From: Candidatus Lumbricidiphila eiseniae
Lineage (GTDB): Bacteria; Actinomycetota; Actinomycetes; Actinomycetales; Microbacteriaceae
Reading direction: 5' to 3'
Assembly (NCBI GenBank): GCA_002529645.1
Contig: NAEP01000046.1
Location: 1 to 64,000, forward strand
DNA: 64,000 nt
The notes beneath the pieces are model-generated. The model was not told the origin of the DNA and did not search any database. It worked only from the letters and a program-made list of their open reading frames with translations. Positions 1 through 64,000 of this stretch are shown in pieces. Each line of letters opens with the position of its first letter. Position 1 is the first letter of the stretch. Made by a program: the position numbers and the translations under genes.

Positions 1-2160
1 GGTGGCACGTTGACGTGCACGGCTGGCTCGTATGTGGTGACGCAGGCTGATGTTGATCAGGGTCGTATTGAGGGCCGGGCATCTGCCTCTGGTCAAGCCC
101 CAACTCCCGCAGGGGGGACAGCCCCGATCCGAACGACCTCGGAGACCTCGTCTTCCGGGGTGGTGACGGTGACGCAGACTAAGGGATTGTCGGTTGTGTG
201 GGGTGCTGCTCCGACGGCGGCGCCTCGTGCGGGTGATCGTGTGTCGTATTCGTTTGTTGTGACCAACACGGGGAATGTGACAATGTCCGAGGTTCGGGTT
301 GAATATGCTGGGGTGTCGGGTCCTTCCTTGAATGTTGTGTGCCCGACTCAGTCGTTGGCTCCGGGTGGCACGTTGACGTGTACCGGGTCGTATACGATGA
401 CGCAGGATGATGTTGATGGTGGTCGTGTTTCGGGCGCTGTGAGGGCCTCTGGTCAGGCTCCGACACCGGCGGGAGGAACCGCTCCAGCACGGACAGTGTC
501 GCAGGTTATCACGGGGACTGCGGTGATTACACACTCTCCGGGGTTGTCGATTGTCAAGAGCGCGGCTCCGGCGACGGTGTCTCGTGTGGGTGAGAGTGTG
601 TCCTACTCATTTGTTGTGACCAACAACGGAAACGTCACAATGTCTGATATCCGAGTTGTGGACAACCTGGCGGATTCGGCGTTGACGGTCACCTGTCCGG
701 CTACCGGGCAGCCGTTGGCTCCGGGTGGCACGTTGACGTGCACGGCTGCGGCGTATGCGGTGACGCAGGCCGATGCTGATCGTGGTCGTATTGCGAGCAC
801 TGCGGTGGCCTCCGGTCGGGCTCCAGCTGTGGGAGGACTCGATCCGGAGCGGACGGTGTCGGAAGGCTCATCCTCCGGAGTAGTGACGGTGACGCAGACT
901 AGGGGATTGTCGGTTGTGAGGAGTGCTGCTCCGGTGACGGCGTCTCGTGCGGGTGATCGCGTGTCCTACTCGTTTGTTGTGACCAACACTGGAAACGTGA
1001 CGATGTCTGATGTTCGGGTTGTGGATGAGTTGGTGGCTCCTGCGGGTCCTGCGTTAAACGTGACGTGTCCGACTCAGTCGTTGGCTCCGGGTGCGACGTT
1101 GACGTGTACGGCTGCTGGTCCCTATGTGGTGAAGCAGGCTGATGTTGATCGTGGTCGTGTTGAGAGTCGGGCGGTGGCTTCTGGTCAGGGTCCAACTCCG
1201 GCGGGAGGGACTACTCCTGAGCGGACGGTGTCGGAAGGTTCCTCTTCGGGAACTGTGACGATTGCCCATACCCCGGGATTGTCGGTTGTCAAGAGTGCGA
1301 CTCCGGCGAGGGTGTCTCGTGCGGGTGAGAGTGCGTCCTACTCGTTTGTTGTGACCAACACGGGGAACGTGACGATGTCCGATATTCGGGTTGTGCATGA
1401 GCTGGTGGCTCCTGCCGGCCCTGCCTCGGCTGTTGTGTGTCCAGCTGCTGGGCAGCCATTGGCTCCGGGTGCCACACTGAGGTGTACGACTGCTCCGCAT
1501 GCGGTAAGACAGGCTGATGTTGATCGTGGTCGTGTTGTGGGTCACACGGTGGCCTCAGGCCAGGCTCCAACTGTGGGAGGAGTCGCTCCTGAGCGGACGG
1601 TGTCGGAGAGATCATCCTCCGGGACAGTGACGGCTGCGCGTGCTCCGGGGTTGTCGGTTGTGAAGAGTGCGACTCCGACGAGGGTGTCTCGTGCGGGTGA
1701 TCGTGTGTCGTATTCTTTTGTTGTGACCAACACGGGGAACGTGACGATGTCTGATATCCGGGTTGTGGATGACCTGGTGGCACCTGCTGGTCTTGCCTGT
1801 TCAGCTGCTAGTCAGACCTTGGCTCCGGGTGACACGCTGACGTGTGCGGCCGGCCAGTATGTGGTGACGCAGGCTGATGTTAGGCGTGGTCGTATTGCGG
1901 GCACGACAAAGGTATCGGGTCAACCGGTGACTCCCGCCGACGGCGCGGTACCGTCACGTACTGTGGCGGAGCCCTCGTCTGCTGACACCGGGGTCGTTGA
2001 GGTTATTGTGCCGAAGTCTGCTGCGAGTGGTTTAGCTCGAACCGGAGTCAGTCCGCTCATTCCGTTCGGTGGTGCCGGGGTGTTGATGCTTCTCGGTGGT
2101 GTGATTCTCCTCATCGCACGACGTCGTCAGGCTGCGAGCGCGCCACATACCACAACATAA
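1..2160 (+). CDS. DUF11-repeat cell-surface protein, C-terminal part (5' end outside window), LARTG sorting signal
   Basis: Frame is open to base 1 (GGTLTCTAGSY). Repeated 'GLSVVKSA.P...SRAGDRVSYSFVVTNTGNVTMSDIRVV' modules about 120 aa long. C-terminus LARTG + hydrophobic segment + RRR. Confidence 0.9.
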   Translation, partial: GGTLTCTAGSYVVTQADVDQGRIEGRASASGQAPTPAGGTAPIRTTSETSSSGVVTVTQTKGLSVVWGAAPTAAPRAGDRVSYSFVVTNTGNVTMSEVRVEYAGVSGPSLNVVCPTQSLAPGGTLTCTGSYTMTQDDVDGGRVSGAVRASGQAPTPAGGTAPARTVSQVITGTAVITHSPGLSIVKSAAPATVSRVGESVSYSFVVTNNGNVTMSDIRVVDNLADSALTVTCPATGQPLAPGGTLTCTAAAYAVTQADADRGRIASTAVASGRAPAVGGLDPERTVSEGSSSGVVTVTQTRGLSVVRSAAPVTASRAGDRVSYSFVVTNTGNVTMSDVRVVDELVAPAGPALNVTCPTQSLAPGATLTCTAAGPYVVKQADVDRGRVESRAVASGQGPTPAGGTTPERTVSEGSSSGTVTIAHTPGLSVVKSATPARVSRAGESASYSFVVTNTGNVTMSDIRVVHELVAPAGPASAVVCPAAGQPLAPGATLRCTTAPHAVRQADVDRGRVVGHTVASGQAPTVGGVAPERTVSERSSSGTVTAARAPGLSVVKSATPTRVSRAGDRVSYSFVVTNTGNVTMSDIRVVDDLVAPAGLACSAASQTLAPGDTLTCAAGQYVVTQADVRRGRIAGTTKVSGQPVTPADGAVPSRTVAEPSSADTGVVEVIVPKSAASGLARTGVSPLIPFGGAGVLMLLGGVILLIARRRQAASAPHTTT

Positions 2161-2170
2161 AGGCCCGGTT

Positions 2171-2204
2171 TGCAGCGGTCGGTAACAAAACCCCGACCGC
2201 TGCA
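2171..2204. terminator. Perfect 12-bp inverted repeat TGCAGCGGTCGG/CCGACCGCTGCA between convergent genes
   Basis: Read directly; lies just after the stop of the surface protein. Confidence 0.75.
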
Positions 2205-2297
2205 GGCCGGTCGTGCGCTGGGAATTCCCGACTGGGTTCGTACGAAGTTGAGAACTCGTGCCCGAGGATAGCGCTCGAGCTTGGGAGATGGGGAGTG

Positions 2298-3155
2298 TCA
2301 GCCGTAGAACCCGCGCAGCAGTGCTTCGGTTCCGGCGAGATGTTCCGCCATGGCAGATGCCGCGGCATCCGGCTGGCCACCTAGTACGGCCCTGACGATG
2401 GCAGCGTGCTGCTTGTTGGAGTGGGCGATGTTGGGGGTGAGCAGGGGAAACCCATCGAGCAGTTCATTGACGCGTGCACGAATATCCGCGACGAGGGGGA
2501 TAACGCTGGGTGCACCGATAATCTCCGCAAAGAGCAGGTGTAGGCGGGAGTCAGCGATACGATAGGTCGCGAGGGCGGCACCCTGACACTCCTGGTGGGC
2601 CCGCCAGATGCGGTCACGATCGCTTGCGCTGAGAGTACAGTCCGCGCTGCGCCGCGCAACGCCGACCTCCACTACCGAGCGGAGAGTGAGGGTGTCGGTG
2701 AGTCCGGCTGCGAAGAGCAAGGTATCCTCCCGATCTGGCACGGGGGACAGAGACGGGAGGATGTCCGCGACGAACGTTCCACCGTTACGGCCTCGTCGGG
2801 ACACCACCCACCCGGCTTCGGTGAGCGAGCCAAGGGCTTCGCGAAGCCTGTTGCGACTGATATCAAGCATGCTCGCAAGCTCACGTTCGGTCGGAAGGCG
2901 TTCACCGGGGGCGATCAGACCCAAGCGGATCGACTGTAACAGTCGCTGCAGGGTTTCTTCAAAGACATTCGCGCTGCGTGGAGCGGTGAGGAGCAATGCA
3001 GCGCTCAGGCGCCTACTAGGACCCTCTGTTCGGGTCGCATCGGTAGCGCTGGGCGCACTGGATACACCGGGTGCTGTGGGTTGGTCGGGTGTTTCGGGTC
3101 GATCGGGTGTTTCGGGTGTTTCGGGTGGAATCGGGGCCCGTGGGTCATCCATCAT
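2298..3155 (-). CDS. GntR (FadR-type) transcriptional regulator with Pro/Thr-rich N-terminus
   Basis: LLQSIRLGLIAPGERLPTERELASMLDISRNRLREALGSLTEAGWV winged-helix plus FCD-like C-terminus. Confidence 0.88.
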   Translation of the reverse strand: MMDDPRAPIPPETPETPDRPETPDQPTAPGVSSAPSATDATRTEGPSRRLSAALLLTAPRSANVFEETLQRLLQSIRLGLIAPGERLPTERELASMLDISRNRLREALGSLTEAGWVVSRRGRNGGTFVADILPSLSPVPDREDTLLFAAGLTDTLTLRSVVEVGVARRSADCTLSASDRDRIWRAHQECQGAALATYRIADSRLHLLFAEIIGAPSVIPLVADIRARVNELLDGFPLLTPNIAHSNKQHAAIVRAVLGGQPDAAASAMAEHLAGTEALLRGFYG

Positions 3156-3224
3156 CTGATCCTGAGTGTGCCCACCGCGACGGTATTTTCCGGGAAAGGA
3201 GGGAGAGGGGGAAAGAGGCCTGTG

Positions 3225-4013
3225 TCATAGCGGTGTGACGTAGGCCGAGCTGATTCCTCCGTCAACGAGAAACGTCGAGCCCGTGATAAACGACGAATCG
3301 TCACTCGCGAGGAACGCGACAGCCGCGGCGAGCTCCTCAGGTTCTGCAAAGCGGCCAACTGGAATGTGCACAAGTCGCCGCTGCGCACGTTCCGGATCCT
3401 TCGCGAACAGTTCTTGGAGGAGAGGGGTGTTCACCGGTCCCGGACAGAGCGCGTTGACGCGGATACCCTGTCGCGCGAACTGCACTCCAAGTTCGCGGCT
3501 CATTGCCAGCACTCCGCCCTTGGAGGCGGTGTACGAAATTTGCGAGGTCGCTGACCCCAGCACAGCCACGAAAGACGCCGTGTTAATAATCGAACCGCGT
3601 CCCTGCTTCACCATGTGCCTAATCGCGGCGCGCGAACAGAGATAGACCGATTTCAGATTGACATCCTGCACCTTCTGCCAGGCGGGCAACTCTGTGGTCT
3701 CGATCGAATCATCATCGGGCGGGGAAATGCCCGCGTTGTTGAACGCAACATCAACCGACCCGTAGACGCGGGCGGCTTCGTTGAAGAGATGGTTCACCTC
3801 GGTCTCTTCTGTCACGTTGACCCGCACAAAGAGTCCGTCAACAAGGGATGCCGCAGACTCTCCTGCGGTAGCATCCATGTCACCAATGACAACGCGAGCG
3901 CCCTCAGCAGCGAATCGTTTGGCGGTGGCGAGCCCGATGCCTGATCCGCCGCCGGTGACGATGGCAACCCGGCCAGCAAGGCGCTGTGTGAGATCGAGAC
4001 GAGGGATGGTCAT
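3225..4013 (-). CDS. SDR family NAD(P)-dependent oxidoreductase
   Basis: TGGGSGIG, NNAG, YTASKGG motifs. Confidence 0.92.
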   Translation of the reverse strand: MTIPRLDLTQRLAGRVAIVTGGGSGIGLATAKRFAAEGARVVIGDMDATAGESAASLVDGLFVRVNVTEETEVNHLFNEAARVYGSVDVAFNNAGISPPDDDSIETTELPAWQKVQDVNLKSVYLCSRAAIRHMVKQGRGSIINTASFVAVLGSATSQISYTASKGGVLAMSRELGVQFARQGIRVNALCPGPVNTPLLQELFAKDPERAQRRLVHIPVGRFAEPEELAAAVAFLASDDSSFITGSTFLVDGGISSAYVTPL

Positions 4014-4097
4014 AATGCTCCTTCGGAGGATGCGGCAGTATCAACGGGCGGTTGCGGGTGGCGAGGGATGGTCATCATGCTCCTTCGGGGGACGCGG
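4000..4097. repeat. CRISPR-like repeat-spacer-repeat (locus P): 4000-4035 and 4062-4097, period 62
   Basis: cgagggatggtcatMatgctccttcggRggaYgcgg, 33/36 identical; unique spacer 4036-4061. One copy covers the SDR RBS/start, the other the ALDH stop. Confidence 0.8.
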
Positions 4098-5487
4098 GAG
4101 TTGTGAGCACTGTACCGGTGGCCCCGGGATAGGGATCAACGGCAATAAATACATTCTTGGTTTCGGTGAATGCGAGTGGCGCGTCGGGACCGAGTTCCCG
4201 ACCGAGCCCGGACTGTTTGAATCCACCAAACGGGGTGGAGTAGCGCACCGAGGAGTGTGAATTTACTGAAAGATTTCCCGCTTCCACAGCGCGAGCAACG
4301 CGGATGCCGCGGCTGAGGTCACGGGTCCAGATTGACCCCGACAACCCGTAGCTGCTCGCGTTCGCAAATTCGATGGCATCAGCCTCATCTTCAAACGGGA
4401 ACACCGATACGACAGGGCCGAAGATTTCCTCGCGTGCGGCACGGGCATCACGAGCCGGGGTGAGCACGGTCGGCGGGTACCAGTTCCCGAGGCCCGTGGG
4501 GGCGGTGCCGCGGAACGCGACATCCCTCTCATCCGGAACGAACGCGGCCACTCGGTCACGATGGCTCGCGGTTACCAGCGGCCCCATCTCGGTGCCCTCG
4601 GCCGTCGGGTCGCCGACAACGACACCCTGCACGGCAGGCTCAAGCAGTTCCATGAACCGATCGTAGACGTTCCGCTCGACGAGGATGCGGCTGCGCGCGC
4701 AGCAGTCTTGTCCGGCATTCTCGAAGACACCGTAGGGCGCGGTGGCCGCCGCTTTTTCCAGATCAGAATCGGCGAACACGATATTCGCGGACTTGCCACC
4801 GAGCTCGAGGGTGACCCGAGTAATCTGCGTGGCACAGCCCGCCATAATGCGGCTGCCCACCTCGGTTGACCCCGTGAATACGATCTTACGAACCGTCTCG
4901 CTGGTGACAAACCGCTCGCCCACCACCGAACCTTTACCGGGCAGCACCTGGAACAACCCCTCGGGCAGTCCTGCCTCGAGACCGAGCTCCGCGAGTCGGA
5001 TGCTTGTCAGGGGGGTCCACTCGGCGGGCTTCAATACGACCGCGTTGCCCGCAGCGAGTGCGGGTGCAAAGCCCCACGACGCAATCGGCATCGGAAAGTT
5101 CCACGGTGTAATAACGCCCACGACGCCGAGTGGCTCAGCAAATGTGACATCCAAGCCACCCGCAACAGGGATCTGCCGCCCAAACAGTCGTTCCGGGGTT
5201 GCCGAGTAGTACTCGAGCACGTCTCGAACATGGCCTGCTTCCCACCGAGCCTGGCCGAGAGGATGTCCCGCATTCTGCACCTCCAACCCCGCGAGTTCTT
5301 CGATCGCGTCATCCACCGCGTCCGCGAAACGGCGGAGCAGCCGCCCCCGATCGGCGGGGGAGACCGCCACCCACTCGCGCTGTGCGCGGGAGGCGCGGGC
5401 AATTGCAGCATCCGTGGCCTCGACCGTCGTGGCCTCGACCGTGGTCACGATAGATTCAGTGGCGGGATTGATGATGGTGTAGCTCAT
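4075..5487 (-). CDS. Aldehyde dehydrogenase family protein
   Basis: LELGGKSANIVFADSD, ENAGQDCCARSRILVE, SGLGRELG motifs; start at MSYTIINPATES. Confidence 0.92.
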   Translation of the reverse strand: MSYTIINPATESIVTTVEATTVEATDAAIARASRAQREWVAVSPADRGRLLRRFADAVDDAIEELAGLEVQNAGHPLGQARWEAGHVRDVLEYYSATPERLFGRQIPVAGGLDVTFAEPLGVVGVITPWNFPMPIASWGFAPALAAGNAVVLKPAEWTPLTSIRLAELGLEAGLPEGLFQVLPGKGSVVGERFVTSETVRKIVFTGSTEVGSRIMAGCATQITRVTLELGGKSANIVFADSDLEKAAATAPYGVFENAGQDCCARSRILVERNVYDRFMELLEPAVQGVVVGDPTAEGTEMGPLVTASHRDRVAAFVPDERDVAFRGTAPTGLGNWYPPTVLTPARDARAAREEIFGPVVSVFPFEDEADAIEFANASSYGLSGSIWTRDLSRGIRVARAVEAGNLSVNSHSSVRYSTPFGGFKQSGLGRELGPDAPLAFTETKNVFIAVDPYPGATGTVLTTPASPEGA

Positions 5488-6347
5488 GCCGAGGTTCCTG
5501 TCGGGTGGGGAGGCGTGCAAAGGTGTTCTCGGGCAGCCCGGTATGCCCGTGCCGCCCTGATGAGCTCGCGGAAAATTCGCCGGTCGGACTGGTCTTCTTC
5601 CGGATGCCACTGCACTCCAATGGCAAAGTTCACTCCGGTGCACTCGACGGCCTCAATAACCCCGTCGGCGGACACCGCGGTCACCCGCAGATCGTGCGCG
5701 AGGGTGTCAACCGCCTGGTGGTGATAGACGGGAACGGTTATGTCCGGTTCTGAACCGTGCAGGATCGAGGCAAGAGTCGAGTCCGGCTTTATCGTGACCG
5801 GGACCCTGCCAAACTGTCCAGCACCGGGTTGATACGCCTCTGTGCCCACAGTGTCGGGCAGGTGTTGGATGAGGGTTCCGCCGAGCGTGACGTTCAGCAA
5901 TTGCATGCCGCGACAGATGCCGAGCAGCGGCAAGTGTGCCTCGAGTGCCGCCGCAATGAGCTGCTGTTCCCACTCATCACGATCGGTGCGCGGGGCGCTC
6001 GTGCGCTCGTGCGGACTCTGGCCGTATCGGGCTGGGTCAACGTCGGCACCACCGGTGATGATGAGTCCGTCGAGGGCAGCGAGCACCGAGCGGGCGATGT
6101 GCGCGGTGACCGGCTGCGGCGGCAGCAGGATCGCGATGCCACCGCAGTCGGTCACCCCGTCGAGGTACACCTTCGGCAGGAATGAGGCGGGCACGTCCCA
6201 GACGCCCGTCTGCGTCTGTTCGAGGTAGGTCGTCACGCCGATCAGCGGGGCGGTGGGGGTACCCGGAACCGGTGTGGTGGTGGCACCCGGAGCCGGGGTG
6301 GTGACCTCCGGCATCGAGTCATCCAGATCAGAGTCGTTCAAAGCCAC
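5484..6347 (-). CDS. Gamma-glutamyl-gamma-aminobutyrate hydrolase (PuuD-like, class I GATase fold)
   Basis: LLGICRGMQLLNVTLGGTLIQ; GVQWHPEE. Confidence 0.9.
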   Translation of the reverse strand: MALNDSDLDDSMPEVTTPAPGATTTPVPGTPTAPLIGVTTYLEQTQTGVWDVPASFLPKVYLDGVTDCGGIAILLPPQPVTAHIARSVLAALDGLIITGGADVDPARYGQSPHERTSAPRTDRDEWEQQLIAAALEAHLPLLGICRGMQLLNVTLGGTLIQHLPDTVGTEAYQPGAGQFGRVPVTIKPDSTLASILHGSEPDITVPVYHHQAVDTLAHDLRVTAVSADGVIEAVECTGVNFAIGVQWHPEEDQSDRRIFRELIRAARAYRAAREHLCTPPHPTGTSA

Positions 6348-7695
6348 GCACCCGCTCCCAGTCTGTGATCGTCGCCCCGAACGCGGCCAGCTCTACGCGG
6401 GCGTAGTTGAGGTAGTGGTCGACAACTTCGTCGCCGAATGCCTCGCGGGCAACGACTGATTGTTGGAACAGGTCGGCGGCTTCGGCCAGAGACGCCGGGA
6501 CCCGCGACACACCGCTCTCGTAGGCGTTACCGGCGAAGGCATCTTCGAGTTCAAGCTTATGGTCGATACCGTACAGACCCGCGGCGATCATGGCCGCGAC
6601 GGCGAGGTACTGGTTGACGTCACCACCGGGTACTCGGTTTTCCACGCGCATTCCGTGCCCGTGGCCGACAACACGGTAGGCGCAGGTGCGGTTGTCCAGT
6701 CCCCAGGCAAGGGCCGTGGGTGCAAACGAGCCGGGCACGTAGCGTTTGTAGGAGTTGATGTTGGGAGCCTGGAAGAGCGTGAACTCTCGCATGAGGGCGA
6801 GCTGGCCAGCAAGAAACTGTCGAAAGAGGGGGGACATCCCGTGCGGAGCATCCCGGTCAGCGAAAACGGCACTGCCATCGGTGCCACGCAGGCTGATGTG
6901 GATGTGGCAACTGTTTCCCTCCCGCTCGTCAAATTTTGCCATGAAGGTGAGCGATGCACCGTGCTTGTCAGCGATCTCTTTCGCACCATTTTTGTACACC
7001 GAGTGATTGTCGCAGGTGGTGAGTGCCTCGGCGTAGCGGAATGAGATTTCCTGTTGGCCGAGGTTACACTCCCCCTTGACTCCTTCGCAGTACAGGCCGG
7101 CGGCATCCATCGAGTTGCGGATATCGCGCAGCATCGGCTCCATCCGCGTCGACGCGAGCAGAGCGTAGTCGATGTTGTAGTCGCTGGCCGGGGTGAGGTC
7201 ACGGTAGCCCTTGCGCCACGCCTCGCGGTAGGTGTCGTTAAAGACAAGAAACTCCAGTTCGGTGCCGACAAACGCGGTGAGGTCACGTTCGGCCAGGCGC
7301 GCCAATTGGCGCTGCAGGATGCGCCGGGGTGATGGTTCGACCGGGGAGGCGTCTGACCAGCGCAGGTCGGCGGTGACCAGGGCGGTTGCTTCCAGCCAGG
7401 GGACCAGTCGCAGGGTGGTGAGGTCGGGGACGAGCACCATATCGCCGTATCCGCGCTCCCAACTCGACATCGCATAACCGCCAACGGTGTTGTTCTCAAC
7501 GTCCACTGCGAGGAGGTAATTGCAGGCCTCGGCACCGTGTTCGGCGATGTCCTCAAGGAACAGTCTTGCGGATGTGCGTTTGCCGACAAAGCGTCCCTGC
7601 ATGTCGGCGAAGGCGACGATGACGGTGTCAACCTGTCGAGCATCAACGGTCGTGCGTAGGTCGTCGAGGGTGAGGTATCCGGTCGGCGGGTTCAT
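6328..7695 (-). CDS. Glutamine synthetase-like gamma-glutamyl-amine ligase (PuuA/GlnA4 class)
   Basis: CNYLLAVDVENNTVGGYAMSSWERGYGDM; KGECNLGQQEISFRY; NSYKRYVPGSFAPT; RVVGHGHGMRVENRVPGGDVNQYLA. Confidence 0.9.
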   Translation of the reverse strand: MNPPTGYLTLDDLRTTVDARQVDTVIVAFADMQGRFVGKRTSARLFLEDIAEHGAEACNYLLAVDVENNTVGGYAMSSWERGYGDMVLVPDLTTLRLVPWLEATALVTADLRWSDASPVEPSPRRILQRQLARLAERDLTAFVGTELEFLVFNDTYREAWRKGYRDLTPASDYNIDYALLASTRMEPMLRDIRNSMDAAGLYCEGVKGECNLGQQEISFRYAEALTTCDNHSVYKNGAKEIADKHGASLTFMAKFDEREGNSCHIHISLRGTDGSAVFADRDAPHGMSPLFRQFLAGQLALMREFTLFQAPNINSYKRYVPGSFAPTALAWGLDNRTCAYRVVGHGHGMRVENRVPGGDVNQYLAVAAMIAAGLYGIDHKLELEDAFAGNAYESGVSRVPASLAEAADLFQQSVVAREAFGDEVVDHYLNYARVELAAFGATITDWERVRGFERL

Positions 7696-7750
7696 CGGTG
7701 ATTCCTCCGTACGTGGGCGGCCCGGGGATGGCCGAGGTGGGAACCCCGCT

Positions 7751-7898
7751 GCAAAAAGGTCTTGCTTCCGACCATTACATCACAGGAGGGACGGGTAGCG
7801 GTATGGTTGCGGCAGCCGGATTCGGCGACTTCGCAGCTTCCGGTTGGTGATGAGGTCGCTAGGAAAATGCAAAAAGGTCTGTACTCCGACCTTTTTGC
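7751..7898. promoter_or_regulatory. Two palindromic operators GCAAAAAGGTC-N8-GACC(TTTTTGC) in the divergent ligase/permease promoter region
   Basis: 7751-7773 (right half GACC only) and 7869-7898 (full 11-bp arms); identical left arms and 8-nt gaps. Confidence 0.75.
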
Positions 7899-7979
7899 CG
7901 TCTATAGTCATCCCCAGCATTGCAGTTCGAACAAGCCAACCTCCCTGCTTGGGACGAGCCTATGAGGAGACCAGTATTC

Positions 7980-9554
7980 ATGTCGAAAGATACTCTGAAA
8001 ACATCAGGTGCAACATACACACGAGTCGATAGCGGCTATTTTGAAAAACGTCGGCTTGCGCGGTCAACGGGGGTGTGGGGCCTCTGGGGCCTTGCCGTCG
8101 CCGCGGTTATCTCGGGCGATTTCTCAGGATGGAATGCCGGGTTGACGTTTGGTGGCTTTGGCGGGATGCTCATTGCCTTTGCCATTCTCATCGTCATGTA
8201 CTACGGGCTTATCTTCGCCATCGGAGAGATGTCCTCGGCGATGCCACACACGGGTGGGGCCTACTCGTTTGGGCGAGCGGCGATGGGCCCGTGGGGCGGT
8301 TTCGTGACGGGTCTTGCCGAGTCGATTGAGTATGTTGCAACAACCGCCGTTATCGTCTTCTTCTCGGCGTCATACGCAGACTCCATCGCGAAAGATCTTC
8401 TGGGTATCACAACCGAGGGAACCGTGCTTCCAGGATGGCTGTGGTACGTCATTCTCTACGTCGTGTTCATCGCCATCAACGCCGCAGGAGCGAAAATCTC
8501 GTTCGTGTTCGCCATCGTTGTCTCGATCATCTCGATTACGATCATCCTGGTGTTCTCGGGGATGGCAGTCTTCAGCGGTGCGTTCTCGTGGGACAAGCTG
8601 TGGGACATTGCCGCGGATGCCGGACAATCGGCGTTCCTCCCACACGGCATATGGCCCGCTCTTCTCTTCACGCTACCGTTCGCGATGTGGTTCTTCCTCG
8701 GGATTGAGGAGTTGCCACTGGCTGCTGAGGAATCACACAATCCGGTCCGGGACATCCCTCGCGCCGGACTGATTGCGCGCGGTACGCTCATTGTCACCGG
8801 TCTGCTCGTGCTTTTTCTCAACACCGGTGTGGTCGGGGCTGGCAAGACCGGTGAGAGTGGTGAGCCCCTGCTAGACGGATTCCGAGTCATATTCGGAGAC
8901 GGCGCGAAATCGGCCGCCGCTGTCCTCTCACTGTTCGCGCTCATTGGTCTGCTCGCCTCGCTGCAGGGGATCATGTTTGCCTACGGACGTAACATGTATT
9001 CACTCTCCCGTGCCGGGTACTACCCGAAGTTCTTCTCACTGACGGGAAAACGGCAGACACCCTGGGTTGCACTTATTGTGGGGGCGGTGATCGGGTTTGT
9101 TGCGCTCGTCGTTGTAGATCTGCTCAAGGCGGCGGGTGGCGATGATGGCGCTGGTGCGACCGCCGGTTCAATTGTGCTCAACATTGCAGTGTGGGGGGCG
9201 GTCGTTGCCTACCTCATGCAGATGGTGTCGTTTGTTATTCTGCGTCGCCGGTTCCCGAACGCGAAGCGTCCGTATCTGAGCCCCTGGGGCGTGCCCGGTG
9301 CCGTTGCGGCGGGTATTATTGCGGCACTCATCTTCGTGGGTACTCTCATCAACACAGCATTTCAACCGGCGATTATTGCGATTGCCGTTGTCTACGTTGT
9401 GATGCTTGCCTTCTTTGCCCTCTGGGGACGGCACCGGCTCATTCTGTCACCGGAGGAAGAGTATGCGATTACCGGTGGGTTACACGGCGATCCGCAGGAG
9501 GAGGGCCTTGGCGGTGCCGTAGAGAGTGAAATTCTCGCCGCCGGGAAGAAGTAG
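7980..9554 (+). CDS. APC-superfamily permease, ethanolamine-permease type
   Basis: GVWGLWGLAVAAVISGDFSGWNAGLTFGGFGGMLIAF...MSSAMPHTGGAYSF; about 12 hydrophobic segments. Confidence 0.85.
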   Translation: MSKDTLKTSGATYTRVDSGYFEKRRLARSTGVWGLWGLAVAAVISGDFSGWNAGLTFGGFGGMLIAFAILIVMYYGLIFAIGEMSSAMPHTGGAYSFGRAAMGPWGGFVTGLAESIEYVATTAVIVFFSASYADSIAKDLLGITTEGTVLPGWLWYVILYVVFIAINAAGAKISFVFAIVVSIISITIILVFSGMAVFSGAFSWDKLWDIAADAGQSAFLPHGIWPALLFTLPFAMWFFLGIEELPLAAEESHNPVRDIPRAGLIARGTLIVTGLLVLFLNTGVVGAGKTGESGEPLLDGFRVIFGDGAKSAAAVLSLFALIGLLASLQGIMFAYGRNMYSLSRAGYYPKFFSLTGKRQTPWVALIVGAVIGFVALVVVDLLKAAGGDDGAGATAGSIVLNIAVWGAVVAYLMQMVSFVILRRRFPNAKRPYLSPWGVPGAVAAGIIAALIFVGTLINTAFQPAIIAIAVVYVVMLAFFALWGRHRLILSPEEEYAITGGLHGDPQEEGLGGAVESEILAAGKK

Positions 9555-9647
9555 TCGCACAGCTCAGATGGTGGATGCCTCGGTGGCAGTGTTCCCCGGG
9601 GCATCCGTCGGGGTGGGGTGGCGGTGCGGCTTTATCGATGCTCTCTC

Positions 9648-10796
9648 CTACAGGCCAAGTTCATCCATCAGTGGTTGAACAGCAACCGGCTGCCCACCCC
9701 CGAGTGCTGATCGCCGGACTGCCTCCATGATGCACAGAGTTTCGAGTCCTTCATTGAGATTCGGTGAGTAATCTGTTCCGGTGTGGAGCGCATCGGCAAA
9801 ATACTGCAGGTAGTTCGCGAATTCTCCATAGTGCATGCCGTGCACTTCGTTGTTGAAGTGGTAGTGCCGGTATTCATACAGCATGTCTTCAACACGCTCC
9901 ACTCCGTCTTCGCCGACGTAGCTGTACTCCATATCATGGTATTTTGCGAGAGAAGTCCCGTGTGTTCCGTAGAGCAGGCACTCGATCGAATTGCGTGCAC
10001 GGGGCAGTTCATGGGCTCCGTAGTGCCCGAAAGCTCGTCCGATCTTCCCGCTTGTGCTCACGGCGTGTACGGAATATATATCGAAAGATGTGCACCCGTT
10101 TTCTCGGGCGAGGGCCGAGTGAGTACCCACCGCAGACACGGTTTCAATCGGACCCAAGTACCAGCGGAGCAGGTCGAGCGGATGGCTCAGGCCTAAGAAA
10201 ACCCAATCGCTCTTCGCCGCGATCCACGGTCGGCCGTTGTAGTACCAGTCCATTCGGTGTGTGTACTGGGTCTCTACGACCTCAATAGGTCCAATTTCTC
10301 CGCGTTCAAAGGCACGGCGCTGACGCCGGAGCGATTCAAAAAATCTGCTGCTCTGGCCCACAAATAGTTTGCGCCCCGTGCGCCGTCCGGCCGCAAGAAC
10401 CTGTTGTGCAATCTCAAAGTCGTTGACAACGGGTTTTGTGCACACAACGTCTTTACCCGCTTCGAATGCGGCGATAATCTGTTCACCGTGAACGGGATCG
10501 GGAGTGTAGATCCCCACTATGTCAACGGCGGGATTGTTGAGGAGCTCCGCATAAGATGTTGTGAACATCACCTCTGGTAGATCCTTGGCGACGCTGTTAC
10601 ACGTCTCCGGGTCAAGATCACAGCCGACTACGGGGCGAACTCTGGTCGTTCTCAGTGCGGCCAATAGTGCTGTTCGTCCTTCGTGAAGGCCCACGACCCC
10701 GAGTCCGAGTCGTTCTGACGCTGGTACGGATTCATCAACCGGGTATGAATGGACTCCTCGCGCGATTCGTGGGTAATACCCGGTGGGATGAGTCAT
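9648..10796 (-). CDS. Gfo/Idh/MocA family oxidoreductase
   Basis: GLGVVGLHEGRTALLAAL...VVGCDLD; GKDVVCTKPVVNDFEIAQQVL. Confidence 0.88.
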   Translation of the reverse strand: MTHPTGYYPRIARGVHSYPVDESVPASERLGLGVVGLHEGRTALLAALRTTRVRPVVGCDLDPETCNSVAKDLPEVMFTTSYAELLNNPAVDIVGIYTPDPVHGEQIIAAFEAGKDVVCTKPVVNDFEIAQQVLAAGRRTGRKLFVGQSSRFFESLRRQRRAFERGEIGPIEVVETQYTHRMDWYYNGRPWIAAKSDWVFLGLSHPLDLLRWYLGPIETVSAVGTHSALARENGCTSFDIYSVHAVSTSGKIGRAFGHYGAHELPRARNSIECLLYGTHGTSLAKYHDMEYSYVGEDGVERVEDMLYEYRHYHFNNEVHGMHYGEFANYLQYFADALHTGTDYSPNLNEGLETLCIMEAVRRSALGGGQPVAVQPLMDELGL

Positions 10797-10870
10797 CCTA
10801 TACCTTTCTGTCGTCTAACAGTGTTCACATGCAGTGTGTTGAGGAGAGGTAGTTTGCACAGAACACGCAG

Positions 10871-11707
10871 CTACTTTGTTGCACCGGCTGTGAGACCGGC
10901 AATGATCCGGCGTTGCATGAGAGCAACGAGAATGATGATGGGGATAATCATGATCGCTGCGTAGGCACTCATGAGATCCCAGGGACGGGCCGCTGCACCG
11001 CTGTTCTCCTGGTTCAACTGGACAAGCCCAACCGTCAGTGTTCGAGAGGCGGAAGACGACGAAAAAACCAGCGGGTAGAAAAGCTCATTCCAACTTGTAA
11101 TAAAATTGAGAAGAAACATCGTAATAAATGCAGGTCTCATCAGGGGCATGACAATGAGCTGAATTGTTTGCACAAAATTAGCTCCATCAATATAAGCAGC
11201 ATTTTCGAGATCGGCCGGGATCTGTTTGATAAATGAAACCATCAGCCATGCAGTCATGGGAACCAGAACGCTTGCTTCGAGAAGAACCAGTCCGCCGACG
11301 GTGTCGACCAATCCGAGTTTTGCGTAGAGCTGAAACAGGGGGATGGTGGTGGCAATCTGCGGCAGCGCCATTGTCAGCAACAGCAACAGCATGAGGGCAC
11401 CCGATCCGCGGAATTTTAGTCGCGCGAACGCGTACGCGGCAAAAAAAGCAAGGAAAACTGAAGCGAGAGAGGAACTGAGCGCGAATATGAGCGAATTTCG
11501 CAAGTACTCGATTCCAGGTCCCTGCTGCAGTGCCCGTTCGAAGGATTGTAGTGTGGGGTGAAGGGTGAAAAGAGTGGGTGGCGATGATAGATTTTGATTC
11601 GGTGGTAGCACAGAAGACAGTAATATCCAGTATACTGGTATCCCGAAAATAATCAGAAAAGCTACCAGTCCGATATAGGGCACAATTTTCGTGAAACGTG
11701 AGCGCAC
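10871..11707 (-). CDS. Carbohydrate ABC transporter permease (MalG-type)
   Basis: EAA-loop-like region ENAAYIDGANFVQTIQLIVMPLMRPAF; hydrophobic segments. Confidence 0.9.
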   Translation of the reverse strand: MRSRFTKIVPYIGLVAFLIIFGIPVYWILLSSVLPPNQNLSSPPTLFTLHPTLQSFERALQQGPGIEYLRNSLIFALSSSLASVFLAFFAAYAFARLKFRGSGALMLLLLLTMALPQIATTIPLFQLYAKLGLVDTVGGLVLLEASVLVPMTAWLMVSFIKQIPADLENAAYIDGANFVQTIQLIVMPLMRPAFITMFLLNFITSWNELFYPLVFSSSSASRTLTVGLVQLNQENSGAAARPWDLMSAYAAIMIIPIIILVALMQRRIIAGLTAGATK

Positions 11708-12705
11708 TACAGTTCCACCTCAAATTTCCTGAAACGGCCGAGGGCACACACGCCGACGGCGAGAACCAGTAAAAACAGAATCATTGACAGCGCAGATGAA
11801 CGACCGTAATTCAAGCCGATGAATGCATCTTGATAGGCGAGGTAGGGGAGAACCTGAGTTGCACTGCCCGGACCACCACCTGTCATTCCGTAGATAGTAT
11901 CAAATGTGCCGATCTGAAAGATGATCATAAAAACTCCCATCGTGATCATGAGAGGCATCACGAGTGGGAGTACGATCTGGCTGTGCACCCGCCACCAGCC
12001 TGCGCCGTCTACTTTGGCGGCCTCATAAAGTTCGTCGGGAACTCCCTGCAGCCCCGCGAGAACCACGAAAGCGATGAACGGTACAGACCGCCACACATTT
12101 GCCATGATAACCGCAACCTGTGCCCACAGCGGTGAGGTTAACCAGTCAATGTGAATGTTCATATACTCGAGCATCGTAGGCAGGATGCCGGAACCCTGAG
12201 AGAAGATAAATCTAAACCCGAGTGCAGAAACAATAGCCGGAATTGCCCACGGGAGGAGTACCACGGCCCGCAGGAGGCTTCGAAGGCGAAATTTTGCGTT
12301 AAGTAAAAGAGCTAAGGCGAATCCACCTACAATCTCGAGAATCGTTGAGGCTATGGCAAATGTGATCGTGAATATCAGGGCTTTTTGTGTGGCCGGGTTG
12401 CCAAGTACCTGCTCGTAGTTTTTAAGCCCAATGAAAACCGGGTTTTGCACATACGCACTCGAGTCGGTGAATGAGGTCCATGCCGTTGCGAGGAACGGAT
12501 AGATGGACGTTATCATTCGGATAAGCAACGCTGGTGCCACAAGAATGATGGCGAGGATGCCCAGCTTCTTTGGCGTCCACACTGTTCCCAGGATGCGTGC
12601 AATTGTCCAACGCAGTGAGAAACGTGGTTCGTGAAAAGCTTCCGTTACGGCGGCTGACGCGCTGACGCGCATCCTTGCCGCCGCAACGGAATTCGGATCG
12701 GACAT
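11707..12705 (-). CDS. Sugar ABC transporter permease (MalF-type)
   Basis: YEAAKVDGAGWWRVHSQIVLPLVMPL; overlaps the next permease. Confidence 0.9.
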   Translation of the reverse strand: MSDPNSVAAARMRVSASAAVTEAFHEPRFSLRWTIARILGTVWTPKKLGILAIILVAPALLIRMITSIYPFLATAWTSFTDSSAYVQNPVFIGLKNYEQVLGNPATQKALIFTITFAIASTILEIVGGFALALLLNAKFRLRSLLRAVVLLPWAIPAIVSALGFRFIFSQGSGILPTMLEYMNIHIDWLTSPLWAQVAVIMANVWRSVPFIAFVVLAGLQGVPDELYEAAKVDGAGWWRVHSQIVLPLVMPLMITMGVFMIIFQIGTFDTIYGMTGGGPGSATQVLPYLAYQDAFIGLNYGRSSALSMILFLLVLAVGVCALGRFRKFEVEL

Positions 12706-12710
12706 GTGGC

Positions 12711-13979
12711 TTATCCCAGGTCCGCTAGCTGTTTCTTAAGCTCTGACATTGCGGTATTGATGTTCATTTGTCCTGTCAGATAAGACTGACCGATTTCATC
12801 AACAATGGTTTCAGTCTTCGCAGCCTGCGGATGGTAAGGACGGGGAGTGACGAAGCCCGAGTCTGAGTAGTGCTTCAGCACCTTGGCAATCCCGGATGTG
12901 CCCAGCGCATCAAGAACGCTGGTACGTGCAGTGACGAAAAACGAGCTCGCCTTGGCCAATTTGATGGCAACTTCTGGTTGGTTCATCCACTCGACAAACT
13001 TCATTGCGGCGGACTTATTTTTTGCAGCTTTAGGAACAGACATTCCCCAACCACCTGCCCATGTTTTTGCTCCGCCGGGCCCGGCAGGTGGATCAACAAG
13101 GACCGCTTTTTCAGGTGCATACCATTCCTTGTTTGCCGGAGCTACGTCGTTGAAGAATGTCCACTGGCGCATGGTCGCCACTCTGTCAGACATGTAGGCC
13201 TGATTCTGCTGATCGTAGGTCCAGGTCAACGCATCTTTCGGTGCGTATCCCTCATCAATGAGTTTCTTTGCAAACTCGAAGGCTTGTTTTGTCCCTGCAT
13301 CAGCCTGGTAGAGGTTACCCCCGGCCTGTGCTGTAAGGTAAGCGAGGTACACAAATGTGAGTCCGGGTTTGCTTGCAGCATCTGCGAAGGAATAGATCCC
13401 CTTGGCTTTTAGCGCAGCCCCTACGGTCTCGATGTCTGCCCAGGTTTTTGGTGTTGTGAGACCATTCGCAGCCAGGAGTGCCTCGTTCGACCAACTGTAC
13501 CCAAGCTCGAAATTGTGGTAGAGCCGGTATGTGTTTCCATCTTTCTGGTTCCACTGCTTGTGAGCAGCGGCCATTCCCGCTGAGAGATCATCGGTGTACT
13601 CTTTAACGGCGACATCGCTCAGCGGTGCCAACCACCCACCAGCAGCCAGTGCAGATACGGATGGGTCACCCGTATCAATAACGTCATACGGACTTGTATT
13701 CGATGTGAATGCGGGGACCAGCTGGGTGAGCAAATCCTGGTCAGTAGCAGGTCCGCTGGCGAATTTGACAGTGATTCCAGTTTCTTTCGTAAATTCGTCA
13801 ATAATGGGCTTGATTTGTGGCTGAGCGAAGGACTGAAGAGCGTAGGTAATTTCGCCGCTGGGTTTGTCGGAGCTGCTCGATGTTGACCCGCCCGACGGAG
13901 AGCACCCAGCGAGTAGTCCCGCGGACAAAACCGCAATTCCTCCACACGCAAGTATTCTGTGCATGAGTTTCGTTTTCAT
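12711..13979 (-). CDS. Extracellular sugar-binding lipoprotein
   Basis: Lipobox LLAGCSPSG; extracellular solute-binding family 1-like body. Confidence 0.9.
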   Translation of the reverse strand: MKTKLMHRILACGGIAVLSAGLLAGCSPSGGSTSSSSDKPSGEITYALQSFAQPQIKPIIDEFTKETGITVKFASGPATDQDLLTQLVPAFTSNTSPYDVIDTGDPSVSALAAGGWLAPLSDVAVKEYTDDLSAGMAAAHKQWNQKDGNTYRLYHNFELGYSWSNEALLAANGLTTPKTWADIETVGAALKAKGIYSFADAASKPGLTFVYLAYLTAQAGGNLYQADAGTKQAFEFAKKLIDEGYAPKDALTWTYDQQNQAYMSDRVATMRQWTFFNDVAPANKEWYAPEKAVLVDPPAGPGGAKTWAGGWGMSVPKAAKNKSAAMKFVEWMNQPEVAIKLAKASSFFVTARTSVLDALGTSGIAKVLKHYSDSGFVTPRPYHPQAAKTETIVDEIGQSYLTGQMNINTAMSELKKQLADLG

Positions 13980-14057
13980 TCGATTTCTCCTTGCTTCTTT
14001 GAAAGGTAAGGTGCCGGTAGAATTCTGGAACGGTGACTATCTAGAGAATGTGATGAA

Positions 14058-14450
14058 TTAAAACACAACCCCCGCGACTAAAGCGATATTGACAAACGGA
14101 GTGCATTCACCGGTGCGAATAATTACGGCGGCAGTGGGCAAACGCTGTTTAAACTCCGCGTGACTGATGTGTTCGGGCCGGAGTGATTGAAGATCGGGTT
14201 CCAGTTGAATAAAAGGTTCAGACTGGTGAGATTCCACGGTGGCGACATAGGATTCGAGTGCTGTTGCAGCAAGAATGGCTCGGACGACGGGCACGAATCC
14301 TGGCAAACCGGGGACAACGGCAAGGTCAATGACGGGAACTTCGGCTGGTCGTGGCAGCCCTGCATCGGACACGACAATGACTTGACCGTGACCAACCCGA
14401 GCGAGCACTTCGATCATGGCTGAATTGAGAATCGGGGTTGTTTTCAGCAC
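14058..14450 (-). CDS. rbsD: D-ribose pyranase / FucU family mutarotase
   Basis: LARVGHGQVIVVSDAGLPRP; IRTGECTPFVNIALVAGVVF. Confidence 0.9.
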   Translation of the reverse strand: MLKTTPILNSAMIEVLARVGHGQVIVVSDAGLPRPAEVPVIDLAVVPGLPGFVPVVRAILAATALESYVATVESHQSEPFIQLEPDLQSLRPEHISHAEFKQRLPTAAVIIRTGECTPFVNIALVAGVVF

Positions 14451-14452
14451 TA

Positions 14453-15361
14453 CTATCGTCCGATCAGTGTGTGCAGTTGTTGTGGAGAGAGATCAGGATG
14501 GCGTGCACCAGAAACGGTTGCCGTTAACGCCCCAGCTGCGTTGCCGTGACGTGCAGCGGTGCAAATATCTGACTCCAACGCCAGCGCGACCGCTAATCCG
14601 CCAACGAAGGCATCGCCCGCGCCGACGGTGTCGATTGCGCTAACGCGGTGTGGCGGGATGTTCGTTATCACGCCTGTGTGGCTTGCCACGGTTACGCCAT
14701 CACCGCCGCGAGTGATGACCAGGTCACCGGCAAACACGGAGCGTGTCGCGTTTATGTGCTCTGGCGAGAGATCGCTGAGACCAAGCAGCTGTTCCGCCTC
14801 AATCTCATTGAGGATAAGAACGTCCACGTGCGCGAGAATGTCAATGACGGTAGGGTCAACCGGAGCGGCATTGAGTATGACACGGGCCCCCTGAGATCGG
14901 GCATATTGAACAGCCGTTCGAACCGCTATCGTTGGTACTTCGAGTTGCGCTACGAGAATATCGCCCGGCTCCAGCGGCACACCAACGACTGCGGTCTCAT
15001 CCCAGGTTTTATTTGCACCGGGTGACACAACGATCGTATTGGTGCCTAGCTGATCGACGGTAATGAGTGCGGTGCCACTCGGATACCCGTTAATCCGTTG
15101 AATCTGGCTGACGTCAGCCCCGGCGTTTGCGAGATCCTCGCGGAGGATATTCCCAGCATCATCGTCCCCAACTCGACCAACCATGACGACCGTGATCTGT
15201 GGCGGTGCGAGTTTGGCGGCAGCGTGAGCCTGGTTACCCCCCTTCCCTCCGGAAACGGTTCGGAAGTTGGTACCGAGGATTGTTTCCCCGGGTTGCGGCA
15301 GTGCCGCAACATCGATGACGAAGTCTGCGTTCAGGCTTCCGAACACAACGATTCTGGTCAT
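14453..15361 (-). CDS. rbsK: Ribokinase (PfkB family)
   Basis: GSLNADFVIDV, GGKGGNQAHAAAKL, DTVGAGDAFVGGLAVAL. Confidence 0.93.
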   Translation of the reverse strand: MTRIVVFGSLNADFVIDVAALPQPGETILGTNFRTVSGGKGGNQAHAAAKLAPPQITVVMVGRVGDDDAGNILREDLANAGADVSQIQRINGYPSGTALITVDQLGTNTIVVSPGANKTWDETAVVGVPLEPGDILVAQLEVPTIAVRTAVQYARSQGARVILNAAPVDPTVIDILAHVDVLILNEIEAEQLLGLSDLSPEHINATRSVFAGDLVITRGGDGVTVASHTGVITNIPPHRVSAIDTVGAGDAFVGGLAVALALESDICTAARHGNAAGALTATVSGARHPDLSPQQLHTLIGR

Positions 15362-16359
15362 TGGAGCACCGCTTTCGGGGAGGCAACGCTTGCACCGGGT
15401 AGGAGCGTTGCAGACAGAACGATTCGTGGGACCGATTTTTCGCCCCGAATGAGGTCGAACAGAACATCTGCGGCCCTGCGCCCGAGTTCCACGATTGGTT
15501 GGGCCATGGTGGTGAGTTTCGGAGTTGTGTAGCGAGAGAGATGGATTCCGTCAAAGCCAACGACGGAGATGTCGTCCGGAACGGACAAATGATTGTCCGC
15601 GCAGTAGGCCAAGAAACCGATCGCCGAAAGATCGTTGGCCGCAAAAACTGCCGTGCACGCTGAGCTGGGGTTCGTGATGTGAGTACCAACGTTGTATCCG
15701 CCGTCTTCGAGAAAGTTTCCCGGAACAACCAGGTCATCGCTCGAGGGGAGTCCCGCTGTGCTACACGCTCTTCGCCATCCGGCGAGTCGTTGGCGGGACA
15801 CTTCGAGATCTATTGGTCCCGCAATATGAGCAATTCGTCGATGTCCGAGGTCAATGAGGTGCGTGGTTGCGGCGAACGCTGCAGCTTCATTGTTCACAAC
15901 AACGCTGGCACCTAGCCGCGGGCCTTCACGGTCGAGGAAGACGGTGGGAATGTCAACGAACAACTCGTCTGCGTCAACGGTCAATGCGGTGGCGACAACG
16001 ATGACTCCGTCCACCTGCTTGCGGCGAAGCACCGTCATGCTGGCGGCCACTCGGTGCCGGTCCCCGGCTCCGTCAGCAAGAAGCAGAACATGCTCGTTTT
16101 CGTCGGCCTTTGCCTGAACACTTTTCACGAGTTCCGGAAAGAACGGGTTGGCGATGTCGGGCACCAGTAGAGCAATCGTTCGCGTTGATTTGCCGACGAG
16201 AGATCGTGCGACATCGTTTGGCTCGTAGCCCATCTCCTTGGCGATGTGAGCTACCCGCTGAGATGTTGCCTGCGATACGCCGGGCTGATTGTTGAGGGCG
16301 CGCGAGACACTGGCAATCGAGAGGCCGGCGGCCTTCGCTACGTCGTATACAGTCACCAT
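15358..16359 (-). CDS. LacI family transcriptional regulator
   Basis: VTVYDVAKAAGLSIASVSRALNNQPGVSQATSQRVAHIAKEMGY. Confidence 0.92.
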   Translation of the reverse strand: MVTVYDVAKAAGLSIASVSRALNNQPGVSQATSQRVAHIAKEMGYEPNDVARSLVGKSTRTIALLVPDIANPFFPELVKSVQAKADENEHVLLLADGAGDRHRVAASMTVLRRKQVDGVIVVATALTVDADELFVDIPTVFLDREGPRLGASVVVNNEAAAFAATTHLIDLGHRRIAHIAGPIDLEVSRQRLAGWRRACSTAGLPSSDDLVVPGNFLEDGGYNVGTHITNPSSACTAVFAANDLSAIGFLAYCADNHLSVPDDISVVGFDGIHLSRYTTPKLTTMAQPIVELGRRAADVLFDLIRGEKSVPRIVLSATLLPGASVASPKAVLQ

Positions 16360-16401
16360 TGAGAGCCTCACAACTGTGTCATATCGGGTACGTAAACAGA
16401 A

Positions 16402-16439
16402 GTAAGCGTTTACGTGATCTCTTACGCAAGCGCTTACGT
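16402..16439. promoter_or_regulatory. Tandem LacI-type operators upstream of lacI
   Basis: gtaagcgtttacg (16402-16414) and tacgcaagcgcttacgt (16423-16439), palindromic around the central CG. Confidence 0.75.
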
Positions 16440-16540
16440 TCCGCTTCACACCAGGCTAGGGACGTAAGGAGTCTTACGCAAGTGGCTCGGTTGCGGGTGG
16501 TCTTACAACCAGATTCGATTTCCGATACGGACGCAGGTGT

Positions 16541-16689
16541 GATCCCTCGTTGTGTGGGGGATCTGCCCACCTCGGCTTGTGCTCCGGTCACGTGCAACAC
16601 GATCTCTCGTTGTGTGGGGGATCTGCCAGGAGATCTTCGCCCGCAGGGATCCGTGCCGGGTGACCGTTCGCTGTGTGGGGGGATCTTTC
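16541..16689. repeat. CRISPR-like array (locus B): GATCYCTCGTTGTGTGGGGGATCTGCC at 16541, 16601, degenerate copy at 16662
   Basis: Periods 60 and 61; spacers 33 and 34 nt; third copy degenerate. Confidence 0.85.
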
Positions 16690-16712
16690 GTCGTTGTTAC
16701 GCGAATAGACTG

Positions 16713-16742
16713 CCCGGGTGATCCACTGGCGGATCACCCGGG
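16713..16742. repeat. Perfect 12-bp inverted repeat CCCGGGTGATCC-N6-GGATCACCCGGG upstream of the glycosidase start
   Basis: Read directly; operator or attenuator candidate. Confidence 0.7.
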
Positions 16743-16782
16743 GGAAACCCCTGCCGCCCTGACAGCCTCGGGAGGTTGCACA

Positions 16783-18777
16783 GTGTCCGTGATCGAGACA
16801 ACCCTTTTATCGCGTCCACCCGCCATCCATTCGTTTGCGAGCACATGGTTGAGCCCGGCAAGGGAGGAGAATTTCGCGCTGCCCACAGTGTCAAATTTTC
16901 ACGGGTACCTGCAGGTGGCGTGGGGACCGAGTGGTATTCAGAATTGGGTGGTGCCCCCCAGTGGCTATCCAACCCCCACGGGCATTCTTTATCGACTGGA
17001 CGGTACAGTTCCCACTCGTGTTGAGCCGGAGGGAACGCGATACCGGTGGTTTCCGTGGAAAGTTGAGCGCAGCCATCCGGTTGTTGACACGACGACGATA
17101 TTCCACGCGAGCGACTCGGCGGTCACCGAGCAGCTCACCTTCCGTGAATCTGGTCGCTTTGGACTCGTGTTTGGGGGCCTTGCCCGCACGTGGAGTTTCA
17201 CCGACTATTGGAATCTTCCCCCCGAAGATGTTCCTCAGCTCAATATCTCGTGGGACGGCGAAGCCGTTCTGGTGTCAGACACAAAAACATTCGGGGTCGC
17301 TCGCGTGTTCCCGCACGTAGCACCCTCGGCAGTGCGTGCGTACCGCCGCATGGACAGCTTCCTCAGCGGTTCCCCCGCTGACAAGCGTGGCCGCTTTGTT
17401 GTCCTTGAATTCGAGGTGGCTGACGGTGATGAGGTGAGTTGGACCGCAGTTCAGGGCGCTGCCTCAACCGTAACACCACGGACCATCCCCTCCTCCGGCC
17501 AGAGCCAGTGGTCTGAAGTGTGGGATGCTGCCTTTACGGCAAACAATGCTCATTTTTCCGGCCACCTACCCGCCCTGGATTTTGGTGATGAGCGGCTCAA
17601 CCGCCTCTACTACATGAGCGTTTTATCGTGTCTCATGAGCCGGAGATTGGCACCGGAGCTGTCAGATCGATCTCGCTTTGCCACCGGTGGGCAGGCAATC
17701 TGGTCGGGTGAGATACAGGCACTATCGCGTGCCTACACCTGGGGTGGTTCTGAGGGAGCCCCGACGACGAGTTTTTTGTGGGAGGTGCAACTGCAGGCCG
17801 CACTTCTTGCACGACTAGACCCAGATATACTTCGCACTCAGCTCGAGGGGTTTTTTCGAGCTGATATGGGAGCCCACTGGGGGATCGACGTTCTCACGGG
17901 CAGAGGCGTAGGAATGAGGTACGGGGTCAACGATGGCGCGATTATCACCGCGTGCGCCGACTACCTTCGAATTACGAAGGATGTCGCGTGGCTCGACAGC
18001 CTCGTGGGGGCAAATACCGTTCGCGAGCATCTACTCCGACACCTCGGCCAATTCGAAAAGCTCGCTGCGGGCCAGTCACTGTCTGATTTTGGTCACTCAG
18101 AAAACATCCTCGAGTGTGTCAGCACTTACGAGCATCGGATAGCGTCGTTCAACGCAATGGCCGCCTGGTGTTACCGGTTCGCAGCCGCCAACCTTGATCC
18201 TGAGCGTGCACCAGAATACTTACACAGGGCGGAAAAAATCGAAACCGCCGTTCACGATTTACTCCATCCGGACGGTTATTTTATGTGCGACACTCCCACG
18301 GGTCGGCGACCAGTTCGCACGTGTCTCGATTTCATCTACGTCGGTCGATTTATGGCCGATTACCTCTCAGACCACGATAAGTCAGCGATGCTGCAGTTTT
18401 TCACGCGTGAGCTTGAGACAGCCGATTGGATGCGGGCACTGTCACTGCACGACGGTGATGCTTTCACAACAAAACTCCCCTACTTTCAGACGTATCGTGC
18501 GGATCATCAAGCCTGTGGTAGCTACGATGGATGGCCCGGTTGGTCGGCGCAGGTTCGACTGCGGTTCGGGGATACTCAGGCAACACTCGAGTGGCTCCGC
18601 CGCATCAGCGAGACCACGTGGGAAGGGCCGTTTGGTCAGGCGCACTGGACGGGGATCACCGAAGCAGAAGGACAGCAAGCCGCTACCAAGTCGAGCTTCT
18701 TCAACGGAAATTGTTACCTTGAGGCCTGCGGTGTGACACTGGCAACAACGCTTCTGGAAGAGATAGCCGGACTCTGA
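16783..18777 (+). CDS. Putative glycoside hydrolase with (alpha/alpha)6-like barrel, family uncertain
   Basis: GTG with GGAGG RBS; SGEIQALSRAYTWGGSEGAPTTSFLWEVQLQAALLARL; AFNAMAAWCYRFAAANL resembles six-hairpin glycosidases. Confidence 0.65.
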   Translation: MSVIETTLLSRPPAIHSFASTWLSPAREENFALPTVSNFHGYLQVAWGPSGIQNWVVPPSGYPTPTGILYRLDGTVPTRVEPEGTRYRWFPWKVERSHPVVDTTTIFHASDSAVTEQLTFRESGRFGLVFGGLARTWSFTDYWNLPPEDVPQLNISWDGEAVLVSDTKTFGVARVFPHVAPSAVRAYRRMDSFLSGSPADKRGRFVVLEFEVADGDEVSWTAVQGAASTVTPRTIPSSGQSQWSEVWDAAFTANNAHFSGHLPALDFGDERLNRLYYMSVLSCLMSRRLAPELSDRSRFATGGQAIWSGEIQALSRAYTWGGSEGAPTTSFLWEVQLQAALLARLDPDILRTQLEGFFRADMGAHWGIDVLTGRGVGMRYGVNDGAIITACADYLRITKDVAWLDSLVGANTVREHLLRHLGQFEKLAAGQSLSDFGHSENILECVSTYEHRIASFNAMAAWCYRFAAANLDPERAPEYLHRAEKIETAVHDLLHPDGYFMCDTPTGRRPVRTCLDFIYVGRFMADYLSDHDKSAMLQFFTRELETADWMRALSLHDGDAFTTKLPYFQTYRADHQACGSYDGWPGWSAQVRLRFGDTQATLEWLRRISETTWEGPFGQAHWTGITEAEGQQAATKSSFFNGNCYLEACGVTLATTLLEEIAGL

Positions 18778-18854
18778 GTGTGCACGGGCTGTTCCGAAAA
18801 TATCACGGAAAAATTCGCAGTGACGAATACACGCAGGCAGATTCAGCGACGAGT

Positions 18855-18944
18855 GACTTCCCCGTACGCTGAGCGGGTGATTGCTAACAAAGAAAATTTC
18901 GTTGAGGTCAGTTCGGACTTCCCCGTATGCTGAACAGGTGACTG
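18855..18944. repeat. CRISPR-like pair (locus C): gacttccccgtaYgctgaRcRggtgaYtg at 18855 and 18916, period 61
   Basis: 25/29 identical, all differences transitions; each copy holds a -10-like TAYGCT and a GTG start. Confidence 0.8.
18877..18933 (+). CDS. Possible leaderless 18-aa upstream ORF (MIANKENFVEVSSDFPVC) before aspA
   Basis: GTG 6 nt after TACGCT; stop TGA lies inside the second repeat. Confidence 0.35.
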   Translation: MIANKENFVEVSSDFPVC

Positions 18945-20410
18945 TCTCGCCGTTGAGCACCCGTACCGAAACTGATTCGTTGGGTTCCGAAGAAATCCCG
19001 AGTGACGCCTACTGGGGAATTCACACCAAACGAGCGCTGGACAACTTTCCGATCACCAAGCGGCCTATCTCGATATACCCGGAGCTGGTCAATGCGCTCG
19101 CCGCAGTGAAACAGGCGGCCGCACGCGCGAATCGCGATCTCGGGGTGTTGAAACCCGAGAAGGCCGGATGGATCGACGAGGCGTGCCGCCGTATCCTTGC
19201 GGGCCAGTTGCACGATCAGTTCATGGTTGGGGTCATTCAGGGCGGAGCCGGGACATCCACCAATATGAATGCAAACGAGGTTATTACTAACCTTGCGCTT
19301 GAGATCGCCGGGTATGAGAAAGGCCGGTACGACATCCTGCACCCGATTGACGATGTCAACCGGAGTCAATCCACGAACGATACCTATCCGACAGCGGTGA
19401 AGCTTGCGGTGGCGTTCTCCCTGGAAACTATGCTTATAGAGTTGGACCACCTGCGGCATGCGTTTTCACACAAGGGTCGCGAGTTTCACGAGGTTCTCAA
19501 GGTGGGGCGCACCCAGTTGCAGGACGCCGTCCCGATGACGCTCGGACAAGAGTTTCACGGCTTTGCGACAACACTCGGTGAGGATTTTGATCGTCTTCGA
19601 GATACGGTCAGTCTGCTGTCGGAAGTCAACTTGGGGGCGACCGCGATCGGCACCGGAATCACTGCGGAGCCCGGATACATCGAGGCGGTTATTGCTCACC
19701 TCAGTGAAATTTCCGGCGTGTGTTTGGTGAGTGCTCCCGACCTCATTGAGGCGACGAGTGATGTCGGTGTGTTTATGACTTTTTCGAGCGCGCTCAAGCG
19801 CAGTGCCATCAAGCTTTCGAAAATCTGTAACGATCTACGACTTCTGTCTTCCGGTCCGCAGGCTGGGTTCGGAGAGATCAACCTTCCACCAAGACAGGCG
19901 GGCTCCTCCATCATGCCGGGCAAAGTCAACCCCGTTATCCCAGAAGCGGTCAGCCAGGTGGCATACGCTATCGCGGGCGCTGACCTCACCGTCACGATGG
20001 CCGCGGAAGGGGGACAACTGCAACTCAATGCCTTTGAACCGGTTATCGCACACTCTTTGCTGCAGTCGATCACCTGGATGCGTCAGGCCTGCTGGACACT
20101 GCGTGTGAACTGTGTCGAGGGCATCACCGCAAACACCGACCGGTTGCAGGCGATGGTCGCGTCGAGTGTCGGGGTTATCACGGCGCTTATCCCGTTCATC
20201 GGCTACACCGAGGCGGCGACCATCGCCACACAGGCACTGCACTCTGGTCGCCCGGTCGCCGACCTTGTTGTCGAGGCGGGGCTCATGTCGCGTGAGGATG
20301 TCGCAGCCCAACTCTCACCGAGCAGGCTCGCTGCGCTGCATCCTCTGACAGTGCCGACAGCGATGCCCGTTCGTATCGCCCCACACCACACCCCGGGGAA
20401 CAGCAGTTAG
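18938..20410 (+). CDS. aspA: Aspartate ammonia-lyase
   Basis: GSSIMPGKVNPVIPEAVSQVAY signature; GTSTNMNANEVI; GTG leaderless start. Confidence 0.92.
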   Translation: MTVSPLSTRTETDSLGSEEIPSDAYWGIHTKRALDNFPITKRPISIYPELVNALAAVKQAAARANRDLGVLKPEKAGWIDEACRRILAGQLHDQFMVGVIQGGAGTSTNMNANEVITNLALEIAGYEKGRYDILHPIDDVNRSQSTNDTYPTAVKLAVAFSLETMLIELDHLRHAFSHKGREFHEVLKVGRTQLQDAVPMTLGQEFHGFATTLGEDFDRLRDTVSLLSEVNLGATAIGTGITAEPGYIEAVIAHLSEISGVCLVSAPDLIEATSDVGVFMTFSSALKRSAIKLSKICNDLRLLSSGPQAGFGEINLPPRQAGSSIMPGKVNPVIPEAVSQVAYAIAGADLTVTMAAEGGQLQLNAFEPVIAHSLLQSITWMRQACWTLRVNCVEGITANTDRLQAMVASSVGVITALIPFIGYTEAATIATQALHSGRPVADLVVEAGLMSREDVAAQLSPSRLAALHPLTVPTAMPVRIAPHHTPGNSS

Positions 20411-21282
20411 ATGATGCGGCAGTGTGTCGTGAGTGACCCGATCTTATCGATGGTGATCGTCACAGTTGAGCCATCCTGCAGGAATACCGGGGGCTTACGC
20501 GAATATCCGGCTCCACCGGGACTGCCGGTTGAGATGAGCGTGCCGGGGGGAATAGTCGCAGAGCGGGAGAGTAGGTGGATGATCTCGGCAACGGAGCGAA
20601 CCATGTCACCGCTCGAGGCATCCTGCATGATGCGTCCGTCGAGATTGGTAGTAAGCCAGAGATCTTGCGGGTCGGGGATCTCGTCAGCGGTTACGACGAC
20701 CGGGCCGGTCGGGGTGAATCCGTCAAAAGACTTACAGCGGGACCACTGCGCTTCGCTGAACTGGAGGTCGCGAGCGGTGATGTCATTGACAACGGTGTAG
20801 CCCCATACGTACTCGAGTGCGTCGAGCACGGGTACCTCGTGCGCGGCACGACCGATGATGACACCCAGTTCGGCCTCGTAGTCGACCTGCGTGGTGAGAT
20901 CGCCCGGCCACTTTGTGGTTGCGTCGTGGCCGGTGAGTGAATTTGGCCAGAGCGAGAAGATCGTCATCGCCGACTCTGAGCGGAGTTTGAGCTCAGAGGC
21001 GTGGGCGGCATAGTTCGCACCGATCGCGATGATCTGGGCGGGGCGCAGTACCGCCGAGCAGTAGCGCAGTTGGGTGATGGGCACAGGCTCGGCCCCGCCT
21101 GCGGTTGCAGCATCCACAACCTGGGACACCTCGGCAAGACCGCTCTCGCCGCGGTCAATGAGTTCCTGCAGGATGGCCGGGGGGTTCGGCATGAGTTCAT
21201 CAAGAAACAGCGCACCGCCCTCAATGACCACGGCAAGCCGTGGGGTCAGCTGCGCCTCCGACCTGAGGTGCGCGAATTTCAC
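20407..21282 (-). CDS. Fumarylacetoacetate hydrolase family protein
   Basis: IGANYAAHASEL, DYEAELGVIIGRAAHEV, SKSFDGFTPTGP-type motifs. Confidence 0.9.
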   Translation of the reverse strand: MKFAHLRSEAQLTPRLAVVIEGGALFLDELMPNPPAILQELIDRGESGLAEVSQVVDAATAGGAEPVPITQLRYCSAVLRPAQIIAIGANYAAHASELKLRSESAMTIFSLWPNSLTGHDATTKWPGDLTTQVDYEAELGVIIGRAAHEVPVLDALEYVWGYTVVNDITARDLQFSEAQWSRCKSFDGFTPTGPVVVTADEIPDPQDLWLTTNLDGRIMQDASSGDMVRSVAEIIHLLSRSATIPPGTLISTGSPGGAGYSRKPPVFLQDGSTVTITIDKIGSLTTHCRII

Positions 21283-21312
21283 CTGTCAAGGCTATAGGTT
21301 GGGCGGGAGGTG

Positions 21313-21351
21313 TAGGGGCTCTCCTGCACACAGTGTGCAGGAGAGCCCCTA
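21313..21351. terminator. Perfect 18-bp inverted repeat TAGGGGCTCTCCTGCACA-cag-TGTGCAGGAGAGCCCCTA
   Basis: Read directly; between SDR and FAH genes. Confidence 0.8.
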
Positions 21352-21390
21352 CGATCACAGATCGTGAGAATACGGTTAGGAGCGGTGGAG

Positions 21391-21540
21391 GTCTTGTCCG
21401 CGCGGTCGTACCCGCAACTGTCGAACATCAATCTCCGGGAACCCGATCTGAGTCTTGTCCGCGCTGTCGTAACCGCAACACCGCTTCTGCCTGCCGCCGA
21501 AGTTCGCGAATCACCCTATCCGCGCGGTCGTACCCGCAAC
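21391..21540. repeat. CRISPR-like array (locus D): GTCTTGTCCGCGCGGTCGTACCCGCAAC x3, exact 28/33 geometry
   Basis: 21391-21418, 21452-21479, 21513-21540; periods 61 and 61; two unrelated 33-nt spacers; third copy overlaps the SDR 3' end. Confidence 0.92.
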
Positions 21541-22271
21541 TCTTGCATGCCGCCGTCGATCGCGAGCGAGACTCCCGTGGTAGATCTCGACGCGGGACTT
21601 GCCAGGTAGGCAACCGCGTCGGCGATTTCCTGCGGGTCAACGAGCCGACCGTGAGGTTGGCGGGCCTCCAGCGCGGACCGCTCGCTGGTTGGGTTGGATG
21701 CCACGGAGAGCAGCCGCTGCACCCACGGCGTGTCCGCGGTTCCGGGGGTAACCGCGTTCACCCGTACTCCCTCGTGGAGGTGGTCAGCCGCCATCGCCCG
21801 AGTGAGTGCTGAGATGGCTCCCTTACTCGCTGAGTACAGTGCGCGGTCGGTGATGCCCGCGGTAGCGGCGACAGATGACACATTGACGATGGCGGCAACC
21901 GGTGAGCGTCGCAGGTGTGGTAGCGCGGCACGGCTCACGCGGGCGGTGCCGATGACATTGACATCGAGGATGCGGTGCCACTCATCGTCGGAGTTCGTCT
22001 CGACGGTTCCGATCGCGCCAATTCCAGCATTGTTGACGACAATGTCGATGCCGCCGAACTCAGCGGCAACCCGGTCAATACCGGCGCGCACGGAGTCATC
22101 ATCAGCGATATTCACACTTATGACGAGGTCGTGTGTGTTGGTTCCACGGGGTTGTACATCAAACACTGCGATTCGTGCACCGCCGGTGCGCAAGCGAGTT
22201 GCAATGGCAGCACCGATGCCGGACGCACCGCCGGTGACCACGGCGACCAGTCCTTCAAAATCCTTCGTCAC
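21516..22271 (-). CDS. SDR family oxidoreductase (L-fuconate-pathway type)
   Basis: TGGASGIG, NNAG, YSASKGA motifs; GTG start at VTKDFEGLVAVVTGG. Confidence 0.88.
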   Translation of the reverse strand: MTKDFEGLVAVVTGGASGIGAAIATRLRTGGARIAVFDVQPRGTNTHDLVISVNIADDDSVRAGIDRVAAEFGGIDIVVNNAGIGAIGTVETNSDDEWHRILDVNVIGTARVSRAALPHLRRSPVAAIVNVSSVAATAGITDRALYSASKGAISALTRAMAADHLHEGVRVNAVTPGTADTPWVQRLLSVASNPTSERSALEARQPHGRLVDPQEIADAVAYLASPASRSTTGVSLAIDGGMQELRVRPRG

Positions 22272-22463
22272 GTTGAGTCCTTCTCTCTGCACCAATGTGG
22301 TGGGCGTGTCGGGGCGGACCCGCGCGAACATCGGAAGTCTGCGTGGGTATCCGCTCAATGGAACCTGCAGTCTTACACACTTCCCCTGAGATTGACAGAG
22401 AGACATCGGATGTTTAGGGTTAGATGATCCCGCGTGCGGATCGAGTACCGGAAGTGAGCTCCA

Positions 22464-23765
22464 ATGTCCACAATTATCAGCGTCGAAACCTGTGACGTGA
22501 GGTTTCCCACCTCGCAGCAGTTGGACGGCTCGGATGCGATGAATGCCGACCCGGACTACTCGGCAGCCTATGTCACCATTGGCACCGATGCGAGTGACGG
22601 GCTAGAAGGCCACGGCTTCGTCTTCACCATTGGTCGCGGAAATGATGTTCAGGTCGCGGCGATCAACGCGCTTCGTGGGCACCTGCTTGGGCGAAACACC
22701 GAGGAGCTCTTGGCCGACATGGGCGAGACATCCCGACTTTTCATGCACGACTCACAGTTGCGGTGGCTAGGGCCGGAAAAGGGCATCATGCACATGGCCA
22801 TCGGTGCGGTTGTCAATGCCCTGTGGGATCTGCGGGCGAAACGAGCCGGGATGCCGCTGTGGCAACTGCTATCGGGCCTGAGCCCCGACGAGATCCTCTC
22901 GCTTGTTGATTTCCGCTACCTCACCGATGCGCTGACCCCCGCCGAGGCACGAGACATTCTTGTGCGGGCAGAGCCCGGACGCGCCGCACGCACCGCCCAG
23001 CTGCGTGAGGTGGGGTATCCCGCCTACACGACCTCGCCCGGGTGGCTTGGGTATTCCGACGAGAAGCTTGCCCGGCTCTGTCGAGAGGCGGTTGCCGAGG
23101 GATTCCCACAGATTAAACTCAAGGTTGGCAGCAACCTCGATGATGATCGCCGCCGCCTCCGAATCGCCCGTGACACGGTGGGTCCCGACTTCCCGCTCGC
23201 GATTGATGCCAACCAACGGTGGGATGTCCCGGACGCGATCGCGTGGGTCACTGCGCTCGCCGAATTCGATCTCGCGTGGATCGAGGAGCCCACAAGTCCC
23301 GACGATGTGCTCGGCCACGCCGCGATTGCCCGGGCCGTGGCACCCGTGCGGGTGGCAACCGGGGAACACTGTCAGAATCGGGTCGTCTTCAAGCAGATGC
23401 TGCAGGCTGATGCCCTGCAGGTCATGCAGATCGATGCGACCAGGGTGGGCGGGGTGAACGAGAATATTGCACACCTGTTATTGGCGGCCAAGTTCGGTGT
23501 GCCCGTGTGCCCGCACGCGGGTGGAGTTGGGCTGTGCGAGGTTGTGCAGCACCTTTCAATGTTTGACTTCGTTGCCGTGTCCGGCACGATGGAGGGGCGG
23601 ATGATTGAATTCGTCGATCATCTCCACGAACACTTCATTACCCCCACCGACGTACGGCGGGGGCGGTACCACGCGCCGATAGCGCCGGGTGCGGGTTCAG
23701 AAATGCGTGCGGCATCTCTTGATGCCTATCGGTGGACGGGTCAGCACACCGGAGTAACAGTATGA
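22464..23765 (+). CDS. L-fuconate dehydratase-like enolase-superfamily protein
   Basis: [77 protein letters not shown]. Confidence 0.9.
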
Positions 23766-24751
23766 GCGGCGTGGGGGGTCTCGACCGGACGGGGTCGGAG
23801 CCCATCCGGTTTGGGCGTCTTGGGTTTGGGTGTGCCTCGCTCGGCGGGCTCTACCACACGGTTACCGACGCCGAGGCCCAGGCCGCTCTCGAGGCTGCGT
23901 GGGGTGGCGGCATCCGATACTTTGACACGGCACCGCACTACGGGGTGGGGCTCTCAGAAGAGCGCCTCGGCGCGTTTTTGCGCGGGAGGCCCCGGGACGA
24001 ATTTATTGTGTCAACCAAGGTCGGTCGGGTGCTGGAGCCCAACCCTCACTTCCACGGCGAATCAGATATAGCGGAGGGTTTCATGGCCCCGGCCACCCGT
24101 GTGCGCCGATTTGATCCGACTGAAGCGGGCGTGCGCCGCAGCCTGGAGGAGTCGCTTGAACGGATGGGCCTCGACCGCATCGACATCCTCTTCCTGCACG
24201 ATCCTGACGTCTACGATCTCGACTGGGGCCTGCGCGAGGGACTTCCTGCGCTCGCGAAACTCCGCGATGAGGGACTTGTGCGGGAGATCGGGATCGGTGT
24301 GAACAGCGTTGCTGTTGCCGCGCGGGCCGTGCGGGAGGGCGACCTCGACCTTGTTATGCTCGCGGGCCGCTACACCCTGCTCGAACAGACCGCGACGGAA
24401 GACCTGTTCCCGCTGTGTGCGCAACGAGGTGTACGGATCGTCAACGCGGCCGTCTACAACTCCGGGCTGCTTGCCACCGCCCACCCCGGAACCGCCGCGA
24501 AATACAACTATTCGGATGTCCCCGCCGATGTGCTGGCCACCGCTCGCGCACTCGCCGTCGTGTGCACCCGGTTCGGAGTGGAGTTGCCCGCCGCCGCGAT
24601 TCAGTACCCGCTGCGGAACCCGCTTATTGCGACGGTTGTTGTGGGCACCTCAAACGCGGCCGCAGTGCGCGAGAACCTCGCCCGGATGGCCGTGACAATT
24701 CCCGCTGACCTGTGGCGAGAGCTTGCCGCGCAGGGGCTTATTGACTCATAG
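23762..24751 (+). CDS. Aldo/keto reductase (L-fucose / D-threo-aldose dehydrogenase type)
   Basis: [37 protein letters not shown] overlap with upstream gene. Confidence 0.88.
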
Positions 24752-25616
24752 TCTGCGATGATTCATCCAACCGGTAGAACACTGCCCCGGTTCGATAAGA
24801 GAGCTCTTCCCACTCAGCATCGGTGCTCCCGGTTGCGCGCTGTACCTGACTGATCCAGTCGGCGAATGTTCCTCCGGCCCCGCTGAGTGCGGACACCGGC
24901 CAATCGCTTCCGATCATTGATCGCGTCGTTCCAAAGGCCGCAACCGCGTGTGCGATGAAGGCATCTGCCCGTGCCCGCAACAGTTGTGGCGTACTAGCCT
25001 CACCGGCTAATCCCGACACCTTGATAAACACGTTGGGCAGTGCGGACAGGCGGGTGATCTCTTTCGCCCATGCTCGCCCGGACTCGCTGGTAATTCCCTC
25101 ATCGACGTTCGGCTTGCCGAGATGATCTACGACAACGCGGAGGTCGGGAATCTCCGCGAGCAGGGCTGTAAGCAGTGGAAGTTGGTTCCGGTTAACACAC
25201 GCATCAAAGGTGAGGCCACTGTGTGCGATATCGCGAAGACCCTGCCGGAACAGGGGGTCGATAAACACCTCGTCCGGATGAGATTGAATATTGTGTCGCA
25301 CGCCAACAACTCGCTGGTGTGCCGCGTAGGTGTCGAGCAGTTTGGCACGGGCCGAGGCATCCTGTAGGTCAATATTCGCGACGACCCCGGTGAGTTCCGG
25401 CCAGGTGTCACCCCAGGATGTCACCCAGCTGAGTTCTCTGAGCGGGGTGGTGCAGCTTGCTTCGACGAACACCATGCGTTCGGTTTGTCCCTGTGCCCGG
25501 TCGATCGCGGGGGGCAGAAACGAATGATTGAGGGCGGCTGAGCCCGTAAGCCAGGGGTAGTCAAGACGAGTCGGATCCCACACGTGCACGTGCGTATCGA
25601 GCACCGAGAGTGTCAC
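24738..25616 (-). CDS. Amidohydrolase family protein (L-fucono-lactonase type)
   Basis: LDTHVHVWDPTRLDYPWL; VVDHLGKPNV; MIGSDWPV. Confidence 0.88.
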   Translation of the reverse strand: MTLSVLDTHVHVWDPTRLDYPWLTGSAALNHSFLPPAIDRAQGQTERMVFVEASCTTPLRELSWVTSWGDTWPELTGVVANIDLQDASARAKLLDTYAAHQRVVGVRHNIQSHPDEVFIDPLFRQGLRDIAHSGLTFDACVNRNQLPLLTALLAEIPDLRVVVDHLGKPNVDEGITSESGRAWAKEITRLSALPNVFIKVSGLAGEASTPQLLRARADAFIAHAVAAFGTTRSMIGSDWPVSALSGAGGTFADWISQVQRATGSTDAEWEELSYRTGAVFYRLDESSQTMSQ

Positions 25617-25619
25617 GGG

Positions 25620-26033
25620 TCACACCTTCGACGCGGAATCCGTGGACCGTGTCAGGCCGTCTGCTCGGTCGGGTGCCTGTTGTTTTGACTCGTGTGGCCT
25701 CAGATCTGCTCGACGCTGCTCGCTGAGGCTCCACACCTCCTGCAGTGGGGTGCCCGTGTGGTTTCCTTCTGCATCGAAGAATTCTGCGACAAAAGCGCCA
25801 ATCCGAGCCTGCCAACGCTCATTTGCCGGCTCTGCTTCGACGGCCGCCAAGGCGGTCGGCAGGTCATCGCACTCCACAAGGTGGAACAGTCGATCACCGG
25901 AGCGCCAAATGACCCATTCGCCGATACCAACGCGGTCGAAAACTTCGCGAAGATCATCGGGTATCCGTGCGTGCTCACGGATGTACCCAGCAATCTGACC
26001 GGGGCGAATTGTGGAATGGAGAGCGTATCTCAT
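25620..26033 (-). CDS. L-rhamnose mutarotase family protein
   Basis: MRYALHSTIRPGQIAGYIREHARIPDDL; HLVECDDL. Confidence 0.85.
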   Translation of the reverse strand: MRYALHSTIRPGQIAGYIREHARIPDDLREVFDRVGIGEWVIWRSGDRLFHLVECDDLPTALAAVEAEPANERWQARIGAFVAEFFDAEGNHTGTPLQEVWSLSEQRRADLRPHESKQQAPDRADGLTRSTDSASKV

Positions 26034-26075
26034 GGTGTGGATGCCTTTCTTTGCCGTGTCTCAGCGCGTTTCGTG

Positions 26076-27164
26076 CTACGCGACTCGACGATTCTCAATA
26101 GCGTCGCGGTTCCAGTCAATCCCCAGCCCCACGGCATCGGGCGCGAACGCGCTGCCGTTTTCCAGTCGCATTTCCGAGTGCGTGATTGCCCGGAGCTGGC
26201 GAATGTGTTCGACATACGCGCCGTTGGGGATGGCCGCCACGAGGCTCACGTGCAACTCCATCAGGAAGTGCGGGCAGACGGCAACGTTGTATGCCTCGGC
26301 AAGGTGTGCCACCTTTAGCCAGGGGGTGATACCGCCGACCCGAGCGACATCCACCTGAACAATACCGACCGCATCGCGGTGCAGGTAATCACGGAATTGG
26401 CCGAGCGAATAGAGCGATTCACCAACGGCAATGGGGATGGATGTCGCCGCAGCAAGTCGTGCGTGCCCTGACACGTCATCGGTAGGCAGCGGTTCTTCGA
26501 ACCAGTACAGCCCGGCCTCCTCGAACGCAGCCGCACGCCGGATCGCTTCGGCGGCGGTCAGTGACTGGTTCGCGTCAACCATGATGTGCAGATCGGTGCC
26601 CACTGCCGCGCGGACGGCGAGCAGGCGTTCTCTATCCTCGGCGAGTGATGGTTTGCCGACCTTCAGTTTGATGCCGCGCAGTCCTCGACGTTGTGAGTCG
26701 AGTGCACCGGTGACCAGGTCGGATGTCGGCAGGTGTAGCCAACCGCCCTCCGTGTCGTAGACCGGGACCTGTTGGCGATGGCCACCCGCGATCTGCCACA
26801 GGGGTTGCAGGGCACGTTTGGCTCGGATATCCCACAGGGCGGTGTCTACCGCAGCGAGTGCGAGTGAGGTGATCGCACCGATGGCGGTGGCGTGGGTTGA
26901 CCAGAACAGATCTGCCCAGACGGCTTCGATATTTCGGCTGTCTTGTCCGGGAAGCTGGGGGAGGAAGTGGTTGTTGAGCATGCTGAGCACGGCCCGACCG
27001 CCCGATCCGATTGTGTAGGAGTATCCAACGCCGCAGAGTCCGTCTGCCGTGTCGATCTCGACGAAAATCGTTTCCTGTTTGATAAAACTTTGAACAGCGT
27101 CGGTGCGTACCGTCTCGACCTCAAGATCGATGAGATACGCAGTGGCGGCAGTAATTTTGGTCAC
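26076..27164 (-). CDS. Mandelate racemase / muconate lactonizing enzyme family protein
   Basis: GIKLKVGKPSLAEDRERLLAVRAAVG; MVDANQSLTAAEA; WFEEPLPTDD; QVDVARVGGITPW. Confidence 0.9.
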   Translation of the reverse strand: MTKITAATAYLIDLEVETVRTDAVQSFIKQETIFVEIDTADGLCGVGYSYTIGSGGRAVLSMLNNHFLPQLPGQDSRNIEAVWADLFWSTHATAIGAITSLALAAVDTALWDIRAKRALQPLWQIAGGHRQQVPVYDTEGGWLHLPTSDLVTGALDSQRRGLRGIKLKVGKPSLAEDRERLLAVRAAVGTDLHIMVDANQSLTAAEAIRRAAAFEEAGLYWFEEPLPTDDVSGHARLAAATSIPIAVGESLYSLGQFRDYLHRDAVGIVQVDVARVGGITPWLKVAHLAEAYNVAVCPHFLMELHVSLVAAIPNGAYVEHIRQLRAITHSEMRLENGSAFAPDAVGLGIDWNRDAIENRRVA

Positions 27165-27901
27165 AGTGTCCAGTTTTCCCGGGCTGGGGTCGGGGTCTGC
27201 CGGTTTGTAAAGGTCAGTGAGGATGCGTGCGTTGCTGCGGTGCGTAACCACGTTTCGATGCCCGCAATGTGCGTGAACATAAGCGCCGCGACAAGCTCGC
27301 TGTCTCCTTCCGCCAGTGCGTTGGCAATGGTGGCGTGCTCGGCGATCGTGCGGTTAGCCGCTCCGTCCTGGGTGATACCGCGCCACACCCGTGCCCGGAT
27401 GGTGCGACTCGACATGGACTCAATGAGCCCGGTCAAATACCGGTTACCGGAGGCCTGTGCAATGGTGTGGTGAAACTCAATGTCGTGCGTAACAAGAGCC
27501 GTGACATCATTTTGCTCGGATGTTTTAGCCAGGAATTGCCGTAGTCGTGCGGCGGTTTCGGCACCGGCACGACGTGCGGCAAGCGCGGCGGCGGCCGGTT
27601 CCAGGATGCGCCGGACTGCGAAAGTTTCGAGCACCGATTCATCATCGTGGAGGTCAACAACGAACGAGAGAGCCTCCAGCAGCAGTTCTGGTTCGAGGCT
27701 TGTCACGTACGTACCATCCCCTCGGCGCACGTCAAGAATTCGGATGACTTCGAGTGCCTTCACCGCTTCCCGGAGGGAAGATCGCGAGAGACCGAGGCGT
27801 TCGCTGAGCTCTTTCTCAGGCGGTAGACGATCCCCCGGCGCGAGGTCACCTGAGACGATCATTTCTTTGATGCGGAGGATCGCCTCGTCGGTGACAGCCA
27901 T
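27161..27901 (-). CDS. GntR (FadR-type) transcriptional regulator
   Basis: IVSGDLAPGDRLPPEKELSERLGLSRSSLREAVKALEVIRIL. Confidence 0.9.
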   Translation of the reverse strand: MAVTDEAILRIKEMIVSGDLAPGDRLPPEKELSERLGLSRSSLREAVKALEVIRILDVRRGDGTYVTSLEPELLLEALSFVVDLHDDESVLETFAVRRILEPAAAALAARRAGAETAARLRQFLAKTSEQNDVTALVTHDIEFHHTIAQASGNRYLTGLIESMSSRTIRARVWRGITQDGAANRTIAEHATIANALAEGDSELVAALMFTHIAGIETWLRTAATHASSLTFTNRQTPTPARENWTL

Positions 27902-28033
27902 ACCGTGAATTGTAGCTGCACCGGGAGCAAACATCCGATCTCTTGTGGAAGGAATCGGGATGTTTTTCACTGCACACAGTGGTGCTGAGGGTGTTTTCTT
28001 CAGCGGGTGTTCGGATTTTGCAACCACCTCGGA

Positions 28034-28122
28034 ATGTCACCCGTGAGCGCGGTAACGGTCGGCTCACCACCTGTGGAATCCCATCGCACGACACATGTCA
28101 TCGGTGAGCGCGGTAATGGTCG
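28034..28122. repeat. CRISPR-like pair (locus E): atgtcaYcSgtgagcgcggtaaYggtcg, exact 28/33
   Basis: 28034-28061 and 28095-28122; spacer 28062-28094 (33 nt); flanks diverge immediately. Confidence 0.88.
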
Positions 28123-28167
28123 TGTGTTCCGGACACACCGTCCGTTACCCGGTTATAAGCTAACTCC

Positions 28168-28536
28168 ATGACCAACGCTACCAAGCCTGAAATCGACGCG
28201 CCGGAAGGCCCACCACCCACCGACCTTGTCATCAAAGATCTCACTGTTGGCTCCGGTGCTCAGGCACAACCGGGATCAACCGTTGATGTGCACTACGTTG
28301 GTGTTGAGTATGACAGTGGTGAAGAGTTCGACTCATCCTGGAATCGAGGTCAGTCCATCAATTTCCCGCTTGCGTCGCTCGTCACCGGGTGGCAAGAGGG
28401 AATTCCGGGTATGAAAGTCGGCGGTCGCCGCACCCTCATCTGCCCACCGCACAAGGCCTACGGCCCGGCGGGCGGCGGCCACCGTCTCTCTGGAAAAACA
28501 CTCATTTTCGTCATCGACCTACTCGGGGTGAGTTAG
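28168..28536 (+). CDS. FKBP-type peptidyl-prolyl cis-trans isomerase
   Basis: VHYVGVEYDSGEEFDSSWNRGQSINFPL; GWQEGIPGMKVGGRRTLICPPHKAYG. Confidence 0.95.
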   Translation: MTNATKPEIDAPEGPPPTDLVIKDLTVGSGAQAQPGSTVDVHYVGVEYDSGEEFDSSWNRGQSINFPLASLVTGWQEGIPGMKVGGRRTLICPPHKAYGPAGGGHRLSGKTLIFVIDLLGVS

Positions 28537-28636
28537 GTTTTCGGATAATTGGGCGGAGCCGGGATACCGGTGGTGCGTCGCAATTTTGTGGGTGTTTGTG
28601 GGTCTCAGTGGCCGTTGAGTAAGGGGTCATGGGCCC

Positions 28637-28722
28637 CGGGTGCCTGTGCGTCGGGGCGAGCAGGGCGCAGCCTGGTTCGTTTTGATGGGTTGCTGCTCGG
28701 GTACCTGTGTGCCGGTGCAAGC
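28637..28722. repeat. Diverged CRISPR-like pair (locus O), period 61
   Basis: CGGGTGCCTGTGCGTCGGGGCGAGC (28637) vs CGGGTACCTGTGTGCCGGTGCAAGC (28698), 20/25. Confidence 0.5.
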
Positions 28723-28912
28723 GACTCATCTACCCTTGGTGTGCCCTGACGCCACAACGATGGGCGCACCGATCTCAAGGTCCGGGTACGGCCGCGTGGG
28801 AGATCCGGTCTGATAGAGTGTGGGCCGGATGCCGTCATGGCGGCCGCGCATGGAGAGTGCTCAGGGAAACAGACCCTGGGCGGCGCGCAACGAGAGAGAG
28901 TAGAGAACCGGT

Positions 28913-29182
28913 ATGGCCCTAGAAGCAGAGGTTAAGCAGTCGATCATTGACGAGTATGCAACTCACCCCGGTGACACCGGTTCTCCCGAGGTGCAGGTTG
29001 CGTTGCTCACCAAGCGCATAAAGGACCTCACCGAGCACCTGAAGGAGCACAAACACGACCACCACTCCCGTCGTGGTTTGTTGCTGTTAGTCGGCCAGCG
29101 CCGTCGTCTGCTCGGGTACCTTTCCGATGTGGACATCAGCCGTTATCGCTCGCTTATTGAGCGTCTCGGGTTGCGTCGCTGA
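28913..29182 (+). CDS. rpsO: 30S ribosomal protein S15
   Basis: [53 protein letters not shown]. Confidence 0.98.
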
Positions 29183-29204
29183 CGCGCCACGGCTTCCGCG
29201 GTGT

Positions 29205-29292
29205 CTGGCACCCTACAAAGGTAGACATACCTTTCGGCTGTATCCCCCTTCGGCGTGTCGAGGCTGGCACCCTACAAGGGTGGGCATACCTT
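29205..29292. repeat. CRISPR-like pair (locus F): ctggcaccctacaaRggtRgRcatacctt, period 59, after rpsO
   Basis: 29205-29233 and 29264-29292; internal palindrome AAAGGT/ACCTTT; spacer 30 nt. Confidence 0.8.
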
Positions 29293-29326
29293 CGCGCTCG
29301 AGGTGTTTTGGCACCGGCTATCTCGG

Positions 29327-29983
29327 CTAGTCCGTGGCACCTGGATCGAGGGATGTTCCGGTCGTCGTGGACACCTCTATCGTCATGGATGCTTCGTGGC
29401 GCGTGCCCATCCTCGCAATGATTCTGTCTGCGACGATACCGAGCACGATCGTGACGGGGATAGATATCGCTACCGCGAGCAGCGGATTCTCCGGCAGTGC
29501 TGCGCCGACGAGTGCGCCGATGCCCGCGTTGTAACAGGCCCACGTCACGCCCGCGACGGTGGAGAGCGGTAGATAGTGTGCGAGCGGGACGCGCCCGGCG
29601 CCGGCTGCGAGGTTGACGGCAATTCGGGCAAACGGAATGTATCGGGCGGTAAACACGAGTACAGCAGTGCGCCGGTGCACAGCCGTGCGAACACGCGCGA
29701 TTGCGCGAGCGACGCGCCCGCGACGCTGCCACTGCCACCTGTCCAGTCCGACCCGGCGACCAATGAGGTAGCAGAGCAGGTCACCGGTAGTGGCTCCGAG
29801 CGCCGCGATCGGCAAAACTGCGAGAAGTGGCGGCGATCCGGTAGTCGCAAACAGGGCACCCAGCGCAACGACCGCGGTTTCGCTCGGGAGGATAACGAGG
29901 AACGCGTCTCCGACCACAAGCGCGAACAGGGCAGGGAGCAACCAGGGCGAGGCAGCGAGGTCGTTCGCCCACGGAGCATCCAT
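29327..29983 (-). CDS. DedA family membrane protein
   Basis: GDAFLVILPSETAVVALG; GDLLCYLIGRRVG; RYIPFARIAVNLAAGAGRV. Confidence 0.88.
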   Translation of the reverse strand: MDAPWANDLAASPWLLPALFALVVGDAFLVILPSETAVVALGALFATTGSPPLLAVLPIAALGATTGDLLCYLIGRRVGLDRWQWQRRGRVARAIARVRTAVHRRTAVLVFTARYIPFARIAVNLAAGAGRVPLAHYLPLSTVAGVTWACYNAGIGALVGAALPENPLLAVAISIPVTIVLGIVADRIIARMGTRHEASMTIEVSTTTGTSLDPGATD

Positions 29984-30065
29984 GTCTCTTGTCTACCCGG
30001 TGTGGATGAACGGGAGACGAACGGGCGTGATAATCGATGCCACGGGGGCAACGGTCTGAGAGGAG

Positions 30066-30155
30066 GGGGCGGGCTTTTGTTGTGCGGGTGAAACGTGCGC
30101 GGCAAGTTCCGCCTCCAAGACCCCCAGGGGCGGGCTCTCGTTGTGCGGGTGAAAC
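30066..30155. repeat. CRISPR-like pair (locus G): ggggcgggctYtYgttgtgcgggtgaaac, period 61
   Basis: 30066-30094 and 30127-30155 (27/29); spacer 32 nt. Confidence 0.85.
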
Positions 30156-30260
30156 TGGTGGCGACGCGCATCTGAACACCTTGCAACCGTGTGATTAATC
30201 CTTGCGTGCGCCCGGTCAATTCGGAGGCTTAGTGCAGCAGAGAGGCCTCAACCTGTAATC

Positions 30261-32498
30261 GTGAAGGTTCTCTTGCTTGCAGAGTCGTTTCTCCCGCACA
30301 TGAACGGGGTGACGCACTCGCTGCTGCAGGTGCTTTATCACCTTGAACGGCGTGGCCACGAGTCGCTCGTGGTTGCCCCGCGATCCGGTCCCATTGACCA
30401 GTCCCTGTGTGGAGTCGAGGCGGTGCTGCTGCCGTCGATACCGTTGCCGAGTTATCCCGATGTGCGCCTGGCGCTTGCGAGCACCAGGCGGCTTGCGCAC
30501 CTCATGCGCGAGTTCGACGCCGACGTTGTGCACCTCGCCTCTCCGTTCGTGTTGGGATGGCGCGGGGTCCTCGCCGCGGAATCGGTTGGCATTCCCTCGG
30601 TTGCCGTCTACCAGACGGACATCCCGGCCTACGCACAGCGGTACGGTATGCCGGGGCTCGCCCCCGCGCTCGACCGGCATCTGTCGCGCCTTCACCGCCG
30701 CGCAACCCTCACTCTCGCGCCCTCATCCTCGGCCATTGAGCGGCTCGCTGCGATGGGGGTGGGGCAAGTGCAACTCTGGGGTCGGGGAGTCGACACCGAG
30801 AGGTTCGGGCCATCCCGTCGGAACGATGCGTGGCGAACACAGATCGCACCGAACGGTGACACCATCGTCGGTTACGTGGGTCGGCTTGCTCCCGAGAAAC
30901 AGGTGGAGGACCTCGCTGTGCTCGCGGACATCCCACACGTGCGACTCGTGATTGTGGGGGAGGGACCCAGTCGGGCTGACCTCGAGAAGGTTTTGCCGAC
31001 GGCGCATTTCACGGGATTCCTTGGTGGTACACAGCTCGCGGAGGTGCTCGCCAGTTTCGACGTTTTTGTTCATCCGGGCGAGCATGAGACCTTCTGCCAG
31101 ACCGTGCAGGAGGCTCTTGCGAGCGGCGTTCCGGTCGTTGCGACGGGCCGCGGGGGTCCGCTCGATCTTGTGAACGACAGTGTGACGGGATGGCTCTACC
31201 GCCCGGGTGACCTCGCCGACCTGCGCGAACGCGTGCGAGATCTAGCCGGGGATGGCTCGAAGCGCCGTGTATTTGCACTCCGGGCGGCCGAGTCGGTCGA
31301 GGGTCGCGGTTGGGATCGTCTTGGCGACGAATTGCTCGGGTACTACCGGTGGGCAATGGGGCACGCCACCACTGCTCGCGCTCCGCGTGTTGTCCGTCGA
31401 GCGGCCGGTCAGGTCGTGCCGTTGGTGTGTCAACCGGATCTGATTGCTTCGTCGTCCGGGTTGTCGAGCAACACAATCGTGCCTCCTGCGGTTGTATCTG
31501 TGCGCAGCACGGTTGTGCCCCGAGCGGGTGTGGGTGCGGCGGCGGAGCATCCCGACCCCCCATCAAAGCTGCGCTGGCGTCGCTATGTTGCTCTCGGAGA
31601 TTCACTCACCGAAGGCCTGTGTGACCGGTCGCGGATGCCTGATGGTGTCTACCGGGGGTGGGCTGATCGGCTTGCGTTACTGCTTGCGCTCGCCGAGGGA
31701 ACTTGTGGGCGCGCGGGAGAGGGGAACAACCCCGGCGCGGGTGTTGTGAGTGGGGGAATTGAGTACGCGAATCTTGCCGTACGCAGTCGCAGGGTGCGTG
31801 ATGTCGTCGAGACGCAGGTGCCGCGTGCGATGGAGCTGGGAGCTGACCTTGTGTCAATTCTGATCGGGGCAAATGACCTGGTCAGAGCTGGAAATGATCC
31901 TGTTCAACGTGCGGCACTGCTCTGTGACTCGGTGGCGGTGCTCCGAGGATCGGGATGCGATGTGCTGCTTGTTACCCCGTTCTACCCGCTGCGCCCGGTA
32001 TCCCGGTGGTTCACTGCTCGGTTTGCTGCATTCAACCGGGTGCTGCGTGATTGTGCAGCGGATACCGGTGCACTGCTGCTGGATGTTGCCGCTGATCCGG
32101 TGCTTGTTGGAACAGATCGGTGGGCGGAGGACCGTGTCCACCTCAATCCCGCCGGACACCGCGGATTGGCGTACGCTGCGGCCGAGGTGCTCGGGGTTCC
32201 TGACGCGCAGTTGCTCGCTGGGTTGGAGCGGGCCATCCATGACACCTCCGGTGAGGACGCTTCGACAGTTGTTGGTGACCTTGTCTGGTTTCGTCGCTAC
32301 GCAATGCCGTGGATTGCGCGGCGAGTGCGCGGGCGTACGGCGGGTGAGGGCATGGTTGCCAAGGATGACACGGTGATGTCGGTCACTGTGCCACCGGTGC
32401 TGGTGCCGTCGTCGGTGCCGTCCACCGTCGTACGGGCATCGGGGGTCACTGTGCCGGTGGGAGTCGGAACGCGGGGCATCCCGAATGTCGGACCCTGA
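30261..32498 (+). CDS. GT4 glycosyltransferase fused to SGNH/GDSL hydrolase domain
   Basis: N-term ESFLPHMNGVTHSLLQVL...HPGEHETFCQTVQEALASGVPVVA; C-term YVALGDSLTEG, IGANDL, DRVHLNPAGHR in the same ORF. Confidence 0.85.
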   Translation: MKVLLLAESFLPHMNGVTHSLLQVLYHLERRGHESLVVAPRSGPIDQSLCGVEAVLLPSIPLPSYPDVRLALASTRRLAHLMREFDADVVHLASPFVLGWRGVLAAESVGIPSVAVYQTDIPAYAQRYGMPGLAPALDRHLSRLHRRATLTLAPSSSAIERLAAMGVGQVQLWGRGVDTERFGPSRRNDAWRTQIAPNGDTIVGYVGRLAPEKQVEDLAVLADIPHVRLVIVGEGPSRADLEKVLPTAHFTGFLGGTQLAEVLASFDVFVHPGEHETFCQTVQEALASGVPVVATGRGGPLDLVNDSVTGWLYRPGDLADLRERVRDLAGDGSKRRVFALRAAESVEGRGWDRLGDELLGYYRWAMGHATTARAPRVVRRAAGQVVPLVCQPDLIASSSGLSSNTIVPPAVVSVRSTVVPRAGVGAAAEHPDPPSKLRWRRYVALGDSLTEGLCDRSRMPDGVYRGWADRLALLLALAEGTCGRAGEGNNPGAGVVSGGIEYANLAVRSRRVRDVVETQVPRAMELGADLVSILIGANDLVRAGNDPVQRAALLCDSVAVLRGSGCDVLLVTPFYPLRPVSRWFTARFAAFNRVLRDCAADTGALLLDVAADPVLVGTDRWAEDRVHLNPAGHRGLAYAAAEVLGVPDAQLLAGLERAIHDTSGEDASTVVGDLVWFRRYAMPWIARRVRGRTAGEGMVAKDDTVMSVTVPPVLVPSSVPSTVVRASGVTVPVGVGTRGIPNVGP

Positions 32499-32754
32499 CT
32501 GCTAGCATAAGTAACGTTTGGAGTGGGCGGGCTGGAGCTGGTCCCCTGTGGTGGATTACCAATCGTGGCAATCAGCGTAAACGAAAGAACAGTTGATGCG
32601 TGTGCGAGTGGTGGACCTCTACTGGTGACCAGCGTGACCCGTGTTCGTCGGTCAGATGCCTCTGTCTGCTCCTGACACGGGCGTGCCGGATGGGTGCGAC
32701 CGAGTATGAGTCGGGCTTGCACGGAGTGCGACGCAAAACAAAGGAGAAGACCTC

Positions 32755-34998
32755 TTGGAAGGTCCAGAAATCACGTTCGCCGAAACCGTTATTGACAACG
32801 GAACCTTTGGCACCCGCACTATTCGTTTTGAGACCGGTCGGCTTGCGCAGCAGGCGCAGGGTTCGGCCGTTGCCTACATTGATGACGAGACGATGCTGCT
32901 GTCCGCGACATCCGTCTCGAAAGAACCGCGCGAAAACTTTGACTTTTTTCCACTCACGATTGATGTTGAAGAGCGGATGTACGCGGCAGGCCGCATCCCC
33001 GGCTCGTTTTTCCGCCGTGAGGGCCGCCCTTCAACCGAGGCGATTCTCGCGTGCCGTCTCATCGACCGCCCGCTTCGTCCTTCCTTCGTCGACGGTCTCC
33101 GCAATGAGGTGCAGGTCGTCGTGACCGTTCTCGCGATCAAACCCGACGAACTGTACGACGTCCTCGCGATCAACGCAGCGTCCATGTCCACCCAACTTGC
33201 CGGGTTGCCGTTCTCGGGCCCCATCGGTGGTGTGCGCATCGCGCTCATCGGTGGCCAGTGGGTTGCATTCCCTAAGCACTCGCAGCTGGTTAACGCCGTT
33301 TTCGACATGGTCGTTGCGGGGCGAGTCGTTACCGAAAAAGACGGCTCGAAGGATGTCGCGATCATGATGGTCGAGGCTGAAGCTACCGACGGCTCATGGA
33401 ATCTCATCAAGGGCGGTGCCACCAAGCCGACCGAAGAGGTCGTTGCCCAGGGGCTGGAGGCGGCGAAGCCGTTTATCCGTCAGCTCGTGGAGGCACAGGA
33501 AAAAGTTGCCGCCGCTGCGGCAAAACCGACCGCTGACTACCCGACGTTCCCGCCGTACCAGCCGGACACCTACGAGGCGGTCGCTGCGCTTGCGCAGGCT
33601 GAGCTCGGAAAGGTGTACCAGATCGCGGGCAAGGTGGAACGGCAGGATGCCGACGAGGCCCTGAAATCAAAGGTCAAAGCCGAGATCTCCGCGAGGGTGG
33701 AGAGGAGCGAACTTCCCGAATCCGCACTCGGTGAGGTGTCCGCTGCCTACAAGTCGGTGACGAAGAAGGTTGTCCGGTCACGGGTGCTTGATGAGGGTGT
33801 TCGGATTGATGGGCGGGGGCTCGCGGACATCCGCCCGCTCGACGCTGAGGTGCAGGTTGTGCCGCGTGTGCACGGCTCGGCCATCTTCCAGCGTGGTGAA
33901 ACCCAGATTCTTGGGATCACGACGCTCAACATGTTGAAGATGGAACAGCAGATTGATTCGCTGTCGCCGGAGACGAAGAAGCGTTATATGCACAACTACA
34001 ACTTCCCGCCGTACTCGACCGGTGAGACCGGCCGAGTGGGCACACCGAAGCGGCGAGAGATCGGTCACGGTGCGCTTGCTGAACGGGCACTCGTGCCGGT
34101 GCTGCCGGGTCGTGAGGAGTTTCCCTACGCGATCCGCCAGGTGTCTGAAGCACTCGGCTCCAACGGGTCAACCTCAATGGGCTCCGTGTGCGCCTCGACG
34201 CTATCGTTGCTCAACGCGGGTGTTCCGTTGCGCGCGCCGGTAGCGGGCATTGCGATGGGGCTCATCTCCGACGAACTGGATGGCAAGACGCGGTATGCGG
34301 CACTGACCGACATCCTGGGAGCGGAGGATGCCCTCGGCGACATGGACTTTAAAGTCGCTGGTACGAGCGAATTTGTCACGGCGATTCAACTCGATACGAA
34401 GCTCGACGGCATTCCAGCTTCGGTGCTTGCCGGGGCTCTGGCGCAGGCAAAGAGTGCCCGTACGACGATCCTTGCGGTGCTGAGCGCGGCGATTGATGCT
34501 CCCGACGAGATGGCTCCGACCGCTCCGCGCGTCATTAGCGTGCAGATCCCGGTCGATAAGATTGGTGAGCTCATCGGCCCGAAGGGCAAGACGATCAACG
34601 CTATCCAAGACGAGACCGGCGCGGAGATCTCCATCGAAGAAGACGGCACGGTCTACATTGGTGCCCTGGACGGCCCATCGGCCGAAGCCGCCCGCGCCCA
34701 GGTGAACGCAATCGCAAACCCGATGAACCCGGAGATCGGGGAGCAGTTCCTCGGTACCGTCGTCAAGCTTGCTCCGTTCGGCGCGTTCGTGTCGTTGCTG
34801 CCCGGCAAAGACGGTCTGCTGCACATCTCGGAGGTGCGCAAACTCGCCGGTGGCAAACGTGTTGAGAACGTTGAAGACGTCCTCAACATCGGACAGAAGG
34901 TGCTCGTGGAGATCATGAAGATTGATGATCGTGGCAAGCTCTCCCTGTCGCCCGTGCTTCCCAAGAGCGAGAATACCGGGGCGAGTGCTGCGGTCTAG
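32755..34998 (+). CDS. pnp: Polyribonucleotide nucleotidyltransferase
   Basis: RNase PH, KH and S1 domains; TTG start with AAGGAGAAG RBS. Confidence 0.97.
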
Positions 34999-35012
34999 TT
35001 CACATCAGTGAC

Positions 35013-35052
35013 AGGGATGCCCCGCCGCGCGCGTGCACGGCGGGGCATCCCT
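35013..35052 (+). terminator. Hairpin AGGGATGCCCCGCCG-N10-CGGCGGGGCATCCCT downstream of pnp
   Basis: Perfect 15-bp stem. Confidence 0.85.
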
Positions 35053-35136
35053 GATCGGTGACGGGTTCTGTAGCCCTGCGGATCGGTGAAGTATCCTGTG
35101 ACCCTGCGGATCGGTGACGGATTCCGTGTTCCTGCC
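35053..35136. repeat. 28-bp tandem repeat x3 without spacers, directly after the pnp hairpin (locus H)
   Basis: gatcggtga repeats at 35053, 35081, 35109; period exactly 28. Confidence 0.85.
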
Positions 35137-35321
35137 AGGTATTGGCGTGACAATCGCTCTGGTCAATCTCAGCGTTTCCCCACGGGTATCTAGCACCTGC
35201 GTGTCCGCCGTGGGACGCCGACTCCCGTTCGGCCTCGGTCGGGAATCGGCGATCAGCCCACGAGCAGGTTGGGCGAGAGAGTGTCGCGGAAAGTCCCCTC
35301 GTTCCCGGTAGGCTGAACGGG

Positions 35322-36836
35322 ATGAATGGCTCAGTTGCTCTTCCCCTCCACCAACCAGAACTCTCTTTCGTCGCGGCGGGCGGGACGCGCGTGCGGCGTA
35401 CCGTGCATCCCTCCGGGTTCCGAGTGCTTACCGAGCAGATGCCGGGTAGCCGGAGCGTGACGGTCGGCTTTTGGGTCGCGGTTGGATCGCGTGACGAGGA
35501 AAAGGCTGGGTCGGAGCATCCCGCGAGCCTCGGGTCGACACACTTCCTCGAGCACCTGTTGTTTAAGGGCACGACGACGCGCTCGGCGCTTGACATTGCC
35601 ATCGCGTTCGATGAGGTGGGTGGCGAGCACAATGCACTAACCGCGAAAGAGCACACCTGCTATTACGCGAAGGTACTTGATCGTGACCTGCCAATGGCAG
35701 TGTCAGTGCTCGCAGACATGTTCACATCATCGCTCATCGGGGAAACCGAGTTTGAGAGCGAGCGAGGTGTCATCCTGGAGGAACTCGCCATGGCGGCAGA
35801 TGACCCGTCGAATGTCGCGAGCGAAGCGTTTACCGAAAAGGTATTGGCGGGGCATCCACTCGGTCGACCCATCGGAGGAAACCCGGAGACGATTAACGCG
35901 GCCACTCGCAGCGGGGTGTGGGACCACTATCGTGCCAACTATCGCCCACAGGATCTTGTTGTTACCGCGGCCGGTGCGGTTGATCACGACGAGCTTGTCG
36001 CGGGGCTAGTTGCTGCGCTCCATGCGGCACGGTGGGAGTTGGATCGCGAGGGTGTCCCGGTCGCGCGTCGGCTTCCCGCGGCTGTCGACACAGCCGGTCA
36101 CTCCGGGATCGGTAGCGTTGGTGATACCGACCTGACCGGGCTCAGCGCCGCGAACCTTGTGAGCACCGGCTCTTTCAGCGGCCGCGTTCCCCCGGGTGCT
36201 GCGTCACCCGCCGCCGCCGCCTCCGGAAGCGCCGTGGACAGTGCTGCGTCGTCGGCCTCCCCGCTTGCGGTCACCGTCATTGAGCGTCCGCTCGAGCAGG
36301 TGAACCTCATTCTGGGAATGCCCGGTCTCATTGCCAGCGACGAACGACGATGGACAATGACCGTGCTCAACTCCATCCTCGGGGCTGGAATGTCATCCCG
36401 ACTCTTCCAGAAGATACGGGAGAAACGAGGCCTTGCCTACTCTGTCTACTCCTTCGCACCGGCATATTCCGATGCCGGAATATTTGGGATGTACGCCGGA
36501 TGCGCCCCACAGAACGCAGCCACCGTCGCCGACCTTATGCGCGCTGAACTTCGTGGAATCGCCGAGCACGGCGTGACCGAGGTTGAGATCCGTCGCGCCA
36601 ACGGCCAGCTTGCGGGTGCTTCAGCGCTCGCTCTGGAAGACTCCGACACCCGGATGTCCCGTCTCGGACGTGCGGAGCTGGGTATTGGTGAGTTTAATGA
36701 CCTTGATGAAACACTTCGTCGCATTGGACTTGTTTCAGGGGCACACATCCAGGAACTGGCAGCAGAATTGTCTCAGCGCTCGTTCTCGCTCGTCGCCGTT
36801 GGCGATATCGGTCGGGACGCGTTTCACAGCGGATAA
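35322..36836 (+). CDS. M16 family zinc metallopeptidase
   Basis: HFLEHLLFKGT; VGGEHNALTAKEHTCYYAKVL. Confidence 0.93.
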   Translation: MNGSVALPLHQPELSFVAAGGTRVRRTVHPSGFRVLTEQMPGSRSVTVGFWVAVGSRDEEKAGSEHPASLGSTHFLEHLLFKGTTTRSALDIAIAFDEVGGEHNALTAKEHTCYYAKVLDRDLPMAVSVLADMFTSSLIGETEFESERGVILEELAMAADDPSNVASEAFTEKVLAGHPLGRPIGGNPETINAATRSGVWDHYRANYRPQDLVVTAAGAVDHDELVAGLVAALHAARWELDREGVPVARRLPAAVDTAGHSGIGSVGDTDLTGLSAANLVSTGSFSGRVPPGAASPAAAASGSAVDSAASSASPLAVTVIERPLEQVNLILGMPGLIASDERRWTMTVLNSILGAGMSSRLFQKIREKRGLAYSVYSFAPAYSDAGIFGMYAGCAPQNAATVADLMRAELRGIAEHGVTEVEIRRANGQLAGASALALEDSDTRMSRLGRAELGIGEFNDLDETLRRIGLVSGAHIQELAAELSQRSFSLVAVGDIGRDAFHSG

Positions 36837-36875
36837 TCGACAGGGCATGCCGACGTAACAACGGGAGACGAGCCA

Positions 36876-37478
36876 GTGACCCATCACATCTACCTCGTGC
36901 GCCACGGCGAGCCGCTCGATGCTGAGCACGGCCTGTCGGACGGCCCCCTCTCACCTCGCGGACGTCGGCAGGCTGAAAGTCTTGCGCTTCGGCTCAGCGG
37001 TATCCCGTTTGATTCGGCATGGCATTCACCACTGCAGCCAGCGGCTGAAACGGCCGCGGTGATCGCGGCGAAACTCCCTGCGCTCACACCGCAGCCGTCA
37101 GCGCTGTTATTTGACTGCATCCCGTCCGGTCCGAGCCCCGAGATGCCGCCCTACTATGCGCCATTTTTCGGGTCGGTGACGGAGGATGAGATTGAGGCTG
37201 GGCGGGCGCAGCTAGCGGATGCTGCGGTCGAGTTTTTCCGGAACCATCGCGGTGATTGTCATGACCTGCTTATCACCCACAACTTCGTCATCGGATGGTT
37301 CGTGCGCGAGGTTCTCGGTGCGCCCGACTGGCGCTGGGTGTCGCTCAACCAGGCTAACTGTGGGCTCACCGTGCTTGCCCAGAAAGCGGGTCGCCCGTGG
37401 AGTCTCGTGACACACAACGATCTTGCACACCTGCCAGCCGAGCTACGGACGGGGTTGCCTGATCCGTACACACTGTAA
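36876..37478 (+). CDS. Histidine phosphatase family protein
   Basis: IYLVRHGEPLDAEHGLSDGPLSPRGRRQAESLALRL. Confidence 0.9.
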   Translation: MTHHIYLVRHGEPLDAEHGLSDGPLSPRGRRQAESLALRLSGIPFDSAWHSPLQPAAETAAVIAAKLPALTPQPSALLFDCIPSGPSPEMPPYYAPFFGSVTEDEIEAGRAQLADAAVEFFRNHRGDCHDLLITHNFVIGWFVREVLGAPDWRWVSLNQANCGLTVLAQKAGRPWSLVTHNDLAHLPAELRTGLPDPYTL

Positions 37479-37680
37479 ACACTTGTGGGTCGGCGTGCGA
37501 ATGACAGGTTTTATATTCGCCGTGTGATGATCCGCAGGCAGAGTGCGTGGGTGGAGGCTCGTGGGTTGGCGCGAGCGACATTTCGACCCTGTGATTGGTG
37601 GTGGGCACCGGGTGGATGGTGCAACGCAGCGGTGGTGGGAACGCGGGCGGTGCGGTGGCTGCCCGCGCTAGGCTGGGAGC

Positions 37681-38565
37681 ATGGTGATTCGGGTCGCGGT
37701 GGTTGGGGCAACGGGCAGGATGGGTCGGCTGGCGCTGTCGCTGATTGCGGAGTCCGATGACCTCGTGCTACACGCGGCATTGGATTCCCGATCGAAATTG
37801 ACGGAGTGTGCGGGAGCGGATGTCGTGCTCGATGTCACACATCCGAGTGCGAGCGGCGAGATTGTGGATTATGCGGTGGCGCGTGGCATCCCGATCGTGG
37901 TGGGCACCTCGGGGTGGTCGGAGGAGCGAATTGCGCGTGTTCGCGTGCAGGTCGCAGTGCGGGACTCTCACTGGGACACCACGCCCGACGCGGTTGTCGG
38001 TGACGGCATGGCTGGCGACGCGGCCAGTGGGGCAGACGGTGCTGAACTGAGAGGTCACCCGTCACACGGCGTCACTGGTGAGGGGCCAGAGAGATCCGGC
38101 GGGGTGATTTTTGTGCCCAACTTTTCGCTCGGGAGCGTCGTTGGTACAGTGCTCGCGGCGTACGCTGCGCGGTTCTTTGACTCCGTCGAGATTGTGGAGT
38201 CACATCACGCGGGCAAGGCTGATTCCCCGTCGGGAACGGCGGTGCGAACCGCCGAGCGGATCGCCGCCACCCGTGAGGCGGTGGGGCCGATCAGTGCGCC
38301 ACATCCTGAACAGCGTGCCCGCGGTGAACTCGTCTCCGGGGTACCGATCCACAGCATGCGGCTTGCAGGTGTGGATGCCGAGCAGCGGATCGTGTTCGGC
38401 GGTGTGGGGGAAACCCTCACCTTTGTGCACACAACGGTATCGTCCGTAGCCTACAGGGCGGGGTTGCTGCTTGCGTTACGTGCCGCACCCGTGACACCCG
38501 GAGTGATGGTGGGGCTCGAGACACTGCTCGGGCTTGATCTGTCTGGCGTAGACGAGGGTCTGTGA
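37681..38565 (+). CDS. dapB: 4-hydroxy-tetrahydrodipicolinate reductase
   Basis: VAVVGATGRMGR; VIFVPNFSLGSVVG; ESHHAGKADSPSGTA. Confidence 0.94.
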   Translation: MVIRVAVVGATGRMGRLALSLIAESDDLVLHAALDSRSKLTECAGADVVLDVTHPSASGEIVDYAVARGIPIVVGTSGWSEERIARVRVQVAVRDSHWDTTPDAVVGDGMAGDAASGADGAELRGHPSHGVTGEGPERSGGVIFVPNFSLGSVVGTVLAAYAARFFDSVEIVESHHAGKADSPSGTAVRTAERIAATREAVGPISAPHPEQRARGELVSGVPIHSMRLAGVDAEQRIVFGGVGETLTFVHTTVSSVAYRAGLLLALRAAPVTPGVMVGLETLLGLDLSGVDEGL

Positions 38566-38629
38566 GGCGGGTGTGGAGTGGCCGCGGTTTTGAGTGGGTT
38601 GTGCACCGCTAAATCGGTGAGGAGTGTTG

Positions 38630-39103
38630 ATGGCCCGCCCGCAACCTAGCGGGCCCATGGTGTCGGCGATCGTGATGGCCACGATCCTCGCGATCTATCT
38701 GGTGCTGGTGGGATGGCGCGCCCTCCAGTTTTTGCAGACTGGGAACCCCGTGGCCGTCGTCATGGGGAGCGCTCTGCTCGTGCTCCCCCTGATCGGCGCG
38801 TGGGCACTGTGGCGGGAGCTGTGGTTCGGGATGCGGTCGGCGGCGCTGGTACGTGAGCTTGAGGCCGAGGGCGGTCTCGAGCTTGGAATTGCGCTCGGAC
38901 CGACCGGACGCCCGACACGAGCCGGGGCGAGCGCCGCGTTTAGCCGCTTTCGGGACGATGCCGAGAGTTCTCCCGACTCGTGGCGTGTGTGGCTGCGACT
39001 CGGTGTTGTGTACGAGGCAGCGGGCGACCGCCGACGGGCGCGGCAGGCGATCCGCCACGCTATCGAGCTTGCGCAACAGAACCGTCAGGATCGACGTGAG
39101 TGA
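38630..39103 (+). CDS. Membrane-anchored TPR-like protein
   Basis: Two TM segments then DSWRVWLRLGVVYEAAGDRRRARQAIRHAIELAQ. Confidence 0.7.
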   Translation: MARPQPSGPMVSAIVMATILAIYLVLVGWRALQFLQTGNPVAVVMGSALLVLPLIGAWALWRELWFGMRSAALVRELEAEGGLELGIALGPTGRPTRAGASAAFSRFRDDAESSPDSWRVWLRLGVVYEAAGDRRRARQAIRHAIELAQQNRQDRRE

Positions 39104-39145
39104 ATCCGCCGAGGGTGCGTTCAACAGGAGCGTCGTGGGCTGTTG

Positions 39146-39571
39146 CTAAGCGAGCTCTGCCTCGATTGTGATCGGGATACCGGTGAGCGCCCGGGAGATA
39201 GGACATTCTGATTTTGCACGGGTGGTAAAAGCCTCAAACTGCGCCTCAGTGAGACCGGGTACCCGGGCACTCACAAGCAAATGGCTGCCGAGCACGCCCT
39301 TGCCCACCTCGAATGTGACGGCGGCCGTGGTCTGAATGCGTTCTGGTGGGCTGCCCGCTTCGGTGAGGGCGTGTGAGAGCGCCATCGAGAAACAGGATGC
39401 GTGCGCAGCCGCGAGCAGTTCCTCCGGGTTTGTTGTGTTCTCGGTACCGAACGAACGAGCCTTCCACGTGAGTGGAAAAGTTGCAGTGCCGGAGGAATCG
39501 AGCACCACGGTGCCGTCACCTTCGAGCAGCGTCCCGTTCCATACTGCGGTGGATTCGCTTGTAACGGGCAT
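39146..39571 (-). CDS. OsmC/Ohr family peroxiredoxin
   Basis: [40 protein letters not shown]. Confidence 0.9.
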
Positions 39572-39682
39572 GGTGAGCTCCTTATGGTTCGGGGCTTCCA
39601 GCCTAGCGATGTGCGTGGGGCGGTGGCAGAAAGAAGGCTGTGTCTGGCTGTAATGTCGGGCCCTGCCGCTAGCATCGTCGTG

Positions 39683-40492
39683 ATGAGTACAGTGATTGCT
39701 ACCCCCTATGAAGATTTGCTTCGCGAGGTGCGTGCGGTCGGTGCGATAAAATCCGACCGTACCGGCACGGGCACGCGGAGCGTGTTTGGGCGACAGCTTC
39801 GGTTTGACCTCAGTGCGGGATTCCCCGTTACCACGACAAAACGCGTGCATGTGGCATCAGTTATTTACGAGCTCCTGTGGTTCTTGCGCGGGTCATCCAA
39901 TGTTGAGTGGTTGCACGAGCACGGCGTCACCATTTGGGACGAGTGGGCCGATGCATCCGGTGATCTTGGTCCGGTTTATGGTGTGCAGTGGCGCTCGTGG
40001 CCGACTCCGACCGGCGAGACGATTGATCAGATTCAGCGGGTCGTTGATGAAATTCGCCGTAACCCCGATTCGCGGCGGTTAGTGGTGTCGGCCTGGAACC
40101 CGGCAGACATTCCGCGGATGGCCCTCGCCCCGTGCCACGCGCTGTTCCAGTTCTACGTGGCCGACGGTAGACTCTCGTGCCAGCTCTATCAGCGCAGCGC
40201 CGATCTGTTCCTCGGGGTGCCGTTCAATATTCCGTCCTACGCCTTGCTCACCCACATGATCGCGCAACAGACCGACCTCGCCGTTGGCGACCTTGTGTGG
40301 ACCGGCGGTGACTGCCATGTTTACGACAATCACCTCGAACAGGTTGACCTGCAATTGAGTCGTGAACCGTTCCCCGTGCCCAGGCTGCACATCGTGCGGA
40401 AACCGGCCTCTATTTTCGATTACGAGTTTGAAGACTTCGTGATCGAGGGATACCAACATCACCCCGGAATTCGTGCGGCAGTCGCGGTGTGA
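39683..40492 (+). CDS. thyA: Thymidylate synthase
   Basis: [54 protein letters not shown]. Confidence 0.97.
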
Positions 40493-41160
40493 ACGGGAGA
40501 ACGATGAGTGGTGAATCGGTGGATGAGCCCGTGGGTTTGGGTGCGCCTGCGGGGTCGGTTCGCGCAGACTCCGCGGTGACATCGGCCTGGGCCGGGTCGG
40601 GCGCGCCTGCGGGGTCGGTGCGGATCGGGCTCATCTGGGCAGAGGCACACAACGGGGTGATCGGTGCGGGCGGCGGTCTTCCGTGGCATGTGCCGGAGGA
40701 TCTTGCACACTTTAAAGAGGTGACCCTGGGACATCCTGTACTCATGGGGCGTAAGACCTGGGATTCACTGCCCGAGCGATTTCGGCCGCTGCCCGGGCGG
40801 GTCAACCTTGTTCTGTCCCGTCAAGCAGAGTGGGCAGCCACAGGAGCGATGAGGGTGGCTTCGTTTGAGGAGGCGGTTGCCCGGGTGGGTTCGCGGGCAC
40901 TGCCGACCGCAGGTGCATCGGAGACACCCGAGGGGGGTGGGCTGTGGCTGTGGGTGATTGGCGGGGCTGAGCTGTTCGCCGCTGTTATTGACAGGGCACA
41001 CCGGCTCGAAGTGACCGAACTCGACCTTGCGGTCAACGGTGAGGCGTTCGCCCCCTCGATTGATCTTAGCTGGCGGCTGAGTCACAGCGAACCGCTGGTG
41101 GGTGTGCTCGCCTCGCGGGCCGGTGTCGGGTACCGCTTCCGCCGATACGAACGGCCATGA
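40489..41160 (+). CDS. folA: Dihydrofolate reductase (true start may be GTG at 40618)
   Basis: [50 protein letters not shown]. Confidence 0.92.
40537..40622. repeat. CRISPR-like pair (locus Q): tYgggYgcgcctgcggggtcggtKcg, period 60, in-frame at folA 5' end
   Basis: 40537-40562 and 40597-40622; encodes duplicated GAPAGSVR. Confidence 0.7.
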
Positions 41161-41193
41161 CCGAATAGTGGTGGGTGCCAGTAGGCTGAGGAT

Positions 41194-42168
41194 ATGGCTC
41201 ACGAAAACCCCTTCGGACAGGTTCTCATTGCGCTCGTCACCCCGATGACGGCAGACGGCGAAGTTGACTGGGTTGGGGTTGAGAAGCACATTGATGAGGT
41301 CATCTCCGCCGGTGCCGACGGTATCGTTGTCACCGGCACAACAGGTGAAACATCAACTCTCACCGACGTCGAGAAAATCAAGCTCGTCGAGGTCGGCAAA
41401 AGCGTCGCTGCGGGGCGCGCGAAGATCATTACCGGCGGTGGCTCTAACGAGACCGCGCACGCGATCGAACTTTACCGCCACTCCGAAAAAATTGGCGCCG
41501 ACGGCATCATGATTGTCACGCCGTACTACAACAAGCCGACCCAGGCAGGCATCCTCACCCACTTCCGCATGGTTGCCGACGCCACTGATCTGCCTGTCAT
41601 CCTCTACGACATCCCCGGGCGCACCGGTGTTCCGATCAAGTACGAGACGCTCCTGCGGCTCGCAAAGCACCCCAATATCTTGGCCGTAAAAGACGCCAAG
41701 GGTGATTTTTCTGAGGTCAGCCGCGTGCTCAACCAGACCGACCTCATGTATTTCTCTGGGGATGACGCGAACGTGTTGCCGCACCTTGCGATCGGTGCGA
41801 CAGGGCTCATCGGCGTCACCGCCAACATCGCAGCTGGCCCGTATCGAACCATGGTCAACGCCGTCAACCGTGGTGATTTGCACGCAGCCACCACCGCGCA
41901 CAAACAGCTCGAGCCGCTCGTGCGCGCCGTGATGACCCATGTGCCCGGAACGGTGGCGGCGAAGTACCTTTTGCACGGGCTCGGGCGAATCAACAGCCCA
42001 CGGGTGCGGCTGCCACTGGTCGGGCCCGAAGAGTGGGAGGCCGCTCTCATCGAAGATGAGGTCAATGTCGTTCGAGGCATTCTCGGTGTTGACTTCTCCA
42101 ACTTCCGACCCGACCGCAACGCAGCGGCCGGGGGAGCGCTCCCGAAAATCGCGGGAACAACCCGGTGA
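41194..42168 (+). CDS. dapA: 4-hydroxy-tetrahydrodipicolinate synthase
   Basis: VTGTTGETSTLT; YYNKPTQAGI; YDIPGRTGV; leaderless TAGGCT-gaggat-ATG. Confidence 0.96.
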   Translation: MAHENPFGQVLIALVTPMTADGEVDWVGVEKHIDEVISAGADGIVVTGTTGETSTLTDVEKIKLVEVGKSVAAGRAKIITGGGSNETAHAIELYRHSEKIGADGIMIVTPYYNKPTQAGILTHFRMVADATDLPVILYDIPGRTGVPIKYETLLRLAKHPNILAVKDAKGDFSEVSRVLNQTDLMYFSGDDANVLPHLAIGATGLIGVTANIAAGPYRTMVNAVNRGDLHAATTAHKQLEPLVRAVMTHVPGTVAAKYLLHGLGRINSPRVRLPLVGPEEWEAALIEDEVNVVRGILGVDFSNFRPDRNAAAGGALPKIAGTTR

Positions 42169-42302
42169 ACCGCGGGGGTTACCCGGTGGGTCGCGGGGGC
42201 TGCCCCTCCGACCATCGGGAGCTGTGAGCGAACTCACGGGTTGCCCGGTGGGTCGCGGGGGTTACCCGGTGAACTACGAGGGCAGCCCGGTGACCCACGG
42301 AG
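42161..42302. repeat. Repeat cluster (locus I): GGGTTRCCCGGTGGGTCGCGGGGGYTRCCC at 42176 and 42238 (period 62) within 21-bp CCCGGTG units
   Basis: CCCGGTG at 42161, 42182, 42244, 42265, 42286. Confidence 0.8.
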
Positions 42303-42524
42303 AGAACGGTCCGGGTGGCGGCATTCGCCCCCCCCCGCTGAACCCGAGAACATTTGATGTCCCTCACGGGGCAAGGACAGGTTAGTGATCGTCGGCACAC
42401 CGTTCGATCTTCAACACCTCCACGATATCGACGCGAAGGAACAGACAAGTAGCAGGTTCTGCCACGTGTCTGTCTCGTGGCGACGGTAGGCTGCCGGGGG
42501 ACGCCGAACTCCCAAGGAGGATCC

Positions 42525-44237
42525 ATGCCGGACACCCACACCACCCAGCCCGCCGCCGCCGAACGCGATGGACCGAGCGACCCGCCGTCGCTCGAGCGGG
42601 GAACGCTTCGAATCATCCCGATTGGCGGTCTCGGCGAAATAGGTCGCAACATGACCAGCTTCGAGATTGACGGCAAGATCCTCATAGTTGACTGTGGGGT
42701 ACTCTTCCCCGAAGAACACCAGCCCGGGGTTGACCTTATCCTGCCCGATTTTGGTTTTCTGAAGGAACGGCTTGATGACATTCTCGGGATCGTGCTCACG
42801 CACGGACACGAAGACCACATTGGGGGAGTGCCGTACCTGCTCAAACTGCGCGACGACATCCCGTTAATCGGCTCACAGCTCACGCTCGCGCTCGTCGAAG
42901 CAAAACTAAAGGAACACCGGATCAAGCCCTACAGCCTGACCGTGCGCGAGGGAGAACAGGAAAAAATCGGGCCGTTCAACCTCGAGTTTGTCGCTGTGAA
43001 CCACTCTATTCCCGACGCGCTCGCGGTGGCGATCAGCACTGCGGGTGGCACCGCGCTTGTAACCGGCGATTTCAAGATGGACCAACTGCCACTCGACGGG
43101 CGACTCACCGATCTGCGCGAGTTTGCGCGACTGGGTGTTCGAGGCATTGATGTTTTTCTCGTTGATTCCACCAACGCGGATGTTCCGGGGTTCACGCCTC
43201 TCGAACGCTCCATCGGCCCGGTGCTCGATGAGGTTATTGCGCGCGCCCCGCGCCGCGTGATCGTCGCGAGCTTCTCGAGTCACGTGCACCGCGTGCAGCA
43301 GGTGCTGGATGCCGCGCACGCACACGGTCGCCGGGTGGCGCTGCTCGGCCGGAGCATGGTGCGCAACATGGGCATTGCCGCTGACCTCGGCTACCTCACT
43401 GTGCCACCCGGCGTGCTCATCGATTACGTGAAGGCAGGGGACATCCCTGACAACAAGATTGTCTTCATGTCGACCGGCTCGCAGGGGGAGCCGATGGCGG
43501 TGCTCTCGCGGATGGCGAACAACGATCATCAGATCGAGGTGGGGGAGGGCGACACGGTTATCCTCGCGTCGAGCCTTATTCCCGGCAACGAGAATGCGGT
43601 GTATCGGGTCATTGATCGACTCACGAAGCTCGGGGCGAACGTTGTGCACAAAGGCAACGCGAAGGTGCATGTGTCTGGTCACGCGGCATCCGGCGAATTG
43701 CTCTACTGTTACAACATTGTCAAGCCGAAAAACGTGCTGCCGATTCACGGCGAATATCGGCACCTGTTTGCGAACGCGAAGCTTGCGCGCGAAACCGGAG
43801 TGCCTGAGCGCAACACATTCCTCGGTGAAAACGGCTCGGTCTATGATCTGCGCGACGGCCTCATGCGGCAGAGCGGGCAACTCGATCTCGGGTTTGTGTA
43901 CGTGGATGGCTCGACTGTCGGCGAGATCACCGATGCTGACCTGAAAGACCGCCGCATTCTCGGCGAAGAGGGGTTCATCTCGGTCATTGTGGTGGTGGAT
44001 GCCGCGACCGGTCGCGTTATTACAGGACCCGAGATCCATGCTCGCGGGTTTGCGGAGGATGAATCTGTGTTCGACGACGTCAAACCGCGGATTATCGCGG
44101 CGCTTGCCGAAGCAGCGCACAACGGGGTGCGCGACCCGCATGCGCTGTCACAGGTGGTGCGACGGGTGCTTGGTGGCTGGGTGAATCGACGACTGCGCCG
44201 TCGCCCGATGCTTGTGCCGCTGGTGATTGCGGCGTAG
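42525..44237 (+). CDS. rnj: Ribonuclease J
   Basis: PIGGLGEIGRNMTSFEIDGKILIVDCGVLFPEE; THGHEDHIGG; PIHGEYRHL. Confidence 0.95.
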   Translation: MPDTHTTQPAAAERDGPSDPPSLERGTLRIIPIGGLGEIGRNMTSFEIDGKILIVDCGVLFPEEHQPGVDLILPDFGFLKERLDDILGIVLTHGHEDHIGGVPYLLKLRDDIPLIGSQLTLALVEAKLKEHRIKPYSLTVREGEQEKIGPFNLEFVAVNHSIPDALAVAISTAGGTALVTGDFKMDQLPLDGRLTDLREFARLGVRGIDVFLVDSTNADVPGFTPLERSIGPVLDEVIARAPRRVIVASFSSHVHRVQQVLDAAHAHGRRVALLGRSMVRNMGIAADLGYLTVPPGVLIDYVKAGDIPDNKIVFMSTGSQGEPMAVLSRMANNDHQIEVGEGDTVILASSLIPGNENAVYRVIDRLTKLGANVVHKGNAKVHVSGHAASGELLYCYNIVKPKNVLPIHGEYRHLFANAKLARETGVPERNTFLGENGSVYDLRDGLMRQSGQLDLGFVYVDGSTVGEITDADLKDRRILGEEGFISVIVVVDAATGRVITGPEIHARGFAEDESVFDDVKPRIIAALAEAAHNGVRDPHALSQVVRRVLGGWVNRRLRRRPMLVPLVIAA

Positions 44238-44271
44238 GCAGGCACCAGACCGTCTGGTGTGTGATCGCAGG

Positions 44272-44360
44272 GTTCCGGGCACGGGCACACTGACCGGGCA
44301 GTTTCCGGACGAGGAAGGACTCTCGGTCGCGCGTTCCGGGCACGGGCACACTGACCGGGC
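44272..44360. repeat. CRISPR-like pair (locus J1): identical GTTCCGGGCACGGGCACACTGACCGGGC, exact 28/33
   Basis: 44272-44299 and 44333-44360, 28/28 identical; 33-nt spacer. Confidence 0.92.
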
Positions 44361-44421
44361 TGTCTGTGGGTGTGATCACGGGCGGTTTCCTCGAGCGTGC
44401 CGCGCACGTCGATGATCTTGA

Positions 44422-44508
44422 GTGATCGCTGACACTCGCGGGCGGCTCTGTGCGTCCGACACCGCGGATATTTGCAACTTCGTGATCGCTGACACTCGCG
44501 GGCGGCTC
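44422..44508. repeat. CRISPR-like pair (locus J2): identical GTGATCGCTGACACTCGCGGGCGGCTC, 27/33
   Basis: 44422-44448 and 44482-44508, 27/27 identical; 33-nt spacer. Confidence 0.92.
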
Positions 44509-44544
44509 CCTCCCGGTGTCGGTGGTGCGACATAACATGTGAGC

Positions 44545-47500
44545 ATGGCTACCCGTCCTTCAACGGGCGCGCGCGCCGCTAGCCCGACAGGACGCGGCAC
44601 GCGCCCCGCTTCCTCGTCCCCCCGCAAGCCCGCGAAGGCAAAGTTGGCCACTTCTGAGCCGGAAGCGGTGGCACCGGGGCCGTCTGTGCTTGCGCGCGCG
44701 TGGATGTCTCTCGCGCACGTCACGGGTGGTGCTGCGCGGGCGCTCGGCCCCGAGGTGCTGCAAAAGGAAGAGCGCCGCGACGGTGGTCCCTTTTTTCTGG
44801 TCCTGCTCGCGATCGCCGGGGCCATCGTCGAGTGGTTCCTCATTAACGAATCGGTCGCGCGCACGGTGAACTCGTGGACCTTTGGTGCTCTCCTCGGCCG
44901 TGTCTCGTTTGTCTTGCCGGTGGTCATGCTGCTGTTTGCCATCTGGTGGTTTCGGCACCCCAGTTCGGTGCATGACAACACGCGTATTGGTATTGGGCTT
45001 GGACTGGTGCTTGTGGCATCCGCCACTCTCTGTCACATTTACAGTGGCCGGCCGGCACCCACGGCGGGCATGGTTACCCTCTCCCGGGCCGGTGGCATAT
45101 GTGGCTGGATGGTTGGGCAACCGCTTGTTCTCTTGCTCGCACCGGTCGGGGCGACGGCGGTGACGGCGCTGCTGCTGCTGCTGTCTGTGCTCATTATTAC
45201 CAAAACACCACCGACCCGGATTCCGGCACGGATGCGCGAACTGTATGCGTGGTTATTCGGGGCTCCTCCGGCGCTGGTGCCGACCGACGCCGATTCGGTG
45301 GTGATGACCCAGTCGGGGGTGCGCGTTCCCACGGTTCTGTCTGCCCCGACAAAACCAACCTGGCGGGACCGCCGTCAGGCCGCTCGACTTCGCCGTCTCG
45401 AAGAGGCTGGTGCGCGCGAGGCCGCACGATCAGCGCGCGCGCGCGCCGGTCGGGATGGTCTCGGTGGTGATGATTGTGACGACCATCTCGAGGGCGATAC
45501 TGCGGGCACGAGTGGCCCGTTGCCGTGGTGGCGACAGAAAGACGCGCCATCCGGTGCGGTTGATGTGCCGTCGGCACTCGATGGCATTACGGCCATGCTC
45601 GGTCCCGCTTCGGCGTCAACCGAAGGAAGCTTTGAGACGCCCATTGAGGGCGCGCACGCGTCTTCGATTCGTGGCACTGCTGCCGGTCACACCGCTGCTG
45701 TGATCGGCGGGGCTGGCATGCCGGTCAGTGCGCGACCAGCACCCGGTGGGCTCACCGGCGTGCACAATGACCTGCAGCGCGCAGAAGCTGTTCTGCACGG
45801 TCTCAGTGATCTGCCCGATCGGAGCCGCACCGGACTGCGAGGAGACGACGGCGGAGCAACATCCATGCTCGAAGTGTTTGATCCGCAGACGGGTGTGGGG
45901 AACATTCTGCCAGCCGCTGCCGCGGGTGTCGGCGGTGTGGGGAGCGGGATCAGCGTGGCGGGTGCGGGCGTCGGCGCGGCTGTGGGCGGTATCGCAACTG
46001 CGGGCGTCAGTGCAACTGCGACACACGGTGATCTCTCGGCTGCTGCTGAGGCCCAGGAGGTGACCTCCGCTGGGCTGGCGTCTGCACCGGGCAGTCCGCT
46101 GAACAGCCACTACTTTTTGCCCGATGCATCCGAGCTGGCTCTCGGCCAGCCAGCCAAGAAGCATTCTGCCGTAAATGACGAGGTTGTGCGGCAAATCACC
46201 GAGGTGCTCGACCAGTTTGGGGTCGATGCGAAGGTCACCGGGTTTTCACGAGGCCCCACCGTCACTCAGTATGAGATCGAACTCGGACCGGGTGTCAAAG
46301 TGGAGCGGGTGACCGCGCTGTCGAAGAATGTGGCTTACGCTGTGGCATCCAATGAGATTCGAATTCTCTCCCCGATCCCGGGTAAGAGCGCGATTGGGGT
46401 GGAAATTCCCAACACTGACCGAGAGATTGTCACGCTCGGTGACGTGCTGCGGTCTCCGGTGTCGGTGGGAGCGGCCCATCCGATGACCATCGGGATGGGC
46501 AAGGATGTCGGCGGCGGCTACGTTATCGCCAACCTCGCGAAAATGCCGCACCTTCTGGTTGCGGGCTCCACCGGTTCCGGAAAGTCCAGCTTCATCAACT
46601 CGATGATCACATCGGTGCTGATGCGGGCGCGCCCATCGGAGGTGCGCATGGTGCTCATCGACCCGAAACGTGTCGAACTTGCACCCTACGCGGGGGTGCC
46701 GCACCTGATCACTCCGATCATCACGAACGCGAAGAAGGCTGCCGAGGCTTTGCAGTGGGTCGTAAAAGAAATGGATATGCGCTACGACGACCTTGCGTCG
46801 TTTGGGTTCCGCCACATTGACGACTTCAATGCCGCTGTGCGAAAGCACGAAATTGTGTTGCCTGCGGGTTCGGAGCGCAGGCTGACCCCGTATCCCTACC
46901 TGCTTGTCGTGGTCGATGAACTCGCCGATCTTATGATGGTCGCGCCGCGCGACGTGGAAGATTCGATCGTGCGCATCACCCAGCTTGCACGGGCGTCAGG
47001 CATTCACCTGGTGCTCGCCACCCAGAGACCCTCGGTTGATGTTGTGACCGGACTGATTAAGGCGAATGTTCCCTCTCGGCTGGCTTTCGCGGTGACGAGT
47101 GTGACCGACTCGCGAGTCATTTTGGACCAACCGGGAGCTGACAAGCTCATTGGTCAGGGAGACGGGCTGTTCCTGCCAATGGGAGCCTCGAAGGCGGTGC
47201 GGGTGCAGGGTGCCTGGGTGAGCGAGGCGGAAATCGACCGTGTTGTCAAACACGTTACCCAGCAGGCTCGACCAGAATATCGGGCTGACGTGCAGGCAGT
47301 GATCGAACGAAAAGAGATTGACGCGGACATCGGTGACGATCTTGAACTGTTGCTCGCCGCCGCCGAACTGGTGGTGTCAACCCAGTTTGGTTCCACCTCC
47401 ATGTTGCAGCGAAAGCTGCGCGTTGGGTTCGCGAAGGCCGGACGACTGATGGATTTGCTGGAATCACGCGAGATCGTCGGGCCCTCGGAGGGTTCAAAAG

Positions 47501-47721
47501 CGCGTGATGTGCTCGTGACTGTCGAACAGTTGCCGGGAGTGCTCGCACGATTGCGAGGTGCTGGTCCCGTGGTGGAGAACAGCGGTGGTGGCAATGCGGG
47601 GGCGGACACCACCGCGGAGCGGCCTGCCGATCTTGGGCAGGACGATTTTGAGGCGGCAGCTGAGCACGAGGTCGGTGCATCCTCCGAGGATGCCTGGAGC
47701 TTGACCGGACGCGACCAGTGA
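44545..47721 (+). CDS. ftsK: DNA translocase FtsK/SpoIIIE
   Basis: [25 protein letters not shown]; winged gamma domain. Confidence 0.95.
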
Positions 47722-48278
47722 CCAGCAACCTCAACCTGCCCAACACCATCACGATGGTGCGAATTTTTATTGCTCCGTTGTGTTTCTGGCTGCTGCTGAC
47801 CGACGCCGGTCGTGACGGCGCGCAGCGCTGGTTGGCTGTTGTTCTCTTTGTCACCGCGATTCTGACCGATGGTCTCGACGGCTACATCGCCCGGTCCCGC
47901 GGGCTGGTGACCGATCTCGGAAAGATTCTTGACCCGATCGCCGACAAGCTGCTCACCAGCGGTGCGCTCGTCTGTCTCTCAATCCTCGGCGAGTTACCGT
48001 GGTTGATCACCGCGATCGTGATTGTCCGCGAGGTGGGAATCACAGTCTGGCGTTTCTTTGAGCTGCGCCGCGGCCGCGTGCTGCCCGCAACATCCGGTGG
48101 CAAAACCAAAACTGTTGTGCAGGCCATTGCGATCACATTCGCCCTGGCACCGTTGTGGCACGTACTGGGTGACTGGATCAGTGGCGTCAATACCGGGCTC
48201 ATGATGGTGGCTGTCATCCTCACGGTGTGGTCGGGGGCGCAGTACTTGCGGGATGCCGCGCGGCAGGGCCGAGGGTGA
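47718..48278 (+). CDS. pgsA: CDP-diacylglycerol--glycerol-3-phosphate 3-phosphatidyltransferase
   Basis: [27 protein letters not shown]. Confidence 0.94.
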
Positions 48279-48315
48279 GCGCTGAGTTGCCTGCTGACTC
48301 CGGCGGTGTGATGGC

Positions 48316-48864
48316 GTGACAGGAATTGACAAGAGCGCCCCCGCACCGGGCGACAGTTGCCCCGCGCTCGAAGAGAGTGCTGCAGAACTCGTGGCGGAAC
48401 TTGCGGCGCGCGGCGCGCGGGTAGCGGTAGCCGAATCACTCACCGGCGGGCTCGTGACGGCGCAGCTTACGGGGATCCCCGGGGCATCCCGGGTATTGAA
48501 CGGCGGCATCGTCGCATACAACACGACGGTGAAGACAACACTGCTCGGAGTTTCCGCAGAGTTGCTCGCCCGATGTGGAGCGGTGAACACCGACGTGGCC
48601 CGGCAGATGGCAGTGGGTGTCTGTCGGGCATTGGCGGTGTCAGGCAGGCCGAGCGAACTGGGAATTTCGACGACCGGCGTCGCCGGACCCGCCCCGCAGG
48701 ATGGTGTGAATCCCGGTGTTGTGTTTCTCGGAATAGCGTGGCGCGGTGGAGTTCGGGCCATCCCACTGTCTCTCTCGGGAGACCGGGCTGAGATTCGAAC
48801 CGCCGCAACGGCGGCGGCAATCACCGAAGCACTGCGTGCGGTACGAATGCCCGTAACACGGTGA
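48316..48864 (+). CDS. CinA family protein (nicotinamide-nucleotide amidohydrolase)
   Basis: VAVAESLTGGLVTAQLTGIPGASRVLNGGIVAYNTTVK; GISTTGVAGP. Confidence 0.93.
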   Translation: MTGIDKSAPAPGDSCPALEESAAELVAELAARGARVAVAESLTGGLVTAQLTGIPGASRVLNGGIVAYNTTVKTTLLGVSAELLARCGAVNTDVARQMAVGVCRALAVSGRPSELGISTTGVAGPAPQDGVNPGVVFLGIAWRGGVRAIPLSLSGDRAEIRTAATAAAITEALRAVRMPVTR

Positions 48865-49022
48865 CAACTTAGGGGAATACGGCACAGGGTCAGCCTGTTG
48901 CAAGGTTACACAGTGTGAAAATCACGGCTGTCAGAAGATTCGCCGCTAGGGTTAACGCTAGTGACATCGGGTAGAATTGCGCACCGTTGGCTGATAACGG
49001 CCGCAGCAGAAGGAGGGTTTCC

Positions 49023-49331
49023 ATGGTTCTGGTCCGACAGGAAATCGGTGATGTGCTGAGGGACTTCCGCCTGCAAAAAGGCCGTACGCTTCGGCAGGTC
49101 GCGTCGAAGGCAAGCGTGGCACTCGGGTACCTCAGCGAGGTAGAGCGTGGGCAAAAGGAGGCATCGAGCGAGATTTTGGCCTCAGTTGCCGATGCACTTG
49201 ACACGCCGATCTCGGTAATCATGCACGAGGTCGGTGACCGAATCGCGGTGCTTGAGGGGCTGTCCGTGGTTCCTGACAGCCTGCCTGATTCGCTTGTTGC
49301 GGAGTTTGACGCCAACCTCATGCTCCGTTGA
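49023..49331 (+). CDS. Helix-turn-helix regulator, ClgR-like
   Basis: LRQVASKASVALGYLSEVERGQKEASSEILASVADAL; position between cinA and recA. Confidence 0.88.
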   Translation: MVLVRQEIGDVLRDFRLQKGRTLRQVASKASVALGYLSEVERGQKEASSEILASVADALDTPISVIMHEVGDRIAVLEGLSVVPDSLPDSLVAEFDANLMLR

Positions 49332-49374
49332 GCGGTGGTTCGGTGGAGGTAGCCTCGTTGAGCGGTAGCTCACA

Positions 49375-49611
49375 GTGAAGCTCAGTGAGCTCCAACTCGC
49401 GGTGGAGGAGGAATTCGGGTCCGCATACGGTGCTGTTGTTCTTAGCGATGTCGTACTGGCAGAACTCGGGTCACGCACTGCACGGGAGGCGCTTGACCGC
49501 GGTATTCCGGCCCGAGAGGTGTGGCTCGCTCTGTGCCGAGCAATGGATGTCCCGGACTCTCGCCGTCATGGCGCTGGCCGTCGCACTCCGCGCCCGGGCG
49601 TGTCGCTGTAA
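49375..49611 (+). CDS. DUF3046 family protein
   Basis: MKLSELQLAVEEEFGSAYGAVVLSDVVLAELGSRTAREALDRG; position upstream of recA. Confidence 0.85.
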   Translation: MKLSELQLAVEEEFGSAYGAVVLSDVVLAELGSRTAREALDRGIPAREVWLALCRAMDVPDSRRHGAGRRTPRPGVSL

Positions 49612-49754
49612 TCTTTCTCCGACGCGCGGGGAAAATCGCGCTGGTCACCGTCGACGATGTTCCCCTGCAGGATCTTTCTCCGACGCGCGGGGAAAATCGC
49701 GTCGGCGTCGGCGGATTCGCACACAATCTTCCTCCGACACGCGGGGAAAATTCG
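49611..49754. repeat. CRISPR-like array (locus K): ATCTTTCTCCGACGCGCGGGGAAAATCGCG x3, last copy degenerate and abutting the recA SOS box
   Basis: Starts 49611, 49672, 49726 (periods 61 and 54); first two copies identical over 30 nt. Confidence 0.88.
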
Positions 49755-49766
49755 AACGTGTGTTCG
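49753..49766. promoter_or_regulatory. LexA/SOS box CGAACGTGTGTTCG upstream of recA
   Basis: Matches the Gram-positive type CGAAC-N4-GTTCG. Confidence 0.85.
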
Positions 49767-49973
49767 TATGTGGCGTAGTGTCCTCCACAGCGGGTATTCC
49801 AAGATCCTTTTCCCCAAGCTGCTGCCGCTCATGTCGTATGTCGGTGGTTGGTTCTACGGTCGAAGTATCAAATTTTCCCCGTCAACCGCCTTGTCACAGG
49901 CACCGTGGGCGTCCGACCCGCTGTGATCCGCTGACAGCCTAGAGGCAGCCGAACCACCGAGAAGGAGCCCATC

Positions 49974-51104
49974 ATGGCAACAACAGACCGCGAAAAAGCA
50001 CTTGAAACCGCCCTAGCGCAAATCGACCGTCAGTTCGGTAAGGGTTCCGTCATGCGTCTGGGGAGCGAAGAGCGTGCCCCGGTTGAGGTCATCCCGACCG
50101 GATCGGTGGCATTGGATGTTGCACTCGGTATTGGCGGGTTACCTCGTGGTCGCATTGTTGAGATATACGGCCCGGAATCGTCGGGTAAGACGACGCTAAC
50201 CCTGCACGCCATCGCGAATGCACAGAATTCTGGCGGAATTGCAGCATTTATCGACGCAGAGCATGCGCTCGACCCCGAATACGCAAAGAAACTTGGCGTT
50301 GATATTGACTCCCTTCTTGTTTCGCAACCTGATACCGGTGAGCAGGCGTTGGAGATCGCGGACATGCTTGTTCGTTCCGGGTCAATTGACCTCGTCGTCA
50401 TCGACTCGGTCGCTGCTCTGGTTCCGCGGGCAGAAATTGAGGGCGAGATGGGTGATTCGCACGTTGGGCTGCAGGCACGCCTCATGTCGCAGGCTCTGCG
50501 CAAGCTGACCGGTGGGCTCAGCCAAACCAACACCACCATGATCTTTATCAACCAGCTGCGTGAAAAAATCGGAGTGTTCTTCGGTAGCCCGGAGACCACA
50601 GCAGGTGGCAAAGCACTCAAGTTTTATGCTTCCGTGCGGTTGGATATTCGCCGCATTGAGACGCTGAAAGACGGTTCCGAGGCGGTGGGGAACCGTACCC
50701 GCGTTAAGGTCGTGAAAAATAAGATGGCCCCGCCGTTCAAGCAGGCCGAATTCGACATTTTGTACGGCATCGGCATTTCGCGCGAGGGTAGCCTCATTGA
50801 CTACGGTGTCGATCAAGGTATCGTGAAGAAGTCCGGTGCGTGGTACACGTATGACGGTGATCAACTTGGGCAGGGCAAAGAGAACGCACGCTCGTTCTTG
50901 CTGCAAAATCCCGATATTGCTGCTGGCATTGAGACGAAGATTCTGCAGCTGCTGGGGATCGGTGCCTCGACCCCTGCCGCGACACCCGCCCCGGTTGCCG
51001 CCGCCGCCAGATCGATAGCAACACCTGCTGGCGGTTCGACACGCACACCACCCTCCTCGAATATTCATTCGAAGGAAAACGCGCTTGAGCGCAAGGGGGC
51101 GTAA
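49974..51104 (+). CDS. recA: Recombinase RecA
   Basis: [20 protein letters not shown]-type Walker [36 protein letters not shown]. Confidence 0.99.
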
Positions 51105-51814
51105 TGCGCGAGTCACGTTCGATTGCCACGGTGAGCTACCTACCGTGGGTGGTTCGAGAGGCCTCCACACCTGCTGAGATAGGAGGGCACGACCTGTCTG
51201 TTCGTCGTATCAGCTATCCCGGACTCGGTGGCGTGACCCGCTGTGTTGATGAACCTGCCGCTGTGATACCGCACGAGACGGGTGTCGGTGTTCCCAGCAC
51301 TGTTGCCCCGGGCACGGTGAATTCAGGGGCTGCCAAAGATCACGGCGAATCGGTGGAGGAGCGGGTTCTCATTCGGCTCCGCGGTGCGGCGCTGTCTGAA
51401 TACGAGGTTCGTACCTTCATGCGAGTGCACGGTGCTGACGACCCAACCATTGACGATCTGATTGACCGATACCGGCGGTACGGATACCTTGACGATTATC
51501 GACTTGCCGCACAACTCGTGCAGGCGGGACGGGTGCGCCGCGGATTGGGCAACGCGGCACTGTTGCGCGAGGTGGAACGACGAGGCATCCCGAGTGATAT
51601 TGCCCAGACAGCTCTTGATGAGCGCAGTCAGGATGATGAACTCGAGAGTGCCCGAACTCTTGCAGAACGTCGGATGCGACAGCTCGAACGGTTAGACAAG
51701 GTCACTGCGAGCCGACGGCTCACCGCATATCTGCAACGACGGGGCTACTCAGCAGAGCTCGTACAACGCGCGGTAGCATCGGTCATTGCCAGTGACATCT
51801 CTCAGGTTGAATGA
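51104..51814 (+). CDS. recX: Regulatory protein RecX
   Basis: RLRGAALSEYEVRTFM; YLDDYRLAAQLVQAGRVRRGLGNAALLREVERRGI. Confidence 0.9.
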   Translation: MRESRSIATVSYLPWVVREASTPAEIGGHDLSVRRISYPGLGGVTRCVDEPAAVIPHETGVGVPSTVAPGTVNSGAAKDHGESVEERVLIRLRGAALSEYEVRTFMRVHGADDPTIDDLIDRYRRYGYLDDYRLAAQLVQAGRVRRGLGNAALLREVERRGIPSDIAQTALDERSQDDELESARTLAERRMRQLERLDKVTASRRLTAYLQRRGYSAELVQRAVASVIASDISQVE

Positions 51815-51864
51815 CTGTGAGAGACGGAGACCTCCGATTACATCCTCAGAAAACCACTGACGCT

Positions 51865-51965
51865 CGCCGAACCACATGATCGCTCCTCGGCAAGCGGAGA
51901 CACGATCAGGGATATCCTCGCGGCACGCCGAACAGATGATCGCTCCTCGGCAGGCGGAGACACGA
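51865..51965. repeat. CRISPR-like pair (locus L): CGCCGAACcacATGATCGCTCCTCGGCARGCGGAGACACGA, period 60/61
   Basis: 51865-51905 and 51926-51965; ~40-nt repeat, 20-nt spacer. Confidence 0.85.
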
Positions 51966-52017
51966 GGTAAGCGGCTGATCACCCACTGTGGCGTGATCGC
52001 TCGTAGACTGGACGACT

Positions 52018-53589
52018 ATGGGTAACCTCAGTGAGGCTCTGGCGGATTCCGCGATGACGTCGGTTGTGCGCACCTACGAGGTCCGCACCTTTGGGTGCCA
52101 AATGAACACCCACGATTCGGAACGGTTGGCCGGGTCACTGGAAGCGGCTGGCTACCGTCCGGCCAACGGCCAAGAAGCTGATGTTGTCGTCATCAACACG
52201 TGCGCCGTTCGTGAAAATGCTGACAATAAGCTCTACGGAAACCTCGGTCATCTCGCTCACGTGAAACGCCGCCACGAGGGAATGCAAATCGCGGTGGGTG
52301 GCTGCCTCGCGCAAAAAGACAAATCCATCATTTTGGAAAAAGCACCGTGGGTGGACGTTGTATTCGGCACCCACAATATGGGATCGCTCCCCGGCCTGCT
52401 GGAGCGCGCGCGCCACAATCAAGAGGCGCAGCTCGAGATCCTTGACTCGCTCGACACCTTCCCGTCCACGCTGCCGAGTAAACGTGACTCAACCTACAGT
52501 GGGTGGGTCTCAATATCGGTCGGCTGCAACAACACGTGCACCTTCTGCATTGTGCCCGCACTGCGCGGAAAGGAGAAAGATCGCCGCCCGGGAGACATCC
52601 TGGCAGAAATTGGCATGCTTGTTGATGACGGGGCGATCGAGATCACACTGCTTGGACAAAATGTGAACTCCTACGGGGTCGAATTCGGAGACCGACTGGC
52701 GTTCGGCAAACTGTTGCGGGCCGCGGGTACCATCCCGGGACTTGAACGCATTCGTTTCACGAGCCCACACCCGGCCGCGTTTACCGATGATGTCATTGAC
52801 GCGATGGCCGAAACGCCGACCGTCATGCCCCAACTGCACATGCCCCTGCAAGCGGGGTCAGACCGGATCCTCAAGGCAATGCGTCGCTCCTATCGCGCAG
52901 AGCGGTTTCTCGGCATCCTTGATCGTGTGCGCGAGCGTATCCCGCACGCGGCGATTACGACGGACATTATCGTCGGTTTCCCCGGTGAGACCGAAGAAGA
53001 TTTCGAGCAAACCCTGCGCGTGGTCGAAGAATCCCGGTTTTCCTCTGCCTTTACGTTCCAATACTCGATCCGCCCCGGAACCCCGGCCGCGACGATGCCC
53101 AACCAGATCCCCAAAGCGGTCGTGCAGCGACGGTACGAACGTCTCGTTGCGCTGCAAGACGATATCTCGTGGGAAGAAAACAAGAAAATTATTGGCCGCA
53201 CTGTGAACGTGCTCGTTGCTAACGGTGAAGGGAAAAAAGACGCAGAAACTCAACGCCTGAGTGGGCGTGCCGAAGACAACCGACTCGTGCACTTCAGCCT
53301 GCCTACCGGCTCGGTTACTCCGCGGCCAGGGGATATTGTGTCGGTGCTGGTCACACAGGCTGCGCCCTTTCACCTCATCGCGGATGACACGACCGGCGCA
53401 CCACTGCAGCTTCGGCGCACCCGCGCGGGTGACGCGTGGGATCGTGCACGCTCGGAAAGCTGTGGGATACCCAGCCCTGTGCTCGTGACGGCGGGTGGCG
53501 CTTCCCGCACCAGCACCGCAGGCGATAGGAGCGCGGATGCCTCGCCGTCGGGTCGGGTGTCACTCGGGTTCCCAACCCTGCGATCCTAA
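52018..53589 (+). CDS. miaB: tRNA-2-methylthio-N6-dimethylallyladenosine synthase
   Basis: [39 protein letters not shown]. Confidence 0.96.
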
Positions 53590-53737
53590 GCGCACGATGC
53601 GGGCAACCCCTTTCCCTTTATTACATATGTGTAACGGTCCTGCCGTCTTAGCGCACGATGCGGGCAAGGAAGAGAGTTCGGAGACCACCGAGGGCATGCA
53701 CAATCTGTTTAGCGCATGATGCGGGCAAGGAAGAGAG
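53587..53737. repeat. CRISPR-like array (locus M): TTAGCGCAYGATGCGGGCAAGGAAGAGAG x3, period 61/61
   Basis: Core A of AGCGCA at 53589, 53650, 53711; first copy degenerate in its 3' part and overlapping the miaB stop. Confidence 0.9.
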
Positions 53738-53749
53738 AGCGGAGCTTGT

Positions 53750-54706
53750 GTGACCGGTAACCTCATCGCGATCGTCGGAGCTACCGGCACCGGAAAATCC
53801 GACTTCGCACTCGACCTTGCAGAAAATCTGGACCGAGCCGGGCACACCGCTGAGGTTGTTAACGCGGACGCGATGCAGTTGTATCGCGGCATGAACATCG
53901 GCACCGCCAAACTGCCCATCGCAGAACGCCGAGGCATCCCGCATCACCTTCTCGATGTATTGGATGTCACGGAGGAGGCATCCGCCGCGCACTATCAACC
54001 GAAGGCTCGATGTGCCATCACCGAGATCCTGGCGCGCGGACACGTTGCACTGCTCGTCGGCGGATCTGGACTCTACGTATCGTCGGTGCTCTATGACTTC
54101 CAGTTTCCCGCCACCGACCCCGCAGTGCGCGCACAACTCGAATCAGATCTGGCTCGCGAGGGTACCGCCGCGCTGTACGCCCGGCTTGCCGCGCGAGATC
54201 CGGCCGCTGCAGCAGCCATCGATCCAAAAAATCTGCGCCGCATTATCCGCGCCTTGGAGGTGCTCGATATTCGCGGCGAACCGAAGGTCTCGCGGTTGCC
54301 CGATAATCCCGTTGTGTGGCATCCGCATCACCTCATCCATCTGCGTTATAACCGCAGCGCCCTGATCAAACGGCTCGACCGCCGAGTTGAGCAAATGTGG
54401 CACACCGGGCTCGTGTCCGAGGTCGCCGAATTACAAAACCGCGGGCTAGAGCTGAGCGTGACCGCGAGCCGAGCGATTGGATACGCACAGGCTCTTGCCC
54501 AACTGCACGGAACACTGAGCCAAATCGACGCGATTGAGCAAACACAAACTCTCACCCGCCGCTACGCACGCCGACAGGTGAGCTGGTTTAACCGTGACAA
54601 AACCGCGATCAATATCGAGACGGATGATGCAACCTCACGCCGAGACATACACGAGCTGGTGTTGCGCGAACCGCCAACGCACCGGGAACGCGTGGCATCC
54701 CACTAA
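53750..54706 (+). CDS. miaA: tRNA dimethylallyltransferase
   Basis: AIVGATGTGKSDFALDLAE; VNADAMQLYRGMNIGTAKLP. Confidence 0.96.
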   Translation: MTGNLIAIVGATGTGKSDFALDLAENLDRAGHTAEVVNADAMQLYRGMNIGTAKLPIAERRGIPHHLLDVLDVTEEASAAHYQPKARCAITEILARGHVALLVGGSGLYVSSVLYDFQFPATDPAVRAQLESDLAREGTAALYARLAARDPAAAAAIDPKNLRRIIRALEVLDIRGEPKVSRLPDNPVVWHPHHLIHLRYNRSALIKRLDRRVEQMWHTGLVSEVAELQNRGLELSVTASRAIGYAQALAQLHGTLSQIDAIEQTQTLTRRYARRQVSWFNRDKTAINIETDDATSRRDIHELVLREPPTHRERVASH

Positions 54707-54735
54707 ACTTGGAACGCCCCCGACGAAGGAGAACC

Positions 54736-54966
54736 ATGAGCGCTGACATCACCGATCCCGGCCACGGACACTCGCCCGCGGCGTGGACCGCCGTGACGAT
54801 CATGCTCACCGCAATAACCATTGGCATGGTGGCGTTCGTTCTTGATCAACCGGTTATCGTGTGGGCCTCGGTCGGGCTCCTTGTGGTTGGACTCCTCGTT
54901 GGTGCCATCATGAAAAAAGCCGGTTACGGTGTGGGCGGCGCAAAGGTCACCGCAAAGGCCCACTAG
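54736..54966 (+). CDS. HGxxPAAW-type small membrane protein
   Basis: HGHSPAAWTAV; two TM segments. Confidence 0.85.
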   Translation: MSADITDPGHGHSPAAWTAVTIMLTAITIGMVAFVLDQPVIVWASVGLLVVGLLVGAIMKKAGYGVGGAKVTAKAH

Positions 54967-55737
54967 GTGCTTGCCGAACTGATCGCCAACGCGGTCGCTG
55001 ACGCGCGCGCGCGCGAAGAGGTCGCTCCGCTGGCCGTGGTGCAGGCCAATGCCCACGCTCAGTTGCCGGCGCGCGATGCCCTTGCCGCGCTGGTGCCGGG
55101 GCCAAAAATCAAGGTCATTGCGGAGATCAAACGGCGCAGTCCCAGCCGCGGCGATCTCGCGCCAATTGCCGACCCGGTTGCGCTCGCCCGGCAGTACGAG
55201 CTCGGAGGGGCGAGCGCAATCAGCGTCCTGACCGAGGGGCGGCAGTTCGGTGGATCACTTGCCGACCTGGAAGCTGTGCGCGCTGCTGTTTCGCTGCCGG
55301 TACTGCGGAAAGACTTCATTGGCACGCCTTACCAGGTGTTTGAGGCCCGCGCGGCAGGCGCTGACCTTGTTTTGCTCATCGTCGCAGCGCTCGACGATGC
55401 GAAGCTCCGCGAGCTCTACACTCTCACTGTGCAACTCGGGATGACACCGCTGGTCGAGACGCACTCCGCCCGGGAGCTCGCGCGCGCGGCGGCACTCGGG
55501 GCATCCCTCATCGGTGTTAACGCCCGTGATCTCACGACCTTCGAACTTGACCGTGACCTGTTTGGCCGGCTTGCCGAGAGTTTCCCGGCAGGGGCCATCC
55601 GGGTTGCCGAGTCGGCGGTTTTCACCCCGGCGGATGTCGCTCACTACCGCTCCGCGGGTGCCGACGCTGTGCTCGTGGGGGAGGCGCTTGTCACCGGTAA
55701 CCCCCTCGCCGCGCTGCGCGCTTTTACGAGTATCTGA
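54967..55737 (+). CDS. trpC: Indole-3-glycerol phosphate synthase
   Basis: [47 protein letters not shown]. Confidence 0.96.
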
Positions 55738-55847
55738 TGGGCGCGTGATGCGCGCAAGAATATGCGGCGGCAGGGCTGAGCCCGCAACGGTGGAAACGGT
55801 GAGCGAGCACACACGACACATGACACACTAATGAAAGCGGGACCAAC

Positions 55848-57155
55848 GTGACACTGAGGACGCAGACAGGTCCGTACTTTGGCGACTTCGGTGGCCGGTT
55901 CGTACCGGAATCGCTTATTGCCGCACTCGACGAGTTGACCGTTGCGTATGAGGCCGCAAAAAATGATCCGATGTTTACCGCCGAACTTGCGGAACTTGGC
56001 CGCACCTACACCGGCCGACCGTCGATCATCACCGAGGTGCCACGATTCGCGGCGCACGCGGGCGGTTCCCGGGTCATCCTGAAACGTGAGGATCTCAACC
56101 ACACCGGTTCCCACAAGATCAACAATGTGCTCGGGCAGGCCCTGCTCACGAAGCGAATCGGCAAGCATCGGGTGATCGCCGAAACCGGGGCCGGACAACA
56201 CGGTGTCGCAACGGCAACCGCAGCCGCGCTGTTCGGGCTCGAGTGCACCGTCTACATGGGAGAGGTAGATACCGAGCGGCAGGCGCTGAACGTTGCGCGG
56301 ATGCGGCTGCTTGGTGCCGAGGTCGTCCCGGTGGCCGCGGGCTCACGCACCCTGAAAGATGCGATCAATGAAGCTATGCGCGACTGGGTGACAAATGTCG
56401 CAACGACCAATTATCTTTTCGGCACGGTTGCTGGCCCGCACCCATTTCCTGAGCTCGTGCGCAATTTTCAGAAGATCATTGGCGAAGAAGCCCGCGAGCA
56501 GGTGCTCGCCCTGACCGGGGCGCTGCCCACCGCGGTGGCCGCGTGCGTCGGTGGTGGTTCGAACGCGATGGGTATTTTCCACGCGTTCCTCGATGATCTG
56601 GATGTTGCGCTCTACGGGTTTGAGGCGGCGGGCGAGGGCGTTGACACTGATCGCCATGCGGCGACGATAACGAGGGGACGACCCGGGATACTGCACGGCG
56701 CGCGCAGTTTTTTGCTGCAGAGCGAAGACGGTCAGACGATCGAGTCGCACTCCATTTCGGCGGGGCTTGACTACCCGGGTGTTGGTCCCGAGCACTCCTG
56801 GCTCGCATCAATTGGGCGAGCCTGCTACCGTCCGGTGACAGATGCGGCGGCGATGAGCGCCTTGCGGTTGTTGTCGCGCACCGAAGGTATTATTCCCGCG
56901 ATCGAATCAGCGCACGCGCTCGCGGGAGCGTTGCAACTCGGTCGTGAGCTGGGACCAACCGCGACGATCCTCGTGAGTCTCTCGGGCCGCGGCGACAAAG
57001 ACATGGAAACTGCAGCGGAGTACTTTCAGTTGACGGATGCCGCGGTCCAATCGAATGCGGCACCCCTCGCACCACCCACCCGTGGCGGTGCCTTGCCCAC
57101 GGTCGCTGTGTCGCCCACCTACCCGTTGACCACCGCCGAGGGAGACCACTCATGA
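55848..57155 (+). CDS. trpB: Tryptophan synthase beta chain
   Basis: [37 protein letters not shown]. Confidence 0.98.
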
Positions 57156-57958
57156 TGGCTAACACCCCCCGCACAGTCGGCTCCGTTATTACCCGCTGCA
57201 CTGCCGAGCGTCGTGGTGCGCTCATCGGGTACCTGCCCGTCGGGTTCCCCACGCTCGATGAGAGCGTTGATGCGGCCGTCGCGCTCGTAGAAAACGGTGT
57301 CGATATCCTCGAGCTGGGACTGCCGTACTCCGATCCGGTCATGGATGGCCCGGTCATCCAGCGGGCAACGCTACAGGCCCTCGCCACTGGCTTCCGAGTG
57401 CCTCAGGTCTTCGCCGCGATCGCACGCATCACCGAGCAGGTCGCGGCCCCTGTGCTCGTCATGACGTACTGGAATCTCGTGCTTCAACACGGCGTCAACC
57501 GGTTTGCCGATGATCTTGTCGCGGCGGGTGGGGCTGGCCTCATCACTCCCGATCTCATTCCCGAGGAGGCAGCCGAGTGGATCGCGGCCTCCGATCGCAC
57601 GGGTCTCGACCGAGTGTTTCTCGCCGCGCCCAGTTCGACCGATGAGCGCCTCACACAGGCTGTCGCTGCAAGCCGTGGCTTTGTGTACGCTGTCTCCACG
57701 ATGGGCATCACGGGTGCCCGGAACGATGTCGACACGGCCGCTCGTACCCTCGTCGAACGCCTCCGCAGGGCGGGTGCTCCCGCAAGCTGCGTCGGCCTCG
57801 GAATCTCCACCGCCGAACAGGTGCGGGATGTTCTCGGCTATGCCGATGGTGCCATCGTCGGATCAGCGCTCGTTGACGCACTGATGACCGACGGAGTTGC
57901 GGCGGTCGGGGAGTTGGCGGCCTCCCTTGCGCGCGGCACGCGTGCGGATCGCGGGTAA
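57152..57958 (+). CDS. trpA: Tryptophan synthase alpha chain
   Basis: [20 protein letters not shown]; overlaps trpB. Confidence 0.97.
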
Positions 57959-57975
57959 CCGAGGTCGTGGGCCTT

Positions 57976-58124
57976 GGGGCGCCTCCTGCGCGAGGAAACC
58001 GCGAAAGGACATTTTTGCTCAATGAGCCTCTACTCGGGGCGGCCTCCTGCGCGCGGAAACCGCACTGCTCTCAGGTCGGTCGCGCACACTGGTCGGAGGG
58101 CGGCTTCTCGCGCAGAAACCGCAC
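57976..58124. repeat. CRISPR-like array (locus N): GGGGCGGCCTCCTGCGCGCGGAAACCGCAC-type x3, period about 60-61
   Basis: Copies near 57976, 58036, 58098; aligned with 1-2 nt indels. Confidence 0.8.
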
Positions 58125-58249
58125 GCTACTCCCGCCACTCTTACCCCGGTCGCGCACACGACGGCCAGAATAAAGTACGCTCGTGGGGGATCGCGCGCAC
58201 CGCGACATCCCGGGCAGTAGCTCGAATCAATGGAAAGGCACTCGTCCGC

Positions 58250-59260
58250 GTGATCGCTCCGTTTAGCATCCCGAGCCCTAACTACGGCTGGCAGGGGATT
58301 ACCATCCCGCTTCCCTGGGGCGGCACCCTCTCGATTCCGACTGCCGCAATCTGCATTCTGGTGGGGATTGCGATTGCCATGATCGTGACCGGGCGTCGCC
58401 TGAGCAAGCGTGACGCCGAGCCGGGCGTTGTGCTGGATGTCACCGTCTGGGCCGTTCTCTTCGGCCTTGTCGGAGCCCGCCTGTACTTTATTCTTACCCA
58501 CACCGGCGACTATCTTGCCGGGCAGTCGCTGTGGGGCCTGTTCAGGATCGCGGATGGTGGCTTCACTGTTTACGGTGCCCTCATCGGGGGTGTTCTCGGT
58601 GTCTGGCTCGGGTGCCGGCTGAGTGGGTTGCGGCTCACCACGTTTCTCGACGCGGCTGCGCCGGGCGTGCTCATCGCGATCGGAATCGGTCGAATTGGGA
58701 ACTGGTTCGAGCACGCAATGTTTGGTACACCCACCGATGCACCGTGGGGTCTTGTGATTGAGTCGAGCAATGCCGCATACCCGAAGGGTTTGCCCGACGG
58801 CACACTCTTTCAGCCGGTCTTCCTGTACGAACTCGTGTGGAACGTGGTGGGAGGCCTTCTCATCCTCTGGCTCGGCCGCCGGTTTACGCTGCAGTGGGGC
58901 AGAGCGTTTGCCCTGCTTCTGATCTGGTTCGGTCTCGGCCAAGCGTATTTTGAGACCATTCGGGTTGACCCGAGTGGCACATTCCTCGGCTTCCGGAACG
59001 GGGTGTGGGTGGCGTATGCGATCACTCTCATCGGCCTTGTTCTGCTCACCCTGCAGAACCGTCGGCACGCTGGTCTGGAGCCTGGCCCGTATCGTCCCGG
59101 GCAGGAACGCGACTCCGGTGTGACTGACAAAGATGCTGCTGGGGTAGACTCTGACGATACCGAGTCTGACCCCGCCGCTCTCGACGGGATTGTCGATAGC
59201 GAGACGACAGCGGATGAGAGGCCAGCCACGAGCCCCAGCCAACCGACCGCACAGGGTTAG
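58250..59260 (+). CDS. lgt: Prolipoprotein diacylglyceryl transferase
   Basis: VGARLYFILTHTGDY; IGRIGNWFEHAMFGTPTDAPWG; GTG start with GGAAAGG RBS. Confidence 0.95.
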   Translation: MIAPFSIPSPNYGWQGITIPLPWGGTLSIPTAAICILVGIAIAMIVTGRRLSKRDAEPGVVLDVTVWAVLFGLVGARLYFILTHTGDYLAGQSLWGLFRIADGGFTVYGALIGGVLGVWLGCRLSGLRLTTFLDAAAPGVLIAIGIGRIGNWFEHAMFGTPTDAPWGLVIESSNAAYPKGLPDGTLFQPVFLYELVWNVVGGLLILWLGRRFTLQWGRAFALLLIWFGLGQAYFETIRVDPSGTFLGFRNGVWVAYAITLIGLVLLTLQNRRHAGLEPGPYRPGQERDSGVTDKDAAGVDSDDTESDPAALDGIVDSETTADERPATSPSQPTAQG

Positions 59261-59282
59261 GTGCAGTCCGCACCAACTCTCG

Positions 59283-59304
59283 CCACAACCGCTGTCGGTT
59301 GTGG
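59283..59304. terminator. Hairpin CCACAACCG-ctgt-CGGTTGTGG downstream of lgt
   Basis: Perfect 9-bp stem, no U tract. Confidence 0.6.
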
Positions 59305-59364
59305 TATCCGTGATGAGGGCCGATGTCGTCTCCCACAGCCACCTAGTTGATGAGGACGGTTTAT

Positions 59365-62300
59365 ATGTCGCTCACGTCACCCTTTTCAAGGTTTGGGTCA
59401 GTGCCCGCCGCGCAAGGGCTCTACGACCCTGCCGCTGAGAAGGATGCCTGTGGGCTGGCCATGGTCGCAACCCTCCGCGGCACAGCCGGGCACGACATTA
59501 TTCAGGCCGCACTCGACGCGCTTCGCAACCTCGAACACCGCGGTGCTATCGGCTCCGACGCGGGAACCGGTGATGGCGCTGGCATCATCACCCAGATCCC
59601 GGACGAGTTTTTCCGAACCGTGTCGGGACTCACTCTCCCACCGCGGGGTGAGTATGCCGTTGGAAACGCGTTCCTGCCGGTCGATCCGACCGCACGAAGC
59701 GCCGTGAAGCGTGCGATCAACAAGCTCGCTGCCGAGGAAGGCCTCCGAGTCATCGGATGGCGCGAAGTGCCCGTGCGTCCCGAGGAACTGGGCTCGCTCG
59801 CGCGCGCGGCAATGCCCGCTGTACAGCAGGTGTTTGTGACCTCGGCCTCTGCGAGCTCGGAGATATCGGTGCGACCGGAGGCAGCAACCCGGCCCGAGAC
59901 ACCGGGACACCCGGGGGAATCCCAGGATGTGACCGCGCCGGGGGCATCAGCCCAGCCGATCGCGGGAATCGCGCTCGACCGGCTTGTCTTTCGACTTCGT
60001 AAGCGCGCTGAGCGGGAACTTGAGCTGTACTTCCCCTCGCTGAGCTGTCGCACCATCGTGTACAAGGGCATGGTGACGACGCTGCAATTGGAACCGTTCT
60101 ATCCTGATCTCAGCGATGAACGTTACGTGTCGAAGCTTGCGCTTGTGCACTCGCGGTACTCGACAAACACGTTCCCGTCGTGGCCGCTCGCACACCCGTT
60201 CCGGATGATCGCGCACAACGGCGAAATCAACACCGTGCAGGGTAACCGCAACTGGTTGCGTGCTCGGCAGTCCGAACTAAAGTCCGACCTGCTGGGTGAT
60301 CTGGCGCCACTGCTGCCAATTGTGACGCCCGGCGCGAGCGATTCTGCCTCGTTCGATGAGGTTGTCGAGTTACTCACGCTCGCGGGTCGGAGCCTGCCGC
60401 ACGCGATCATGATGATGGTCCCCGAGGCGTGGGAGAACCAGACCGACATCGACCCACAGCGCCGCGCATTCTATGAATACCACTCACTGCTGTTGGAGCC
60501 GTGGGATGGCCCGGCCGCCCTCGTGTTTACCGACGGCACGCTCGCCGGCGCAACCCTTGATCGCAACGGTTTGCGCCCCGGCCGGTACGTCATCACCGAT
60601 GACGGTCTCGTTGTGCTCGCGAGCGAGATCGGCGTGCTCAAGATCGACCCCGCAAAGATTGTGCGGAAGGGGCGGCTGCAGCCAGGCAAGATGTTCCTCG
60701 TCGACACCGAGGAGGGGCGGCTCATCGAAGATGACGAGATTAAGGCGCAGCTCGCGGCATCCGGACCCTGGGCCCAGTGGCTGGAACAGGAGCGGATTCA
60801 GCTCGCCGACCTGCCAGAGCGTGAGCACATTGTGCACCCGCCTCTCTCGGTCAATCGTCGCCAGCGTACCTTCGGGTACACCGAAGAAGAGGTCAAAATC
60901 CTCCTCACTCCGATGGCACAGACCGGGCAAGAACCGCTCGGTGCAATGGGGTCCGACACTCCGATTGCCGTGCTCTCGCAGCGCCCGCGTTTGCTGTTCG
61001 ACTACTTCACCCAGCAGTTCGCGCAGGTGACCAACCCGCCACTTGACTCGATTCGGGAACTGGTCGTGACATCTCTCGGAACCTCCCTCGGCCCGCAGCC
61101 AAATCTGCTTGCCGCGGGCCCCGAACACGCTCGGCAGGTGTCGCTCTCGTTCCCGGTCATCGACAACGACGAACTCGCGAAGATCGTACACATTGAATCA
61201 TCGGATGCTTCGCCCGCCACTACGACGATTCGTGGCCTGTATCGGGTGGAAGACGGTGCCGACGCGATGCGTGACCGGTTGCGCGAGATCTGTGCCGAGG
61301 TTGACACCGCAATCGCCCGGAATACCCGGTTTGTTGTGCTCTCCGACCGCGATTCGGATAAAGATTTTGCCCCGATCCCCTCGCTGCTTATGCTCTCGAC
61401 CGTGCACCACCACCTCATTCGGTCGCAGACCCGGATGAGGGTGGGCCTCATCGTCGAAGCCGGTGATGTGCGGGAGGTGCACCATGTGGCTCTGCTCATC
61501 GGGTACGGTGCTGCCGCCGTGAACCCGTACCTCGCGATGGAAACGTGCGAAGACCTCGTCCGCTCGGGCACCATCACCGGGATCACTCCGGAATACGCCG
61601 TTCGCAATGTCATCAAAGCGCTCGGCAAAGGAGTTCTCAAGATCATGTCGAAGATGGGGGTCTCCACGATTTCGTCCTATTCCGGGGCGCAGACCTTCGA
61701 GGCGGTTGGTCTCGGGCAAGAGTTCATCGACGAGTTCTTCACCGGAACAACCTCCAAGCTCGGTGGAATCGGCATTGAGGTCATTGCGGCCGAAAACCTA
61801 CAGCGGCACAGCCTGGCGTACCCCTTGGATATCGCGGTGCGGGCGCACGAGCGGCTCAGCACCGGTGGCGAATACCAGTGGCGGCGGGATGCCGCACCAC
61901 ACCTGTTCAACCCCGACACTGTGTTCCGGCTGCAGCATTCCACCCGCACCCGGCGGTACGACATTTTTCGGGAGTACACGCACCTCGTGGACTCGCAGGC
62001 GGCGGAACTCATGACGCTGCGTGGAATGTTCACCCTCCGCACGGATGCCCGGCCCGCGGTGCCGATCGAGGAAGTGGAGCCGGTGGCATCCATTGTGCGA
62101 CGTTTCTCGACGGGGGCGATGAGTTACGGCTCGATCTCGCAGGAGGCACACGAGTCGCTAGCGATTGCGATGAACCAAATCGGTGGAAAATCAAACACCG
62201 GGGAGGGCGGGGAAGACCCCGCTCGTCTGCTCGACCCCGAGCGGCGCAGCGCAATCAAACAGGTCGCTTCCGGACGCTTCGGGGTGACGAGCATGTACCT

Positions 62301-64000
62301 CACCCACGCCGATGATATCCAGATCAAGCTTGCGCAGGGTGCGAAACCGGGGGAGGGCGGCCAGCTACCGCCCACGAAGGTGTACCCGTGGATTGCGCGC
62401 ACCCGCCACGCGACCGCTGGGGTGGGGCTTATCTCGCCGCCCCCGCACCACGACATTTACTCCATCGAAGACCTCAAGCAGCTCATCTACGACCTCAAGC
62501 GAGCGAACCCGACTGCGCGGATACACGTCAAGCTTGTGAGTCAGTCGGGGATCGGGACGGTTGCGGCCGGGGTGGCAAAGGCACTCTCTGATGTCATTCT
62601 CGTGTCGGGGCATGATGGTGGCACCGGAGCATCCCCCCTGAACTCACTCAAGCACGCGGGCACACCGTGGGAGCTGGGGCTCGCAGAAACGCAACAGACT
62701 CTCATGCTCAACGGCATGCGTGACCGCGTTGTTGTGCAGGTTGATGGGCAGCTCAAGACCGGTCGGGATGTTGTCATCGGGGCGTTGCTCGGTGCCGAGG
62801 AGTTTGGTTTTGCGACGGCTCCGCTGGTGGTGCAGGGATGCATCATGACGCGTGTCTGTCACCTTGACACCTGCCCGGTGGGAGTGGCGACCCAGAACCC
62901 GGAACTGCGCGCACGGTTCAACGGCAAACCGGAGTTCGTCGTGAATTTCTTCGAGTTCATCGCACAGGAGGTGCGGGAGTATCTTGCTGAGCTCGGATAC
63001 CGTTCGCTCGATGAGATCATTGGCCGCCACGAACTGCTCGATATTGACCGGGCGATCACACACTGGAAAGCATCCGGGCTTGATCTGGGCCCGATTTTGC
63101 AGGGACCGGACTTCCCGGAGTCCGCGCCGCGGCGCAGTGCGCGTGCTCAGGATCACGAGATCGATAAACACTTCGATCAGGAGCTCATTGTGCGCAGCCG
63201 CGCGGCACTCGAGGGCGGCGTGCCCGTGCACGTTGAGCTTCCCATTGCGAACACGGCGCGGGCGGTTGGCACACTGCTCGGCCACCACGTCACGGCCACC
63301 TACGGTGCGCAGGGACTCCCGGTCGGTACCATCGACATCACTCTTACCGGATCAGCCGGGCAGTCGTTCGGTGCGTTTGTTCCCAGCGGCATTACGCTAC
63401 GGCTGGAGGGTGAGTCGAACGACTACCTTGGCAAGGGGCTGAGCGGCGGACAGATTATCCTTCGGCCACCGCGCACCAGTACCTTCCGAGCGGAAGAGAA
63501 CGTCATCGCCGGTAATGTCATTGGGTACGGTGCCACACAGGGCAGCATGTACCTGCGCGGCATGGTCGGTGAACGTTTCCTCGTGCGCAATTCCGGTGCG
63601 ACCGCCGTTGTCGAGGGTGTCGGTGACCACGCTCTCGAGTACATGACCGGCGGGATGGCTCTTATTCTCGGTGCTACCGGACGCAATCTGGGGGCAGGAA
63701 TGTCCGGCGGCACCGCCTACGTGTTCGATCTGATCGCCGACCGGGTTAATGTCGATGCCCTCGCCAGCGGCGAGTTGGAGCTGCATTCGCTCGGCTCAGC
63801 AGACATTGAAATCGTGCGTGATCTGCTCGAACAGCACAGCGCACACACCGAGTCTCCGGTTGCCGCAGCCCTCTTAGCAGCCGGGGATGGCGCGTTTGAG
63901 CGTTTTACCAAGGTGTTGCCGCGCGACTATGCCGCGGTGCTTCGCACCCGCCAGACTGTGGTCGCCGAGGGGCTCGACCCCGACGGTGATGTTGCGTGGG
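59365..64000 (+). CDS. gltB: Glutamate synthase large subunit (3' end outside window)
   Basis: [29 protein letters not shown]-type region; [16 protein letters not shown]; open to window end. Confidence 0.97.

Follow-up and report, generated by a model that had tools for sequence, protein, structure and literature searches.

Dispersed micro-arrays with private repeats and mostly self-derived spacers in Candidatus Lumbricidiphila eiseniae, probably off-target integrations by its type I-E Cas1-Cas2

Spacer integration by Cas1-Cas2 is usually considered to be tightly confined to the leader-repeat junction. The departures from this rule described by Nivala, Shipman and Church were reportedly obtained with laboratory overexpression of Cas1-Cas2, and are said to be accompanied by a small number of putative cases in nature, from Yersinia pestis and Sulfolobus islandicus. 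They concern non-canonical (off-target) spacer integration by the type I-E Cas1-Cas2 of Escherichia coli (Nivala, Shipman and Church 2018, as cited in PMC11788318 and PMC9456107). The loci described here share with that process a type I-E integrase, an insert of ~33 bp, a target duplication of ~28 bp and chromosomal sites resembling the native repeat. Unlike it, they number an estimated ~350 and are fixed in one natural genome, their spacers are mostly self-derived, insertions into proteins have been selected for reading frame, and single loci hold up to 7 repeats. While the process itself is known, its natural scale, the self origin of the spacers and the hundreds of fixed events appear to be new.

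For the window, that is, the whole 64-kb stretch of DNA analysed, the original prediction had listed 16 loci at which a direct repeat is present two or three times. Fifteen were recovered at their coordinates by repeat search, the sixteenth (O) being a weak and possible but unproven case (Table 1). As predicted, each locus has its own repeat, present in copies of ~21–40 nt with 86–100% identity at a spacing of 59–62, with a single interval of 54 at locus K. The window holds 17 pairs at periods 59–62 versus five over the remainder of the 30–150 offset range, and neither an Rfam search nor a tRNA search of it gave a match.

Table 1. Micro-array loci in the 64-kb window, with the chromosomal sources of their spacers
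Locus	Position	Strand	Repeats	Spacer or context
P	4000..4101		two copies, period 62, 36/40 identical	no source within 55.6% sample
B	16541..16627		two, period 60	16568-16600, 33/33 copy of G000:C72:65314-65346
C	18855..18944		two of 29 nt, period 61	similar to C45:16895-16924 (90%)
D	21391..21540		three, 61/61	spacer 1 (21419-21451) copies C35:2769-2801 (94%); spacer 2 without match
E	28034..28122		two of 28 nt, period 61	28062-28094, copies C2 (L054:8016-8048, 94%)
O	28637..28723		weak candidate, 20/26 identities at period 61, under detection threshold	
F	29205..29292		two of 29 nt, period 59	copies C5 (L055:19441-19472, 97%)
G	30066..30155		two of 29 nt, period 61	30095-30127, copies C56 (L053:10714-10746, 97%)
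Q	40534..40622	+	period 60	in frame, N-terminal extension of dihydrofolate reductase (40489-41160)
I	42176..42288		two, period 62, overlapping partial third	42206-42238, 33/33 copy of L061:14447-14415 (C12)
J1	44272..44363		two perfect, 28 nt, period 61	44300-44332, 33/33 copy of C6:28825-28857
J2	44422..44508		two perfect, 27 nt, period 60	source not found (55.6% sample)
K	49611..49755		three (61, 54), copies 1 and 2 the same over 30 nt	first-spacer source not found (55.6% sample)
L	51873..51965		two, period 60	copies L061:10076-10048 (29 bp, 93%)
M	53586..53744		three, 61/61	first-spacer source not found (55.6% sample)
N	57976..58063		two, period 61	58003-58035, 33/33 copy of L238:2677-2709 (C8)

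A self-offset scan of 1,582,582 bp (1.58 Mb, 55.6% of the genome) found 195 micro-arrays with 233 spacers, private repeats of ~28 nt and periods of 57–64 (mode 61). Offsets 57–64 averaged 29 pairs per offset, with counts of 125 at 61, 67 at 60, 20 at 62 and 10 at 59, versus 0.33 per offset in the rest of the 30–118 range (27 pairs summed). A third-order Markov control of 1.19 Mb produced no micro-array pair. The class is confirmed as real and genome-wide; the whole chromosome is estimated to carry ~350 loci and ~400 short copies of its own DNA. The modal locus has a period of 61 and a 33-bp source match, that is, an insert of ~33 bp between target duplications of ~28 bp. Wherever the spacer source fixes the repeat boundary, 28+33 is the commonest geometry, and some 29/32 splits are a matter of boundary ambiguity. 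Loci form a size series from 2 up to 7 repeats, with some at 4–7.

The predicted uniqueness of the spacers did not survive, most of them being copies of other sites in the same genome. Within the sample 96 of 233 match another site, the modal match being exactly 33 bp, where the ceiling is 55.6% (the sampled fraction) even if every spacer were self-derived; among spacers lying between repeats at least 96% identical the figure is 65/140. Corrected for sampling, an estimated ~74% of all spacers and ~83% of those in young loci are self-derived, and the remainder may be diverged or foreign. For all but two of the matched spacers (these having more than one match) the source is unique in the sample. 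Flanking DNA, taken as a control, gave 50 self matches in 510, many of them from dispersed repetitive elements and with longer matches. A dinucleotide 5'-AA lies on exactly one side of 40 of the 68 precisely placed sources and never on both (background 7.9%, p=7e-27). Many of the other 28, which have no full AA PAM, carry A at -1. In the window, the source of the locus E spacer has the 5' flank AGA, and for locus G the AA PAM lies at the reverse side of the source.

Regulatory motifs in direct repeat, or tandem duplications, maintained by ordinary selection or made by slippage, might be suggested by the intergenic position of most loci and by the fact that spaced direct repeats are possible as bacterial operators. 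The inserts, however, are 33-bp copies of distant chromosomal loci, some of them exact, which we count as a refutation; moreover the repeat differs at every locus, slippage would duplicate the entire 61-bp unit, other offsets are almost empty, and congeners are without the loci. We regard this explanation as hardly credible.

The original prediction had looked to type I-E cas1 and cas2, and the genome indeed possesses cas1e-cas2e as part of a complete, intact-looking type I-E locus (with cas5e/7e/cse2/8e/cas3/cas6e) in which the conserved Cas1 motifs are present. Its canonical array, on contig C67 (L002:17699 to L003:1817), has ~70 repeats in 28+33 geometry and its leader beside cas2e. The micro-arrays agree with it in period (61), repeat length (28 nt), spacer length (33 nt), AA PAM and CC/GG dyad. 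They differ in having private repeats, no common leader motif and host-derived spacers (62% GC), whereas the canonical array has a single common repeat and spacers of 52% GC with few identifiable targets, mainly a prophage: 5/67 were matched in the sampled genome, four of these in a prophage, as against 96/233 for the micro-array spacers. All five of these protospacers have a 5' AA, an independent indication of the PAM of the resident system. Four canonical spacers gave no match in an exact search of IMG/VR, and a phage database search with spacers gave weak matches at most, the flank of the best one being without AA.

When oriented by the PAM, the private repeats keep C8, C9 and G21, which correspond to the CCCC/GGGGG positions of the canonical repeat; resemblance elsewhere is weak. 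Orientation by similarity to the canonical repeat disagreed with the PAM side, as is expected because the motif is near-palindromic. In a stem-length test the private repeats were not clearly separable from composition-matched shuffles, so the dyad claim rests on the fixed CC/GG positions and not on hairpin strength. No upstream motif is shared among the PAM-oriented loci. Orphan arrays normally have their repeat in common with a system that is resident or has been lost. The micro-arrays are like such isolated mini-CRISPR arrays in having few repeats and lying distant from the cas genes, but only the weak dyad is common to them. Remnants of canonical arrays, broken and scattered by transposition or rearrangement, would have the same period and spacer length, and a few loci do have canonical-like cores, e.g. 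the 7-copy array at L156:749. Against such an origin, which we consider most improbable, stand the repeat sequence private to each locus, the GC content and host origin of the spacers, and the scarcity of genomic matches to the canonical spacers.

The loci are peculiar to this genome among the relatives compared. None of 59 congeners has cas2e, and 497 kb of their DNA gave one pair, by chance; essentially no micro-arrays occur at 80 other Cas1e loci. Equal frequency elsewhere, the outcome that would have told against the prediction, was not what was found. Other genomes with Cas1e as close as 48–57% have no comparable load, and hence possession of a type I-E Cas1-Cas2 is not sufficient.

Based upon the cas1e-cas2e genes, the 28/33 array and the 33-bp self captures beside an AA PAM, we conclude, with a probability of about 0.93 and from sequence comparison, that the micro-arrays are recurrent off-target integrations by the resident type I-E Cas1e-Cas2e, as originally predicted. 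A different, unrelated integrase, or a DNA-repair process, that works to the same lengths, placing ~33-bp chromosomal copies into staggered breaks with 28-bp fill-in, could be argued from the roughly 40% of sources without a full AA PAM and from the weak likeness of the target sites to the canonical repeat. Yet the resident array has precisely this 28+33 ruler, the sources have the same PAM as the canonical spacers, the dyad is conserved at the positions which it occupies in the canonical repeat, and congeners that lack cas2e do not carry the load; we think this very unlikely, and another integrase, the prediction's own alternative, is not needed. The resident Cas1e-Cas2e would capture prespacers of ~33 bp from its own chromosome, preferably adjoining a 5'-AA PAM, and presumably attacks chromosomal sites which keep only the CC...GG dyad contacts in place of the leader-repeat junction. 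Staggered attack by strand transfer, followed by gap fill, would duplicate the ~28-bp target to give R-33-R, and some loci may have been re-entered to give 3–7 repeats. The activity of the integrase is in this account read from what appear to be fossil insertions. Neo-loci are probably mostly inert as CRISPRs because they are without leader, promoter and Cas6e-competent repeats; the predicted seeding of neo-CRISPR loci is only partly borne out, by the growth of some loci to 4–7 repeats.

Cas1-Cas2 seems here to be a natural mutator which copies chromosomal DNA into new places, protein-coding genes included. We think it rather likely that the CRISPR integrase of this lineage has acted as a genome-wide insertional mutator, responsible for ~400 self-derived 33-bp copies (~0.9% of the genome), for 20-residue insertions in enzymes, for a record, mostly unaffected by immune selection, of how prespacers are chosen in the first place, and possibly for new CRISPR or regulatory loci. 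If few spacers make crRNAs, that record would be one of uptake by the adaptation machinery before autoimmunity removes self-targeting cells. From its hundreds of natural events one could read how strict the PAM requirement is, the length of the spacers, any bias in their sources and the rules for target sites. Because loci range from 2 to 7 repeats, the way in which new CRISPR arrays arise can also be tested directly.

Insertions would survive where they are harmless, that is, between genes or, as 20 residues in frame, in protein linkers and termini. The micro-arrays avoid genes, the majority being intergenic, and the length of in-gene events is a multiple of three in 17/19 versus 58/214 (p=1e-7). 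Locus Q encodes the duplication GAPAGSVR...GAPAGSVR, its spacer source not being found in the 55.6% sample. Intergenic sites are unalignable to congeners, which are only 77–81% identical in DNA, and the empty sites foreseen in relatives were seen at the protein level and in one gene: the DhaK-DhaL insert is absent from congeners. PurH is consistent with this, having an insert relative to the PurH of M. tuberculosis.

When ungapped self-matches are scored at all offsets, with +1 for a match and -2 for a mismatch, a procedure which avoids selecting the loci already listed, the window contains 17 pairs of direct repeats at periods of 59–62 as against five at the remaining offsets from 30 to 150. 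The original prediction, a dispersed set of micro-arrays in which a private repeat of ~28 nt flanks spacers of ~33 bp, was recovered by a repeat search of the window, and of its listed loci only the one at 28637 (O) is doubtful. We extended the scan to 1,582,582 bp, which is 55.6% of the 2.85 Mb of this genome in 73 contigs. Leaving out the canonical CRISPR array, it gave 233 pairs at offsets 57–64 versus 27 over the remaining offsets from 30 to 118, with 125 at period 61, 67 at 60, 20 at 62 and ten at 59. These make up 195 loci having two (166), three (24), four (3), five (1) or seven (1) copies. The same scan of 1.19 Mb of third-order Markov sequence gave zero pairs. The window is thus typical of the whole genome in its micro-array content. 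Extrapolation from the sample suggests ~350 loci and ~420 spacers, or roughly 0.9% of the genome's length.

The spacers are copied from elsewhere in this genome. When whole stretches were compared by BLAST, they gave matches of 31–36 bp coinciding with spacers. The search of the host chromosome proposed with the original prediction places 96 of the 233 spacers at another sampled site; were all of them self-derived and free of divergence, ~55.6% would be expected to match. Where the repeats are at least 96% identical the figure is 65/140. The spacer matches found in this search are most often of exactly 33 bp, 53% of them are perfect, and all but two have a single source. Targeted searches added the sources of loci B, D and C, which brings the firm window loci with an identified source to ten of 15. 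Confidently called genes hold about 84% of the sources, which is near the genome average. Spacers of the canonical array differ in both GC content (52% vs 62%) and matches within the sample (5/67, p=5e-8).

Contig C67 carries a full type I-E CRISPR-Cas locus, including the expected cas1e and cas2e. These are followed directly by the canonical array and then, on the opposite strand, by cas5e, cas7e, cse2, cas8e, cas3 and cas6e; Fpg-like and RpiB-like genes stand between the cas1e-cas2e/array portion and the convergent effector genes. The Cas1 can be aligned along its length to solved I-E Cas1, and the conserved motifs EG.RV.R, GFVHTG and D.ADLYK are present in both. One spacer of a small second array matches 26 bp elsewhere in the genome (stretch L013).

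Among 68 sources with clean boundaries, 40 have AA directly adjoining the protospacer on one side only and none has it on both (expected 7.9%; p=7e-27); many of the remaining sources have A at the last position. The canonical array provides an independent reading of the PAM, all five of its protospacers in the genome having AA directly on the 5' side when read in canonical orientation. No single piece of evidence speaks more strongly for a common integrase than this PAM, shared by two sets of loci whose repeats are unrelated. The 28-nt private repeats, oriented by PAM (n=40), show a dyad, C8 (29/40), C9 (29/40) and G21 (32/40), at the places occupied by CCCC and GGGGG in the canonical repeat; upstream, these loci have no motif in common. 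The pattern fits an integrase which would retain the dyad contacts while dispensing with the leader. Presumably Cas1-Cas2 catalyses the insertions, and the target would be duplicated by gap fill.

Nivala and co-workers reportedly noted a few putative natural cases of off-target integration. Overexpressed E. coli Cas1-Cas2 integrates off target (Nivala et al. 2018, via PMC11788318, PMC9456107). The process is already known; the literature searched, where subscription papers are largely uncovered, yielded no description of a natural genome carrying such events by the hundred, which is not proof of absence.

Related genomes do not carry such pairs at equal frequency, in keeping with the original prediction. 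A total of 497 kb from congeners held one coding pair at 57–64 (occurring in two overlapping stretches), and a search of 59 congeners for Cas2e (PF09707) found it in none. Other organisms were covered by 1.49 Mb surrounding 80 of their Cas1e genes, where almost every pair lies in a canonical-like array; in the genomes with the closest Cas1e (48–57% identity), the stretches outside arrays have only a few pairs, weak or of low complexity. Among the genomes compared, the micro-array load is therefore a peculiarity of this one.

Gene calls are approximate, confidently called genes covering 77% of the sample; only 19 of the 233 events lie wholly inside them. The period is divisible by three in 17 of these versus 58 of the 214 others (p=1e-7), and the insertions are under selection for frame. 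Where products are recognised, the events are mostly near termini or between domains. At DhaK-DhaL (rows in the wrong reading frame left out) congeners read PAYRKG-SVVAAE and this genome PAYRKG-VPTLVHEGDQSPTPYTAQPR-VPALVREA, so at this locus the anticipated empty site is seen, at the protein level. PurH has 36 residues at 213–248 as against about four in the M. tuberculosis structure 3zzm.

Most neo-loci are probably silent. The insertions may be tolerated because their repeats are not processed into crRNAs; in a compatible reading, interference would be blocked or off, a hint of which comes from canonical spacers that perfectly match a resident prophage with the correct PAM. Four of the five matched canonical spacers have their match there (terminase, portal, capsid, tail, endolysin and integrase genes), two of them without any mismatch and one with just one, and AA is the PAM in every case, which suggests blocked or silent interference, for example by an anti-CRISPR.

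Features of the type I-E locus, in-gene events and other repeats
Feature	Location	Description
Canonical array	C67, L002:17699 to L003:1817	~70 repeats, ATCCGCCCCGCACATGCGGGGGTGAACC, 28 nt; spacers 33-34 nt; period 61
Array head	L002:17590-17730	canonical leader (~48 nt) plus first repeat duplicated in tandem
Second array	L003:11839-11990	adjoins cas6e; variant repeat GTTCACCCCCGCACGCGCGGGGTAGATCG
Prophage	L244 (G000:C11:20001-40000), 5148-19187	terminase to endolysin, plus integrase
Dihydrofolate reductase event (locus Q)	window 40534-40622 (+)	N-terminus
DhaK-DhaL event		linker
PEP carboxykinase event		N-terminus
PurH event	residues 223-252	
LacI-type regulator, GalT, fused PTS protein and Dyp peroxidase events		
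Seven-copy neo-array	L156:749-1140	canonical-like core; four self-derived spacers
Tandem ORF	window 1-2160	about five 372-bp units (TRF score 1578)
Tandem repeat	window 35053-35135	28-bp unit x3, 78% match, near peptidase M16 gene start; not of the micro-array type

The seven-copy neo-array lies within a dispersed family of repetitive regions, present also in stretches L005, L018, L055, L062 and L157-L159.
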